Positions 1 to 64,000 of a stretch of 64,000 nt of DNA are shown here, in pieces; within the stretch, counting starts at the first letter, position 1, and each line of letters begins with the position of its first letter. This DNA is from Crossaster papposus (Eukaryota; Echinodermata; Asteroidea; Velatida; Solasteridae). Both the position numbers and the translations under genes were made by a program. The DNA lies in the NCBI GenBank assembly GCA_037893245.1, contig JBAIAA010000751.1:1364001-1428000 (forward strand), written 5' to 3'. The notes beneath the pieces are model-generated. The model was given only the letters and a program-made list of their open reading frames with translations, was not told where the DNA came from and searched no databases.

Positions 1-4
1 CGTG

Positions 5-18
5 TTATTTAATTTAAG
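5..18 (+). promoter_or_regulatory. AT-rich TATA-like element upstream of SRP RNA (representative unit)
   Basis: The stretch TTATTTAATTTAAG lies about 27-40 bp before the SRP RNA start. Metazoan 7SL genes are polymerase III genes that depend on upstream as well as internal elements, so this is a candidate TATA-like box. It recurs at the same offset in nearly every unit. One block (35.8, 38.3, 40.8 and 41.6 kb) has TTCTTTAATTTAAG and one unit (48.3 kb) has TTATTTTATTTAAG. The role is inferred. Confidence 0.4.
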
Positions 19-44
19 ACATTTAAGGTTCGCTTCTTCTAGCG

Positions 45-355
45 GCCGGGTGTAGTAGCGTGCGCCTGTAATCCAGTGACACTAGGAGGCCGGGGTTGGT
101 GAATCGCTTGAGGCCGGGAGCAATGTGGTGTCGTCCTGCTCATGACGATCGGGTGTCCAGGCTAAGCTCTGCATCGACATGGTAGGCCCGGCGGAGGTTG
201 GGTACCATACCAGGTTGACTAAGGAGGGGTGTACCGGCTCAGGGCGGGTAACGCAGCAGGCAAAAGCTCCCATGTGGAGCAGTAAGCAGGATCACACTTG
301 AGAATGGGAGGCTTCTCACAACCCGGACAACATGGCGAGACCCAATTCTTTATTT
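45..355 (+). ncRNA. 7SL: SRP RNA (7SL), copy 1, reference copy
   Basis: RNA scaffold of the signal recognition particle, which pauses and targets ribosomes making secretory proteins to the ER. The sequence aligns along its whole length with metazoan 7SL. The 5' Alu domain starts GCCGGG and carries UGUAAU (67-72), the conserved SRP9/14-binding turn, followed by a B-box-like AATCGCTTGAGGCC. The S domain has helix 6 closed by a GGAG tetraloop (193-196, GNAR type, SRP19 contact) on a six-pair stem. Helix 8 has ACC (233-235) opposite AGCAGG (255-260), the SRP54-binding internal loop, and a GTAA apical loop (248-251). The 3' Alu strand GGCGAGACCC is followed by a T7 terminator (353-359). The exact 3' end is uncertain by a few bases. 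Presence of the S domain excludes an Alu-type SINE. Pol III transcription is inferred. Confidence 0.92.
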
Positions 356-359
356 TTTT
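353..359 (+). terminator. Pol III T-run terminator of SRP RNA (representative unit)
   Basis: Seven T residues follow directly on the SRP RNA 3' end. A short hairpin, CAAAAC (374-379) with GTTTTG (385-390), lies just downstream. The T run is broken by a G in the copies starting at 31684 and 32515 (TTTTTGT) and in those starting at 54982, 56915 and 59409 (TTGTTTT), and is extended to eight Ts in the copy starting at 58577. Confidence 0.75.
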
Positions 360-466
360 CCGGATTTATTTGTCAAAACGTCTGGTTTTGTTTTATTTTC
401 TTGGTAGAACGATGAGGACCACCTTTTTTAACCAAAGCATTCAAATTTTAAATGGAGTTAACAGTA
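360..466 (+). other. AT-rich intergenic spacer, no gene seen (representative unit)
   Basis: Spacer between the SRP RNA terminator and the tRNA-like relic. It holds a 6-bp hairpin (374-390) and a second T6 run (424-429) and no recognisable RNA family. It is as well conserved between units as the genes are, as expected from array homogenisation. Confidence 0.6.
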
Positions 467-555
467 GTCGTAAAGGCCAAGTGGTTAAAGAGTTGGACGT
501 TATGGCGCCGAATATCTGTATCGCATTGAATATCCCGGGTACAAGTTCCTTCTAA
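467..555 (+). pseudogene. Degenerate tRNA-like segment, related to the array's tRNA-Ser (representative unit)
   Basis: The first 32 bases match the 5' half of the unit's own tRNA-Ser at 26 positions, including GTCGT, GGCC, AGTGGTTAA and GTTGGAC, so an A-box-like block is kept. The 3' part has GGTACAAGTTCC where a B box GGTTCGAATCC would be, with one extra base, and no clean anticodon stem-loop, T stem or 7-bp acceptor stem can be drawn. I read it as an old tRNA-Ser duplicate decayed before the unit was amplified. It sits 422 bases after each SRP RNA start (424 in the CC-insertion copies), once per unit. It could still recruit TFIIIC; that is speculation. Confidence 0.6.
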
Positions 556-697
556 GAAACACGTTCTGCTGACCGATATGGTAAATTTCAGCAGTATTTG
601 TCCGTTTTCGGTTTCTTGTGTATTCCCTGCGCACCAAAAACTAATGAACGTTCTTGATCATCTTACTGGGATCACGCTCAAAACAGCAAATTAAGGA
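556..697 (+). other. Spacer upstream of tRNA-Ser, no gene seen (representative unit)
   Basis: Holds a perfect 7-bp inverted repeat, CTGCTGA (566-572) and TCAGCAG (588-594), with a 15-nt loop, and a short CCG-TTTT-CGG hairpin nearby. AT-rich sequence (CAAATTAAGGA) abuts the tRNA 5' end. No known RNA family is recognised. Confidence 0.55.
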
Positions 698-704
698 GTC
701 GTGG

Positions 705-715
705 TGGCCGAGTGG
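705..715 (+). promoter_or_regulatory. tRNA internal A box (representative unit)
   Basis: TGGCCGAGTGG fits the TRGYNNANNGG A-box consensus at the usual place over the D arm. TFIIIC binding is known for the family. Confidence 0.8.
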
Positions 716-757
716 TTAAGGCGTTGGACTCGAAATCCAATGGGATTTTCCCGCGCA

Positions 758-768
758 GGTTCGAATCC
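758..768 (+). promoter_or_regulatory. tRNA internal B box (representative unit)
   Basis: GGTTCGAATCC is a perfect B box over the T arm. It is unchanged in all copies I inspected, including the copy with a deleted variable arm. Confidence 0.85.
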
Positions 769-788
769 TGTCTACGACGATGACATTA

Positions 789-793
789 TTTTT
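789..793 (+). terminator. Pol III T-run terminator of tRNA-Ser (representative unit)
   Basis: TTTTT begins 10 bases after the tRNA 3' end, which separates the tRNA transcript from the downstream SRP RNA. It is reduced to TTTT in the unit whose tRNA starts at 28182. Confidence 0.75.
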
Positions 794-875
794 GGTTTCT
801 TTCACCGTGCTGTATTTCATGGTTTATACACCGTGTTATTTAATTTAAGACATTTAAGGTTCGCTTCTTCTAGCG

Positions 876-1186
876 GCCGGGTGTAGTAGCGTGCGCCTGT
901 AATCCAGTGACACTAGGAGGCCGGGGTTGGTGAATCGCTTGAGGCCGGGAGCAATGTGGTGTCGTCCTGCTCATGACGATCGGGTGTCCAGGCTAAGCTC
1001 TGCATCGACATGGTAGGCCCGGCGGAGGTTGGGTACCATACCAGGTTGACTAAGGAGGGGTGTACCGGCTCAGGGCGGGTAACGCAGCAGGCAAAAGCTC
1101 CCATGTGGAGCAGTAAGCAGGATCACGCTTGAGAATGGGAGGCTTCTCACAACCCGGACAACATGGCGAGACCCAATTCTTTATTT
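876..1186 (+). ncRNA. 7SL: SRP RNA, copy 2
   Basis: Reference type; the only difference noticed is GATCACGC for GATCACAC in the 3' arm. Confidence 0.9.
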
Positions 1187-1528
1187 TTTTCCGGATTTAT
1201 TTGTCAAAACGTCTGGTTTTGTTTTATTTTCTTGGTAGAACGATGAGGACCACCTTTTTTAACCAAAGCATTCAAATTTGAAATGGAGTTAACAGTAGTC
1301 GTAAAGGCCAAGTGGTTAAAGAGTTGGACGTTATGGCGCCGAATATCTGTATCGCATTGAATATCCCGGGTACAAGTTCCTTCTAAGAAACACGTTCTGC
1401 TGACCGATATGGTAAATTTCAGCAGTATTTGTCCGTTTTCGGTTTCTTGTGTATTCCCTGCGCACCAAAAACTAATGAACGTTCTTGATCATCTTACTGG
1501 GATCACGCCCAAAACAGCAAATTAAGGA

Positions 1529-1610
1529 GTCGTGGTGGCCGAGTGGTTAAGGCGTTGGACTCGAAATCCAATGGGATTTTCCCGCGCAGGTTCGAATCCT
1601 GTCTACGACG
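1529..1610 (+). tRNA. tRNA-Ser-CGA: tRNA-Ser (CGA), copy 2
   Basis: No difference from the reference copy seen in the tRNA body. Confidence 0.95.
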
Positions 1611-1706
1611 ATGACATTATTTTTGGTTTCTTTCACCGTGCTGTATTTCATGGTTTATACACCGTGTTATTTAATTTAAGACATTTAAGGTTCGCTTCTT
1701 CTAGCG

Positions 1707-2017
1707 GCCGGGTGTAGTAGCGTGCGCCTGTAATCCAGTGACACTAGGAGGCCGGGGTTGGTGAATCGCTTGAGGCCGGGAGCAATGTGGTGTCGTCCTG
1801 CTCATGACGATCGGGTGTCCAGGCTAAGCTCTGCATCGACATGGTAGGCCCGGCGGAGGTTGGGTACCATACCAGGTTGACTAAGGAGGGGTGTACCGGC
1901 TCAGGGCGGGTAACGCAGCAGGCAAAAGCTCCCATGTGGAGCAGTAAGCAGGATCACACTTGAGAATGGGAGGCTTCTCACAACCCGGACAACATGGCGA
2001 GACCCAATTCTTTATTT
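1707..2017 (+). ncRNA. 7SL: SRP RNA, copy 3
   Basis: Reference type. The downstream tRNA-like relic in this unit has two extra changes (TGTAGTTAAAAG). Confidence 0.9.
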
Positions 2018-2359
2018 TTTTCCGGATTTATTTGTCAAAACGTCTGGTTTTGTTTTATTTTCTTGGTAGAACGATGAGGACCACCTTTTTTAACCAAAGC
2101 ATTCAAATTTTAAATGTAGTTAAAAGTAGTCGTAAAGGCCAAGTGGTTAAAGAGTTGGACGTTATGGCGCCGAATATCTGTATCGCATTGAATATCCCGG
2201 GTACAAGTTCCTTCTAAGAAACACGTTCTGCTGACCGATATGGTAAATTTCAGCAGTATTTGTCCGTTTTCGGTTTCTTGTGTATTCCCTGCGCACCAAA
2301 AACTAATGAACGTTCTTGATCATCTTACTGGGATCACGCCCAAAACAGCAAATTAAGGA

Positions 2360-2441
2360 GTCGTGGTGGCCGAGTGGTTAAGGCGTTGGACTCGAAATCC
2401 AATGGGATTTTCCCGCGCAGGTTCGAATCCTGTCTACGACG
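2360..2441 (+). tRNA. tRNA-Ser-CGA: tRNA-Ser (CGA), copy 3
   Basis: Reference type; the spacer after it reads GGTTCATAC instead of GGTTTATAC, a marker shared by several later units. Confidence 0.95.
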
Positions 2442-2537
2442 ATGACATTATTTTTGGTTTCTTTCACCGTGCTGTATTTCATGGTTCATACACCGTGTTA
2501 TTTAATTTAAGACATTTAAGGTTCGCTTCTTCTAGCG

Positions 2538-2848
2538 GCCGGGTGTAGTAGCGTGCGCCTGTAATCCAGTGACACTAGGAGGCCGGGGTTGGTGAATCGC
2601 TTGAGGCCGGGAGCAATGTGGTGTCGTCCTGCTCATGACGATCGGGTGTCCAGGCTAAGCTCTGCATCGACATGGTAGGCCCGGCGGAGGTTGGGTACCA
2701 TACCAGGTTGACTAAGGAGGGGTGTACCGGCTCAGGGCGGGTAACGCCGCAGGCAAAAGCTCCCATGTGGAGCAGTAAGCAGGATCACACTTGAGAATGG
2801 GAGGCTTCTCACAACCCGGACAACATGGCGAGACCCAATTCTTTATTT
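2538..2848 (+). ncRNA. 7SL: SRP RNA, copy 4, helix 8 variant
   Basis: Carries GCCGCAGG where the reference has GCAGCAGG, changing the conserved AGCAGG strand of the SRP54-binding loop. Shared only with the copy at 29191. It may bind SRP54 poorly; that is inference. Confidence 0.88.
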
Positions 2849-3190
2849 TTTTCCGGATTTATTTGTCAAAACGTCTGGTTTTGTTTTATTTTTTTGGTAG
2901 AACGATGAGGACCACCTTTTTTAACCAAAGCATTCAAATTTTAAATGGAGTTAACAGTAGTCGTAAAGGCCAAGTGGTTAAAGAGTTGGACGTTATGGCG
3001 CCGAATATCTGTATCGCATTGAATATCCCGGGTACAAGTTCCTTCTAAGAAACACGTTCTGCTGACCGATATGGTAAATTTCAGCAGTATTTGTCCGTTT
3101 TCGGTTTCTTGTGTATTCCCTGCGCACCAAAAACTAATGAACGTTCTTGATCGTCTTACTGGGATCACGCCCAAAACAGCAAATTAAGGA

Positions 3191-3272
3191 GTCGTGGTGG
3201 CCGAGTGGTTAAGGCGTTGGACTCGAAATCCAATGGGATTTTCCCGCGCAGGTTCGAATCCTGTCTACGACG
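3191..3272 (+). tRNA. tRNA-Ser-CGA: tRNA-Ser (CGA), copy 4
   Basis: Reference type; the 5' flank carries GATCGTC instead of GATCATC. Confidence 0.95.
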
Positions 3273-3368
3273 ATGACATTATTTTTGGTTTCTTTCACCG
3301 TGCTGTATTTCATGGTTTATACACCGTGTTATTTAATTTAAGACATTTAAGGTTCGCTTCTTCTAGCG

Positions 3369-3679
3369 GCCGGGTGTAGTAGCGTGCGCCTGTAATCCAG
3401 TGACACTAGGAGGCCGGGGTTGGTGAATCGCTTGAGGCCGGGAGCAATGTGGTGTCGTCCTGCTCATGACGATCGGGTGTCCAGGCTAAGCTCTGCATCG
3501 ACAAGGTAGGCCCGGCGGAGGTTGGGTACCATACCAGGTTGACTAAGGAGGGGTGTACCGGCTCAGGGCGGGTAACGCAGCAGGCAAAAGCTCCCATGTG
3601 GAGCAGTAAGCAGGATCACACTTGAGAATGGGAGGCTTCTCACAACCCGGACAACATGGCGAGACCCAATTCTTTATTT
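3369..3679 (+). ncRNA. 7SL: SRP RNA, copy 5
   Basis: Has CGACAAGG for CGACATGG next to helix 6, a marker shared with the copies at 15060, 15891, 26698, 27529, 30022 and 30853. Confidence 0.9.
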
Positions 3680-4021
3680 TTTTCCGGATTTATTTGTCAA
3701 AACGTCTGGTTTTGTTTTATTTTCTTGGTAGAACGATGAGGACCACCTTTTTTAACCAAAGCATTCAAATTTTAAATGGAGTTAACAGTAGTCGTAAAGG
3801 CCAAGTGGTTAAAGAGTTGGACGTTTTGGCGCCGAATATCTGTATCGCATTGAATATCCCGGGTACAAGTTCCTTCTAAGAAACACGTTCTGCTGACCGA
3901 TATGGTAAATTTCAGCAGTATTTGTCCGTTTTCAGTTTCTTGTGTATTCCCTGCGCACCAAAAACTAATGAACGTTCTTGATCGTCTTACTGGGATCACG
4001 CCCAAAACAGCAAATTAAGGA

Positions 4022-4103
4022 GTCGTGGTGGCCGAGTGGTTAAGGCGTTGGACTCGAAATCCAATGGGATTTTCCCGCGCAGGTTCGAATCCTGTCTACG
4101 ACG
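4022..4103 (+). tRNA. tRNA-Ser-CGA: tRNA-Ser (CGA), copy 5, upstream of a LINE insertion
   Basis: Reference type. A LINE is inserted 47 bases after its 3' end, so this tRNA is separated from its SRP RNA by an extra 888 bp. Its own T5 terminator is intact. Confidence 0.95.
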
Positions 4104-4150
4104 ATGACATTATTTTTGGTTTCTTTCACCGTGCTGTATTTCATGGTTTA

Positions 4151-4588
4151 AATTCTCTATTATATGGTATAAATGAACAACTACTGGCAAAGCTCCAACG
4201 TGCTCAAAATGCTGCAGCACGCATGTTAACCCGCACTCGTAAATTTGATCATATTTCGCCAATTTTGAAACAACTACACTGGTTACCAATTCGTCAAAGA
4301 ATTCAATTTAAGCTACTTTTGCTCACTTGGAAATCACTTAATGCTATGGCACCAGTGTATATTAATGAACTTCTTTCTCCATATATTCCAAAACGCACTT
4401 TGAGATCTGCTGACAAAATTCTTCTGACTGTCCCTAGAACTGTTTCGTCGTATGGTGATCGTGGATTTTATGCAGCTGCTCCCAAGCTTTGGAATGCCTT
4501 GCCATTCGAACTTCGCAGTTGTAGTTCCATCAATGTTTTCAAAAAGTTGTTGAAAACTCATTTATTTGAAACTACTTATAATATTTGA
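4151..4588 (+). pseudogene. C-terminal fragment of LINE ORF2 (reverse transcriptase tail)
   Basis: Open frame to TGA at 4586-4588. It shows the conserved C-terminal block of CR1/L2-type ORF2: LQRAQNAAARMLTRTRKFDH, then LHWLPIRQRIQFKLLLLTWK, ALNAMAP-like SLNAMAP, YGDRGFYAAAPKLWNALP and a final FKKLLKTHLF. Endonuclease and catalytic reverse transcriptase domains are absent. The frame stays open upstream into the tRNA by chance; that part is not coding. No internal stop or frameshift is seen, which suggests a fairly recent insertion. Confidence 0.88.
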
Positions 4589-5030
4589 TTGTTTTTGCAA
4601 AACATTTTATTGTGATTTATGTACTCATTTTGAGCTTTTACTTGATGTCTTTAATGCGATTTCTGGTATCGCATTGCTGACACATACCTTAATACTACAT
4701 GTATGTTCGGCCATTTTTTCTCATTTTGGTCGGGCAGGAATCAATTATTGCTGTTAAGTTGTTGTAACTGCTAATTCTGGTCTTCTCCTCTCTTTGCTTG
4801 TTGGCCATGTGCAGCTGGGCAGTGTGTGTTGGTACTGTGATATCCTCTTTGATCTTGTAGGGTCACATTATTGATCTTGAATTGCCTTTATGTTTTATTT
4901 ATTGTTGCATTTTATTTTGGTTCATTATTTTTCCTTTGTCATGTTTGTGTTTTATGTTGCGCCTCGGAATAGGTTTTCTCTAGATAGATGGCGCATTATA
5001 AATGCTTTATATTATTATTATTTTATTATT
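4589..5030 (+). other. LINE 3' UTR with ATT-rich tail
   Basis: No gene. T-rich sequence closes with CTCTAGATAGATGGCGC, ATTATAAATGC and a run of ATT triplets (about 5010-5030). CR1/L2-type elements end in short microsatellites rather than long poly(A). Confidence 0.7.
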
Positions 5031-5087
5031 ATGGTTTATACACCGTGTTATTTAATTTAAGACGTTTAAGGTTCGCTTCTTCTAGCG

Positions 5088-5398
5088 GCCGGGTGTAGTA
5101 GCGTGCGCCTGTAATCCAGTGACACTAGGAGGCCGGGGTTGGTGAATCGCTTGAGGCCGGGAGCAATGTGGTGTCGTCCTGCTCATGACGATCGGGTGTC
5201 CAGGCTAAGCTCTGCATCGACATGGTAGGCCCGGCGGAGGTTGGGTACCATACCAGGTTGACTAAGGAGGGGTGTACCGGCTCAGGGCGGGTAACGCAGC
5301 AGGCAAAAGCTCCCATGTGGAGCAGTAAGCAGGATCACACTTGAGAATGGGTGGCTTCTCACAACCCGGACAACATGGCGAGACCCAATTCTTTATTT
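5088..5398 (+). ncRNA. 7SL: SRP RNA, copy 6, downstream of the LINE
   Basis: Intact gene. The TATA-like region and about 50 bp of 5' flank are kept after the LINE, with one change (GACGTTTAAG). The 3' arm has GGGTGGCTTC for GGGAGGCTTC, a marker that recurs at 8412, 11736, 16722, 20048 and 23374. Confidence 0.9.
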
Positions 5399-5740
5399 TT
5401 TTCCGGATATATTTGTCAAAACGTCTGGTTTTGTTTTATTTTCTTGGTAGAACGATGAGGACCACCTTTTTTAACCAAAGCATTCAAATTTTAAATGGAG
5501 TTAACAGTAGTCGTAAAGGCCAAGTGGTTAAAGAGTTGGACGTTATGGCGCCGAATATCTGTATCGCATTGAATATCCCGGGTACAAGTTCCTTCTAAGA
5601 AACACGTTCTGCTGACCGATATGGTAAATTTCAGCAGTATTTGTCCGTTTTCGGTTTCTTGTGTATTCCCTGCGCACCAAAAACTAATGAACGTTCTTGA
5701 TCATCTTACTGGGATCACGCCCAAAACAGCAAATTAAGGA

Positions 5741-5822
5741 GTCGTGGTGGCCGAGTGGTTAAGGCGTTGGACTCGAAATCCAATGGGATTTTCCCGCGCA
5801 GGTTCGAATCCTGTCTACGACG
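5741..5822 (+). tRNA. tRNA-Ser-CGA: tRNA-Ser (CGA), copy 6
   Basis: Reference type. Confidence 0.95.
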
Positions 5823-5918
5823 ATGACATTATTTTTGGTTTCTTTCACCGTGCTGTATTTCATGGTTTATACACCGTGTTATTTAATTTAAGACATTTAA
5901 GGTTCGCTTCTTCTAGCG

Positions 5919-6229
5919 GCCGGGTGTAGTAGCGTGCGCCTGTAATCCAGTGACACTAGGAGGCCGGGGTTGGTGAATCGCTTGAGGCCGGGAGCAATGT
6001 GGTGTCGTCCTGCTCATGACGATCGGGTGTCCAGGCTAAGCTCTGCATCGACATGGTAGGCCCGGCGGAGGTTGGGTACCATACCAGGTTGACTAAGGAG
6101 GGGTGTACCGGCTCAGGGCGGGTAACGCAGCAGGCAAAAGCTCCCATGTGGAGCAGTAAGCAGGATCACACTTGAGAATGGGAGGCTTCTCACAACCCGG
6201 ACAACATGGCGAGACCCAATTCTTTATTT
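5919..6229 (+). ncRNA. 7SL: SRP RNA, copy 7
   Basis: Reference type. Confidence 0.9.
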
Positions 6230-6571
6230 TTTTCCGGATTTATTTGTCAAAACGTCTGGTTTTGTTTTATTTTCTTGGTAGAACGATGAGGACCACCTTT
6301 TTTAACCAAAGCATTCAAATTTTAAATGGAGTTAACAGTAGTCGTAAAGGCCAAGTGGTTAAAGAGTTGGACGTTATGGCGCCGAATATCTGTATCGCAT
6401 TGAATATCCCGGGTACAAGTTCCTTCTAAGAAACACGTTCTGCTGACCGATATGGTAAATTTCAGCAGTATTTGTCCGTTTTCGGTTTCTTGTGTATTCC
6501 CTGCGCACCAAAAACTAATGAACGTTCTTCATCATCTTACTGGGATCACGCCCAAAACAGCAAATTAAGGA

Positions 6572-6653
6572 GTCGTGGTGGCCGAGTGGTTAAGGTGTTG
6601 GACTCGAAATCCAATGGGATTTTCCCGCGCAGGTTCGAATCCTGTCTACGACG
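6572..6653 (+). tRNA. tRNA-Ser-CGA: tRNA-Ser (CGA), copy 7, D-stem variant
   Basis: AAGGTGTTGG replaces AAGGCGTTGG, turning the G10-C25 pair into G-T. Still foldable. Same variant at 13220, 18206, 21532 and 24858. Confidence 0.92.
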
Positions 6654-6749
6654 ATGACATTATTTTTGGTTTCTTTCACCGTGCTGTATTTCATGGTTCA
6701 TACACCGTGTTATTTAATTTAAGACATTTAAGGTTCGCTTCTTCTAGCG

Positions 6750-7060
6750 GCCGGGTGTAGTAGCGTGCGCCTGTAATCCAGTGACACTAGGAGGCCGGGG
6801 TTGGTGAATCGCTTGAGGCCGGGAGCAATGTGGTGTCGTCCTGCTCATGACGATCGGGTGTCCAGGCTAAGCTCTGCATCGACATGGTAGGCCCGGCGGA
6901 GGTTGGGTACCATACCAGGTTGACTAAGGAGGGGTGTACCGGCTCAGGGCGGGTAACGCAGCAGGCAAAAGCTCCCATGTGGAGCAGTAAGCAGGATCAC
7001 ACTTGAGAATGGGAGGCTTCTCACAACCCGGACAACATGGCGAGACCCAATTCTTTATTT
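6750..7060 (+). ncRNA. 7SL: SRP RNA, copy 8
   Basis: Reference type. Confidence 0.9.
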
Positions 7061-7402
7061 TTTTCCGGATTTATTTGTCAAAACGTCTGGTTTTGTTTTA
7101 TTTTCTTGGTAGAACGATGAGGACCACCTTTTTTAACCAAAGCATTCAAATTTTAAATGGAGTTAACAGTAGTCGTAAAGGCCAAGTGGTTAAAGAGTTG
7201 GACGTTATGGCGCCGAATATCTGTATCGCATTGAATATCCCGGGTACAAGTTCCTTCTAAGAAACACGTTCTGCTGACCGATATGGTAAATTTCAGCAGT
7301 ATTTGTCCGTTTTCGGTTTCTTGTGTATTCCCTGCGCACCAAAAACTAATGAACGTTCTTGATCATCTTACTGGGATCACGCCCAAAACAGCAAATTAAG
7401 GA

Positions 7403-7484
7403 GTCGTGGTGGCCGAGTGGTTAAGGCGTTGGACTCGAAATCCAATGGGATTTTTCCGCGCAGGTTCGAATCCTGTCTACGACG
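7403..7484 (+). tRNA. tRNA-Ser-CGA: tRNA-Ser (CGA), copy 8, variable-arm variant
   Basis: Variable arm reads GGGATTTTTCC, with a C-to-T change that turns one G-C of its stem into G-T. Same change at 10727, four units on. Confidence 0.93.
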
Positions 7485-7580
7485 ATGACATTATTTTTGG
7501 TTTCTTTCACCGTGCTGTATTTCATGGTTTATACACCGTGTTATTTAATTTAAGACATTTAAGGTTCGCTTCTTCTAGCG

Positions 7581-7891
7581 GCCGGGTGTAGTAGCGTGCG
7601 CCTGTAATCCAGTGATACTAGGAGGCCGGGGTTGGTGAATCGCTTGAGGCCGGGAGCAATGTGGTGTCGTCCTGCTCATGACGATCGGGTGTCCAGGCTA
7701 AGCTCTGCATCGACATGGTAGGCCCGGCGGAGGTTGGGTACCATACCAGGTTGACTAAGGAGGGGTGTACCGGCTCAGGGCGGGTAACGCAGCAGGCAAA
7801 AGCTCCCATGTGGAGCAGTAAGCAGGATCACACTTGAGAATGGGAGGCTTCTCACAACCCGGACAACATGGCGAGACCCAATTCTTTATTT
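7581..7891 (+). ncRNA. 7SL: SRP RNA, copy 9
   Basis: Has GTGATACTA for GTGACACTA in the Alu domain (also at 10905). Confidence 0.9.
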
Positions 7892-8233
7892 TTTTCCGCA
7901 TTTATTTGTCAAAACGTCTGGTTTTGTTTTATTTTCTTGGTAGAACGATGAGGACCACCTTTTTTAACCAAAGCATTCAAATTTTAAATGGAGTTAACAG
8001 TAGTCGTAAAGGCCAAGTGGTTAAAGAGTTGGACGTTATGGCGCCGAATATCTGTATCACATTGAATATCCCGGGTACAAGTTCCTTCTAAGAAACACGT
8101 TCTGCTGACCGATATGGTAAATTTCAGCAGTATTTGTCCGTTTTTGGTTTCTTGTGTATTCCCTGCGCACCAAAAACTAATGAACGTTCTTGATCATCTT
8201 ACTGGGATCACGCCCAAAACAGCAAATTAAGGA

Positions 8234-8315
8234 GTCGTGGTGGCCGAGTGGTTAAGGCGTTGGACTCGAAATCCAATGGGATTTTCCCGCGCAGGTTCGA
8301 ATCCTGTCTACGACG
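8234..8315 (+). tRNA. tRNA-Ser-CGA: tRNA-Ser (CGA), copy 9
   Basis: Reference type; followed by the block marker AAGGCTCGC in the spacer. Confidence 0.95.
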
Positions 8316-8411
8316 ATGACATTATTTTTGGTTTCTTTCACCGTGCTGTATTTCATGGTTCATACACCGTGTTATTTAATTTAAGACATTTAAGGCTCGC
8401 TTCTTCTAGCG

Positions 8412-8722
8412 GCCGGGTGTAGTAGCGTGCGCCTGTAATCCAGTGACACTAGGAGGCCGGGGTTGGTGAATCGCTTGAGGCCGGGAGCAATGTGGTGTCG
8501 TCCTGCTCATGACGATCGGGTGTCCAGGCTAAGCTCTGCATCGACATGGTAGGCCCGGCGGAGGTTGGGTACCATACCAGGTTGACTAAGGAGGGGTGTA
8601 CCGGCTCAGGGCGGGTAACGCAGCAGGCAAAAGCTCCCATGTGGAGCAGTAAGCAGGATCACACTTGAGAATGGGTGGCTTCTCACAACCCGGACAACAT
8701 GGCGAGACCCAATTCTTTATTT
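8412..8722 (+). ncRNA. 7SL: SRP RNA, copy 10
   Basis: GGGTGGCTTC marker in the 3' arm; otherwise reference type. Confidence 0.9.
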
Positions 8723-9064
8723 TTTTCCGGATATATTTGTCAAAACGTCTGGTTTTGTTTTATTTTCTTGGTAGAACGATGAGGACCACCTTTTTTAACC
8801 AAAGCATTCAAATTTTAAATGGAGTTAACAGTAGTCGTAAAGGCCAAGTGGTTAAAGAGTTGGACGTTATGGCGCCGAATATCTGTATCGCATTGAATAT
8901 CCCGGGTACAAGTTCCTTCTAAGAAACACGTTCTGCTGACCGATATGGTAAATTTCAGCAGTATTTGTCCGTTTTCGGTTTCTTGTGTATTCCCTGCGCA
9001 CCAAAAACTAATGAACGTTCTTGATCATCTTACTGGGATCACGCCCAAAACAGCAAATTAAGGA

Positions 9065-9146
9065 GTCGTGGTGGCCGAGTGGTTAAGGCGTTGGACTCGA
9101 AATCCAATGGGATTTTCCCGCGCAGGTTCGAATCCTGTCTACGACG
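9065..9146 (+). tRNA. tRNA-Ser-CGA: tRNA-Ser (CGA), copy 10
   Basis: Reference type. Confidence 0.95.
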
Positions 9147-9242
9147 ATGACATTATTTTTGGTTTCTTTCACCGTGCTGTATTTCATGGTTTATACACCG
9201 TGTTATTTAATTTAAGACATTTAAGGTTCGCTTCTTCTAGCG

Positions 9243-9553
9243 GCCGGGTGTAGTAGCGTGCGCCTGTAATCCAGTGACACTAGGAGGCCGGGGTTGGTGA
9301 ATCGCTTGAGGCCGGGAGCAATGTGGTGTCGTCCTGCTCATGACGATCGGGTGTCCAGGCTAAGCTCTGCATCGACATGGTAGGCCCGGCGGAGGTTGGG
9401 TACCATACCAGGTTGACTAAGGAGGGGTGTACCGGCTCAGGGCGGGTAACGCAGCAGGCAAAAGCTCCCATGTGGAGCAGTAAGCAGGATCACACTTGAG
9501 AATGGGAGGCTTCTCACAACCCGGACAACATGGCGAGACCCAATTCTTTATTT
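9243..9553 (+). ncRNA. 7SL: SRP RNA, copy 11
   Basis: Reference type. Confidence 0.9.
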
Positions 9554-9895
9554 TTTTCCGGATTTATTTGTCAAAACGTCTGGTTTTGTTTTATTTTCTT
9601 GGTAGAACGATGAGGACCACCTTTTTTAACCAAAGCATTCAAATTTTAAATGGAGTTAACAGTAGTCGTAAAGGCCAAGTGGTTAAAGAGTTGGACGTTA
9701 TGGCGCCGAATATCTGTATCGCATTGAATATCCCGGGTACAAGTTCCTTCTAAGAAACACGTTCTGCTGACCGATATGGTAAATTTCAGCAGTATTTGTC
9801 CGTTTTCGGTTTCGTGTGTATTCCCTGCGCACCCAAAACTAATGAACGTTCTTGATCATCTTACTGGGATCACGCCCAAAACAGCAAATTAAGGA

Positions 9896-9977
9896 GTCGT
9901 GGTGGCCGAGTGGTTAAGGCGTTGGACTCGAAATCCAATGGGATTTTCCCGCGCAGGTTCGAATCCTGTCTACGACG
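9896..9977 (+). tRNA. tRNA-Ser-CGA: tRNA-Ser (CGA), copy 11
   Basis: Reference type; the 5' spacer has two private changes (TTTCGTGTG, GCACCCAAAAC). Confidence 0.95.
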
Positions 9978-10073
9978 ATGACATTATTTTTGGTTTCTTT
10001 CACCGTGCTGTATTTCATGGTTTATACACCGTGTTATTTAATTTAAGACATTTAAGGTTCGCTTCTTCTAGCG

Positions 10074-10384
10074 GCCGGGTATAGTAGCGTGCGCCTGTAA
10101 TCCAGTGACACTAGGAGGCCGGGGTTGGTGAATCGCTTGAGGCCGGGAGCAATGTGGTGTCGTCCTGCTCATGACGATCGGGTGTCCAGGCTAAGCTCTG
10201 CATCGACATGGTAGGCCCGGCGGAGGTTGGGTACCATACCAGGTTGACTAAGGAGGGGTGTACCGGCTCAGGGCGGGTAACGCAGCAGGCAAAAGCTCCC
10301 ATGTGGAGCAGTAAGCAGGATCACACTTGAGAATGGGAGGCTTCTCACAACCCGGACAACATGGCGAGACCCAATTCTTAATTT
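10074..10384 (+). ncRNA. 7SL: SRP RNA, copy 12
   Basis: GGGTATAG for GGGTGTAG in the 5' Alu loop region, and TTCTTAATTT before the terminator, the latter otherwise found only in the CC-insertion class that also carries GGAGTGCC. Confidence 0.88.
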
Positions 10385-10726
10385 TTTTCCGGATTTATTT
10401 GTCAAAACGTCTGGTTTTGTTTTATTTTCTTGGTAGAACGATGAGGACCACTTTTTTTAACCAAAGCATTCAAATTTTAAATAGAGTTAACTGTAGTCGT
10501 AAAGGCCAAGTGGTTAAAGAGTTGGACGTTATGGCGCCGAATATCTGTATCGCATTGAATATCCCGGGTACAAGTTCCTTCTAAGCAACACGTTCTGCTG
10601 ACCGATATGGTAAATTTCAGCAGTATTTGTCCGTTTTCGGTTTCTTGTGTATTCCCTGCGCACCAAAAACTAATGAACGTTCTTGATCATCTTACTGGGA
10701 TCACGCCCAAAACAGCAAATTAAGGA

Positions 10727-10808
10727 GTCGTGGTGGCCGAGTGGTTAAGGCGTTGGACTCGAAATCCAATGGGATTTTTCCGCGCAGGTTCGAATCCTGT
10801 CTACGACG
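10727..10808 (+). tRNA. tRNA-Ser-CGA: tRNA-Ser (CGA), copy 12, variable-arm variant
   Basis: Same GGGATTTTTCC variable arm as the copy at 7403, exactly 3324 bp (four units) away. Confidence 0.93.
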
Positions 10809-10904
10809 ATGACATTATTTTTGGTTTCTTTCACCGTGCTGTATTTCATGGTTTATACACCGTGTTATTTAATTTAAGACATTTAAGGTTCGCTTCTTCT
10901 AGCG

Positions 10905-11215
10905 GCCGGGTGTAGTAGCGTGCGCCTGTAATCCAGTGATACTAGGAGGCCGGGGTTGGTGAATCGCTTGAGGCCGGGAGCAATGTGGTGTCGTCCTGCT
11001 CATGACGATCGGGTGTCCAGGCTAAGCTCTGCATCGACATGGTAGGCCCGGCGGAGGTTGGGTACCATACCAGGTTGACTAAGGAGGGGTGTACCGGCTC
11101 AGGGCGGGTAACGCAGCAGGCAAAAGCTCCCATGTGGAGCAGTAAGCAGGATCACACTTGAGAATGGGAGGCTTCTCACAACCCGGACAACATGGCGAGA
11201 CCCAATTCTTTATTT
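10905..11215 (+). ncRNA. 7SL: SRP RNA, copy 13
   Basis: GTGATACTA marker, matching the copy at 7581 four units back. Confidence 0.9.
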
Positions 11216-11557
11216 TTTTCCGGATTTATTTGTCAAAACGTCTGGTTTGGTTTTATTTTCTTGGTAGAACGATGAGGACCACCTTTTTTAACCAAAGCAT
11301 TCAAATTTTAAATGGAGTTAACAGTAGTCGTAAAGGCCAAGTGGTTAAAGAGTTGGACGTTATGGCGCCGAATATCTGTATCACATTGAATATCCCGGGT
11401 ACAAGTTCCTTCTAAGAAACACGTTCTGCTGACCGATATGGTAAATTTCAGCAGTATTTGTCCGTTTTCGGTTTCTTGTGTATTCCCTGCGCACCAAAAA
11501 CTAATGAACGTTCTTGATCATCTTACTGGGATCACGCCCAAAACAGCAAATTAAGGA

Positions 11558-11639
11558 GTCGTGGTGGCCGAGTGGTTAAGGCGTTGGACTCGAAATCCAA
11601 TGGGATTTTCCCGCGCAGGTTCGAATCCTGTCTACGACG
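11558..11639 (+). tRNA. tRNA-Ser-CGA: tRNA-Ser (CGA), copy 13
   Basis: Reference type; AAGGCTCGC marker in the 3' spacer. Confidence 0.95.
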
Positions 11640-11735
11640 ATGACATTATTTTTGGTTTCTTTCACCGTGCTGTATTTCATGGTTCATACACCGTGTTATT
11701 TAATTTAAGACATTTAAGGCTCGCTTCTTCTAGCG

Positions 11736-12046
11736 GCCGGGTGTAGTAGCGTGCGCCTGTAATCCAGTGACACTAGGAGGCCGGGGTTGGTGAATCGCTT
11801 GAGGCCGGGAGCAATGTGGTGTCGTCCTGCTCATGACGATCGGGTGTCCAGGCTAAGCTCTGCATCGACATGGTAGGCCCGGCGGAGGTTGGGTACCATA
11901 CCAGGTTGACTAAGGAGGGGTGTACCGGCTCAGGGCGGGTAACGCAGCAGGCAAAAGCTCCCATGTGGAGCAGTAAGCAGGATCACACTTGAGAATGGGT
12001 GGCTTCTCACAACCCGGACAACATGGCGAGACCCAATTCTTTATTT
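11736..12046 (+). ncRNA. 7SL: SRP RNA, copy 14
   Basis: GGGTGGCTTC marker. Confidence 0.9.
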
Positions 12047-12388
12047 TTTTCCGGATATATTTGTCAAAACGTCTGGTTTTGTTTTATTTTCTTGGTAGAA
12101 CGATGAGGACCACCTTTTTTAACCAAAGCATTCAAATTTTAAATGGAGTTAACAGTAGTCGTAAAGGCCAAGTGGTTAAAGAGTTGGACGTTATGGCGCC
12201 GAATATCTGTATCGCATTGAATATCCCGGGTACAAGTTCCTTCTAAGAAACACGTTCTGCTGACCGATATGGTAAATTTCAGCAGTATTTGTCCGTTTTC
12301 GGTTTCTTGTGTATTCCCTGCGCACCAAAAACTAATGAACGTTCTTGATCATCTTACTGGGATCACGCCCAAAACAGCAAATTAAGGA

Positions 12389-12470
12389 GTCGTGGTGGCC
12401 GAGTGGTTAAGGCGTTGGACTCGAAATCCAATGGGATTTTCCCGCGCAGGTTCGAATCCTGTCTACGACG
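12389..12470 (+). tRNA. tRNA-Ser-CGA: tRNA-Ser (CGA), copy 14
   Basis: Reference type. Confidence 0.95.
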
Positions 12471-12566
12471 ATGACATTATTTTTGGTTTCTTTCACCGTG
12501 CTGTATTTCATGGTTTATACACCGTGTTATTTAATTTAAGACATTTAAGGTTCGCTTCTTCTAGCG

Positions 12567-12877
12567 GCCGGGTGTAGTAGCGTGCGCCTGTAATCCAGTG
12601 ACACTAGGAGGCCGGGGTTGGTGAATCGCTTGAGGCCGGGAGCAATGTGGTGTCGTCCTGCTCATGACGATCGGGTGTCCAGGCTAAGCTCTGCATCGAC
12701 ATGGTAGGCCCGGCGGAGGTTGGGTACCATACCAGGTTGACTAAGGAGGGGTGTACCGGCTCAGGGCGGGTAACGCAGCAGGCAAAAGCTCCCATGTGGA
12801 GCAGTAAGCAGGATCACACTTGAGAATGGGAGGCTTCTCACAACCCGGACAACATGGCGAGACCCAATTCTTTATTT
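12567..12877 (+). ncRNA. 7SL: SRP RNA, copy 15
   Basis: Reference type. Confidence 0.9.
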
Positions 12878-13219
12878 TTTTCCGGATTTATTTGTCAAAA
12901 CGTCTGGTTTTGTTTTATTTTCTTGGTAGAACGATGAGGACCACCTTTTTTAACCAAAGCATTCAAATTTTAAATGGAGTTAACAGTAGTCGTAAAGGCC
13001 AAGTGGTTAAAGAGTTGGACGTTATGGCGCCGAATATCTGTATCGCATTGAATATCCCGGGTACAAGTTCCTTCTAAGAAACACGTTCTGCTGACCGATA
13101 TGGTAAATTTCAGCAGTATTTGTCCGTTTTCGGTTTCTTGTGTATTCCCTGCGCACCAAAAACTAATGAACGTTCTTGATCATCTTACTGGGATCACGCC
13201 CAAAACAGCAAATTAAGGA

Positions 13220-13301
13220 GTCGTGGTGGCCGAGTGGTTAAGGTGTTGGACTCGAAATCCAATGGGATTTTCCCGCGCAGGTTCGAATCCTGTCTACGAC
13301 G
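13220..13301 (+). tRNA. tRNA-Ser-CGA: tRNA-Ser (CGA), copy 15, D-stem variant
   Basis: C25T variant, linked as elsewhere to an SRP RNA with GTGGCGTCG. Confidence 0.92.
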
Positions 13302-13397
13302 ATGACATTATTTTTGGTTTCTTTCACCGTGCTGTATTTCATGGTTCATACACCGTGTTATTTAATTTAAGACATTTAAGGTTCGCTTCTTCTAGCG

Positions 13398-13708
13398 GCC
13401 GGGTGTAGTAGCGTGCGCCTGTAATCCAGTGACACTAGGAGGCCGGGGTTGGTGAATCGCTTGAGGCCGGGAGCAATGTGGCGTCGTCCTGCTCATGACG
13501 ATCGGGTGTCCAGGCTAAGCTCTGCATCGACATGGTAGGCCCGGCGGAGGTTGGGTACCATACCAGGTTGACTAAGGAGGGGTGTACCGGCTCAGGGCGG
13601 GTAACGCAGCAGGCAAAAGCTCCCATGTGGAGCAGTAAGCAGGATCACACTTGAGAATGGGAGGCTTCTCACAACCCGGACAACATGGCGAGACCCAATT
13701 CTTTATTT
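13398..13708 (+). ncRNA. 7SL: SRP RNA, copy 16
   Basis: GTGGCGTCG for GTGGTGTCG at the Alu/S domain border; same at 18384, 21710 and 25036. Confidence 0.9.
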
Positions 13709-14050
13709 TTTTCCGGATTTATTTGTCAAAACGTCTGGTTTTGTTTTATTTTCTTGGTAGAACGATGAGGACCACCTTTTTTAACCAAAGCATTCAAATT
13801 TTAAATGGAGTTAACAGTAGTCGTAAAGGCCAAGTGGTTAAAGAGTTGGACGTTATGGCGCCGAATATCTGTATCGCATTGAATATCCCGGGTACAAGTT
13901 CCTTCTAAGAAACACGTTCTGCTGACCGATATGGTAAATTTCAGCAGTATTTGTCCGTTTTCGGTTTCTTGTGTATTCCCTGCGCACCAAAAACTATTGA
14001 ACGTTCTTGATCATCTTACTGGGATCACGCCCAAAACAGCAAATTAAGGA

Positions 14051-14132
14051 GTCGTGGTGGCCGAGTGGTTAAGGCGTTTGACTCGAAATCCAATGGGATT
14101 TTCCCGCGCAGGTTCGAATCCTGTCTACGACG
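14051..14132 (+). tRNA. tRNA-Ser-CGA: tRNA-Ser (CGA), copy 16, anticodon-stem mismatch
   Basis: GGCGTTTGACTCGA replaces GGCGTTGGACTCGA, putting T29 opposite C41 and breaking the middle pair of the anticodon stem. Probably a weaker gene; private to this copy. Confidence 0.9.
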
Positions 14133-14228
14133 ATGACATTATTTTTGGTTTCTTTCACCGTGCTGTATTTCATGGTTTATACACCGTGTTATTTAATTTA
14201 AGACATTTAAGGTTCGCTTCTTCTAGCG

Positions 14229-14539
14229 GCCGGGTGTAGTAGCGTGCGCCTGTAATCCAGTGACACTAGGAGGCCGGGGTTGGTGAATCGCTTGAGGCCG
14301 GGAGCAATGTGGTGTCGTCCTGCTCATGACGATCGGGTGTCCAGGCTAAGCTCTGCATCGACATGGTAGGCCCGGCGGAGGTTGGGTACCATACCAGGTT
14401 GACTAAGGAGGGGTGTACCGGCTCAGGGCGGGTAACGCAGCAGGCAAAAGCTCCCATGTGGAGCAGTAAGCAGGATCACACTTGAGAATGGGAGGCTTCT
14501 CACAACCCGGACAACATGGCGAGACCCAATTCTTTATTT
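14229..14539 (+). ncRNA. 7SL: SRP RNA, copy 17
   Basis: Reference type. Confidence 0.9.
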
Positions 14540-14881
14540 TTTTCCGGATTTATTTGTCAAAACGTCTGGTTTTGTTTTATTTTCTTGGTAGAACGATGAG
14601 GACCACCTTTTTTAACCAAAGCATTCAAATTTTAAATGGAGTTAACAGTAGTCGTAAAGGCCAAGTGGTTAAAGAGTTGGACGTTATGGCGCCGAATATC
14701 TGTATCGCATTGAATATCCCGGGTACAAGTTCCTTCTAAGAAACACGTTCTGCTGACCGATATGGTAAATTTCAGCAGTATTTGTCCGTTTTCGGTTTCT
14801 TGTGTATTCCCTGCGCACCAAAAACTAATGAACGTTGTTGACCATCTTACTGGGATCACGCCCAAAACAGCAAATTAAGGA

Positions 14882-14963
14882 GTCGTGGTGGCCGAGTGGT
14901 TAAGGCGTTGGACTCGAAATCCAATGGGATTTTCCCGCGCAGGTTCGAATCCTGTCTACGACG
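14882..14963 (+). tRNA. tRNA-Ser-CGA: tRNA-Ser (CGA), copy 17
   Basis: Reference type; the 5' flank has GTTGTTGACC. Confidence 0.95.
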
Positions 14964-15059
14964 ATGACATTATTTTTGGTTTCTTTCACCGTGCTGTATT
15001 TCATGGTTCATACACCGTGTTATTTAATTTAAGACATTTAAGGTTCGCTTCTTCTAGCG

Positions 15060-15370
15060 GCCGGGTGTAGTAGCGTGCGCCTGTAATCCAGTGACACTAG
15101 GAGGCCGGGGTTGGTGAATCGCTTGAGGCCGGGAGCAATGTGGTGTCGTCCTGCTCATGACGATCGGGTGTCCAGGCTAAGCTCTGCATCGACAAGGTAG
15201 GCCCGGCGGAGGTTGGGTACCATACCAGGTTGACTAAGGAGGGGTGTACCGGCTCAGGGCGGGTAACGCAGCAGGCAGAAGCTCCCATGTGGAGCAGTAA
15301 GCAGAATCACACTTGAGAATGGGAGGCTTCTCACAACCCGGACAACATGGCGAGACCCAATTCTTTATTT
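15060..15370 (+). ncRNA. 7SL: SRP RNA, copy 18
   Basis: Three linked changes: CGACAAGG, CAGGCAGAAGC and GCAGAATCAC. The same trio is seen at 26698 and 30022. Confidence 0.89.
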
Positions 15371-15712
15371 TTTTCCGGATTTATTTGTCAAAACGTCTGG
15401 TTTTGTTTTATTTTCTTGGTAGAACGATGAGGACCACCTTTTTTAACCAAAGCATTCAAATTTTAAATGGAGTTAACAGTAGTCGTAAAGGCCAAGTGGT
15501 TAAAGAGTTGGACGTTATGGCGCCGAATATCTGTATCGCATTGAATATCCCGGGTACAAGTTCCTTCTAAGAAACACGTTCTGCTGACCGATATGGTAAA
15601 TTTCAGCAGTATTTGTCCGTTTTCGGTTTGTTGTGTATTCCCTGCGCACCAAAAACTAATGAACGTTCTTGATCGTCTTACTGGGATCACGCCCAAAACA
15701 GCAAATTAAGGA

Positions 15713-15794
15713 GTCGTGGTGGCCGAGTGGTTAAGGCGTTGGACTCGAAATCCAATGGGATTTTCCCGCGCAGGTTCGAATCCTGTCTACGACG
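15713..15794 (+). tRNA. tRNA-Ser-CGA: tRNA-Ser (CGA), copy 18
   Basis: Reference type; the 5' spacer has CGGTTTGTTG, shared with the units at 27351 and 30675. Confidence 0.95.
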
Positions 15795-15890
15795 ATGACA
15801 TTATTTTTGGTTTCTTTCACCGTGCTGTATTTCATGGTTTATACACCGTGTTATTTAATTTAAGACATTTAAGGTTCGCTTCTTCTAGCG

Positions 15891-16201
15891 GCCGGGTGTA
15901 GTAGCGTGCGCCTGTAATCCAGTGACACTAGGAGGCCGGGGTTGGTGAATCGCTTGAGGCCGGGAGCAATGTGGTGTCGTCCTGCTCATGACGATCGGGT
16001 GTCCAGGCTAAGCTCTGCATCGACAAGGTAGGCCCGGCGGAGGTTGGGTACCATACCAGGTTGACTAAGGAGGGGTGTACCGGCTCAGGGCGGGTAACGC
16101 AGCAGGCAAAAGCTCCCATGTGGAGCAGTAAGCAGGATCACACTTGAGAATGGGAGGCTTCTCACAACCCGGACAACATGGCGAGACCCAATTCTTTATT
16201 T
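15891..16201 (+). ncRNA. 7SL: SRP RNA, copy 19
   Basis: CGACAAGG marker. Confidence 0.9.
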
Positions 16202-16543
16202 TTTTCCGGATTTATTTGTCAAAACGTCTGGTTTTGTTTTATTTTCTTGGTAGAACGATGAGGACCACCTTTTTTAACCAAAGCATTCAAATTTTAAATG
16301 GAGTTAACAGTAGTCGTAAAGGCCAAGTGGTTAAAGAGTTGGACGTTATGGCGCCGAATATCTGTATCGCATTGAATATCCCGGGTACAAGTTCCTTCTA
16401 AGAAACACGTTCTGCTGACCGATATGGTAAATTTCAGCAGTATTTGTCCGTTTTCGGTTTCTTGTGTATTCCCTGCGCACCAAAAACTAATGAACGTTCT
16501 TGATCATCTTACTGGGATCACGCCCAAAACAGCAAATTAAGGA

Positions 16544-16625
16544 GTCGTGGTGGCCGAGTGGTTAAGGCGTTGGACTCGAAATCCAATGGGATTTTCCCGC
16601 GCAGGTTCGAATCCTGTCTACGACG
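16544..16625 (+). tRNA. tRNA-Ser-CGA: tRNA-Ser (CGA), copy 19
   Basis: Reference type; first tRNA of the first 4-unit block in 16.5-26.5 kb. Confidence 0.95.
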
Positions 16626-16721
16626 ATGACATTATTTTTGGTTTCTTTCACCGTGCTGTATTTCATGGTTCATACACCGTGTTATTTAATTTAAGACATT
16701 TAAGGCTCGCTTCTTCTAGCG

Positions 16722-17032
16722 GCCGGGTGTAGTAGCGTGCGCCTGTAATCCAGTGACACTAGGAGGCCGGGGTTGGTGAATCGCTTGAGGCCGGGAGCAA
16801 TGTGGTGTCGTCCTGCTCATGACAATCGGGTGTCCAGGCTAAGCTCTGCATCGACATGGTAGGCCCGGCGGAGGTTGGGTACCATACCAGGTTGACTAAG
16901 GAGGGGTGTACCGGCTCAGGGCGGGTAACGCAGCAGGCAAAAGCTCCCATGTGGAGCAGTAAGCAGGATCACACTTGAGAATGGGTGGCTTCTCACAACC
17001 CGGACAACATGGCGAGACCCAATTCTTTATTT
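16722..17032 (+). ncRNA. 7SL: SRP RNA, copy 20
   Basis: GACAATCGGG for GACGATCGGG plus the GGGTGGCTTC marker. Confidence 0.89.
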
Positions 17033-17374
17033 TTTTCCGGATATATTTGTCAAAACGTCTGGTTTTGTTTTATTTTCTTGGTAGAACGATGAGGACCACC
17101 TTTTTTAACCAAAGCATTCAAATTTTAAATGGAGTTAACAGTAGTCGTAAAGGCCAAGTGGTTAAAGAGTTGGACGTTATGGCGCCGAATATCTGTATCG
17201 CATTGAATATCCCGGGTACAAGTTCCTTCTAAGAAACACGTTCTGCTGACCGATATGGTAAATTTCAGCAGTATTTGTCCGTTTTCGGTTTCTTGTGTAT
17301 TCCCTGCGCACCAAAAACTAATGAACGTTCTTGATCATCTTACTGGGATCACGCCCAAAACAGCAAATTAAGGA

Positions 17375-17456
17375 GTCGTGGTGGCCGAGTGGTTAAGGCG
17401 TTGGACTCGAAATCCAATGGGATTTTCCCGCGCAGGTTCGAATCCTGTCTACGACG
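17375..17456 (+). tRNA. tRNA-Ser-CGA: tRNA-Ser (CGA), copy 20
   Basis: tRNA body unchanged; 3' flank GACGAAGACA. Confidence 0.95.
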
Positions 17457-17552
17457 AAGACATTATTTTTGGTTTCTTTCACCGTGCTGTATTTCATGGT
17501 TTATACACCGTGTTATTTAATTTAAGACATTTAAGGTTCGCTTCTTCTAGCG

Positions 17553-17863
17553 GCCGGGTGTAGTAGCGTGCGCCTGTAATCCAGTGACACTAGGAGGCCG
17601 GGGTTGGTGAATCGCTTGAGGCCGGGAGCAATGTGGTGTCGTCCTGCTCATGACGATCGGGTGTCCAGGCTAAGCTCTGCATCGACATGGTAGGCCCGGC
17701 GGAGGTTGGGTACCATACCAGGTTGACTAAGGAGGGGTGTACCGGCTCAGGGCGGGTAACGCAGCAGGCAAAAGCTCCCATGTGGAGCAGTAAGCAGGAT
17801 CACACTTGAGAATGGGAGGCTTCTCACAACCCGGACAACATGGCGAGACCCAATTCTTTATTT
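17553..17863 (+). ncRNA. 7SL: SRP RNA, copy 21
   Basis: Reference type. Confidence 0.9.
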
Positions 17864-18205
17864 TTTTCCGGATTTATTTGTCAAAACGTCTGGTTTTGTT
17901 TTATTTTCTTGGTAGAACGATGAGGACCACCTTTTTTAACCAAAGCATTCAAATTTTAAATGGAGTTAACAGTAGTCGTAAAGGCCAAGTGGTTAAAGAG
18001 TTGGACGTTATGGCGCCGAATATCTGTATCGCATTGAATATCCCGGGTACAAGTTCCTTCTAAGAAACACGTTCTGCTGACCGATATGGTAAATTTCAGC
18101 AGTATTTGTCCGTTTTCGGTTTCTTGTGTATTCCCTGCGCACCAAAAACTAATGAACGTTCTTGATCATCTTACTGGGATCACGCCCAAAACAGCAAATT
18201 AAGGA

Positions 18206-18287
18206 GTCGTGGTGGCCGAGTGGTTAAGGTGTTGGACTCGAAATCCAATGGGATTTTCCCGCGCAGGTTCGAATCCTGTCTACGACG
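18206..18287 (+). tRNA. tRNA-Ser-CGA: tRNA-Ser (CGA), copy 21, D-stem variant
   Basis: C25T, third position of the 4-unit block. Confidence 0.92.
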
Positions 18288-18383
18288 ATGACATTATTTT
18301 TGGTTTCTTTCACCGTGCTGTATTTCATGGTTCATACACCGTGTTATTTAATTTAAGACATTTAAGGTTCGCTTCTTCTAGCG

Positions 18384-18694
18384 GCCGGGTGTAGTAGCGT
18401 GCGCCTGTAATCCAGTGACACTAGGAGGCCGGGGTTGGTGAATCGCTTGAGGCCGGGAGCAATGTGGCGTCGTCCTGCTCATGACGATCGGGTGTCCAGG
18501 CTAAGCTCTGCATCGACATGGTAGGCCCGGCGGAGGTTGGGTACCATACCAGGTTGACTAAGGAGGGGTGTACCGGCTCAGGGCGGGTAACGCAGCAGGC
18601 AAAAGCTCCCATGTGGAGCAGTAAGCAGGATCACACTTGAGAATGGGAGGCTTCTCACAACCCGGACAACATGGCGAGACCCAATTCTTTATTT
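18384..18694 (+). ncRNA. 7SL: SRP RNA, copy 22
   Basis: GTGGCGTCG marker. Confidence 0.9.
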
Positions 18695-19036
18695 TTTTCC
18701 GGATTTATTTGTCAAAACGTCTGGTTTTGTTTTATTTTCTTGGTAGAACGATGAGGACCACCTTTTTTAACCAAAGCATTCAAATTTTAAATGGAGTTAA
18801 CAGTAGTCGTAAAGGCCAAGTGGTTAAAGAGTTGGACGTTATGGCGCCGAATATCTGTATCGCATTGAATATCCCGGGTACAAGTTCCTTCTAAGAAACA
18901 CGTTCTGCTGACCGATATGGTAAATTTCAGCAGTATTTGTCCGTTTTCGGTTTCTTGTGTATTCCCTGCGCACCAAAAACTAATGAACGTTCTTGATCAT
19001 CTTACTGGGATCACGCCCAAAACAGCAAATTAAGGA

Positions 19037-19118
19037 GTCGTGGTGGCCGAGTGGTTAAGGCGTTGGACTCGAAATCCAATGGGGTTTTCCCGCGCAGGTT
19101 CGAATCCTGTCTACGACG
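19037..19118 (+). tRNA. tRNA-Ser-CGA: tRNA-Ser (CGA), copy 22, variable-arm variant
   Basis: GGGGTTTTCCC variable arm; fourth position of the block (also at 22363 and 25689). Confidence 0.93.
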
Positions 19119-19214
19119 ATGACATTATTTTTGGTTTCTTTCACCGTGCTGTATTTCATGGTTTATACACCGTGTTATTTAATTTAAGACATTTAAGGTT
19201 CGCTTCTTCTAGCG

Positions 19215-19527
19215 GCCGGGTGTAGTAGCGTGCGCCTGTAATCCAGTGACACTAGGAGGCCGGGGTTGGTGAATCGCTTGAGGCCGGGAGCAATGTGGTG
19301 TCGTCCTGCTCATGACGATCGGGTGTCCAGGCTAAGCTCTGCATCGACATGGTAGGCCCGGCGGAGGTTGGGTACCATACCAGGTTGACTAAGGAGTGCC
19401 GTGTACCGGCTTAGGGCGGGTAACGCAGCAGGCAAAAGCTCCCATGTGGAGCAGTAAGCAGGATCACACTTGAGAATGGGAGGCTTCTCACAACCCGGAC
19501 AACATGGCGAGACCCAATTCTTAATTT
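19215..19527 (+). ncRNA. 7SL: SRP RNA, copy 23, CC-insertion class B
   Basis: S domain reads GGAGTGCCGTGTACCGGCTTAG instead of the reference GGAGGGGTGTACCGGCTCAG, split here as a CC insertion, G-to-T and C-to-T, plus TTCTTAATTT at the 3' end. These changes always occur together in class B. Confidence 0.88.
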
Positions 19528-19869
19528 TTTTCCGGATTTATTTGTCAAAACGTCTGGTTTTGTTTTATTTTCTTGGTAGAACGATGAGGACCACCTTTTT
19601 TAACCAAAGCATTCAAATTTTAAATGGAGTTAACAGTAGTCGTAAAGGCCAAGTGGTTAAAGAGTTGGACGTTATGGCGCCGAATATCTGTATCGCATTG
19701 AATATCCCGGGTACAAGTTCCTTCTAAGAAACACGTTCTGCTGACCGATATGGTAAATTTCAGCAGTATTTGTCCGTTTTCGGTTTCTTGTGTATTCCCT
19801 GCGCACCAAAAACTAATGAACGTTCTTGATCATCTTACTGGGATCACGCCCAAAACAGCAAATTAAGGA

Positions 19870-19951
19870 GTCGTGGTGGCCGAGTGGTTAAGGCGTTGGA
19901 CTCGAAATCCAATGGGATTTTCCCGCGCAGGTTCGAATCCTGTCTACGACG
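19870..19951 (+). tRNA. tRNA-Ser-CGA: tRNA-Ser (CGA), copy 23
   Basis: Reference type; first tRNA of the second 4-unit block. Confidence 0.95.
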
Positions 19952-20047
19952 ATGACATTATTTTTGGTTTCTTTCACCGTGCTGTATTTCATGGTTCATA
20001 CACCGTGTTATTTAATTTAAGACATTTAAGGCTCGCTTCTTCTAGCG

Positions 20048-20358
20048 GCCGGGTGTAGTAGCGTGCGCCTGTAATCCAGTGACACTAGGAGGCCGGGGTT
20101 GGTGAATCGCTTGAGGCCGGGAGCAATGTGGTGTCGTCCTGCTCATGACGATCGGGTGTCCAGGCTAAGCTCTGCATCGACATGGTAGGCCCGGCGGAGG
20201 TTGGGTACCATACCAGGTTGACTAAGGAGGGGTGTACCGGCTCAGGGCGGGTAACGCAGCAGGCAAAAGCTCCCATGTGGAGCAGTAAGCAGGATCACAC
20301 TTGAGAATGGGTGGCTTCTCACAACCCGGACAACATGGCGAGACCCAATTCTTTATTT
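20048..20358 (+). ncRNA. 7SL: SRP RNA, copy 24
   Basis: GGGTGGCTTC marker. Confidence 0.9.
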
Positions 20359-20700
20359 TTTTCCGGATATATTTGTCAAAACGTCTGGTTTTGTTTTATT
20401 TTCTTGGTAGAACGATGAGGACCACCTTTTTTAACCAAAGCATTCAAATTTTAAATGGAGTTAACAGTAGTCGTAAAGGCCAAGTGGTTAAAGAGTTGGA
20501 CGTTATGGCGCCGAATATCTGTATCGCATTGAATATCCCGGGTACAAGTTCCTTCTAAGAAACACGTTCTGCTGACCGATATGGTAAATTTCAGCAGTAT
20601 TTGTCCGTTTTCGGTTTCTTGTGTATTCCCTGCGCACCAAAAACTAATGAACGTTCTTGATCATCTTACTGGGATCACGGCCAAAACAGCAAATTAAGGA

Positions 20701-20782
20701 GTCGTGGTGGCCGAGTGGTTAAGGCGTTGGACTCGAAATCCAATGGGATTTTCCCGCGCAGGTTCGAATCCTGTCTACGACG
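20701..20782 (+). tRNA. tRNA-Ser-CGA: tRNA-Ser (CGA), copy 24
   Basis: Reference type; 5' flank CACGGCC, shared only with the copy at 24027. Confidence 0.95.
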
Positions 20783-20878
20783 ATGACATTATTTTTGGTT
20801 TCTTTCACCGTGCTGTATTTCATGGTTTATACACCGTGTTATTTAATTTAAGACATTTAAGGTTCGCTTCTTCTAGCG

Positions 20879-21189
20879 GCCGGGTGTAGTAGCGTGCGCC
20901 TGTAATCCAGTGACACTAGGAGGCCGGGGTTGGTGAATCGCTTGAGGCCGGGAGCAATGTGGTGTCGTCCTGCTCATGACGATCGGGTGTCCAGGCTAAG
21001 CTCTGCATCGACATGGTAGGCCCGGCGGAGGTTGGGTACCATACCAGGTTGACTAAGGAGGGGTGTACCGGCTCAGGGCGGGTAACGCAGCAGGCAAAAG
21101 CTCCCATGTGGAGCAGTAAGCAGGATCACACTTGAGAATGGGAGGCTTCTCACAACCCGGACAACATGGCGAGACCCAATTCTTTATTT
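20879..21189 (+). ncRNA. 7SL: SRP RNA, copy 25
   Basis: Reference type. Confidence 0.9.
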
Positions 21190-21531
21190 TTTTCCGGATT
21201 TATTTGTCAAAACGTCTGGTTTTGTTTTATTTTCTTGGTAGAACGATGAGGACCACCTTTTTTAACCAAAGCATTCAAATTTTAAATGGAGTTAACAGTA
21301 GTCGTAAAGGCCAAGTGGTTAAAGAGTTGGACGTTATGGCGCCGAATATCTGTATCGCATTGAATATCCCGGGTACAAGTTCCTTCTAAGAAACACGTTC
21401 TGCTGACCGATATGGTAAATTTCAGCAGTATTTGTCCGTTTTCGGTTTCTTGTGTATTCCCTGCGCACCAAAAACTAATGAACGTTCTTGATCATCTTAC
21501 TGGGATCACGCCCAAAACAGCAAATTAAGGA

Positions 21532-21613
21532 GTCGTGGTGGCCGAGTGGTTAAGGTGTTGGACTCGAAATCCAATGGGATTTTCCCGCGCAGGTTCGAAT
21601 CCTGTCTACGACG
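21532..21613 (+). tRNA. tRNA-Ser-CGA: tRNA-Ser (CGA), copy 25, D-stem variant
   Basis: C25T. Confidence 0.92.
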
Positions 21614-21709
21614 ATGACATTATTTTTGGTTTCTTTCACCGTGCTGTATTTCATGGTTCATACACCGTGTTATTTAATTTAAGACATTTAAGGTTCGCTT
21701 CTTCTAGCG

Positions 21710-22020
21710 GCCGGGTGTAGTAGCGTGCGCCTGTAATCCAGTGACACTAGGAGGCCGGGGTTGGTGAATCGCTTGAGGCCGGGAGCAATGTGGCGTCGTC
21801 CTGCTCATGACGATCGGGTGTCCAGGCTAAGCTCTGCATCGACATGGTAGGCCCGGCGGAGGTTGGGTACCATACCAGGTTGACTAAGGAGGGGTGTACC
21901 GGCTCAGGGCGGGTAACGCAGCAGGCAAAAGCTCCCATGTGGAGCAGTAAGCAGGATCACACTTGAGAATGGGAGGCTTCTCACAACCCGGACAACATGG
22001 CGAGACCCAATTCTTTATTT
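21710..22020 (+). ncRNA. 7SL: SRP RNA, copy 26
   Basis: GTGGCGTCG marker. Confidence 0.9.
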
Positions 22021-22362
22021 TTTTCCGGATTTATTTGTCAAAACGTCTGGTTTTGTTTTATTTTCTTGGTAGAACGATGAGGACCACCTTTTTTAACCAA
22101 AGCATTCAAATTTTAAATGGAGTTAACAGTAGTCGTAAAGGCCAAGTGGTTAAAGAGTTGGACGTTATGGCGCCGAATATCTGTATCGCATTGAATATCC
22201 CGGGTACAAGTTCCTTCTAAGAAACACGTTCTGCTGACCGATATGGTAAATTTCAGCAGTATTTGTCCGTTTTCGGTTTCTTGTGTATTCCCTGCGCACC
22301 AAAAACTAATGAACGTTCTTGATCATCTTACTGGGATCACGCCCAAAACAGCAAATTAAGGA

Positions 22363-22444
22363 GTCGTGGTGGCCGAGTGGTTAAGGCGTTGGACTCGAAA
22401 TCCAATGGGGTTTTCCCGCGCAGGTTCGAATCCTGTCTACGACG
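22363..22444 (+). tRNA. tRNA-Ser-CGA: tRNA-Ser (CGA), copy 26, variable-arm variant
   Basis: GGGGTTTTCCC variable arm. Confidence 0.93.
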
Positions 22445-22540
22445 ATGACATTATTTTTGGTTTCTTTCACCGTGCTGTATTTCATGGTTTATACACCGTG
22501 TTATTTAATTTAAGACATTTAAGGTTCGCTTCTTCTAGCG

Positions 22541-22853
22541 GCCGGGTGTAGTAGCGTGCGCCTGTAATCCAGTGACACTAGGAGGCCGGGGTTGGTGAAT
22601 CGCTTGAGGCCGGGAGCAATGTGGTGTCGTCCTGCTCATGACGATCGGGTGTCCAGGCTAAGCTCTGCATCGACATGGTAGGCCCGGCGGAGGTTGGGTA
22701 CCATACCAGGTTGACTAAGGAGTGCCGTGTACCGGCTTAGGGCGGGTAACGCAGCAGGCAAAAGCTCCCATGTGGAGCAGTAAGCAGGATCACACTTGAG
22801 AATGGGAGGCTTCTCACAACCCGGACAACATGGCGAGACCCAATTCTTAATTT
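22541..22853 (+). ncRNA. 7SL: SRP RNA, copy 27, CC-insertion class B
   Basis: Class B changes, 3326 bp after the first class B copy. Confidence 0.88.
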
Positions 22854-23195
22854 TTTTCCGGATTTATTTGTCAAAACGTCTGGTTTTGTTTTATTTTCTT
22901 GGTAGAACGATGAGGACCACCTTTTTTAACCAAAGCATTCAAATTTTAAATGGAGTTAACAGTAGTCGTAAAGGCCAAGTGGTTAAAGAGTTGGACGTTA
23001 TGGCGCCGAATATCTGTATCGCATTGAATATCCCGGGTACAAGTTCCTTCTAAGAAACACGTTCTGCTGACCGATATGGTAAATTTCAGCAGTATTTGTC
23101 CGTTTTCGGTTTCTTGTGTATTCCCTGCGCACCAAAAACTAATGAACGTTCTTGATCATCTTACTGGGATCACGCCCAAAACAGCAAATTAAGGA

Positions 23196-23277
23196 GTCGT
23201 GGTGGCCGAGTGGTTAAGGCGTTGGACTCGAAATCCAATGGGATTTTCCCGCGCAGGTTCGAATCCTGTCTACGACG
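23196..23277 (+). tRNA. tRNA-Ser-CGA: tRNA-Ser (CGA), copy 27
   Basis: Reference type; first tRNA of the third 4-unit block. Confidence 0.95.
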
Positions 23278-23373
23278 ATGACATTATTTTTGGTTTCTTT
23301 CACCGTGCTGTATTTCATGGTTCATACACCGTGTTATTTAATTTAAGACATTTAAGGCTCGCTTCTTCTAGCG

Positions 23374-23684
23374 GCCGGGTGTAGTAGCGTGCGCCTGTAA
23401 TCCAGTGACACTAGGAGGCCGGGGTTGGTGAATCGCTTGAGGCCGGGAGCAATGTGGTGTCGTCCTGCTCATGACGATCGGGTGTCCAGGCTAAGCTCTG
23501 CATCGACATGGTAGGCCCGGCGGAGGTTGGGTACCATACCAGGTTGACTAAGGAGGGGTGTACCGGCTCAGGGCGGGTAACGCAGCAGGCAAAAGCTCCC
23601 ATGTGGAGCAGTAAGCAGGATCACACTTGAGAATGGGTGGCTTCTCACAACCCGGACAACATGGCGAGACCCAATTCTTTATTT
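23374..23684 (+). ncRNA. 7SL: SRP RNA, copy 28
   Basis: GGGTGGCTTC marker. Confidence 0.9.
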
Positions 23685-24026
23685 TTTTCCGGATATATTT
23701 GTCAAAACGTCTGGTTTTGTTTTATTTTCTTGGTAGAACGATGAGGACCACCTTTTTTAACCAAAGCATTCAAATTTTAAATGGAGTTAACAGTAGTCGT
23801 AAAGGCCAAGTGGTTAAAGAGTTGGACGTTATGGCGCCGAATATCTGTATCGCATTGAATATCCCGGGTACAAGTTCCTTCTAAGAAACACGTTCTGCTG
23901 ACCGATATGGTAAATTTCAGCAGTATTTGTCCGTTTTCGGTTTCTTGTGTATTCCCTGCGCACCAAAAACTAATGAACGTTCTTGATCATCTTACTGGGA
24001 TCACGGCCAAAACAGCAAATTAAGGA

Positions 24027-24108
24027 GTCGTGGTGGCCGAGTGGTTAAGGCGTTGGACTCGAAATCCAATGGGATTTTCCCGCGCAGGTTCGAATCCTGT
24101 CTACGACG
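24027..24108 (+). tRNA. tRNA-Ser-CGA: tRNA-Ser (CGA), copy 28
   Basis: Reference type; CACGGCC 5' flank. Confidence 0.95.
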
Positions 24109-24204
24109 ATGACATTATTTTTGGTTTCTTTCACCGTGCTGTATTTCATGGTTTATACACCGTGTTATTTAATTTAAGACATTTAAGGTTCGCTTCTTCT
24201 AGCG

Positions 24205-24515
24205 GCCGGGTGTAGTAGCGTGCGCCTGTAATCCAGTGACACTAGGAGGCCGGGGTTGGTGAATCGCTTGAGGCCGGGAGCAATGTGGTGTCGTCCTGCT
24301 CATGACGATCGGGTGTCCAGGCTAAGCTCTGCATCGACATGGTAGGCCCGGCGGAGGTTGGGTACCATACCAGGTTGACTAAGGAGGGGTGTACCGGCTC
24401 AGGGCGGGTAACGCAGCAGGCAAAAGCTCCCATGTGGAGCAGTAAGCAGGATCACACTTGAGAATGGGAGGCTTCTCACAACCCGGACAACATGGCGAGA
24501 CCCAATTCTTTATTT
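24205..24515 (+). ncRNA. 7SL: SRP RNA, copy 29
   Basis: Reference type. Confidence 0.9.
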
Positions 24516-24857
24516 TTTTCCGGATTTATTTGTCAAAACGTCTGGTTTTGTTTTATTTTCTTGGTAGAACGATGAGGACCACCTTTTTTAACCAAAGCAT
24601 TCAAATTTTAAATGGAGTTAACAGTAGTCGTAAAGGCCAAGTGGTTAAAGAGTTGGACGTTATGGCGCCGAATATCTGTATCGCATTGAATATCCCGGGT
24701 ACAAGTTCCTTCTAAGAAACACGTTCTGCTGACCGATATGGTAAATTTCAGCAGTATTTGTCCGTTTTCGGTTTCTTGTGTATTCCCTGCGCACCAAAAA
24801 CTAATGAACGTTCTTGATCATCTTACTGGGATCACGCCCAAAACAGCAAATTAAGGA

Positions 24858-24939
24858 GTCGTGGTGGCCGAGTGGTTAAGGTGTTGGACTCGAAATCCAA
24901 TGGGATTTTCCCGCGCAGGTTCGAATCCTGTCTACGACG
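24858..24939 (+). tRNA. tRNA-Ser-CGA: tRNA-Ser (CGA), copy 29, D-stem variant
   Basis: C25T. Confidence 0.92.
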
Positions 24940-25035
24940 ATGACATTATTTTTGGTTTCTTTCACCGTGCTGTATTTCATGGTTCATACACCGTGTTATT
25001 TAATTTAAGACATTTAAGGTTCGCTTCTTCTAGCG

Positions 25036-25346
25036 GCCGGGTGTAGTAGCGTGCGCCTGTAATCCAGTGACACTAGGAGGCCGGGGTTGGTGAATCGCTT
25101 GAGGCCGGGAGCAATGTGGCGTCGTCCTGCTCATGACGATCGGGTGTCCAGGCTAAGCTCTGCATCGACATGGTAGGCCCGGCGGAGGTTGGGTACCATA
25201 CCAGGTTGACTAAGGAGGGGTGTACCGGCTCAGGGCGGGTAACGCAGCAGGCAAAAGCTCCCATGTGGAGCAGTAAGCAGGATCACACTTGAGAATGGGA
25301 GGCTTCTCACAACCCGGACAACATGGCGAGACCCAATTCTTTATTT
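25036..25346 (+). ncRNA. 7SL: SRP RNA, copy 30
   Basis: GTGGCGTCG marker. Confidence 0.9.
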
Positions 25347-25688
25347 TTTTCCGGATTTATTTGTCAAAACGTCTGGTTTTGTTTTATTTTCTTGGTAGAA
25401 CGATGAGGACCACCTTTTTTAACCAAAGCATTCAAATTTTAAATGGAGTTAACAGTAGTCGTAAAGGCCAAGTGGTTAAAGAGTTGGACGTTATGGCGCC
25501 GAATATCTGTATCGCATTGAATATCCCGGGTACAAGTTCCTTCTAAGAAACACGTTCTGCTGACCGATATGGTAAATTTCAGCAGTATTTGTCCGTTTTC
25601 GGTTTCTTGTGTATTCCCTGCGCACCAAAAACTAATGAACGTTCTTGATCATCTTACTGGGATCACGCCCAAAACAGCAAATTAAGGA

Positions 25689-25770
25689 GTCGTGGTGGCC
25701 GAGTGGTTAAGGCGTTGGACTCGAAATCCAATGGGGTTTTCCCGCGCAGGTTCGAATCCTGTCTACGACG
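25689..25770 (+). tRNA. tRNA-Ser-CGA: tRNA-Ser (CGA), copy 30, variable-arm variant
   Basis: GGGGTTTTCCC variable arm. Confidence 0.93.
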
Positions 25771-25866
25771 ATGACATTATTTTTGGTTTCTTTCACCGTG
25801 CTGTATTTCATGGTTTATACACCGTGTTATTTAATTTAAGACATTTAAGGTTCGCTTCTTCTAGCG

Positions 25867-26177
25867 GCCGGGTGTAGTAGCGTGCGCCTGTAATCCAGTG
25901 ACACTAGGAGGCCGGGGTTGGTGAATCGCTTGAGGCCGGGAGCAATGTGGTGTCGTCCTGCTCATGACGATCGGGTGTCCAGGCTAAGCTCTGCATCGAC
26001 ATGGTAGGCCCGGCGGAGGTTGGGTACCATACCAGGTTGACTAAGGAGGGGTGTACCGGCTCAGGGCGGGTAACGCAGCAGGCAAAAGCTCCCATGTGGA
26101 GCAGTAAGCAGGATCACACTTGAGAATGGGAGGCTTCTCACAACCCGGACAACATGGCGAGACCCAATTCTTTATTT
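25867..26177 (+). ncRNA. 7SL: SRP RNA, copy 31
   Basis: Reference type. The third block has lost the class B SRP RNA expected here, so the exchange breakpoint lies between 25770 and about 26045. Confidence 0.9.
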
Positions 26178-26519
26178 TTTTCCGGATTTATTTGTCAAAA
26201 CGTCTGGTTTTGTTTTATTTTCTTGGTAGAACGATGAGGACCACCTTTTTTAACCAAAGCATTCAAATTTTAAATGGAGTTAACAGTAGTCGTAAAGGCC
26301 AAGTGGTTAAAGAGTTGGACGTTATGGCGCCGAATATCTGTATCACATTGAATATCCCGGGTACAAGTTCCTTCTAAGAAACACGTTCTGCTGACCGATA
26401 TGGTAAATTTCAGCAGTATTTGTCCGTTTTCGGTTTCTTGTGTATTCCCTGCGCACCAAAAACTAATGAACGTTGTTGATCATCTTACTGGGATCACGCC
26501 CAAAACAGCAAATTAAGGA

Positions 26520-26601
26520 GTCGTGGTGGCCGAGTGGTTAAGGCGTTGGACTCGAAATCCAATGGGATTTTCCCGCGCAGGTTCGAATCCTGTCTACGAC
26601 G
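26520..26601 (+). tRNA. tRNA-Ser-CGA: tRNA-Ser (CGA), copy 31
   Basis: Reference type; 5' flank GTTGTTGATC. Confidence 0.95.
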
Positions 26602-26697
26602 ATGACATTATTTTTGGTTTCTTTCACCGTGCTGTATTTCATGGTTCATACACCGTGTTATTTAATTTAAGACATTTAAGGTTCGCTTCTTCTAGCG

Positions 26698-27008
26698 GCC
26701 GGGTGTAGTAGCGTGCGCCTGTAATCCAGTGACACTAGGAGGCCGGGGTTGGTGAATCGCTTGAGGCCGGGAGCAATGTGGTGTCGTCCTGCTCATGACG
26801 ATCGGGTGTCCAGGCTAAGCTCTGCATCGACAAGGTAGGCCCGGCGGAGGTTGGGTGCCATACCAGGTTGACTAAGGAGGGGTGTACCGGCTCAGGGCGG
26901 GTAACGCAGCAGGCAGAAGCTCCCATGTGGAGCAGTAAGCAGAATCACACTTGAGAATGGGAGGCTTCTCACAACCCGGACAACATGGCGAGACCCAATT
27001 CTTTATTT
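26698..27008 (+). ncRNA. 7SL: SRP RNA, copy 32
   Basis: Same trio of changes as the copy at 15060, plus GGGTGCCATACC in the helix 6 strand. Confidence 0.88.
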
Positions 27009-27350
27009 TTTTCCGGATTTATTTGTCAAAACGTCTGGTTTTGTTTTATTTTCTTGGTAGAACGATGAGGACCACCTTTTTTAACCAAAGCATTCAAATT
27101 TTAAATGGAGTTAACAGTAGTCGTAAAGGCCAAGTGGTTAAAGAGTTGGACGTTATGGCGCCGAATATCTGTATCGCATTGAATATCCCGGGTACAAGTT
27201 CCTTCTAAGAAACACGTTCTGCTGACCGATATGGTAAATTTCAGCAGTATTTGTCCGTTTTCGGTTTGTTGTGTATTCCCTGCGCACCAAAAACTAATGA
27301 ACGTTCTTGATCGTCTTACTGGGATCACGCCCAAAACAGCAAATTAAGGA

Positions 27351-27432
27351 GTCGTGGTGGCCGAGTGGTTAAGGCGTTGGACTCGAAATCCAATGGGATT
27401 TTCCCGCGCAGGTTCGAATCCTGTCTACGACG
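27351..27432 (+). tRNA. tRNA-Ser-CGA: tRNA-Ser (CGA), copy 32
   Basis: Reference type; CGGTTTGTTG in the 5' spacer. Confidence 0.95.
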
Positions 27433-27528
27433 ATGACATTATTTTTGGTTTCTTTCACCGTGCTGTATTTCATGGTTTATACACCGTGTTATTTAATTTA
27501 AGACATTTAAGGTTCGCTTCTTCTAGCG

Positions 27529-27839
27529 GCCGGGTGTAGTAGCGTGCGCCTGTAATCCAGTGACACTAGAAGGCCGGGGTTGGTGAATCGCTTGAGGCCG
27601 GGAGCAATGTGGTTTCGTCCTGCTCATGACGATCGGGTGTCCAGGCTAAGCTCTGCATCGACAAGGTAGGCCCGGCGGAGGTTGGGTACCATACCAGGTT
27701 GACTAAGGAGGGGTGTACCGGCTCAGGGCGGGTAACGCAGCAGGCAAAAGCTCCCATGTGGAGCAGTAAGCAGGATCACACTTGAGAATGGGAGGCTTCT
27801 CACAACCCGGACAACATGGCGAGACCCAATTCTTTATTT
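27529..27839 (+). ncRNA. 7SL: SRP RNA, copy 33
   Basis: CGACAAGG marker and two private changes (CACTAGAAGG, GTGGTTTCG). Confidence 0.88.
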
Positions 27840-28181
27840 TTTTCCGGATTTATTTGTCAAAACGTCTGGTTTTGTTTTATTTTCTTGGTAGAACGATGAG
27901 GACCACCTTTTTTAACCAAAGCATTCAAATTTTAAATGGAGTTAACAGTAGTCGTAAAGGCCAAGTGGTTAAAGAGTTGGACGTTATGGCGCCGAATATC
28001 TGTATCGCATTGAATATCCCGGGTACAAGTTCCTTCTAAGAAACACGTTCTGCTGACCGATATGGTAAATTTCAGCAGTATTTGTCCGTTTTCGGTTTCT
28101 TGTGTATTCCCTGCGCACCAAAAACTAATGAACGTTCTTGATCATCTTACTGGGATCACGCCCAAAACAGCAAATTAAGGA

Positions 28182-28263
28182 GTCGTGGTGGCCGAGTGGT
28201 TAAGGCGTTGGACTCGAAATCCAATGGGATTTTCCCGCGCAGGTTCGAATCCTGTCTACGACG
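28182..28263 (+). tRNA. tRNA-Ser-CGA: tRNA-Ser (CGA), copy 33, weakened terminator
   Basis: tRNA body unchanged. The downstream run reads TTAATTTTGG, leaving four Ts instead of five, so read-through toward the SRP RNA is possible. Confidence 0.94.
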
Positions 28264-28359
28264 ATGACATTAATTTTGGTTTCTTTCACCGTGCTGTATT
28301 TCATGGTTTATACACCGTGTTATTTAATTTAAGACATTTAAGGTTCGCTTCTTCTAGCG

Positions 28360-28670
28360 GCCGGGTGTAGTAGCGTGCGCCTGTAATCCAGTGACACTAG
28401 GAGGCCGGGGTTGGTGAATCGCTTGAGGCCGGGAGCAATGTGGTGTCGTCCTGCTCATGACGATCGGGTGTCCAGGCTAAGCTCTGCATCGACATGGTAG
28501 GCCCGGCGGAGGTTGGGTACCATACCAGGTTGACTAAGGAGGGGTGTACCGGCTCAGGGCGGGTAACGCAGCAGGCAAAAGCTCCCATGTGGAGCAGTAA
28601 GCAGGATCCCACTTGAGAATGGGAGGCTTCTCACAACCCGGACAACATGGCGAGACCCAATTCTTTATTT
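28360..28670 (+). ncRNA. 7SL: SRP RNA, copy 34
   Basis: GGATCCCAC for GGATCACAC; otherwise reference type. Confidence 0.9.
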
Positions 28671-29012
28671 TTTTCCGGATTTATTTGTCAAAACGTCTGG
28701 TTTTGTTTTATTTTCTTGGTAGAACGATGAGGACCACCTTTTTTAACCAAAGCATTCAAATTTTAAATGGAGTTAACAGTAGTCGTAAAGGCCAAGTGGT
28801 TAAAGAGTTGGACGTTATGGCGCCGAATATCTGTATCACATTGAATATCCCGGGTACAAGTTCCTTCTAAGAAACACGTTCTGCTGACCGATATGGTAAA
28901 TTTCAGCAGTATTTGTCCGTTTTCGGTTTCTTGTGTATTCCCTGCGCACCAAAAACTAATGAACGTTCTTGATCATCTTACTGGGATCACGCCCAAAACA
29001 GCAAATTAAGGA

Positions 29013-29094
29013 GTCGTGGTGGCCGAGTGGTTAAGGCGTTGGACTCGAAATCCAATGGGATTTTCCCGCGCAGGTTCGAATCCTGTCTACGACG
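29013..29094 (+). tRNA. tRNA-Ser-CGA: tRNA-Ser (CGA), copy 34
   Basis: Reference type. Confidence 0.95.
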
Positions 29095-29190
29095 ATGACA
29101 TTATTTTTGGTTTCTTTCACCGTGCTGTATTTCATGGTTCATACACCGTGTTATTTAATTTAAGACATTTAAGGTTCGCTTCTTCTAGCG

Positions 29191-29501
29191 GCCGGGTGTA
29201 GTAGCGTGCGCCTGTAATCCAGTGACACTAGGAGGCCGGGGTTGGTGAATCGCTTGAGGCCGGGAGCAATAAGGTGTCGTCCTGCTCATGACGATCGGGT
29301 GTCCAGGCTAAGCTCTGCATCGACATGGTAGGCCCGGCGGAGGTTGGGTACCATACCAGGTTGACTAAGGAGGGGTGTACCGGCTCAGGGCGGGTAACGC
29401 CGCAGGCAAAAGCTCCCATGTGGAGCAGCAAGCAGGATCACACTTGAGAATGGGAGGCTTCTCACAACCCGGACAACATGGCGAGACCCAATTCTTTATT
29501 T
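29191..29501 (+). ncRNA. 7SL: SRP RNA, copy 35, helix 8 variant
   Basis: GCCGCAGG in the SRP54-binding loop, as at 2538, plus CAATAAGGTG at the domain border and AGCAGCAAGC. The most divergent intact SRP RNA in the interior. Confidence 0.86.
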
Positions 29502-29843
29502 TTTCCCGGATTTATTTGTCAAAACGTCTGGTTTTGTTTTATTTTTTTGGTAGAACGATGAGGACCACCTTTTTTAACCAAAGCATTCAAATTTTAAATG
29601 GAGTTAACAGTAGTCGTAAAGGCCAAGTGGTTAAAGAGTTGGACGTTATGGCGCCGAATATCTGTATCGCATTGAATATCCCGGGTACAAGTTCCTTCTA
29701 AGAAACACGTTCTGCTGACCGATATGGTAAATTTCAGCAGTATTTGTCCGTTTTCGGTTTCTTGTGTATTCCCTGCGCACCAAAAACTAATGAACGTTCT
29801 TGATCATCTTACTGGGATCACGCCCAAAACAGCAAATTAAGGA

Positions 29844-29925
29844 GTCGTGGTGGCCGAGTGGTTAAGGCGTTGGACTCGAAATCCAATGGGATTTTCCCGC
29901 GCAGGTTCGAATCCTGTCTACGACG
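29844..29925 (+). tRNA. tRNA-Ser-CGA: tRNA-Ser (CGA), copy 35
   Basis: Reference type. Confidence 0.95.
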
Positions 29926-30021
29926 ATGACATTATTTTTGGTTTCTTTCACCGTGCTGTATTTCATGGTTTATACACCGTGTTATTTAATTTAAGACATT
30001 TAAGGTTCGCTTCTTCTAGCG

Positions 30022-30332
30022 GCCGGGTGTAGTAGCGTGCGCCTGTAATCCAGTGACACTAGGAGGCCGGGGTTGGTGAATCGCTTGAGGCCGGGAGCAA
30101 TGTGGTGTCGTCCTGCTCATGACGATCGGGTGTCCAGGCTAAGCTCTGCATCGACAAGGTAGGCCCGGCGGAGGTTGGGTACCATACCAGGTTGACTAAG
30201 GAGGGGTGTACCGGCTCAGGGCGGGTAACGCAGCAGGCAGAAGCTCCCATGTGGAGCAGTAAGCAGAATCACACTTGAGAATGGGAGGCTTCTCACAACC
30301 CGGACAACATGGCGAGACCCAATTCTTTATTT
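30022..30332 (+). ncRNA. 7SL: SRP RNA, copy 36
   Basis: CGACAAGG, CAGGCAGAAGC and GCAGAATCAC trio, 3324 bp after the copy at 26698. Confidence 0.89.
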
Positions 30333-30674
30333 TTTTCCGGATTTATTTGTCAAAACGTCTGGTTTTGTTTTATTTTCTTGGTAGAACGATGAGGACCACC
30401 TTTTTTAACCAAAGCATTCAAATTTTAAATGGAGTTAACAGTAGTCGTAAAGGCCAAGTGGTTAAAGAGTTGGACGTTATGGCGCCGAATATCTGTATCG
30501 CATTGAATATCCCGGGTACAAGTTCCTTCTAAGAAACACGTTCTGCTGACCGATATGGTAAATTTCAGCAGTATTTGTCCGTTTTCGGTTTGTTGTGTAT
30601 TCCCTGCGCACCAAAAACTAATGAACGTTCTTGATCGTCTTACTGGGATCACGCCCAAAACAGCAAATTAAGGA

Positions 30675-30756
30675 GTCGTGGTGGCCGAGTGGTTAAGGCG
30701 TTGGACTCGAAATCCAATGGGATTTTCCCGCGCAGGTTCGAATCCTGTCTACGACG
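30675..30756 (+). tRNA. tRNA-Ser-CGA: tRNA-Ser (CGA), copy 36
   Basis: Reference type; CGGTTTGTTG in the 5' spacer. Confidence 0.95.
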
Positions 30757-30852
30757 ATGACATTATTTTTGGTTTCTTTCACCGTGCTGTATTTCATGGT
30801 TTATACACCGTGTTATTTAATTTAAGACATTTAAGGTTCGCTTCTTCTAGCG

Positions 30853-31163
30853 GCCGGGTGTAGTAGCGTGCGCCTGTAATCCAGTGACACTAGGAGGCCG
30901 GGGTTGGTGAATCGCTTGAGGCCGGGAGCAATGTGGTGTCGTCCTGCTCATGACGATCGGGTGTCCAGGCTAAGCTCTGCATCGACAAGGTAGGCCCGGC
31001 GGAGGTTGGGTACCATACCAGGTTGACTAAGGAGGGGTGTACCAGCTCAGGGCGGGTAACGCAGCAGGCAAAAGCTCCCATGTGGAGCAGTAAGCAGGAT
31101 CACACTTGAGAATGGGAGGCTTCTCACAACCCGGACAACATGGCGAGACCCAATTCTTTATTT
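30853..31163 (+). ncRNA. 7SL: SRP RNA, copy 37
   Basis: CGACAAGG marker and GTACCAGCTC for GTACCGGCTC in helix 8. Confidence 0.88.
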
Positions 31164-31505
31164 TTTTCCGGATTTATTTGTCAAAACGTCTGGTTTTGTT
31201 TTATTTTCTTGGTAGAACGATGAGGACCACCTTTTTTAACCAAAGCATTCAAATTTTAAATGGAGTTAACAGTAGTCGTAAAGGCCAAGTGGTTAAAGAG
31301 TTGGACGTTATGGCGCCGAATATCTGTATCGCATTGAATATCCCGGGTACAAGTTCCTTCTAAGAAACACGTTCTGCTGACCGATATGGTAAATTTCAGC
31401 AGTATTTGTCCGTTTTCGGTTTCTTGTGTATTCCCTGCGCACCAAAAACTAATGAACGTTCTTGATCATCTTACTGGGATCACGCCCAAAACAGCAAATT
31501 AAGGA

Positions 31506-31587
31506 GTCGTGGTGGCCGAGTGGTTAAGGCGTTGGACTCGAAATCCAATGGGATTTTCCCGCGCAGGTTCGAATCCTGTCTACGACG
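31506..31587 (+). tRNA. tRNA-Ser-CGA: tRNA-Ser (CGA), copy 37
   Basis: Reference type; spacer TTTGAGACA. Confidence 0.95.
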
Positions 31588-31683
31588 ATGACATTATTTT
31601 TGGTTTCTTTCACCGTGCTGTATTTCATGGTTTATACACCGTGTTATTTAATTTGAGACATTTAAGGTTCGCTTCTTCTAGCG

Positions 31684-31994
31684 GCCGGGTGTAGTAGCGT
31701 GCGCCTGTAATCCAGTGACACTAGGAGGCCGGGGTTGGTGAATCGCTTGAGGCCGGGAGCAATGTGGTGTCGTCCTGCTCATGACGATCGGGTGTCCAGG
31801 CTAAGCTCTGCATCGACATGGTAGGCCCGGCGGAGGTTGGGTACCATACCAGGTTGACTAAGGAGGGGTGTACCGGCTCAGGGCGGGTAACGCAGCAGGC
31901 AAAAGCTCCCATGTGGAGCAGTAAGCAGGATCACACTTGAGAATGGGAGGCTTCTCACAACCCGGACAACATGGCGAGACCCAATTCTTTATTT
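31684..31994 (+). ncRNA. 7SL: SRP RNA, copy 38
   Basis: RNA body reference type; terminator TATTTTTGTCC, so five Ts instead of seven. Confidence 0.89.
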
Positions 31995-32336
31995 TTGTCC
32001 GGATTTATTTGTCAAAACGTCTGGTTTTGTTTTATTTTCTTGGTAGAACGATGAGGACCACCTTTTTTAACCAAAGCATTCAAATTTTAAATGGAGTTAA
32101 CAGTAGTCGTAAAGGCCAAGTGGTTAAAGAGTTGGACGTTATGGCGCCGAATATCTGTATCGCATTGAATATCCCGGGTACAAGTTCCTTCTAAGAAACA
32201 CGTTCTGCTGACCGATATGGTAAATTTCAGCAGTATTTGTCCGTTTTCGGTTTCTTGTGTATTCCCTGCGCACTAAAAACTAATGAACGTTCTTGATCAT
32301 CTTACTGGGATCACGCCCAAAACAGCAAATTAAGGA

Positions 32337-32418
32337 GTCGTGGTGGCCGAGTGGTTAAGGCGTTGGACTCGAAATCCAATGGGATTTTCCCGCGCAGGTT
32401 CGAATCCTGTCTACGACG
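32337..32418 (+). tRNA. tRNA-Ser-CGA: tRNA-Ser (CGA), copy 38
   Basis: Reference type. Confidence 0.95.
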
Positions 32419-32514
32419 ATGACATTATTTTTGGTTTCTTTCACCGTGCTGTATTTCATGGTTTATACACCGTGTTATTTAATTTAAGACATTTAAGGTT
32501 CGCTTCTTCTAGCG

Positions 32515-32825
32515 GCTGGGTGTAGTAGCGTGCGCCTGTAATCCAGTGACACTAGGAGGCCGGGGTTGGTGAATCGCTTGAGGCCGGGAGCAATGTGGTG
32601 TCGTCCTGCTCATGACGATCGGGTGTCCAGGCTAAGCTCTGCATCGACATGGTAGGCCCGGCGGAGGTTGGGTACCATACCAGGTTGACTAAGGAGGGGT
32701 GTACCGGCTCAGGGCGGGTAACGCAGCAGGCAAAAGCTCCCATGTGGAGCAGTAAGCAGGATCACACTTGAGAATGGGAGGCTTCTCACAACCCGGACAA
32801 CATGGCGAGACCCAATTCTTTATTT
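32515..32825 (+). ncRNA. 7SL: SRP RNA, copy 39
   Basis: Starts GCTGGG instead of GCCGGG and has the same interrupted terminator as the copy at 31684. Confidence 0.88.
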
Positions 32826-33167
32826 TTGTCCGGATTTATTTGTCAAAACGTCTGGTTTTGTTTTATTTTCTTGGTAGAACGATGAGGACCACCTTTTTTA
32901 ACCAAAGCATTCAAATTTTAAATGGAGTTAACAGTAGTCGTAAAGGCCAAGTGGTTAAAGAGTTGGACGTTATGGCGCCGAATATCTGTATCGCATTGAA
33001 TATCCCGGGTACAAGTTCCTTCTAAGAAACACGTTCTGTTGACCGATATGGTAAATTTCAGCAGTATTTGTCCGTTTTCGGTTTCTTGTGTATTCCCTGC
33101 GCACCAAAAACTAATGAACGTTCTTGATCATCTTTCTGGGATCACGCCCAAAACAGCAAATTAAGGA

Positions 33168-33249
33168 GTCGTGGTGGCCGAGTGGTTAAGGCGTTGGACT
33201 CGAAATCCAATGGGATTTTCCCGCGCAGGTTCGAATCCTGTCTACGACG
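33168..33249 (+). tRNA. tRNA-Ser-CGA: tRNA-Ser (CGA), copy 39
   Basis: Reference type; 5' spacer TCTTTCTGGG. Confidence 0.95.
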
Positions 33250-33345
33250 ATGACATTATTTTTGGTTTCTTTCACCGTGCTGTATTTCATGGTTTATACA
33301 CCGTGTTATTTAATTTAAGACATTTAAGGTTCGCTTCTTCTAGCG

Positions 33346-33658
33346 GCCGGGTGTAGTAGCGTGCGCCTGTAATCCAGTGACACTAGGAGGCCGGGGTTGG
33401 TGAATCGCTTGAGGCCGGGAGCAATGTGGTGTCGTCCTGCTCATGACGATCGGGTGTCCAGGCTAAGCTCTGCATCGACATGGTAGGCCCGGCGGAGGTT
33501 GGGTACCATACCAGGTTGACTAAGGAGGGCCGTGTACCGGCTCAGGGCGGGTAACGCAGCAGGCAAAAGCTCCCATGTGGAGCAGTAAGCAGGATCACAC
33601 TTGAGAATGGGAGGCTTCTCACAACCCGGACAACATGGCGAGACCCAATTCTTTATTT
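33346..33658 (+). ncRNA. 7SL: SRP RNA, copy 40, CC-insertion class C
   Basis: GGAGGGCCGTGTACC: the CC insertion without the G-to-T, C-to-T and 3' changes of class B. It looks like the intermediate between reference type and class B. Confidence 0.88.
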
Positions 33659-34000
33659 TTTTCCGGATTTATTTGTCAAAACGTCTGGTTTTGTTTTATT
33701 TTCTTGGTAGAACGATGAGGACCACCTTTTTTAACCAAAGCATTCAAATTTTAAATGGAGTTAACAGTAGTCGTAAAGGCCAAGTGGTTAAAGAGTTGGA
33801 CGTTATGGCGCCGAATATCTGTATCGCATTGAATATCCCGGGTACAAGTTCCTTCTAAGAAACACGTTCTGCTGACCGATATGGTAAATTTCAGCAGTAT
33901 TTGTCCGTTTTCGGTTTCTTGTGTATTCCCTGCGCACCAAAAACTAATGAACGTTCTTGATCATCTTACTGGGATCACGCCCAAAACAGCAAATTAAGGA

Positions 34001-34082
34001 GTCGTGGTGGCCGAGTGGTTAAGGCGTTGGACTCGAAATCCAATGGGATTTTCCCGCGCAGGTTCGAATCCTGTCTACGACG
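34001..34082 (+). tRNA. tRNA-Ser-CGA: tRNA-Ser (CGA), copy 40
   Basis: Reference type. Confidence 0.95.
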
Positions 34083-34178
34083 ATGACATTATTTTTGGTT
34101 TCTTTCACCGTGCTGTATTTCATGGTTTATACACCGTGTTATTTAATTTAAGACATTTAAGGTTCGCTTCTTCTAGCG

Positions 34179-34491
34179 GCCGGGTGTAGTAGCGTGCGCC
34201 TGTAATCCAGTGACACTAGGAGGCCGGGGTTGGTGAATCGCTTGAGGCCGGGAGCAATGTGGTGTCGTCCTGCTCATGACGATCGGGTGTCCAGGCTAAG
34301 CTCTGCATCGACATGGTAGGCCCGGCGGAGGTTGGGTACCATACCAGGTTGACTAAGGAGGGCCGTGTACCGGCTCAGGGCGGGTAACGCAGCAGGCAAA
34401 AGCTCCCATGTGGAGCAGTAAGCAGGATCACACTTGAGAATGGGAGGCTTCTCACAACCCGGACAACATGGCGAGACCCAATTCTTTATTT
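34179..34491 (+). ncRNA. 7SL: SRP RNA, copy 41, CC-insertion class C
   Basis: Class C. Confidence 0.88.
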
Positions 34492-34833
34492 TTTTCCGGA
34501 TTTATTTGTCAAAACGTCTGGTTTTGTTTTATTTTCTTGGTAGAACGATGAGGACCACCTTTTTTAACCAAAGCATTCAAATTTTAAATGGAGTTAACAG
34601 TAGTCGTAAAGGCCAAGTGGTTAAAGAGTTGGACGTTATGGCGCCGAATATCTGTATCGCATTGAATATCCCGGGTACAAGTTCCTTCTAAGAAACACGT
34701 TCTGCTGACCGATATGGTAAATTTCAGCAGTATTTGTCCGTTTTCGGTTTCTTGTGTATTCCCTGCGCACCAAAAACTAATGAACGTTCTTGATCATCTT
34801 ACTGGGATCACGCCCAAAACAGCAAATTAAGGA

Positions 34834-34915
34834 GTCGTGGTGGCCGAGTGGTTAAGGCGTTGGACTCGAAATCCAATGGGATTTTCCCGCGCAGGTTCGA
34901 ATCCTGTCTACGACG
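34834..34915 (+). tRNA. tRNA-Ser-CGA: tRNA-Ser (CGA), copy 41
   Basis: Reference type. Confidence 0.95.
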
Positions 34916-35011
34916 ATGACATTATTTTTGGTTTCTTTCACCGTGCTGTATTTCATGGTTTATACACCGTGTTATTTAATTTAAGACATTTAAGGTTCGC
35001 TTCTTCTAGCG

Positions 35012-35322
35012 GCCGGGTGTAGTAGCGTGCGCCTGTAATCCAGTGACACTAGGAGGCCGGGGTTGGTGAATCGCTTGAGGCCGGGAGCAATGTGGTGTCG
35101 TCCTGCTCATGACGATCGGGTGTCCAGGCTAAGCTCTGCATCGACATGGTAGGCCCGGCGGAGGTTGGGTACCATACCAGGTTGACTAAGGAGGGGTGTA
35201 CCGGTTCAGGGCGGGTAACGCAGCAGGCAAAAGCTCCCATGTGGAGCAGTAAGCAGGATCACACTTGAGAATGGGAGGCTTCTCACAACCCGGACAACAT
35301 GGCGACACCCAATTCTTTATTT
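35012..35322 (+). ncRNA. 7SL: SRP RNA, copy 42
   Basis: No CC insertion; ACCGGTTCAGG in helix 8 (also at 44173 and 46670) and GGCGACACCC in the 3' Alu strand. Confidence 0.89.
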
Positions 35323-35664
35323 TTTTCCGGATTTATTTGTCAAAACGTCTGGTTTTGTTTTATTTTCTTGGTAGAACGATGAGGACCACCTTTTTTAACC
35401 AAAGCATTCAAATTTTAAATGGAGTTAACAGTAGTCGTAAAGGCCAAGTGGTTAAAGAGTTGGACGTTATGGCGCCGAATATCTGTATCGCATTGAATAT
35501 CCCGGGTACAAGTTCCTTCTAAGAAACACGTTCTGCTGACCAATATGGTAAATTTCAGCAGTATTTGTCCGTTTTCGGTTTCTTGTGTATTCCCTGCGCA
35601 CCAAAAACTAATGAACGTTCTTGATCATCTTACTGGGATCACGCCCAAAACAGCAAATTAAGGA

Positions 35665-35746
35665 GTCGTGGTGGCCGAGTGGTTAAGGCGTTGGACTCGA
35701 AATCCAATGGGATTTTCCCGCGCAGGTTCGAATCCTGTCTACGACG
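35665..35746 (+). tRNA. tRNA-Ser-CGA: tRNA-Ser (CGA), copy 42
   Basis: Reference type; spacer marker GTGTTCTTTAA, also after 38164, 40663 and 41496. Confidence 0.95.
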
Positions 35747-35842
35747 ATGACATTATTTTTGGTTTCTTTCACCGTGCTGTATTTCATGGTTTATACACCG
35801 TGTTCTTTAATTTAAGACATTTAAGGTTCGCTTCTTCTAGCG

Positions 35843-36155
35843 GCCGGGTGTAGTAGCGTGCGCCTGTAATCCAGTGACACTAGGAGGCCGGGGTTGGTGA
35901 ATCGCTTGAGGCCGGGAGCAATGTGGTGTCGTCCTGCTCATGACGATCGGGTGTCCAGGCTAAGCTCTGCATCGACATGGTAGGCCCGGCGGAGGTTGGG
36001 TACCATACCAGGTTGACTAAGGAGTGCCGTGTACCGGCTTAGGGCGGGTAACGCAGCAGGCAAAAGCTCCCATGTGGAGCAGTAAGCAGGATCACACTTG
36101 AGAATGGGAGGCTTCTCACAACCCGGACAACATGGCGAGACCCAATTCTTAATTT
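35843..36155 (+). ncRNA. 7SL: SRP RNA, copy 43, class B
   Basis: Class B. Confidence 0.88.
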
Positions 36156-36497
36156 TTTTCCGGATTTATTTGTCAAAACGTCTGGTTTTGTTTTATTTTC
36201 TTGGTAGAACGATGAGGACCACCTTTTTTAACCAAAGCATTCAAATTTTAAATGGAGTTAACAGTAGTCGTAAAGGCCAAGTGGTTAAAGAGTTGGACGT
36301 TATGGCGCCGAATATCTGTATCGCATTGAATATCCCGGGTACAAGTTCCTTCTAAGAAACACGTTCTGCTGACCGATATGGTAAATTTCAGCAGTATTTG
36401 TCCGTTTTCGGTTTCTTGTGTATTCCCTGCGCACCAAAAACTAATGAACGTTCTTGATCATCTTACTGGGATCACGCCCAAAACAGCAAATTAAGGA

Positions 36498-36579
36498 GTC
36501 GTGGTGGCCGAGTGGTTAAGGCGTTGGACTCGAAATCCAATGGGATTTTCCCGCGCAGGTTCGAATCCTGTCTACGACG
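36498..36579 (+). tRNA. tRNA-Ser-CGA: tRNA-Ser (CGA), copy 43
   Basis: Reference type. Confidence 0.95.
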
Positions 36580-36675
36580 ATGACATTATTTTTGGTTTCT
36601 TTCACCGTGCTGTATTTCATGGTTTATACACCGTGTTATTTAATTTAAGACATTTAAGGTTCGCTTCTTCTAGCG

Positions 36676-36988
36676 GCCGGGTGTAGTAGCGTGCGCCTGT
36701 AATCCAGTGACACTAGGAGGCCGGGGTTGGTGAATCGCTTGAGGCCGGGAGCAATGTGGTGTCGTCCTGCTCATGACGATCGGGTGTCCAGGCTAAGCTC
36801 TGCATCGACATGGTAGGCCCGGCGGAGGTTGGGTACCATACCAGGTTGACTAAGGAGTGCCGTGTACCGGCTTAGGGCGGGTAACGCAGCAGGCAAAAGC
36901 TCCCATGTGGAGCAGTAAGCAGGATCACACTTGAGAATGGGAGGCTTCTCACAACCCGGACAACATGGCGAGACCCAATTCTTAATTT
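36676..36988 (+). ncRNA. 7SL: SRP RNA, copy 44, class B
   Basis: Class B. Confidence 0.88.
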
Positions 36989-37330
36989 TTTTCCGGATTT
37001 ATTTGTCAAAACGTCTGGTTTTGTTTTATTTTCTTGGTAGAACGATGAGGACCACCTTTTTTAACCAAAGCATTCAAATTTTAAATGGAGTTAACAGTAG
37101 TCGTAAAGGCCAAGTGGTTAAAGAGTTGGACGTTATGGCGCCGAATATCTGTATCGCATTGAATATCCCGGGTACAAGTTCCTTCTAAGAAACACGTTCT
37201 GCTGACCAATATGGTAAATTTCAGCAGTATTTGTCCGTTTTCGGTTTCTTGTGTATTCCCTGCGCACCAAAAACTAATGAACGTTCTTGATCATCTTACT
37301 GGGATCACGCCCAAAACAGCAAATTAAGGA

Positions 37331-37412
37331 GTCGTGGTGGCCGAGTGGTTAAGGCGTTGGACTCGAAATCCAATGGGATTTTCCCGCGCAGGTTCGAATC
37401 CTGTCTACGACG
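37331..37412 (+). tRNA. tRNA-Ser-CGA: tRNA-Ser (CGA), copy 44
   Basis: Reference type; 5' spacer GACCAATATGG. Confidence 0.95.
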
Positions 37413-37508
37413 ATGACATTATTTTTGGTTTCTTTCACCGTGCTGTATTTCATGGTTTATACACCGTGTTATTTAATTTAAGACATTTAAGGTTCGCTTC
37501 TTCTAGCG

Positions 37509-37821
37509 GCCGGGTGTAGTAGCGTGCGCCTGTAATCCAGTGACACTAGGAGGCCGGGGTTGGTGAATAGCTTGAGGCCGGGAGCAATGTGATGTCGTCC
37601 TGCTCATGACGATCGGGTGTCCAGGCTAAGCTCTGCATCGACATGGTAGGCCCGGCGGAGGTTGGGTACCATACCAGGTTGACTAAGGAGGGCCGTGTAC
37701 CGGCTCAGGGCGGGTAACGCAGCAGGCAAAAGCTCCCATGTGGAGCAGTAAGCAGGATCACACTTGAGAATGGGAGGCTTCTCACAACCCGGACAACATG
37801 GCGAGACCCAATTCTTTATTT
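37509..37821 (+). ncRNA. 7SL: SRP RNA, copy 45, class C
   Basis: Class C with two private changes, GAATAGCTTGAGG and ATGTGATGTCG. Confidence 0.87.
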
Positions 37822-38163
37822 TTTTCCGGATTTATTTGTCAAAACGTCTGGTTTTGTTTTATTTTCTTGGTAGAACGATGAGGACCACCTTTTTTAACCA
37901 AAGCATTCAAATTTTAAATGGAGTTAACAGTAGTCGTAAAGGCCAAGTGGTTAAAGAGTTGGACGTTATGGCGCCGAATATCTGTATCGCATTGAATATC
38001 CCGGGTACAAGTTCCTTCTAAGAAACACGTTCTGCTGACCGATATGGTAAATTTCAGCAGTATTTGTCCGTTTTCGGTTTCTTGTGTATTCCCTGCGCAC
38101 CAAAAACTAATGAACGTTCTTGATCATCTTACTGGGATCACGCCCAAAACAGCAAATTAAGGA

Positions 38164-38245
38164 GTCGTGGTGGCCGAGTGGTTAAGGCGTTGGACTCGAA
38201 ATCCAATGGGATTTTCCCGCGCAGGTTCGAATCCTGTCTACGACG
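38164..38245 (+). tRNA. tRNA-Ser-CGA: tRNA-Ser (CGA), copy 45
   Basis: Reference type; GTGTTCTTTAA marker. Confidence 0.95.
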
Positions 38246-38341
38246 ATGACATTATTTTTGGTTTCTTTCACCGTGCTGTATTTCATGGTTTATACACCGT
38301 GTTCTTTAATTTAAGACATTTAAGGTTCGCTTCTTCTAGCG

Positions 38342-38654
38342 GCCGGGTGTAGTAGCGTGCGCCTGTAATCCAGTGACACTAGGAGGCCGGGGTTGGTGAA
38401 TCGCTTGAGGCCGGGAGCAATGTGGTGTCGTCCTGCTCATGACGATCGGGTGTCCAGGCTAAGCTCTGCATCGACATGGTAGGCCCGGCGGAGGTTGGGT
38501 ACCATACCAGGTTGACTAAGGAGTGCCGTGTACCGGCTTAGGGCGGGTAACGCAGCAGGCAAAAGCTCCCATGTGGAGCAGTAAGCAGGATCACACTTGA
38601 GAATGGGAGGCTTCTCACAACCCGGACAACATGGCGAGACCCAATTCTTAATTT
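38342..38654 (+). ncRNA. 7SL: SRP RNA, copy 46, class B
   Basis: Class B. Confidence 0.88.
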
Positions 38655-38996
38655 TTTTCCGGATTTATTTGTCAAAACGTCTGGTTTTGTTTTATTTTCT
38701 TGGTAGAACGATGAGGACCACCTTTTTTAACCAAAGCATTCAAATTTTAAATGGAGTTAACAGTAGTCGTAAAGGCCAAGTGGTTAAAGAGTTGGACGTT
38801 ATGGCGCCGAATATCTGTATCGCATTGAATATCCCGGGTACAAGTTCCTTCTAAGAAACACGTTCTGCTGACCGATATGGTAAATTTCAGCAGTATTTGT
38901 CCGTTTTCGGTTTCTTGTGTATTCCCTGCGCACCAAAAACTAATGAACGTTCTTGATCATCTTACTGGGATCACGCCCAAAACAGCAAATTAAGGA

Positions 38997-39078
38997 GTCG
39001 TGGTGGCCGAGTGGTTAAGGCGTTGGACTCGAAATCCAATGGGATTTTCCCGCGCAGGTTCGAATCCTGTCTACGACG
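38997..39078 (+). tRNA. tRNA-Ser-CGA: tRNA-Ser (CGA), copy 46
   Basis: Reference type. Confidence 0.95.
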
Positions 39079-39174
39079 ATGACATTATTTTTGGTTTCTT
39101 TCACCGTGCTGTATTTCATGGTTTATACACCGTGTTATTTAATTTAAGACATTTAAGGTTCGCTTCTTCTAGCG

Positions 39175-39487
39175 GCCGGGTGTAGTAGCGTGCGCCTGTA
39201 ATCCAGTGACACTAGGAGGCCGGGGTTGGTGAATCGCTTGAGGCCGGGAGCAATGTGGTGTCGTCCTGCTCATGACGATCGGGTGTCCAGGCTAAGCTCT
39301 GCATCGACATGGTAGGCCCGGCGGAGGTTGGGTACCATACCAGGTTGACTAAGGAGGGCCGTGTACCGGCTCAGGGCGGGTAACGCAGCAGGCAAAAGCT
39401 CCCATGTGGAGCAGTAAGCAGGATCACACTTGAGAATGGGAGGCTTCTCACAACCCGGACAACATGGCGAGACCCAATTCTTTATTT
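39175..39487 (+). ncRNA. 7SL: SRP RNA, copy 47, class C
   Basis: Class C. Confidence 0.88.
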
Positions 39488-39829
39488 TTTTCCGGATTTA
39501 TTTGTCAAAACGTCTGGTTTTGTTTTATTTTCTTGGTAGAACGATGAGGACCACCTTTTTTAACCAAAGCATTCAAATTTTAAATGGAGTTAACAGTAGT
39601 CGTAAAGGCCAAGTGGTTAAAGAGTTGGACGTTATGGCGCCGAATATCTGTATCGCATTGAATATCCCGGGTACAAGTTCCTTCTAAGAAACACGTTCTG
39701 CTGACCGATATGGTAAATTTCAGCAGTATTTGTCCGTTTTCGGTTTCTTGTGTATTCCCTGCGCACCAAAAACTAATGAACGTTCTTGATCATCTTACTG
39801 GGATCACGCCCAAAACAGCAAATTAAGGA

Positions 39830-39911
39830 GTCGTGGTGGCCGAGTGGTTAAGGCGTTGGACTCGAAATCCAATGGGATTTTCCCGCGCAGGTTCGAATCC
39901 TGTCTACGACG
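39830..39911 (+). tRNA. tRNA-Ser-CGA: tRNA-Ser (CGA), copy 47
   Basis: Reference type. Confidence 0.95.
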
Positions 39912-40007
39912 ATGACATTATTTTTGGTTTCTTTCACCGTGCTGTATTTCATGGTTTATACACCGTGTTATTTAATTTAAGACATTTAAGGTTCGCTTCT
40001 TCTAGCG

Positions 40008-40320
40008 GCCGGGTGTAGTAGCGTGCGCCTGTAATCCAGTGACACTAGGAGGCCGGGGTTGGTGAATCGCTTGAGGCCGGGAGCAATGTGGTGTCGTCCT
40101 GCTCATGACGATCGGGTGTCCAGGCTAAGCTCTGCATCGACATGGTAGGCCCGGCGGAGGTTGGGTACCATACCAGGTTGACTAAGGAGTGCCGTGTACC
40201 GGCTTAGGGCGGGTAACGCAGCAGGCAAAAGCTCCCATGTGGAGCAGTAAGCAGGATCACACTTGAGAATGGGAGGCTTCTCACAACCCGGACAACATGG
40301 CGAGACCCAATTCTTAATTT
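40008..40320 (+). ncRNA. 7SL: SRP RNA, copy 48, class B
   Basis: Class B; this begins a run of six consecutive class B copies to 43340. Confidence 0.88.
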
Positions 40321-40662
40321 TTTTCCGGATTTATTTGTCAAAACGTCTGGTTTTGTTTTATTTTCTTGGTAGAACGATGAGGACCACCTTTTTTAACCAA
40401 AGCATTCAAATTTTAAATGGAGTTAACAGTAGTCGTAAAGGCCAAGTGGTTAAAGAGTTGGACGTTATGGCGCCGAATATCTGTATCGCATTGAATATCC
40501 CGGGTACAAGTTCCTTCTAAGAAACACGTTCTGCTGACCAATATGGTAAATTTCAGCAGTATTTGTCCGTTTTCGGTTTCTTGTGTATTCCCTGCGCACC
40601 AAAAACTAATGAACGTTCTTGATCATCTTACTGGGATCACGCCCAAAACAGCAAATTAAGGA

Positions 40663-40744
40663 GTCGTGGTGGCCGAGTGGTTAAGGCGTTGGACTCGAAA
40701 TCCAATGGGATTTTCCCGCGCAGGTTCGAATCCTGTCTACGACG
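40663..40744 (+). tRNA. tRNA-Ser-CGA: tRNA-Ser (CGA), copy 48
   Basis: Reference type; GTGTTCTTTAA marker and GACCAATATGG in the 5' spacer. Confidence 0.95.
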
Positions 40745-40840
40745 ATGACATTATTTTTGGTTTCTTTCACCGTGCTGTATTTCATGGTTTATACACCGTG
40801 TTCTTTAATTTAAGACATTTAAGGTTCGCTTCTTCTAGCG

Positions 40841-41153
40841 GCCGGGTGTAGTAGCGTGCGCCTGTAATCCAGTGACACTAGGAGGCCGGGGTTGGTGAAT
40901 CGCTTGAGGCCGGGAGCAATGTGGTGTCGTCCTGCTCATGACGATCGGGTGTCCAGGCTAAGCTCTGCATCGACATGGTAGGCCCGGCGGAGGTTGGGTA
41001 CCATACCAGGTTGACTAAGGAGTGCCGTGTACCGGCTTAGGGCGGGTAACGCAGCAGGCAAAAGCTCCCATGTGGAGCAGTAAGCAGGATCACACTTGAG
41101 AATGGGAGGCTTCTCACAACCCGGACAACATGGCGAGACCCAATTCTTAATTT
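40841..41153 (+). ncRNA. 7SL: SRP RNA, copy 49, class B
   Basis: Class B. Confidence 0.88.
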
Positions 41154-41495
41154 TTTTCCGGATTTATTTGTCAAAACGTCTGGTTTTGTTTTATTTTCTT
41201 GGTAGAACGATGAGGACCACCTTTTTTAACCAAAGCATTCAAATTTTAAATGGAGTTAACAGTAGTCGTAAAGGCCAAGTGGTTAAAGAGTTGGACGTTA
41301 TGGCGCCGAATATCTGTATCGCATTGAATATCCCGGGTACAAGTTCCTTCTAAGAAACACGTTCTGCTGACCAATATGGTAAATTTCAGCAGTATTTGTC
41401 CGTTTTCGGTTTCTTGTGTATTCCCTGCGCACCAAAAACTAATGAACGTTCTTGATCATCTTACTGGGATCACGCCCAAAACAGCAAATTAAGGA

Positions 41496-41577
41496 GTCGT
41501 GGTGGCCGAGTGGTTAAGGCGTTGGACTCGAAATCCAATGGGATTTTCCCGCGCAGGTTCGAATCCTGTCTACGACG
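41496..41577 (+). tRNA. tRNA-Ser-CGA: tRNA-Ser (CGA), copy 49
   Basis: Reference type; GTGTTCTTTAA marker. Confidence 0.95.
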
Positions 41578-41673
41578 ATGACATTATTTTTGGTTTCTTT
41601 CACCGTGCTGTATTTCATGGTTTATACACCGTGTTCTTTAATTTAAGACATTTAAGGTTCGCTTCTTCTAGCG

Positions 41674-41986
41674 GCCGGGTGTAGTAGCGTGCGCCTGTAA
41701 TCCAGTGACACTAGGAGGCCGGGGTTGGTGAATCGCTTGAGGCCGGGAGCAATGTGGTGTCGTCCTGCTCATGACGATCGGGTGTCCAGGCTAAGCTCTG
41801 CATCGACATGGTAGGCCCGGCGGAGGTTGGGTACCATACCAGGTTGACTAAGGAGTGCCGTGTACCGGCTTAGGGCGGGTAACGCAGCAGGCAAAAGCTC
41901 CCATGTGGAGCAGTAAGCAGGATCACACTTGAGAATGGGAGGCTTCTCACAACCCGGACAACATGGCGAGACCCAATTCTTAATTT
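41674..41986 (+). ncRNA. 7SL: SRP RNA, copy 50, class B
   Basis: Class B. Confidence 0.88.
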
Positions 41987-42328
41987 TTTTCCGGATTTAT
42001 TTGTCAAAACGTCTGGTTTTGTTTTATTTTCTTGGTAGAACGATGAGGACCACCTTTTTTAACCAAAGCATTCAAATTTTAAATGGAGTTAACAGTAGTC
42101 GTAAAGGCCAAGTGGTTAAAGAGTTGGACGTTATGGCGCCGAATATCTGTATCGCATTGAATATCCCGGGTACAAGTTCCTTCTAAGAAACACGTTCTGC
42201 TGACCGATATGGTAAATTTCAGCAGTATTTGTCCGTTTTCGGTTTCTTGTGTATTCCCTGCGCACCAAAAACTAATGAACGTTCTTGATCGTCTTACTGG
42301 GATCACGCCCAAAACAGCAAATTAAGGA

Positions 42329-42410
42329 GTCGTGGTGGCCGAGTGGTTAAGGCGTTGGACTCGAAATCCAATGGGATTTTCCCGCGCAGGTTCGAATCCT
42401 GTCTACGACG
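42329..42410 (+). tRNA. tRNA-Ser-CGA: tRNA-Ser (CGA), copy 50
   Basis: Reference type; 5' flank GATCGTC. Confidence 0.95.
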
Positions 42411-42506
42411 ATGACATTATTTTTGGTTTCTTTCACCGTGCTGTATTTCATGGTTTATACACCGTGTTATTTAATTTAAGACATTTAAGGTTCGCTTCTT
42501 CTAGCG

Positions 42507-42819
42507 GCCGGGTGTAGTAGCGTGCGCCTGTAATCCAGTGACACTAGGAGGCCGGGGTTGGTGAATCGCTTGAGGCCGGGAGCAATGTGGTGTCGTCCTG
42601 CTCATGACGATCGGGTGTCCAGGCTAAGCTCTGCATCGACATGGTAGGCCCGGCGGAGGTTGGGTACCATACCAGGTTGACTAAGGAGTGCCGTGTACCG
42701 GCTTAGGGCGGGTAACGCAGCAGGCAAAAGCTCCCATGTGGAGCAGTAAGCAGGATCACACTTGAGAATGGGAGGCTTCTCACAACCCGGACAACATGGC
42801 GAGACCCAATTCTTAATTT
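42507..42819 (+). ncRNA. 7SL: SRP RNA, copy 51, class B
   Basis: Class B. Confidence 0.88.
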
Positions 42820-43161
42820 TTTTCCGGATTTATTTGTCAAAACGTCTGGTTTTGTTTTATTTTCTTGGTAGAACGATGAGGACCACCTTTTTTAACCAAA
42901 GCATTCAAATTTTAAATGGAGTTAACAGTAGTCGTAAAGGCCAAGTGGTTAAAGAGTTGGACGTTATGGCGCCGAATATCTGTATCGCATTGAATATCCC
43001 GGGTACAAGTTCCTTCTAAGAAACACGTTCTGCTGACCGATATGGTAAATTTCAGCAGTATTTGTCCGTTTTCGGTTTCTTGTGTATTCCCTGCGCACCA
43101 AAAACTAATGAACGTTCTTGATCATCTTACTGGGATCACGCCCAAAACAGCAAATTAAGGA

Positions 43162-43243
43162 GTCGTGGTGGCCGAGTGGTTAAGGCGTTGGACTCGAAAT
43201 CCAATGGGATTTTCCCGCGCAGGTTCGAATCCTGTCTACGACG
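43162..43243 (+). tRNA. tRNA-Ser-CGA: tRNA-Ser (CGA), copy 51
   Basis: Reference type. Confidence 0.95.
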
Positions 43244-43339
43244 ATGACATTATTTTTGGTTTCTTTCACCGTGCTGTATTTCATGGTTTATACACCGTGT
43301 TATTTAATTTAAGACATTTAAGGTTCGCTTCTTCTAGCG

Positions 43340-43652
43340 GCCGGGTGTAGTAGCGTGCGCCTGTAATCCAGTGACACTAGGAGGCCGGGGTTGGTGAATC
43401 GCTTGAGGCCGGGAGCAATGTGGTGTCGTCCTGCTCATGACGATCGGGTGTCCAGGCTAAGCTCTGCATCGACATGGTAGGCCCGGCGGAGGTTGGGTAC
43501 CATACCAGGTTGACTAAGGAGTGCCGTGTACCGGCTTAGGGCGGGTAACGCAGCAGGCAAAAGCTCCCATGTGGAGCAGTAAGCAGGATCACACTTGAGA
43601 ATGGGAGGCTTCTCACAACCCGGACAACATGGCGAGACCCAATTCTTAATTT
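43340..43652 (+). ncRNA. 7SL: SRP RNA, copy 52, class B
   Basis: Class B. Confidence 0.88.
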
Positions 43653-43994
43653 TTTTCCGGATTTATTTGTCAAAACGTCTGGTTTTGTTTTATTTTCTTG
43701 GTAGAACGATGAGGACCACCTTTTTTAACCAAAGCATTCAAATTTTAAATGGAGTTAACAGTAGTCGTAAAGGCCAAGTGGTTAAAGAGTTGGACGTTAT
43801 GGCGCCGAATATCTGTATCGCATTGAATATCCCGGGTACAAGTTCCTTCTAAGAAACACGTTCTGCTGACCGATATGGTAAATTTCAGCAGTATTTGTCC
43901 GTTTTCGGTTTCTTGTGTATTCCCTGCGCACCAAAAACTAATGAACGTTCTTGATCATCTTACTGGGATCACGCCCAAAACAGCAAATTAAGGA

Positions 43995-44076
43995 GTCGTG
44001 GTGGCCGAGTGGTTAAGGCGTTGGACTCGAAATCCAATGGGATTTTCCCGCGCAGGTTCGAATCCTGTCTACGACG
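43995..44076 (+). tRNA. tRNA-Ser-CGA: tRNA-Ser (CGA), copy 52
   Basis: Reference type. Confidence 0.95.
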
Positions 44077-44172
44077 ATGACATTATTTTTGGTTTCTTTC
44101 ACCGTGCTGTATTTCATGGTTTATACACCGTGTTATTTAATTTAAGACATTTAAGGTTCGCTTCTTCTAGCG

Positions 44173-44483
44173 GCCGGGTGTAGTAGCGTGCGCCTGTAAT
44201 CCAGTGACACTAGGAGGCCGGGGTTGGTGAATCGCTTGAGGCCGGGAGCAATGTGGTGTCGTCCTGCTCATGACGATCGGGTGTCCAGGCTAAGCTCTGC
44301 ATCGACATGGTAGGCCCGGCGGAGGTTGGGTACCATACCAGGTTGACTAAGGAGGGGTGTACCGGTTCAGGGCGGGTAACGCAGCAGGCAAAAGCTCCCA
44401 TGTGGAGCAGTAAGCAGGATCACACTTGAGAATGGGAGGCTTCTCACAACCCGGACAACATGGCGAGACCCAATTCTTTATTT
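44173..44483 (+). ncRNA. 7SL: SRP RNA, copy 53
   Basis: No CC insertion; ACCGGTTCAGG variant. Confidence 0.89.
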
Positions 44484-44825
44484 TTTTCCGGATTTATTTG
44501 TCAAAACGTCTGGTTTTGTTTTATTTTCTTGGTAGAACGATGAGGACCACCTTTTTTAACCAAAGCATTCAAATTTTAAATGGAGTTAACAGTAGTCGTA
44601 AAGGCCAAGTGGTTAAAGAGTTGGACGTTATGGCGCCGAATATCTGTATCGCATTGAATATCCCGGGTACAAGTTCCTTCTAAGAAACACGTTCTGCTGA
44701 CCAATATGGTAAATTTCAGCAGTATTTGTCCGTTTTCGGTTTCTTGTGTATTCCCTGCGCACCAAAAACTAATGAACGTTCTTGATCATCTTACTGGGAT
44801 CACGCCCAAAACAGCAAATTAAGGA

Positions 44826-44907
44826 GTCGTGGTGGCCGAGTGGTTAAGGCGTTGGACTCGAAATCCAATGGGATTTTCCCGCGCAGGTTCGAATCCTGTC
44901 TACGACG
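44826..44907 (+). tRNA. tRNA-Ser-CGA: tRNA-Ser (CGA), copy 53
   Basis: Reference type; GACCAATATGG in the 5' spacer. Confidence 0.95.
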
Positions 44908-45003
44908 ATGACATTATTTTTGGTTTCTTTCACCGTGCTGTATTTCATGGTTTATACACCGTGTTATTTAATTTAAGACATTTAAGGTTCGCTTCTTCCA
45001 GCG

Positions 45004-45316
45004 GCCGGGTGTAGTAGCGTGCGCCTGTAATCCAGTGACACTAGGAGGCCGGGGTTGGTGAATCGCTTGAGGCCGGGAGCAATGTGGTGTCGTCCTGCTC
45101 ATGACGATCGGGTGTCCAGGCTAAGCTCTGCATCGACATGGTAGGCCCGGCGGAGGTTGGGTACCATACCAGGTTGACTAAGGAGTGCCGTGTACCGGCT
45201 TAGGGCGGGTAACGCAGCAGGCAAAAGCTCCCATGTGGAGCAGTAAGCAGGATCACACTTGAGAATGGGAGGCTTCTCACAACCCGGACAACATGGCGAG
45301 ACCCAATTCTTAATTT
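45004..45316 (+). ncRNA. 7SL: SRP RNA, copy 54, class B
   Basis: Class B; 5' flank CTTCCAGC. Confidence 0.88.
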
Positions 45317-45658
45317 TTTTCCGGATTTATTTGTCAAAACGTCTGGTTTTGTTTTATTTTCTTGGTAGAACGATGAGGACCACCTTTTTTAACCAAAGCA
45401 TTCAAATTTTAAATGGAGTTAACAGTAGTCGTAAAGGCCAAGTGGTTAAAGAGTTGGACGTTATGGCGCCGAATATCTGTATCGCATTGAATATCCCGGG
45501 TACAAGTTCCTTCTAAGAAACACGTTCTGCTGACCGATATGGTAAATTTCAGCAGTATTTGTCCGTTTTCGGTTTCTTGTGTATTCCCTGCGCACCAAAA
45601 ACTAATGAACGTTCTTGATCATCTTACTGGGATCACGCCCAAAACAGCAAATTAAGGA

Positions 45659-45740
45659 GTCGTGGTGGCCGAGTGGTTAAGGCGTTGGACTCGAAATCCA
45701 ATGGGATTTTCCCGCGCAGGTTCGAATCCTGTCTACGACG
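45659..45740 (+). tRNA. tRNA-Ser-CGA: tRNA-Ser (CGA), copy 54
   Basis: Reference type. Confidence 0.95.
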
Positions 45741-45836
45741 ATGACATTATTTTTGGTTTCTTTCACCGTGCTGTATTTCATGGTTTATACACCGTGTTAT
45801 TTAATTTAAGACATTTAAGGTTCGCTTCTTCTAGCG

Positions 45837-46149
45837 GCCGGGTGTAGTAGCGTGCGCCTGTAATCCAGTGACACTAGGAGGCCGGGGTTGGTGAATCGCT
45901 TGAGGCCGGGAGCAATGTGGTGTCGTCCTGCTCATGACGATCGGGTGTCCAGGCTAAGCTCTGCATCGACATGGTAGGCCCGGCGGAGGTTGGGTACCAT
46001 ACCAGGTTGACTAAGGAGTGCCGTGTACCGGCTTAGGGCGGGTAACGCAGCAGGCAAAAGCTCCCATGTGGAGCAGTAAGCAGGATCACACTTGAGAATG
46101 GGAGGCTTCTCACAACCCGGACAACATGGCGAGACCCAATTCTTAATTT
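45837..46149 (+). ncRNA. 7SL: SRP RNA, copy 55, class B
   Basis: Class B. Confidence 0.88.
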
Positions 46150-46491
46150 TTTTCCGGATTTATTTGTCAAAACGTCTGGTTTTGTTTTATTTTCTTGGTA
46201 GAACGATGAGGACCACCTTTTTTAACCAAAGCATTCAAATTTTAAATGGAGTTAACAGTAGTCGTAAAGGCCAAGTGGTTAAAGAGTTGGACGTTATGGC
46301 GCCGAATATCTGTATCGCATTGAATATCCCGGGTACAAGTTCCTTCTAAGAAACACGTTCTGCTGACCGATATGGTAAATTTCAGCAGTATTTGTCCGTT
46401 TTCGGTTTCTTGTGTATTCCCTGCGCACCAAAAACTAATGAACGTTCTTGATCATCTTACTGGGATCACGCCCAAAACAGCAAATTAAGGA

Positions 46492-46573
46492 GTCGTGGTG
46501 GCCGAGTGGTTAAGGCGTTGGACTCGAAATCCAATGGGATTTTCCCGCGCAGGTTCGAATCCTGTCTACGACG
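46492..46573 (+). tRNA. tRNA-Ser-CGA: tRNA-Ser (CGA), copy 55
   Basis: Reference type; spacer TTTTTGGATTC. Confidence 0.95.
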
Positions 46574-46669
46574 ATGACATTATTTTTGGATTCTTTCACC
46601 GTGCTGTATTTCATGGTTTATACACCGTGTTATTTAATTTAAGACATTTAAGGTTCGCTTCTTCTAGCG

Positions 46670-46980
46670 GCCGGGTGTAGTAGCGTGCGCCTGTAATCCA
46701 GTGACACTAGGAGGCCGGGGTTGGTGAATCGCTTGAGGCCGGGAGCAATGTGGTGTCGTCCTGCTCATGACGATCGGGTGTCCAGGCTAAGCTCTGCATC
46801 GACATGGTAGGCCCGGTGGAGGTTGGGTACCATACCAGGTTGACTAAGGAGGGGTGTACCGGTTCAGGGCGGGTAACGCAGCAGGCAAAAGCTCCCATGT
46901 GGAGCAGTAAGCAGGATCACACTTGAGAATGGGAGGCTTCTCCCAACCCGGACAACATGGCGAGACCCAATTCTTTATTT
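46670..46980 (+). ncRNA. 7SL: SRP RNA, copy 56
   Basis: ACCGGTTCAGG variant; the helix 6 closing pair changes to T-G (CCCGGTGGAGG) and the 3' arm has CTCCCAACC. Confidence 0.88.
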
Positions 46981-47322
46981 TTTTCCGGATTTATTTGTCA
47001 AAACGTCTGGTTTTGTTTTATTTTCTTGGTAGAACGATGAGGACCACCTTTTTTAACCAAAGCATTCAAATTTTAAATGGAGTTAACAGTAGTCGTAAAG
47101 GCCAAGTGGTTAAAGAGTTGGACGTTATGGCGCCGAATATCTGTATCGCATTGAATATCCCGGGTACAAGTTCCTTCTAAGAAACACGTTCTGCTGACCA
47201 ATATGGTAAATTTCAGCAGTATTTGTCCGTTTTCGGTTTCTTGTGTATTCCCTGCGCACCAAAAACTAATGAACGTTCTTGATCATCTTACTGGGATCAC
47301 GCCCAAAACAGCAAATTAAGGA

Positions 47323-47404
47323 GTCGTGGTGGCCGAGTGGTTAAGGCGTTGGACTCGAAATCCAATGGGATTTTCCCGCGCAGGTTCGAATCCTGTCTAC
47401 GACG
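47323..47404 (+). tRNA. tRNA-Ser-CGA: tRNA-Ser (CGA), copy 56
   Basis: Reference type; GACCAATATGG in the 5' spacer. Confidence 0.95.
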
Positions 47405-47500
47405 ATGACATTATTTTTGGTTTCTTTCACCGTGCTGTATTTTATGGTTTATACACCGTGTTATTTAATTTAAGACATTTAAGGTTCGCTTCTTCTAGCG

Positions 47501-47813
47501 GCCGGGTGTAGTAGCGTGCGCCTGTAATCCAGTGACACTAGGAGGCCGGGGTTGGTGAATCGCTTGAGGCCGGGAGCAATGTGGTGTCGTCCTGCTCATG
47601 ACTATCGGGTGTCCAGGCTAAGCTCTGCATCGACATGGTAGGCCCGGCGGAGGTTGGGTACCATACCAGGTTGACTAAGGAGTGCCGTGTACCGGCTTAG
47701 GGCGGGTAACGCAGCAAGCAAAAGCTCCCATGTGGAGCAGTAAGCAGGATCACACTTGAGAATGGGAGGCTTCTCACAACCCGGACAACATGGCGAGACC
47801 CAATTCTTAATTT
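47501..47813 (+). ncRNA. 7SL: SRP RNA, copy 57, class B with helix 8 change
   Basis: Last class B copy. AGCAAGC replaces AGCAGGC in the SRP54-binding loop, and GACTATCGGG replaces GACGATCGGG. Confidence 0.86.
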
Positions 47814-48155
47814 TTTTCCGGATTTATTTGTCAAAACGTCTGGTTTTGTTTTATTTTCTTGGTAGAACGATGAGGACCACCTTTTTTAACCAAAGCATTC
47901 AAATTTTAAATGGAGTTAACAGTAGTCGTAAAGGCCAAGTGGTTAAAGAGTTGGACGTTATGGCGCCGAATATCTGTATCGCATTGAATATCCCGGGTAC
48001 AAGTTCCTTCTAAGAAACACGTTCTGCTGACCGATATGGTAAATTTCAGCAGTATTTGTCCGTTTTCGGTTTCTTGTGTATTCCCTGCGCACCAAAAACT
48101 AATGAACGTTCTTGATCATCTTACTGGGATCACGCCCAAAACAGCAAATTAAGGA

Positions 48156-48237
48156 GTCGTGGTGGCCGAGTGGTTAAGGCGTTGGACTCGAAATCCAATG
48201 GGATTTTCCCGCGCAGGTTCGAATCCTGTCTACGACG
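48156..48237 (+). tRNA. tRNA-Ser-CGA: tRNA-Ser (CGA), copy 57
   Basis: Reference type; spacer reads CACGGTGTTATTTTATTT. Confidence 0.95.
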
Positions 48238-48333
48238 ATGACATTATTTTTGGTTTCTTTCACCGTGCTGTATTTCATGGTTTATACACGGTGTTATTTT
48301 ATTTAAGACATTTAAGGTTCGCTTCTTCTAGCG

Positions 48334-48644
48334 GCCGGGTGTAGTAGCGTGCGCCTGTAATCCAGTGACACTAGGAGGCCGGGGTTGGTGAATCGCTTGA
48401 GGCCGGGAGCAATGTGGTGTCGTCCTGCTCATGACGATCGGGTGTCCAGGCTAAGCTCTGCATCGACATGGTAGGCCCGGCGGAGGTTGGGTACCATACC
48501 AGGTTGACTAAGGAGGGGTGTACCGGCTCAGGGCGGGTAACGCAGCAGGCAAAAGCTCCCATGTGGAGCAGTAAACAGGATCACACTTGAGAATGGGAGG
48601 CTTCTCACAACCCGGACAACATGGCGAGACCCAATTCTTTATTT
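48334..48644 (+). ncRNA. 7SL: SRP RNA, copy 58
   Basis: GCAGTAAACAGG for GCAGTAAGCAGG; the same change lies exactly 3324 bp downstream. Confidence 0.9.
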
Positions 48645-48986
48645 TTTTCCGGATTTATTTGTCAAAACGTCTGGTTTTGTTTTATTTTCTTGGTAGAACG
48701 ATGAGGACCACCTTTTTTAACCAAAGCATTCAAATTTTAAATGGAGTTAACAGTAGTCGTAAAGGCCAAGTGGTTAAAGAGTTGGACGTTATGGCGCCGA
48801 ATATCTGTATCGCATTGAATATCCCGGGTACAAGTTCCTTCTAAGAAACACGTTCTGCTGACCGATATGGTAAATTTCAGCAGTATTTGTCCGTTTTCGG
48901 TTTCTTGTGTATTCCCTGCGCACCAAAAACTAATGAACGTTCTTGATCGTCTTACTGGGATCACGCCCAAAACAGCAAATTAAGGA

Positions 48987-49068
48987 GTCGTGGTGGCCGA
49001 GTGGTTAAGGCGTTGGACTCGAAATCCAATGGGATTTTCCCGCGCAGGTTCGAATCCTGTCTACGACG
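48987..49068 (+). tRNA. tRNA-Ser-CGA: tRNA-Ser (CGA), copy 58
   Basis: Reference type. Confidence 0.95.
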
Positions 49069-49164
49069 ATGACATTATTTTTGGTTTCTTTCACCGTGCT
49101 GTATTTCATGGTTTATACACCGTGTTATTTAATTTAAGACATTTAAGGTTCGCTTCTTCTAGCG

Positions 49165-49475
49165 GCCGGGTGTAGTAGCGTGCGCCTGTAATCCAGTGAC
49201 ATTAGGAGGCCGGGGTTGGTGAATCGCTTGAGGCCGGGAGCAATGTGGTGTCGTCCTGCTCATGACGATCGGGTGTCCAGGCTAAGCTCTGCATCGACAT
49301 GGTAGGCCCGGCGGAGGTTGGGTACCATACCAGGTTGACTAAGGAGGGGTGTACCGGCTCAGGGCGGGTAACGCAGCAGGCAAAAGCTCCCATGTGGAGC
49401 AGTAAGCAGGATCACACTTGAGAATGGGAGGCTTCTCACAACCCGGACAACATGGCGAGACCCAATTCTTTATTT
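49165..49475 (+). ncRNA. 7SL: SRP RNA, copy 59
   Basis: GTGACATTAGG for GTGACACTAGG. Confidence 0.9.
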
Positions 49476-49817
49476 TTTTCCGGATTTATTTGTCAAAACG
49501 TCTGGTTTGGTTTTATTTTCTTGGTAGAACGATGAGGACCACCTTTTTTAACCAAAGCATTCAAATTTTAAATGGAGTTAACAGTAGTCGTAAAGGCCAA
49601 GTGGTTAAAGAGTTGGACGTTATGGCGCCGAATATCTGTATCGCATTGAATATCCCGGGTACAAGTTCCTTCTAAGAAACACGTTCTGCTGACCGATATG
49701 GTAAATTTCCGCAGTATTTGTCCGTTTTCGGTTTCTTGTGTATTCCCTGCGCACCAAAAACTAATGAACGTTCTTGATCGTCTTACTGGGATCACGCCCA
49801 AAACAGCAAATTAAGGA

Positions 49818-49899
49818 GTCGTGGTGGCCGAGTGGTTAAGGCGTTGGACTCGAAATCCAATGGGATTTTCCCGCGCAGGTTCGAATCCTGTCTACGACG
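49818..49899 (+). tRNA. tRNA-Ser-CGA: tRNA-Ser (CGA), copy 59
   Basis: Reference type; 5' spacer TTTCCGCAG breaks the 7-bp inverted repeat (also before 53142). Confidence 0.95.
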
Positions 49900-49995
49900 A
49901 TGACATTATTTTTGGTTTCTTTCACCGTGCTGTATTTCATGGTTTATACACCGTGTTATTTAATTTAAGACATTTAAGGTTCGCTTCTTCTAGCG

Positions 49996-50306
49996 GCCGG
50001 GTGTAGTAGCGTGCGCTTGTAATCCAGTGACACTAGGAGGCCGGGGTTGGTGAATCGCTTGAGGCCGGGAGCAATGTGGTGTCGTCCTGCTCATGACGAT
50101 CGGGTGTCCAGGCTAAGCTCTGCATCGACATGGTAGGCCCGGCGGAGGTTGGGTACCATACCAGGTTGACTAAGGAGGGGTGTACCGGCTCAGGGCGGGT
50201 AACGCAGCAGGCAAAAGCTCCCATGTGGAGCAGTAAGCAGGATCACACTTGAGAATGGGAGGCTTCTCACAACCCGGACAACATGGCGAGACCCAATTCT
50301 TTATTT
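49996..50306 (+). ncRNA. 7SL: SRP RNA, copy 60
   Basis: GCGCTTGTAATCC for GCGCCTGTAATCC; UGUAAU is intact. Same change at 53320. Confidence 0.9.
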
Positions 50307-50648
50307 TTTTCCGGATTTATTTGTCAAAACGTCTGGTTTTGTTTTATTTTCTTGGTAGAACGATGAGGACCACCTTTTTTAACCAAAGCATTCAAATTTT
50401 AAATGGAGTTAACAGTAGTCGTAAAGGCCAAGTGGTTAAAGAGTTGGACGTTATGGCGCCGAATATCTGTATCGCATTGAATATCCCGGGTACAAGTTCC
50501 TTCTAAGAAACACGTTCTGCTGACCGATATGGTAAATTTCAGCAGTATTTGTCCGTTTTCGGTTTCTTGTGTATTCCCTGCGCACCAAAAACTAATGAAC
50601 GTTCTTGATCGTCTTACTGGGATCACGCCCAAAACAGCAAATTAAGGA

Positions 50649-50730
50649 GTCGTGGTGGCCGAGTGGTTAAGGCGTTGGACTCGAAATCCAATGGGATTTT
50701 CCCGCGCAGGTTCGAATCCTGTCTACGACG
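50649..50730 (+). tRNA. tRNA-Ser-CGA: tRNA-Ser (CGA), copy 60
   Basis: Reference type; spacer marker AAGGTTGGC. Confidence 0.95.
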
Positions 50731-50826
50731 ATGACATTATTTTTGGTTTCTTTCACCGTGCTGTATTTCATGGTTTATACACCGTGTTATTTAATTTAAG
50801 ACATTTAAGGTTGGCTTCTTCTAGCG

Positions 50827-51137
50827 GCCGGGTGTAGTAGCGTGCGCCTGTAATCCAGTGACACTAGGAGGCCGGGGTTGGTGAATCGCTTGAGGCCGGG
50901 AGCAATGTGGTGTCGTCCTGCTCATGACAATCGGGTGTCCAGGCTAAGCTCTGCATCGACATGGTAGGCCCGGCGGAGGTTGGGTACCATACCAGGTTGA
51001 CTAAGGAGGGGTGTACCGGCTCAGGGCGGGTAACGCAGCAGGCAAAAGCTCCCATGTGGAGCAGTAAGCAGGATCACACTTGAGAATGGGAGGCTTCTCA
51101 CAACCCGGACAACATGGCGAGACCCAATTCTTTATTT
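50827..51137 (+). ncRNA. 7SL: SRP RNA, copy 61
   Basis: GACAATCGGG variant. Confidence 0.9.
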
Positions 51138-51479
51138 TTTTCCGGATTTATTTGTCAAAACGTCTGGTTTTGTTTTATTTTCTTGGTAGAACGATGAGGA
51201 CCACCTTTTTTAACCAAAGCATTCAAATTTTAAATGGAGTTAACAGTAGTCGTAAAGGCCAAGTGGTTAAAGAGTTGGACGTTATGGCGCCGAATATCTG
51301 TATCGCATTGAATATCCCGGGTACAAGTTCCTTCTAAGAAACACGTTCTGCTGACCGATATGGTAAATTTCAGCAGTATTTGTCCGTTTTCGGTTTCTTG
51401 TGTATTCCCTGCGCACCAAAAACTAATGAACGTTCTTGATCATCTTACTGGGATCACGCCCAAAACAGCAAATTAAGGA

Positions 51480-51561
51480 GTCGTGGTGGCCGAGTGGTTA
51501 AGGCGTTGGACTCGAAATCCAATGGGATTTTCCCGCGCAGGTTCGAATCCTGTCTACGACG
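51480..51561 (+). tRNA. tRNA-Ser-CGA: tRNA-Ser (CGA), copy 61
   Basis: Reference type. Confidence 0.95.
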
Positions 51562-51657
51562 ATGACATTATTTTTGGTTTCTTTCACCGTGCTGTATTTC
51601 ATGGTTTATACACCGTGTTATTTAATTTAAGACATTTAAGGTTCGCTTCTTCTAGCG

Positions 51658-51968
51658 GCCGGGTGTAGTAGCGTGCGCCTGTAATCCAGTGACACTAGGA
51701 GGCCGGGGTTGGTGAATCGCTTGAGGCCGGGAGCAATGTGGTGTCGTCCTGCTCATGACGATCGGGTGTCCAGGCTAAGCTCTGCATCGACATGGTAGGC
51801 CCGGCGGAGGTTGGGTACCATACCAGGTTGACTAAGGAGGGGTGTACCGGCTCAGGGCGGGTAACGCAGCAGGCAAAAGCTCCCATGTGGAGCAGTAAAC
51901 AGGATCACACTTGAGAATGGGAGGCTTCTCACAACCCGGACAACATGGCGAGACCCAATTCTTTATTT
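51658..51968 (+). ncRNA. 7SL: SRP RNA, copy 62
   Basis: GCAGTAAACAGG, partner of the copy at 48334. Confidence 0.9.
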
Positions 51969-52310
51969 TTTTCCGGATTTATTTGTCAAAACGTCTGGTT
52001 TTGTTTTATTTTCTTGGTAGAACGATGAGGACCACCTTTTTTAACCAAAGCATTCAAATTTTAAATGGAGTTAACAGTAGTCGTAAAGGCCAAGTGGTTA
52101 AAGAGTTGGACGTTATGGCGCCGAATATCTGTATCGCATTGAATATCCCGGGTACAAGTTCCTTCTAAGAAACACGTTCTGCTGACCGATATGGTAAATT
52201 TCAGCAGTATTTGTCCGTTTTCGGTTTCTTGTGTATTCCCTGCGCACCAAAAACTAATGAACGTTCTTGATCGTCTTACTGGGATCACGCCCAAAACAGC
52301 AAATTAAGGA

Positions 52311-52392
52311 GTCGTGGTGGCCGAGTGGTTAAGGCGTTGGACTCGAAATCCAATGGGATTTTCCCGCGCAGGTTCGAATCCTGTCTACGACG
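52311..52392 (+). tRNA. tRNA-Ser-CGA: tRNA-Ser (CGA), copy 62
   Basis: Reference type. Confidence 0.95.
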
Positions 52393-52488
52393 ATGACATT
52401 ATTTTTGGTTTCTTTCACCGTGCTGTATTTCATGGTTTATACACCGTGTTATTTAATTTAAGACATTTAAGGTTCGCTTCTTCTAGCG

Positions 52489-52799
52489 GCCGGGTGTAGT
52501 AGCGTGCGCCTGTAATCCAGTGACACTAGGAGACCGGGGTTGGTGAATCGCTTGAGGCCGGGAGCAATGTGGTGTCGTCCTGCTCATGACGATCGGGTGT
52601 CCAGGCTAAGCTCTGCATCGACATGGTAGGCCCGGCGGAGGTTGGGTACCATACCAGGTTGACTAAGGAGGGGTGTACCGGCTCAGGGCGGGTAACGCAG
52701 CAGGCAAAAGCTCCCATGTGGAGCAGTAAGCAGGATCACACTTGAGAATGGGAGGCTTCTCACAACCCGGACAACATGGCGAGACCCAATTCTTTATTT
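52489..52799 (+). ncRNA. 7SL: SRP RNA, copy 63
   Basis: Private change GGAGACCGGGG in the Alu domain. Confidence 0.89.
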
Positions 52800-53141
52800 T
52801 TTTCCGGATTTATTTGTCAAAACGTCTGGTTTTGTTTTATTTTCTTGGTAGAACGATGAGGACCACCTTTTTTAACCAAAGCATTCAAATTTTAAATGGA
52901 GTTAACAGTAGTCGTAAAGGCCAAGTGGTTAAAGAGTTGGACGTTATGGCGCCGAATATCTGTATCGCATTGAATATCCCGGGTACAAGTTCCTTCTAAG
53001 AAACACGTTCTGCTGACCGATATGGTAAATTTCCGCAGTATTTGTCCGTTTTCGGTTTCTTGTGTATTCCCTGCGCACCAAAAACTAATGAACGTTCTTG
53101 ATCGTCTTACTGGGATCACGCCCAAAACAGCAAATTAAGGA

Positions 53142-53223
53142 GTCGTGGTGGCCGAGTGGTTAAGGCGTTGGACTCGAAATCCAATGGGATTTTCCCGCGC
53201 AGGTTCGAATCCTGTCTACGACG
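53142..53223 (+). tRNA. tRNA-Ser-CGA: tRNA-Ser (CGA), copy 63
   Basis: Reference type; TTTCCGCAG in the 5' spacer. Confidence 0.95.
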
Positions 53224-53319
53224 ATGACATTATTTTTGGTTTCTTTCACCGTGCTGTATTTCATGGTTTATACACCGTGTTATTTAATTTAAGACATTTA
53301 AGGTTCGCTTCTTCTAGCG

Positions 53320-53630
53320 GCCGGGTGTAGTAGCGTGCGCTTGTAATCCAGTGACACTAGGAGGCCGGGGTTGGTGAATCGCTTGAGGCCGGGAGCAATG
53401 TGGTGTCGTCCTGCTCATGACGATCGGGTGTCCAGGCTAAGCTCTGCATCGACATGGTAGGCCCGGCGGAGGTTGGGTACCATACCAGGTTGACTAAGGA
53501 GGGGTGTACCGGCTCAGGGCGGGTAACGCAGCAGGCAAAAGCTCCCATGTGGAGCAGTAAGCAGGATCACACTTGAGAATGGGAGGCTTCTCACAACCCG
53601 GACAACATGGCGAGACCCAATTCTTTATTT
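53320..53630 (+). ncRNA. 7SL: SRP RNA, copy 64
   Basis: GCGCTTGTAATCC, partner of the copy at 49996. Confidence 0.9.
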
Positions 53631-53972
53631 TTTTCCGGATTTATTTGTCAAAACGTCTGGTTTTGTTTTATTTTCTTGGTAGAACGATGAGGACCACCTT
53701 TTTTAACCAAAGCATTCAAATTTTAAATGGAGTTAACAGTAGTCGTAAAGGCCAAGTGGTTAAAGAGTTGGACGTTATGGCGCCGAATATCTGTATCGCA
53801 TTGAATATCCCGGGTACAAGTTCCTTCTAAGAAACACGTTCTGCTGACCGATATGATAAATTTCAGCAGTATTTGTCCGTTTTCGGTTTCTTGTGTATTC
53901 CCTGCGCACCAAAAACTAATGAACGTTCTTGATCATCTTACTGGGATCACGCCCAAAACAGCAAATTAAGGA

Positions 53973-54054
53973 GTCGTGGTGGCCGAGTGGTTAAGGCGTT
54001 GGACTCGAAATCCAATGGGATTTTCCCGCGCAGGTTCGAATCCTGTCTACGACG
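53973..54054 (+). tRNA. tRNA-Ser-CGA: tRNA-Ser (CGA), copy 64
   Basis: Reference type; AAGGTTGGC spacer marker, 5' spacer GATATGATAAA. Confidence 0.95.
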
Positions 54055-54150
54055 ATGACATTATTTTTGGTTTCTTTCACCGTGCTGTATTTCATGGTTT
54101 ATACACCGTGTTATTTAATTTAAGACATTTAAGGTTGGCTTCTTCTAGCG

Positions 54151-54461
54151 GCCGGGTGTAGTAGCGTGCGCCTGTAATCCAGTGACACTAGGAGGCCGGG
54201 GTTGGTGAATCGCTTGAGGCCGGGAGCAATGTGGTGTCGTCCTGCTCATGACAATCGGGTGTCCAGGCTAAGCTCTGCATCGACATGGTAGGCCCGGCGG
54301 AGGTTGGGTACCATACCAGGTTGACTAAGGAGGGGTGTACCGGCTCAGGGCGGGTAACGCAGCAGGCAAAAGCTCCCATGTGGAGCAGTAAGCAGGATCA
54401 CACTTGAGAATGGGAGGCTTCTCACAACCCGGACAACATGGCGAGACCCAATTCTTTATTT
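54151..54461 (+). ncRNA. 7SL: SRP RNA, copy 65
   Basis: GACAATCGGG variant; the uninterrupted sister of the MITE-bearing copy at 55813. Confidence 0.9.
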
Positions 54462-54803
54462 TTTTCCGGATTTATTTGTCAAAACGTCTGGTTTTGTTTT
54501 ATTTTCTTGGTAGAACGATGAGGACCACCTTTTTTAACCAAAGCATTCAAATTTTAAATGGAGTTAACAGTAGTCGTAAAGGCCAAGTGGTTAAAGAGTT
54601 GGACGTTATGGCGCCGAATATCTGTATCGCATTGAATATCCCGGGTACAAGTTCCTTCTAAGAAACACGTTCTGCTGACCGATATGATAAATTTCAGCAG
54701 TATTTGTCCGTTTTCGGTTTCTTGTGTATTCCCTGCGCACCAAAAACTAATGAACGTTCTTGATCATCTTACTGGGATCACGCCCAAAACAGCAAATTAA
54801 GGA

Positions 54804-54885
54804 GTCGTGGTGGCCGAGTGGTTAAGGCGTTGGACTCGAAATCCAATGGGATTTTCCCGCGCAGGTTCGAATCCTGTCTACGACG
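54804..54885 (+). tRNA. tRNA-Ser-CGA: tRNA-Ser (CGA), copy 65
   Basis: tRNA body unchanged; 3' flank GACGATTACATT, shared with 56737. Confidence 0.95.
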
Positions 54886-54981
54886 ATTACATTATTTTTG
54901 GTTTCTTTCACCGTGCTGTATTTCATGGTTTATACACCGTGTTATTTAATTTAAGACATTTAAGGTTGGCTTCTTCTAGCG

Positions 54982-55292
54982 GCCGGGTGTAGTAGCGTGC
55001 GCCTGTAATCCAGTGACACTAGGAGGCCGGGGTTGGTGAATCGCTTGAGGCCGGGAGCAATGTGGTGTCGTCCTGCTCATGACGATCGGGTGTCCAGGCT
55101 AAGCTCTGCATCGACATGGTAGGCCCGGCGGAGGTTGGGTACCATACCAGGTTGACTAAGGAGGGGTGTACCGGCTCAGGGCGGGTAACGCAGCAGGCAA
55201 AAGCTCCCATGTGGAGCAGTAAGCAGGATCACACTTGAGAATGGGAGGCTTCTCACAACCCGGACAACATGGCGAGACCCAATTCTTTATTG
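54982..55292 (+). ncRNA. 7SL: SRP RNA, copy 66, interrupted terminator
   Basis: RNA body reference type; the terminator reads TATTGTTTTCC, leaving at most four Ts. Confidence 0.88.
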
Positions 55293-55634
55293 TTTTCCGG
55301 ATTTATTTGTCAAAACGTCTGGTTTTGTTTTATTTTCTTGGTAGAACGATGAGGACCACCTTTTTTAACCAAAGCATTCAAATTTTAAATGGAGTTAACA
55401 GTAGTCGTAAAGGCCAAGTGGTTAAAGAGTTGGACGTTATGGCGCCAAATATCTGTATCGCATTGAATATCCCGGGTACAAGTTCCTTCTAAGAAACACG
55501 TTCTGCTGACCGATATGGTAAATTTCAGCAGTATTTGTCCGTTTTCGGTTTCTTGTGTATTCCCTGCGCACCAAAAACTAATGAACGTTCTTGATCATCT
55601 TACTGGGATCACGCCCAAAACAGCAAATTAAGGA

Positions 55635-55716
55635 GTCGTGGTGGCCGAGTGGTTAAGGCGTTGGACTCGAAATCCAATGGGATTTTCCCGCGCAGGTTCG
55701 AATCCTGTCTACGACG
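55635..55716 (+). tRNA. tRNA-Ser-CGA: tRNA-Ser (CGA), copy 66
   Basis: Reference type; upstream of the MITE-split SRP RNA. Confidence 0.95.
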
Positions 55717-55812
55717 ATGACATTATTTTTGGTTTCTTTCACCGTGCTGTATTTCATGGTTTATACACCGTGTTATTTAATTTAAGACATTTAAGGTTGG
55801 CTTCTTCTAGCG

Positions 55813-56394
55813 GCCGGGTGTAGTAGCGTGTGCCTGTAATCCAGTGACACTAGGAGGCCGGGGTTGGTGAATCGCTTGAGGCCGGGAGCAATGTGGTGTC
55901 GTCCTGCTCATGACAATCGGGTGTCCAGGCTAAGCTCTGCATCGACATGGTAGGCCCGGCGGAGGTTGGGTACCATACCAGGTTGACTAAGGAGCACTGA
56001 CCTCTATACATGGACAGATCATCCATTGTTTCATTTTGAAGTCGGCATGCAGAGAAGTGCAACATGGCGTCACTGCTGTGAGCCAATGAAATGTCCAGGT
56101 GTAGAGTTCAGTTGGTTGGTAAATCCACTGACCTCTACAACTGGACATTTCATTGGCTCACAGCAGTGACGCCATGTTGCACTTCCAGTTCGCGCCGACT
56201 TCAAGTGTTAGCACAGCAGAATATGGACAATGATCTGTCCAGGTGTTGAGGTCAGTGCTAAGGAGGGGTGTACCGGCTCAGGGCGGGTAACGCAGCAGGC
56301 AAAAGCTCCCATGTGGAGCAGTAAGCAGGATCACACTTGAGAATGGGAGGCTTCTCACAACCCGGACAACATGGCGAGACCCAATTCTTTATTT
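55813..56394 (+). pseudogene. 7SL: SRP RNA, copy 67, split by a MITE
   Basis: The Alu domain and the first part of the S domain (55813-55994) are separated from helix 8 and the 3' end (56266-56394) by 271 bp, made of a MITE plus one target duplication. The break falls in CTAAGGAG, between helix 6 and helix 8, so this copy should not give a functional SRP RNA. It also has GCGTGTGCCTG and GACAATCGGG. Confidence 0.9.
55995..56257. mobile_element. 263-bp foldback MITE with 8-bp TSD, hAT-like
   Basis: Flanked by a perfect 8-bp direct repeat CTAAGGAG (55987-55994, 56258-56265). The ends are inverted: CACTGACCTC then TGGACAGATCAT at the left, and the complement at the right, with three mismatches in about 28 bp. 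The complementarity continues inward: TGCAACATGGCGTCACTGCT and the segment around it on the left arm returns as its reverse complement on the right, so nearly the whole element folds on itself with arms of about 120 bp. It encodes no protein. An 8-bp TSD and CA...TG ends fit hAT elements; P-like is an alternative. Confidence 0.87.
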
Positions 56395-56736
56395 TTTTCC
56401 GGATTTATTTGTCAAAACGTCTGGTTTTGTTTTATTTTCTTGGTAGAACGATGAGGACCACCTTTTTTAACCAAAGCATTCAAATTTTAAATGGAGTTAA
56501 CAGTAGTCGTAAAGGCCAAGTGGTTAAAGAGTTGGACGTTATGGCGCCGAATATCTGTATCGCATTGAATATCCCGGGTACAAGTTCCTTCTAAGAAACA
56601 CGTTCTGCTGACCGATATGATAAATTTCAGCAGTATTTGTCCGTTTTCGGTTTCTTGTGTATTCCCTGCGCACCAAAAATTAATGAACGTTCTTGATCAT
56701 CTTACTGGGATCACGCCCAAAACAGCAAATTAAGGA

Positions 56737-56818
56737 GTCGTGGTGGCCGAGTGGTTAAGGCGTTGGACTCGAAATCCAATGGGATTTTCCCGCGCAGGTT
56801 CGAATCCTGTCTACGACG
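56737..56818 (+). tRNA. tRNA-Ser-CGA: tRNA-Ser (CGA), copy 67
   Basis: tRNA body unchanged; GACGATTACATT flank. Confidence 0.95.
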
Positions 56819-56914
56819 ATTACATTATTTTTGGTTTCTTTCACCGTGCTGTATTTCATGGTTTATACACCGTGTTATTTAATTTAAGACATTTAAGGTT
56901 GGCTTCTTCTAGCG

Positions 56915-57225
56915 GCCGGGTGTAGTAGCGTGCGCCTGTAATCCAGTGACACTAGGAGGCCGGGGTTGGTGAATCGCTTGAGGCCGGGAGCAATGTGGTG
57001 TCGTCCTGCTCATGACGATCGGGTGTCCAGGCTAAGCTCTGCATCGACATGGTAGGCCCGGCGGAGGTTGGGTACCATACCAGGTTGACTAAGGAGGGGT
57101 GTACCGGCTCAGGGCGGGTAACGCAGCAGGCAAAAGCTCCCATGTGGAGCAGTAAGCAGGATCACACTTGAGAATGGGAGGCTTCTCACAACCCGGACAA
57201 CATGGCGAGACCCAATTCTTTATTG
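56915..57225 (+). ncRNA. 7SL: SRP RNA, copy 68, interrupted terminator
   Basis: TATTGTTTTCC terminator, sister of the copy at 54982. Confidence 0.88.
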
Positions 57226-57567
57226 TTTTCCGGATTTATTTGTCAAAACGTCTGGTTTTGTTTTATTTTCTTGGTAGAACGATGAGGACCACCTTTTTTA
57301 ACCAAAGCATTCAAATTTTAAATGGAGTTAACAGTAGTCGTAAAGGCCAAGTGGTTAAAGAGTTGGACGTTATGGCGCCAAATATCTGTATCGCATTGAA
57401 TATCCCGGGTACAAGTTCCTTCTAAGAAACACGTTCTGCTGACCGATATGGTAAATTTCAGCAGTATTTGTCCGTTTTCGGTTTCTTGTGTATTCCCTGC
57501 GCACCAAAAACTAATGAACGTTCTTGATCATCTTACTGGGATCACGCCCAAAACAGCAAATTAAGGA

Positions 57568-57649
57568 GTCGTGGTGGCCGAGTGGTTAAGGCGTTGGACT
57601 CGAAATCCAATGGGATTTTCCCGCGCAGGTTCGAATCCTGTCTACGACG
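57568..57649 (+). tRNA. tRNA-Ser-CGA: tRNA-Ser (CGA), copy 68
   Basis: Reference type. Confidence 0.95.
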
Positions 57650-57745
57650 ATGACATTATTTTTGGTTTCTTTCACCGTGCTGTATTTCATGGTTTATACA
57701 CCGTGTTATTTAATTTAAGACATTTAAGGTTCGCTTCTTCTAGCG

Positions 57746-58056
57746 GCCGGGTGTAGTAGCGTGCGCCTGTAATCCAGTGACACTAGGAGGCCGGTGTTGG
57801 TGAATCGCTTGATGCCGGGAGCAATGTGGTGTCGTCCTGCTCATGACGATCGGGTGTCCAGGCTAAGCTCTGCATCGACATGGTAGGCCCGGCGGAGGTT
57901 GGGTACCATACCAGGTTGACTAAGGAGGGGTGTACCGGCTCAGGGCGGGTAACGCAGCAGGCAAAATCTCCCATGTGGAGCAGTAAGCAGGATCACACTT
58001 GAGAATGGGAGGCTTCTCACAACCCGGACAACATGGCGAGACCCAATTCTTTATTT
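57746..58056 (+). ncRNA. 7SL: SRP RNA, copy 69
   Basis: Three private changes: GGCCGGTGTTGG, CTTGATGCCGG and GCAAAATCTCCC; the last alters the 3' strand of the helix 8 base. Likely weakened. Confidence 0.85.
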
Positions 58057-58398
58057 TTTTCCGGATTTATTTGTCAAAACGTCTGGTTTTGTTTTATTTT
58101 CTTGGTAGAACGATGAGGACCACCTTTTTTAACCAAAGCATTCAAATTTTAAATGGAGTTAACAGTAGTCGTAAAGGCCAAGTGGTTAAAGAGTTGGACG
58201 TTATGGCGCCGAATATCTGTATCGCATTGAATATCCCAGGTACAAGTTCCTTCTAAGAAACACGTTCTGCTGACCGATATGGTAAATTTCAGCAGTATTT
58301 GTCCGTTTTCGGTTTCTTGTGTATTCCCTGCGCACCAAAAACTAATGAACGTTCTTGATCATCTTACTGGGATCACTCCCAAAACAGCAAATTAATGA

Positions 58399-58480
58399 GT
58401 CGTGGTGGCCGAGTGGTTAAGGCGTTGGACTCGAAATCCAATGGGATTTTCCCGCGCAGGTTCGAATCCTGTCTACGACG
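58399..58480 (+). tRNA. tRNA-Ser-CGA: tRNA-Ser (CGA), copy 69
   Basis: tRNA body unchanged; 5' flank ATTAATGA. Confidence 0.95.
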
Positions 58481-58576
58481 ATGACATTATTTTTGGTTTC
58501 TTTCACCGTGCTGTATTTCATGGTTTATACACCGTGTTATTTAATTTAAGACATTTAAGGTTCGCTTCTTCTAGCG

Positions 58577-58888
58577 GCCGGGTGTAGTAGCGTGCGCCTG
58601 TAATCCAGTGACACTAGGAGGCCGGGGTTGGTGAATCGCTTGAGGCCGGGAGCAATGTGGTGTCGTCCTGCTCATGACGATCGGGTGTCCAGGCTAAGCT
58701 CTGCATCGACATGGTAGGCCCGGCGGAGGTTGGGTACCATACCAGGTTGACTAAGGAGGGGTGTACCGGCTCAGGGCGGGTAACGCAGCAGGCAAGAGCT
58801 CCCATGTGGAGCAGTAAGCAGGATCACACTTGAGAATGGGAGGCTTCTCACAACCCGGACAACATGGCGAGACCCAATTCTTTATTTT
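58577..58888 (+). ncRNA. 7SL: SRP RNA, copy 70
   Basis: GGCAAGAGCTCC, and an eight-T terminator that makes this unit 832 bp. Confidence 0.88.
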
Positions 58889-59230
58889 TTTTCCGGATTT
58901 ATTTGTCAAAACGTCTGGTTTTGTTTTATTTTCTTGGTAGAACGATGAGGACCACCTTTTTTAACCAAAGCATTCAAATTTTAAATGGAGTTAACAGTAG
59001 TCGTAAAGGCCAAGTGGTTAAAGAGTTGGACGTTATGGCGCCAAATATCTGTATCGCATTGAATATCCCGGGTACAAGTTCCTTCTAAGAAACACGTTCT
59101 GCTGACCGATATGGTAAATTTCAGCAGTATTTGTCCGTTTTCGGTTTCTTGTGTATTCCCTGCGCACCAAAAACTAATGAACGTTCTTGATCATCTTACT
59201 GGGATCACGCCCAAAACAGCAAATTAAGGA

Positions 59231-59312
59231 GTCGTGGTGGCCGAGTGGTTAGGGCGTTGGACTGGAAATCCAATGGGATTTTCCCGCGCAGGTTCGAATC
59301 CTGTCTACGACG
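59231..59312 (+). tRNA. tRNA-Ser-GGA: tRNA-Ser, anticodon changed to GGA, copy 70
   Basis: The anticodon loop reads CTGGAAA instead of CTCGAAA, so the anticodon (59264-59266) is GGA, which would read UCC and UCU, still serine. A second change, GGTTAGGG for GGTTAAGG, lies in the D loop region. Stems, variable arm and discriminator are intact, so the gene could function and keep serine identity, which SerRS does not read from the anticodon. Eukaryotes normally read UCU/UCC with an AGA (inosine) anticodon. Private to this copy. Confidence 0.9.
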
Positions 59313-59408
59313 ATGACATTATTTTTGGTTTCTTTCACCGTGCTGTATTTCATGGTTTATACACCGTGTTATTTAATTTAAGACATTTAAGGTTCGCTTC
59401 TTCTAACG

Positions 59409-59719
59409 GCCGGGTGTAGTAGCGTGCGCCTGTAATCCAGTGACACTAGGAGGCCGGGGTTGGTGAATCGCTTGAGGCCGGGAGCAATGTGGTGTCGTCC
59501 TGCTCATGACGATCGGGTGTCCAGGCTAAGCTCTGCATCGACATGGTAGGCCCGGCGGAGGTTGGGTACCATACCAGGTTGACTAAGGAGGGGTGTACCG
59601 GCTCAGGGCGGGTAACGCAGCAGGCAAAAGCTCCCATGTGGAGCAGTAAGCAGGATCACACTTGAGAATGGGAGGCTTCTCACAACCCGGACAACATGGC
59701 GAGACCCAATTCTTTATTG
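59409..59719 (+). ncRNA. 7SL: SRP RNA, copy 71
   Basis: RNA body reference type; 5' flank CTAACG; terminator TATTGTTTTCC. Confidence 0.88.
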
Positions 59720-60061
59720 TTTTCCGGATTTATTTGTCAAAACGTCTGGTTTTGTTTTATTTTCTTGGTAGAACGATGAGGACCACCTTTTTTAACCAAA
59801 GCATTCAAATTTTAAATGGAGTTAACAGTAGTCGTAAAGGCCAAGTGGTTAAAGAGTTGGACGTTATGGCGCCGAATATCTGTATCGCATTGAATATCCC
59901 GGGTACAAGTTCCTTCTGAGAAACACGTTCTGCTGACCGATATGGTAAATTTCAGCAGTATTTGTCCGTTTTCGGTTTCTTGTGTATTCCCTGCGCACCA
60001 AAAACTAATGAACGTTCTTGATCATCTTACTGGGATCACGCCCAAAACAGCAAATTAAGGA

Positions 60062-60130
60062 GTCGTGGTGGTCGAGTGGTTAAGGCGTTGGACTCGAAAT
60101 CCAGCGCAGGTTCGAATCCTGTCTACGACG
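60062..60130 (+). pseudogene. tRNA-Ser-CGA: tRNA-Ser copy 71, variable arm deleted
   Basis: Only 69 nt: 13 nt spanning the end of the anticodon stem and most of the variable arm are missing (AAATCCAGCGCAGG). GGTCGAG for GGCCGAG also weakens the D stem. SerRS recognises the long variable arm, so serine charging should be lost although A and B boxes and terminator remain. Confidence 0.9.
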
Positions 60131-60226
60131 ATGACATTATTTTTGGTTTCTTTCACCGTGCTGTATTTCATGGTTTATACACCGTGTTATTTAATTTAAG
60201 ACATTTAAGGTTCGCTTCTTCTAGCG

Positions 60227-60537
60227 GCCGGGTGTAGTAGCGTGCGCCTGTAATCCAGTGACACTAGGAGGCCGGGGTTGGTGAATCGCTTGAGGCCGGG
60301 AGCAATGTGGTGTCGTCCTGCTCATGACGATCGGGTGTCCAGGCTAAGCTCTGCATCGACATGGTAGGCCCGGCGGAGGTTGGGTACCATACCAGGTTGA
60401 CTAAGGAGGGGTGTACCGGCTCAGGGCGGGTAACGCAGCAGGCAAAAGCTCCCATGTGGAGCAGTAAGCAGGATCACACTTGAGAATGGGAGGCTTCTCA
60501 CAACCCGGACAACATGGCGAGACCCAATTCTTTATTT
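60227..60537 (+). ncRNA. 7SL: SRP RNA, copy 72, last of the array
   Basis: Reference type with an intact T7 terminator. Its downstream spacer has ACCATCTTTTTT for ACCACCTTTTTT. Confidence 0.9.
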
Positions 60538-60648
60538 TTTTCCGGATTTATTTGTCAAAACGTCTGGTTTTGTTTTATTTTCTTGGTAGAACGATGAGGA
60601 CCATCTTTTTTAACCAAAGCATTCAAATTTTAAATGGAGTTAACAGTA

Positions 60649-60692
60649 GTCGTAAAGGCCAAGTGGTTAAAGAGTTGGACGTTATGGCGCCG
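60649..60692 (+). pseudogene. Last tRNA-like relic, cut off by the retroelement junction
   Basis: Follows the array sequence up to GTTATGGCGCCG at 60692, then switches to the 155-bp repeat of the DIRS-like material. Only the tRNA-Ser-like 5' half remains. Confidence 0.8.
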
Positions 60693-60847
60693 AAGTTACT
60701 TTTCTTTTCGTTATCGCACGACAGGTGTACTGCGCTCATTAGAGCGCATTCTTATGTATTATGTAATACATTCCAACATAGCCGTATATAATAACGGGGA
60801 GTTGACTATTCTAGTCACTCTCGGTTGAGCAGCTAATAACCTCGCTT
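60693..60847 (+). repeat. 155-bp direct repeat, copy 1 (element left end)
   Basis: Identical by eye to 62720-62874. It starts AAGTTACTTTTC exactly at the array junction. It contains TGCGCTC-ATTA-GAGCGCA (7-bp hairpin) and ATGTATTA-TG-TAATACAT (8-bp near-palindrome), then AT-rich sequence. It could be a terminal repeat of the retroelement and hold promoter or recombination sites; this is inferred from position and duplication. Confidence 0.82.
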
Positions 60848-60894
60848 CACGTACCATTGTACTCGTATCGCCTGTATTCGACACATAGAAAGAC

Positions 60895-61539
60895 ATGATG
60901 TCCAGCCCGGACGACGCCTCAAACCAGGATATTTTGCTCGCAATAAGGCAACTAGCGAGCTCCATAGACACTAAGGTTGAGTCTGCTTTTAAGAAGCAAC
61001 GCACGGAAGGAGACGTCGAATTCAAGAGTGACGGCAACAAGGACCAGTTTAAGCACGCACTAAAAATTGAGGCGTTGACCGAATCGTCCATAGCTTCACT
61101 TAATGTCGACGACATCGACGGAGCCAAAGAGCTACTCCAGTCATTACTGGATACCGTCAAGCAACGTAAGAAGCTCATCAAGCTCGCAGACCGCTCTTCT
61201 CAAGGATGGGCAACGGTCAAAGAATACGTCACCGACGGCCTTGCAGACAACTCGGACGACGAAAAAAGGCTCAAGAAGGCAGAAAAGTCAGCGGCCGCCA
61301 AGAAAGCAGAGCATACGAAGAAGGCCAAGCCCGAGTCTCGTCAGTTTCCTACACGTCCGGCTGCTGCTTCTTATTCTTTTCGCCCCTTCGGGGCCAGTAC
61401 CGCTTACCGCTCAGAATACCGCACATGTTTCCAGTGCGGCATCACCGGCCATGTCCGCACCAGCTGCCCCTCCCTACGAGCACTCCGGCAGACAAGACCA
61501 CCAGCAGTTCCTGGAGTCCCCGACACAGCCCGCCTATAG
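60895..61539 (+). CDS. gag-like protein with CCHC zinc knuckle
   Basis: A 214-residue frame starting at tandem ATGs (60895 and 60898). The N-terminal half is helical and charged, with KALKIEALTESSIASL-type and LLDTVKQRKKLIKLADRSS-type segments, then a GW-TV-EY block and a DDEKRLKKAEKSAAAKK lysine-rich stretch, followed by CFQCGITGHVRTSC (residues 178-191), a CX2CX4HX4C zinc knuckle. This order is typical of the gag region of DIRS-like elements in invertebrates, and the protein should package element RNA. The reading frame switches to pol (+1) just after the knuckle, so the last ~20 residues may be out of frame. Either the two frames overlap naturally, a ribosomal shift is used, or a single-base indel separates them. 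Confidence 0.75.
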   Translation: MMSSPDDASNQDILLAIRQLASSIDTKVESAFKKQRTEGDVEFKSDGNKDQFKHALKIEALTESSIASLNVDDIDGAKELLQSLLDTVKQRKKLIKLADRSSQGWATVKEYVTDGLADNSDDEKRLKKAEKSAAAKKAEHTKKAKPESRQFPTRPAAASYSFRPFGASTAYRSEYRTCFQCGITGHVRTSCPSLRALRQTRPPAVPGVPDTARL

Positions 61540-62221
61540 AGACTGGGAGCTTGAAGCACCCTCTAAGGATGAGACGGCCAAAGACGTCCCCTTGGGAGTT
61601 AAAGGTAAACTGAAACCGTGTGTTTCGTATTGGAGAGATTGCCTTGAAGCTAATCATTTTATATTAGATGTCATAGATTCAGGTTACAAGCTACCATTTT
61701 ATTTGGAGCCCCCGCCCGTTAACCTGAAAAATAATAAGTCTAGTTTAGATAATTCTCACTTCGTTGAGACGGCCATTGCTGATTTAATCCGCAAACAGTG
61801 CATAATCGAAACTGCTTCCATTCCGTATTGTTGTAATCCTTTGACCGTGGCCGAAGGAAAGAAACTCCGTTTGGTACTCGATTTAAGACACCCAAATAAG
61901 TTTCTTTGGAAAAACAAATTCAAATATGAAGACTTGAACCATATTGCCCCATCACTAGACCACGACCAATTCTATTTTTCATTTGACCTAGAATCTGGTT
62001 ATCACCACGTTGATATTTTTCAACCACATCAACAATACTTGGGTTTTTCTTGGCATCACCATAATTCGATTTTGAAATATTACACGTTCACAGTTCTTCC
62101 GTTTGGCCTAAGCAGTGCTTGTCATTTGTTCACCAAACTCAACAGACCACTTGTAAATTTCTGGCGTAGACAAGGAATCCAATCATTCATGTACATAGAT
62201 GACGGCCTCATAATCACCTGA
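61469..62221 (+). pseudogene. Reverse transcriptase (pol) fragment, DIRS-like
   Basis: The frame is +1 relative to gag; the open frame extends upstream to 61103, but that part overlaps gag and is not believed. Visible blocks: DWELEAP, VKGKLKPCVSYWRDCLEANH, KLRLVLDLRHPNK, motif A FDLESGYHHVD (61982 onward; catalytic Asp), motif B LPFGLSSA (62096-62119), a WRRQGI spacer and motif C YIDDG (62192-62206; catalytic Asp pair). All three catalytic aspartates are present. TGA at 62219-62221 stops it six codons after YIDD, and no thumb, RNase H or continuation in another frame is recognisable. It copies element RNA in the intact family; here it is probably dead. Confidence 0.82.
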
Positions 62222-62719
62222 TCTTAATTCCGCAAATACCAACAGGCCGATGATATGTCCAGACGGCATACATTTTCATTCCAGGGTAGTAGATTGGAGA
62301 TCAATGTATATTTCTTTTACCCCTCCCACATTGGGTTCAAACTCGGTATTTCAGACGAAGCCTTTTTTCTCGTGTTTGATCTTGAGATTCGAATACAAGA
62401 TCCCAGACCGCACATTTTGCACATGATAGCTTAGATACGGGCTGTTAAAAGCAAATGCCGATTTGCGTGCATTATTGAAACGGTTGTTTATAACCATAGG
62501 AACCGTGAGTGTTCCACCTGTGTATATAGCCGTTTAGGCTTTCCCCTTTCTTTGGCGTTCTCGTATGTGTAGGTTGCGAGGCAACAAGCCGCCCCGCCAT
62601 ACCAATCGTTCTCCAATGTTGTTTCCACTGCTTTTATTTTATTAATTGTCATGTTTATTTGGTAACATGAGGGAGATTTAGAAAAGAAAATTATTTTCTG
62701 ACGGAAGTATGGAGGAAGA
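62222..62719. other. Decayed or unrecognised retroelement sequence
   Basis: No convincing frame. It could be eroded pol or a non-coding internal region. A 92-codon open frame on the minus strand overlaps the 155-bp repeat and has no recognisable content. The base composition changes to AT-rich near 62630-62720. Confidence 0.45.
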
Positions 62720-62874
62720 AAGTTACTTTTCTTTTCGTTATCGCACGACAGGTGTACTGCGCTCATTAGAGCGCATTCTTATGTATTATGTAATACATTC
62801 CAACATAGCCGTATATAATAACGGGGAGTTGACTATTCTAGTCACTCTCGGTTGAGCAGCTAATAACCTCGCTT
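62720..62874 (+). repeat. 155-bp direct repeat, copy 2
   Basis: Exact copy of 60693-60847 by eye, in the same orientation. It is followed by different sequence (CCCATAGCCCGCCC instead of CACGTACCATTG). It may be the start of a second element, or the internal copy of a split direct repeat as in PAT/Ngaro-type DIRS elements. Confidence 0.82.
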
Positions 62875-63080
62875 TCCCATAGCCCGCCCATTCCCCAAAA
62901 GCGACAGTACATAGCAGTACTTTAATACATAGACTTGATCGGAAAAGGGGGGGCGCGACCCTCGTCCAACGTCCAGGTCGCGTCCACGGTTCCTCCCACG
63001 TGGGGGTTTTACGTGGCCACCGAGTGCTGAGCCCTACGGTTCAGACTGACGTTGGGCGCCGAGAAAGTCTAACCCTCCTC
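62875..63080. other. GC-rich non-coding stretch
   Basis: No gene seen. It contains a G7 run, a CGCGACC (62954-62960) / GGTCGCG (62976-62982) hairpin with a 15-nt loop, and the palindrome CCCACGTGGG (62995-63004). These could be terminal or promoter structures of the element. Confidence 0.45.
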
Positions 63081-63085
63081 CCTTT

Positions 63086-63290
63086 CATTGTCGTTCCCTT
63101 CACGGGTAACGAAAGCAAATTGTGTTGCTTTGTTCAATTTTTACATTGCATTAATGTCAACCTCTTTATGGTATCGAAATCAAATTGTTCTGCCTTGATG
63201 ATTCATTTTGCAAACCGCAGTTTTTATACTGCATTAATGTCGACCCCCTTTTGCGGGTTCTGAAAGCAAATTTTGCTGTTTGTTTATTTG
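63086..63290 (+). repeat. Three degenerate tandem repeats before the recombinase frame
   Basis: Three related blocks contain CATT-AATGTC, a CCCTT-GGG core and CGAAAGCAAATTGT-like ends, with aligned GTC at about 63090, 63156 and 63239, so spacings are about 66 and 83 bp. The stretch ends in a pyrimidine-rich run and TTGCAG (63300-63305), which resembles a 3' splice site. Confidence 0.55.
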
Positions 63291-63305
63291 TTTTCTAAAT
63301 TGCAG

Positions 63306-64000
63306 ATAAATGGATAGAACTATCCAAAGGCCTTGATGACCCCGACCTGCGACATATCGCCCTTAACCTCTTCCCGACACTACTCATGTCGGCAAACTAA
63401 GGCACCCATCTACTGCAAAAAAGTACAGCGCATCCTGGAGAAAGTGGGAGTCATGGGCATCAACCAAGATCGGAGTGACAGTTTTTACAGTACAACCGCT
63501 CGATTTTGCCCTCTACCTATCGTCACTCCTCCCATGCATGCAGAAATCTGTAGCAGACTCCGCCTCAGCCGCAGTCAACTGGGTACATAGTTTAGCCGGA
63601 TTACCATCACCCACAGGCAATCCATTGGTCAAGATGACACTACAAGGCTACAGGAGGATAACGGCATCAACTCCAAAGAGAAAAGAACCTGTGACACCCG
63701 AGATGATGGCAAACCTGTACAAAGCGCACGGGCACTCCGACGCAGGACTGGACGACTTGCGCATATTGTTCACGTGCTTTGTTAGCTATGCTGGTTTTCT
63801 TCGTTACAATGACATTAGCAATGTAAGAAGAATAGATTGTAACATTTTGGACTGATACAGGCTCGTTATTCACCTAACCAAGTCCAAAACTGACCAGTTC
63901 CGTCAAGGTTCTGATATCACTATCGGCAGAACATTTAAACCAACCTGCCCGGTCGTTATTATACCGAGCGATACTTCAAAGCCTTGGGTGACCCAGTCAA
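63306..64000 (+). pseudogene. Tyrosine recombinase (DIRS-like integrase), broken and cut by the window end
   Basis: The expected order of the family is visible in two frames. The first frame (63311-63397) has the LDDPDLRHIA segment. After a one-base shift around 63388-63400 the second frame carries an STAKKY-SWRKW-SWA N-terminal core, VHSLAGLPSPTGNP, a KRKEPVTPE linker, DDLRILFTCFVSYAGFLRYN with the catalytic Arg (63802-63804), and TKSKTDQFRQG, typical of DIRS/Ngaro recombinases. A TGA at 63853-63855 interrupts the second frame, which then stays open to 64000. The His-x-x-Arg and Tyr boxes lie beyond the window. The intact enzyme would integrate the circular DNA copy. Confidence 0.78.

Follow-up and report, generated by a model that had tools for sequence, protein, structure and literature searches.

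The RNA of the signal recognition particle (SRP), which belongs to the protein-export machinery, is usually seen as one RNA produced from few genes. The window analysed here, a stretch of 64,000 nt from the sea star Crossaster papposus, raises the question of what a long alternation of SRP RNA and tRNA-Ser genes represents and whether its copies look functional. A cmscan search of the whole window with Rfam covariance models gave 71 matches to Metazoa_SRP (RF00017), each spanning model positions 1-299 with 183.5-207.1 bits (gathering score, 70), and 71 matches to the tRNA model RF00005 with 48.6-62.6 bits, all of them on the + strand. ARAGORN listed 70 tRNA-Ser in the window, 69 with anticodon CGA and one with GGA; the 71st tRNA was an Rfam match only. 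A further SRP copy, split by an insertion, fell below the RF00017 gathering score. Thus, the 72 SRP RNA and 71 tRNA-Ser genes counted in a preliminary description of this DNA hold if the split SRP copy and a tRNA with a shortened variable arm are included. When one unit was compared with the window by BLAST, a head-to-tail run of units was found from base 1 to 60694, nearly all of them 831 or 833 bp long and about 99% identical to each other. This identity, together with E-values of 1e-48 or better for the SRP matches, rules out chance. Tandem Repeats Finder reported no repeat in the window because its longest period was 500.

The array extends beyond the window on both sides. It starts at C751:1338884 and, although the preliminary description had placed its end at base 60692, only an insertion begins there, at 60695; unit sequence returns at C751:1428604 and continues to the end of this contig, C751:1447490. 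The array runs past that end and also fills a second contig, C1205, the two contigs together carrying 191 full-length SRP copies. Both contigs end within the array. Aligned with itself, the array showed 99.43% identity at a shift of four units and 99.28-99.31% at shifts of one, two or three, and a shift of 15,030 bp paired segments of 15.9 kb at 99.86%, that is, an internal duplication of about 15 kb. Copies at the edges of the array are diverged. The locus is therefore built of same-strand tandem units with a four-unit higher-order repeat, as in a homogenised array of the 5S type, and the tandem SRP RNA organisation is real, with a tRNA-Ser present in nearly every unit. That the array might be an assembly artefact or derive from a contaminating organism is brought to mind by the contig ends inside it, and by another contig of the assembly (C8) that looks bacterial and carries COX1. 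An artefact is at odds with the presence of the array on two contigs, with its insertions and large duplications and with private unit variants, such as a 2-base insertion variant private to each contig (17 units on C751, 6 on C1205). As for contamination, a 263-bp MITE-like element inserted in the array recurs with 100% identity on 34 other contigs, in 40 scored places, indicating that C751 is part of the host genome. Mitochondrial gene order and genetic code point to a sea star. We regard both possibilities as extremely improbable.

Features of the array in the window (positions from the first base of the window)
Feature	Position	Strand	Remarks
Array part in the window	1..60694	+	Units mostly 831 or 833 bp
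Representative unit	45..875	+	831 bp
SRP RNA gene	45..351	+	307 nt; matches Metazoa_SRP over its full length with 206.2 bits
T7 run 3′ of the SRP gene	353..359	+	Pol III terminator-like
tRNA-Ser-like relic	467..559	+	Approximate bounds; between SRP gene and true tRNA
tRNA-Ser(CGA) gene	698..779	+	A and B boxes intact; Rfam, ARAGORN
T5 run 3′ of the tRNA	789..793	+	Terminator-like
LINE-like insertion	4151..5030	+	880 bp, in spacer; BLAST, alignment
72nd SRP copy	55813..56390	+	Interrupted by insert at 55995-56257; BLAST
Inverted-repeat transposon, MITE-like	55995..56257	.	263 bp
tRNA with anticodon GGA	59231..59312	+	Sole such in the window; ARAGORN
tRNA-Ser copy, shortened variable arm	60062..60130	+	48.6 bits; Rfam cmscan
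Retrotransposon-like insertion	60695..64000 (to window end)	+	Unit returns at C751:1428604

The consensus unit has kept the SRP structure, the tRNA boxes and T-run terminators, in agreement with what had been described before. Among 174 aligned units, the longest T run after the SRP gene is seven in 162, the five-T run after the tRNA is present in 167, the B box is exact in 168 and the A box in 166, and a pattern search found the CGA anticodon in 164. The relic matches the 5′ part of the tRNA at 26 of 32 bases and carries an A-box-like string in 167 of the 174 units; it has neither a match to the B box nor a cloverleaf fold, and cmscan at E 1 did not report it. Inspection by eye of the cmscan alignments located in the representative SRP gene the motifs that we take to be the UGUAA of the Alu domain, the GGAG loop of helix 6 and the CAGG/AGCAG symmetric loop of helix 8, and the same motifs in a solo SRP gene of the same assembly. 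A helix 8 loop of four bases is a conserved feature of SRP RNA that an Rfam match does not require; the array has GCG-GGUAA-CGC, which exceeds the model by one base, and the solo gene GCG-GAAA-CGC.

This solo gene, on contig C225, gives the only exact SRP core match outside the array, the 95 + 64 matches in the genome being distributed as 94 on C751, 64 on C1205 and one on C225. It scores 269 bits, compared with 212 at most for array copies, and shares 76% identity with them, so that there look to be two SRP RNA classes. In an alignment of both types made with the covariance model, a method that favours pairing, 13 pairs had changed on both sides and were still paired, compared with 2.7 in simulations. 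The array type keeps 98 of 120 standard pairs (75.4 in simulations, sd 3.75), almost the same as the 99 of 120 in the solo type, and none of 5000 simulations reached either 13 compensated pairs or 98 standard pairs. Some of the 13 compensations fall on the solo side. Of the 68 positions strongly conserved in Rfam, the array type departs from 8 and the solo type from 3. Given the excess of compensated pairs, both types look long selected as SRP RNA. This animal may keep two SRP RNA classes, the array most likely being an amplified, functional second class. Earlier, the array had been viewed as a dosage solution for SRP RNA; the solo gene, presumably of the same animal, means that it is not the sole genomic source.

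The coexistence at separate places of one solo gene and 191 full array copies recalls the 5S systems in which few-copy and many-copy diverged classes serve different stages. The array could accordingly encode a maternal SRP RNA, for oocyte and early embryo, and the solo gene a somatic one. As described in the available text of two studies, zebrafish has 2330 maternal and 12 somatic 5S genes, with maternal loci in a region rich in tRNA genes, and the maternal and somatic rRNA genes (5S and 45S in zebrafish, 5S in Xenopus) likewise pair a many-copy diverged class with a few-copy class located elsewhere (PMC5513064, PMC11075544). These precedents are vertebrate ones, concerning rRNA and snRNA rather than SRP RNA; the terms SRP and 7SL each have no occurrence in the main text of PMC11075544. 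We judge a maternal/somatic division of this kind rather unlikely.

Variation inside the array gives a more complex picture. Segregating sites amounted to 79 of 307 in the SRP gene, 21 of 82 in the tRNA and 84 of 352 in the three spacers (Fisher P = 0.61, both genes versus spacers), so that the genes were no less variable than the spacers. In concerted arrays of the 5S kind, the gene is expected to be more conserved than the spacer. Of the variants in the SRP gene, 45 of 83 broke pairs, compared with 36.6 expected, and 1991 of 2000 simulations gave as few or fewer. The commonest SRP sequence is shared identically by 52 of the 174 units. The equal density of variants in genes and spacers weakens the case that every copy matters. 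It would also be expected of a nonfunctional megasatellite, an SRP-tRNA segment amplified as satellite DNA whose consensus still looks intact because amplification and homogenisation were recent; SRP variants that do not avoid breaking pairs and a tRNA-like relic homogenised together with the genes speak in the same direction. Such an origin leaves unexplained the compensatory evolution relative to the solo gene, the boxes and T runs intact in 162-168 of 174 units and the concentration in the array of 180 of the genome's 183 exact tRNA-Ser(CGA) core matches. We consider it rather unlikely.

This last figure indicates that the tRNA is probably more than a passenger and was probably not merely carried along, as one of the options raised before would have it. 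The reverse relationship, in which selection would act mainly on the tRNA-Ser(CGA) gene with the SRP gene as its passenger, could draw on the same figure, but the SRP RNA has a compensatory history of its own and the tRNA is as variable as the spacers. Moreover, abundant tRNA-Ser(UGA) encoded elsewhere could read the same codon through wobble. The genome contains 2442 tRNA-Ser(NGA) core matches and another large tandem tRNA-Ser array on C336, a wider pattern into which the tRNA partner fits, and the available text of two reports on the sea star Asterias amurensis gives 6779 or 14926 tRNA genes (PMC11090083, PMC10625585). On balance, a leading role for the tRNA seems unlikely.

A second proposed role for the tRNA, as promoter helper or insulator of the SRP gene, found no support. 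In trypanosomatids, 7SL and snRNA genes have an upstream divergent tRNA whose box A lies at 104-106 bp, and Leishmania U2 is controlled by a tRNA-like sequence together with a tRNA, according to the available text of PMC4950102. The present unit is similar in having a tRNA upstream of the SRP RNA gene, which in the representative unit begins 96 bp after the tRNA ends, and a tRNA-like sequence nearby. It differs in being tandem and in an animal, and in that tRNA and SRP gene have the same orientation, the A box lying 170 bp and the B box 118 bp upstream. The relic, which has no B-box match, is separated from the following SRP gene by over 300 bp, and a search of the solo gene's 10-kb locus with ARAGORN gave no tRNA. 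With orientation and spacing unlike those of the trypanosomatid companions, a tRNA-Ser acting, with or without the relic, as extragenic promoter or insulator appears very unlikely.

For the composite pol III array as a whole, we judge it fairly probable that a second SRP class, bulk supply and an origin from a tRNA-Ser array go together. The unit joins a full SRP RNA gene, followed by a T-run terminator of its own, to a tRNA-Ser-like relic that is dead and a tRNA-Ser(CGA) gene that looks functional and likewise has a T run. It probably originated within or next to a tRNA-Ser array like others in the genome, which would explain the tRNA partner, and may have spread and been homogenised through unequal exchange, as the higher-order repeat, the 15-kb duplication and the diverged edge copies suggest. 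Its SRP RNA would have split from the C225 class while compensatory change kept the structure, a step supported by the comparison of the two types. RNA polymerase III would transcribe each gene separately, using promoters inside the genes, and so many copies could provide bulk SRP RNA and CGA serine tRNA to cells or stages in which the demand for secretion or translation is high.

Of the known systems, 5S rRNA arrays are the closest in form, having short homogenised units head to tail on one strand, with terminators after their pol III genes; in the genome studied here, 5S matches often lie 217-219 bp from their neighbours (47 scored). They differ from the present array, which carries SRP RNA and a second pol III gene per unit, with genes no less variable than spacers. 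SINEs derived from 7SL also constitute many copies of an SRP RNA-derived repeat, but they are dispersed, with an A-rich tail and a reduced S domain, whereas the array copies are tandem, full-length with the S domain and followed by a T run. Exact core matches confined to the two array contigs and the solo gene do not correspond to such a SINE. The human 1q23.3 tRNA VNTR, whose 9-43 units measure 7.3 kb in the available text of PMC4041453, shares tandem macrosatellite units containing tRNA genes; here, units of 0.83 kb carry SRP RNA, in 191 full copies.

The second SRP type thus has 191 assembled full copies with about a quarter of their bases changed and the structure kept. It is tempting, if rather improbable, to imagine that the animal has a pair of signal recognition particles, one somatic and using the solo gene RNA, the other maternal or for secretory bursts and using the array RNA, from around 200 or more units that also contain nearly all tRNA-Ser(CGA). 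If so, the idea of maternal and somatic ribosomes would extend to protein targeting. Dozens of diagnostic bases distinguish the two RNAs, which makes the question of a specialised SRP directly testable. In addition, the array would couple the supply of SRP RNA and that of one tRNA isoacceptor, and it suggests that other pol III genes can be brought along when tRNA genes are amplified in a sea-star-like genome.

Finally, two insertions in the window were inspected by eye. The 880-bp one has ATGGTTTA on either side (4143-4150 and 5031-5038) and resembles the 3′ part of a non-LTR retrotransposon that reaches its end. The one beginning at 60695 appears DIRS-like, with direct repeats of 155 bp (60693-60847, 62720-62874).

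Scanning of the window with covariance models (cmscan) upheld the SRP RNA and tRNA calls, with 71 full-length Metazoa_SRP and 71 tRNA genes, all on the + strand. When one unit was used as BLAST query, base 1 to 60694 appeared as a chain of units, nearly all of 831 or 833 bp. Each consists of an SRP RNA gene (307 nt), a T7 run, a spacer, a tRNA-Ser-like stretch that we call the relic, a second spacer, a tRNA-Ser(CGA) gene (82 nt), a T5 run and the remaining spacer; the tRNA is separated from the next SRP gene by a 96-bp spacer with the T5 inside it. ARAGORN identified 70 tRNAs in the window, 69 Ser(CGA) and one Ser(GGA), and one spacer was interrupted by an 880-bp LINE-like insert. The claim of the preliminary description, a head-to-tail array linking SRP RNA and tRNA-Ser(CGA) genes, was thus borne out, and the genome-wide case for it is stronger than the in-window one.

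Features in and around the array (positions without a contig name are those of the window; C751 is contig JBAIAA010000751.1)
Feature	Position	Basis
72nd SRP copy, broken by a 263-bp inverted-repeat insert	55995-56257 (insert)	BLAST
Retrotransposon-like insertion in one unit, with 155-bp direct repeats	60695-64000, on to C751:1428603	DIRS-like by eye
Unit with a 231-bp internal deletion (600-bp interval); spacer before tRNA gone	C751:1439720-1440319	
Lone tRNA-Ser-like gene, UCA anticodon, T run after it	C751:1336004-1336085	ARAGORN label SeC

The window corresponds to C751:1364001-1428000 in an assembly of 1.02 Gb. Outside the window, the array has its left edge, with diverged units, at C751:1338884; on the right it runs off the contig end at 1447490. 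A second contig of 60,454 bp (C1205) is wholly array, with both its ends inside it. Leaving out 7 partial SRP BLAST rows, the C751 stretch holds 120 full SRP copies and C1205 another 71, that is, 191; since both contigs end inside the array, this is the number of assembled copies, and C1205 may represent a second haplotype or a piece left unplaced. Two-base insertion variants of the SRP gene were contig-specific, one being present in 17 units of C751 only and another in 6 units of C1205 only. The former sits near SRP position 184, and 15 of its 17 units lie at 33346-47809 (others include 19215 and 22541), a clustering that is local homogenisation; the latter sits near SRP position 3. The right end of C751 and base 1 of C1205 fall at the same unit position (522). 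The lone UCA gene, located ∼2.8 kb beyond the left edge of the array, is 82 nt long and shows 90.6% identity over 85 bases to the array tRNA stretch; it could be a pseudogene or an opal-suppressor-like tRNA.

In the assembly, the highest-scoring SRP match was located outside the array, at C225:750911-751209, with 269.1 bits (scored array copies, 183.5-211.7 bits). In this RF00017 search the best 26 of 6626 first-look candidates were scored, and weak SRP pseudogenes could remain beyond these. With the DNA of this solo gene as query, the gene itself was recovered at 100% identity, followed by array copies at 76% (best 40 of 219 first-look candidates). A core pattern fitting both SRP types gave 95 + 64 exact matches genome-wide, 94 of them in the C751 array stretch, 64 on C1205 and one on C225; no further SRP gene matched this exact pattern in the whole genome, diverged copies falling outside it. 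A SINE origin of the array copies was rejected, because they retain their full length including the S domain, and because the exact core occurs nowhere but in the array and the solo gene. Taking sequence as the guide, the best reading is that the array represents a second class of SRP RNA, amplified in units shared with tRNA-Ser(CGA). An animal SRP RNA array linked to tRNA was not found among titles and abstract starts of the open-access PMC papers listed, nor in passages of PMC9734144 and PMC2770079, the latter giving eight candidate SRP RNAs for Schistosoma mansoni.

Array and solo RNAs were compared on the Rfam structure, where they differ at 45 of 120 pairs. Both sides had changed with pairing kept in both RNAs at 13 of these pairs, and one side had changed with pairing kept at 17; a further 5 are paired in the array only, 6 in the solo RNA only (3 single and 3 double changes) and 4 in neither. 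Simulated random substitution with the same spectrum yielded 2.7 double changes kept paired instead of 13 and 75.4 (sd 3.75) standard pairs instead of 98/120, and 0/5000 simulations reached either observed value, with the reservation that the covariance model behind the alignment favours pairing and that sites were simulated as independent of each other. In the reverse direction, from array to solo, 13/13 double changes at paired places stayed paired and standard pairs were 99/120 vs 79.4. Relative to the Rfam consensus, compensations were partly array-side (e.g. 86-261, 107-244) and partly solo-side (e.g. 3-42, 94-254). Both SRP classes therefore look, as far as base pairing can tell, selected as RNA. 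Of 68 consensus positions that are strongly conserved, 8 are altered in the array RNA and 3 in the solo RNA, these 3 being common to both. The helix 8 loop of the array RNA is longer by one base.

To describe variation inside the array, 174 units were aligned out of 189 neighbour intervals, 15 being dropped for a length outside 810-845 bp, so that the units with the strongest rearrangement are absent from the counts. A and B boxes and T runs were intact in 162-168 of the 174. Segregating sites amounted to 79/307 in the SRP gene, 21/82 in the tRNA, 28/118, 32/138 and 24/96 in the three spacers and 13/90 in the relic, and the genes were no less variable than the three spacers (Fisher p 0.61). 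Pair-breaking changes accounted for 45 of 83 SRP variants (36.6 expected), with as few or fewer breaks in 1991/2000 simulations. One SRP sequence was common to 52 units, and the consensus is intact. Since these in-array variants reveal no constraint, single copies look dispensable, a situation compatible with high redundancy and also with recent loss of importance.

Exact matches to the tRNA-Ser(NGA) core numbered 2442 genome-wide, and the array stretches contained 173 of these. Among the matches listed, nearly all were at C336:271182-311688, with neighbours often ∼150-153 bp apart and UGA, in some cases AGA, as anticodon; this interval of another contig is a large tandem tRNA-Ser array, and within 700 of its bases (C336:304501-305200) 5/5 tRNAs were Ser(TGA). 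The core with a CGA anticodon had 183 exact matches, a count to which CGA tRNAs with another D arm do not contribute, and a pattern built on another anticodon stem had none. Because 180 of the 183 lie in the array, almost all exact-core genes for this isoacceptor come from it, the other three matches being at C373:2643715, at C387:2546643 and, on the reverse strand, beyond the listed places. Very high tRNA numbers are already published for a sea star, since excerpts of two papers give 6779 or 14926 tRNA genes, by paper, for Asterias amurensis (PMC11090083, PMC10625585).

The relic shares 26 of 32 bases with the 5' part of the true tRNA. Its segregating sites were fewer than elsewhere in the unit (13/90 vs 184/741, Fisher p 0.035), this being one of six regions, chosen post hoc, with analyst-set boundaries. 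When 104 bases spanning it were folded, the result was poorer than for shuffled sequence, 196/200 shuffles being at least as good. A functional tRNA-like element was dropped in favour of a relic on account of the region choice, the boundaries and the folding. By eye, its start resembles that of a C336 tRNA-Ser, a likeness suggesting that the unit may have arisen within a tRNA-Ser array.

The preliminary description had also offered pol III recruitment or insulation as a function of the tRNA. A role as promoter helper looks unlikely, as the array geometry is unlike the trypanosomatid precedents and ARAGORN found no tRNA in the 10-kb locus of the solo gene. Pol III would transcribe each gene of the unit separately, the array would supply SRP RNA and tRNA-Ser(CGA) in bulk, and unequal exchange would homogenise the units. 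One idea is that array and solo gene might be maternal and somatic SRP RNA classes; its sole basis is the architecture, likened to that of zebrafish 5S genes, for which parts of two papers report 2330 maternal and 12 somatic genes (PMC5513064) and tRNA-rich surroundings of the maternal loci (PMC11075544). The 5S neighbours in the present genome are often 217-219 bp apart, and 0/47 were on C751 (best 47 of 26186 first-look candidates).

The inverted-repeat insert of the 72nd SRP copy, a MITE, recurred with 100% identity at 40 scored places spread over 34 other contigs (best 40 of 1145 first-look candidates), which makes C751 part of the host genome and recent activity of the element probable. 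COX1 on a 16,330-bp contig (C1841) reads well, by eye, with AAA = Asn and ATA = Ile, the echinoderm mitochondrial code. Just upstream, on the opposite strand, lie nad1 and nad2 (by eye from reading frames), two tRNA-Leu and tRNA-Tyr, an arrangement of nad1/nad2 and tRNAs that a portion of a sea-star mitogenome paper gives for asteroids (PMC8933410); code and gene order together point to a sea star. Another COX1 match, C8:5208663-5210009, falls within an open frame of 682 aa; the contig that carries it exceeds 5 Mb and is probably a bacterial one within the assembly.
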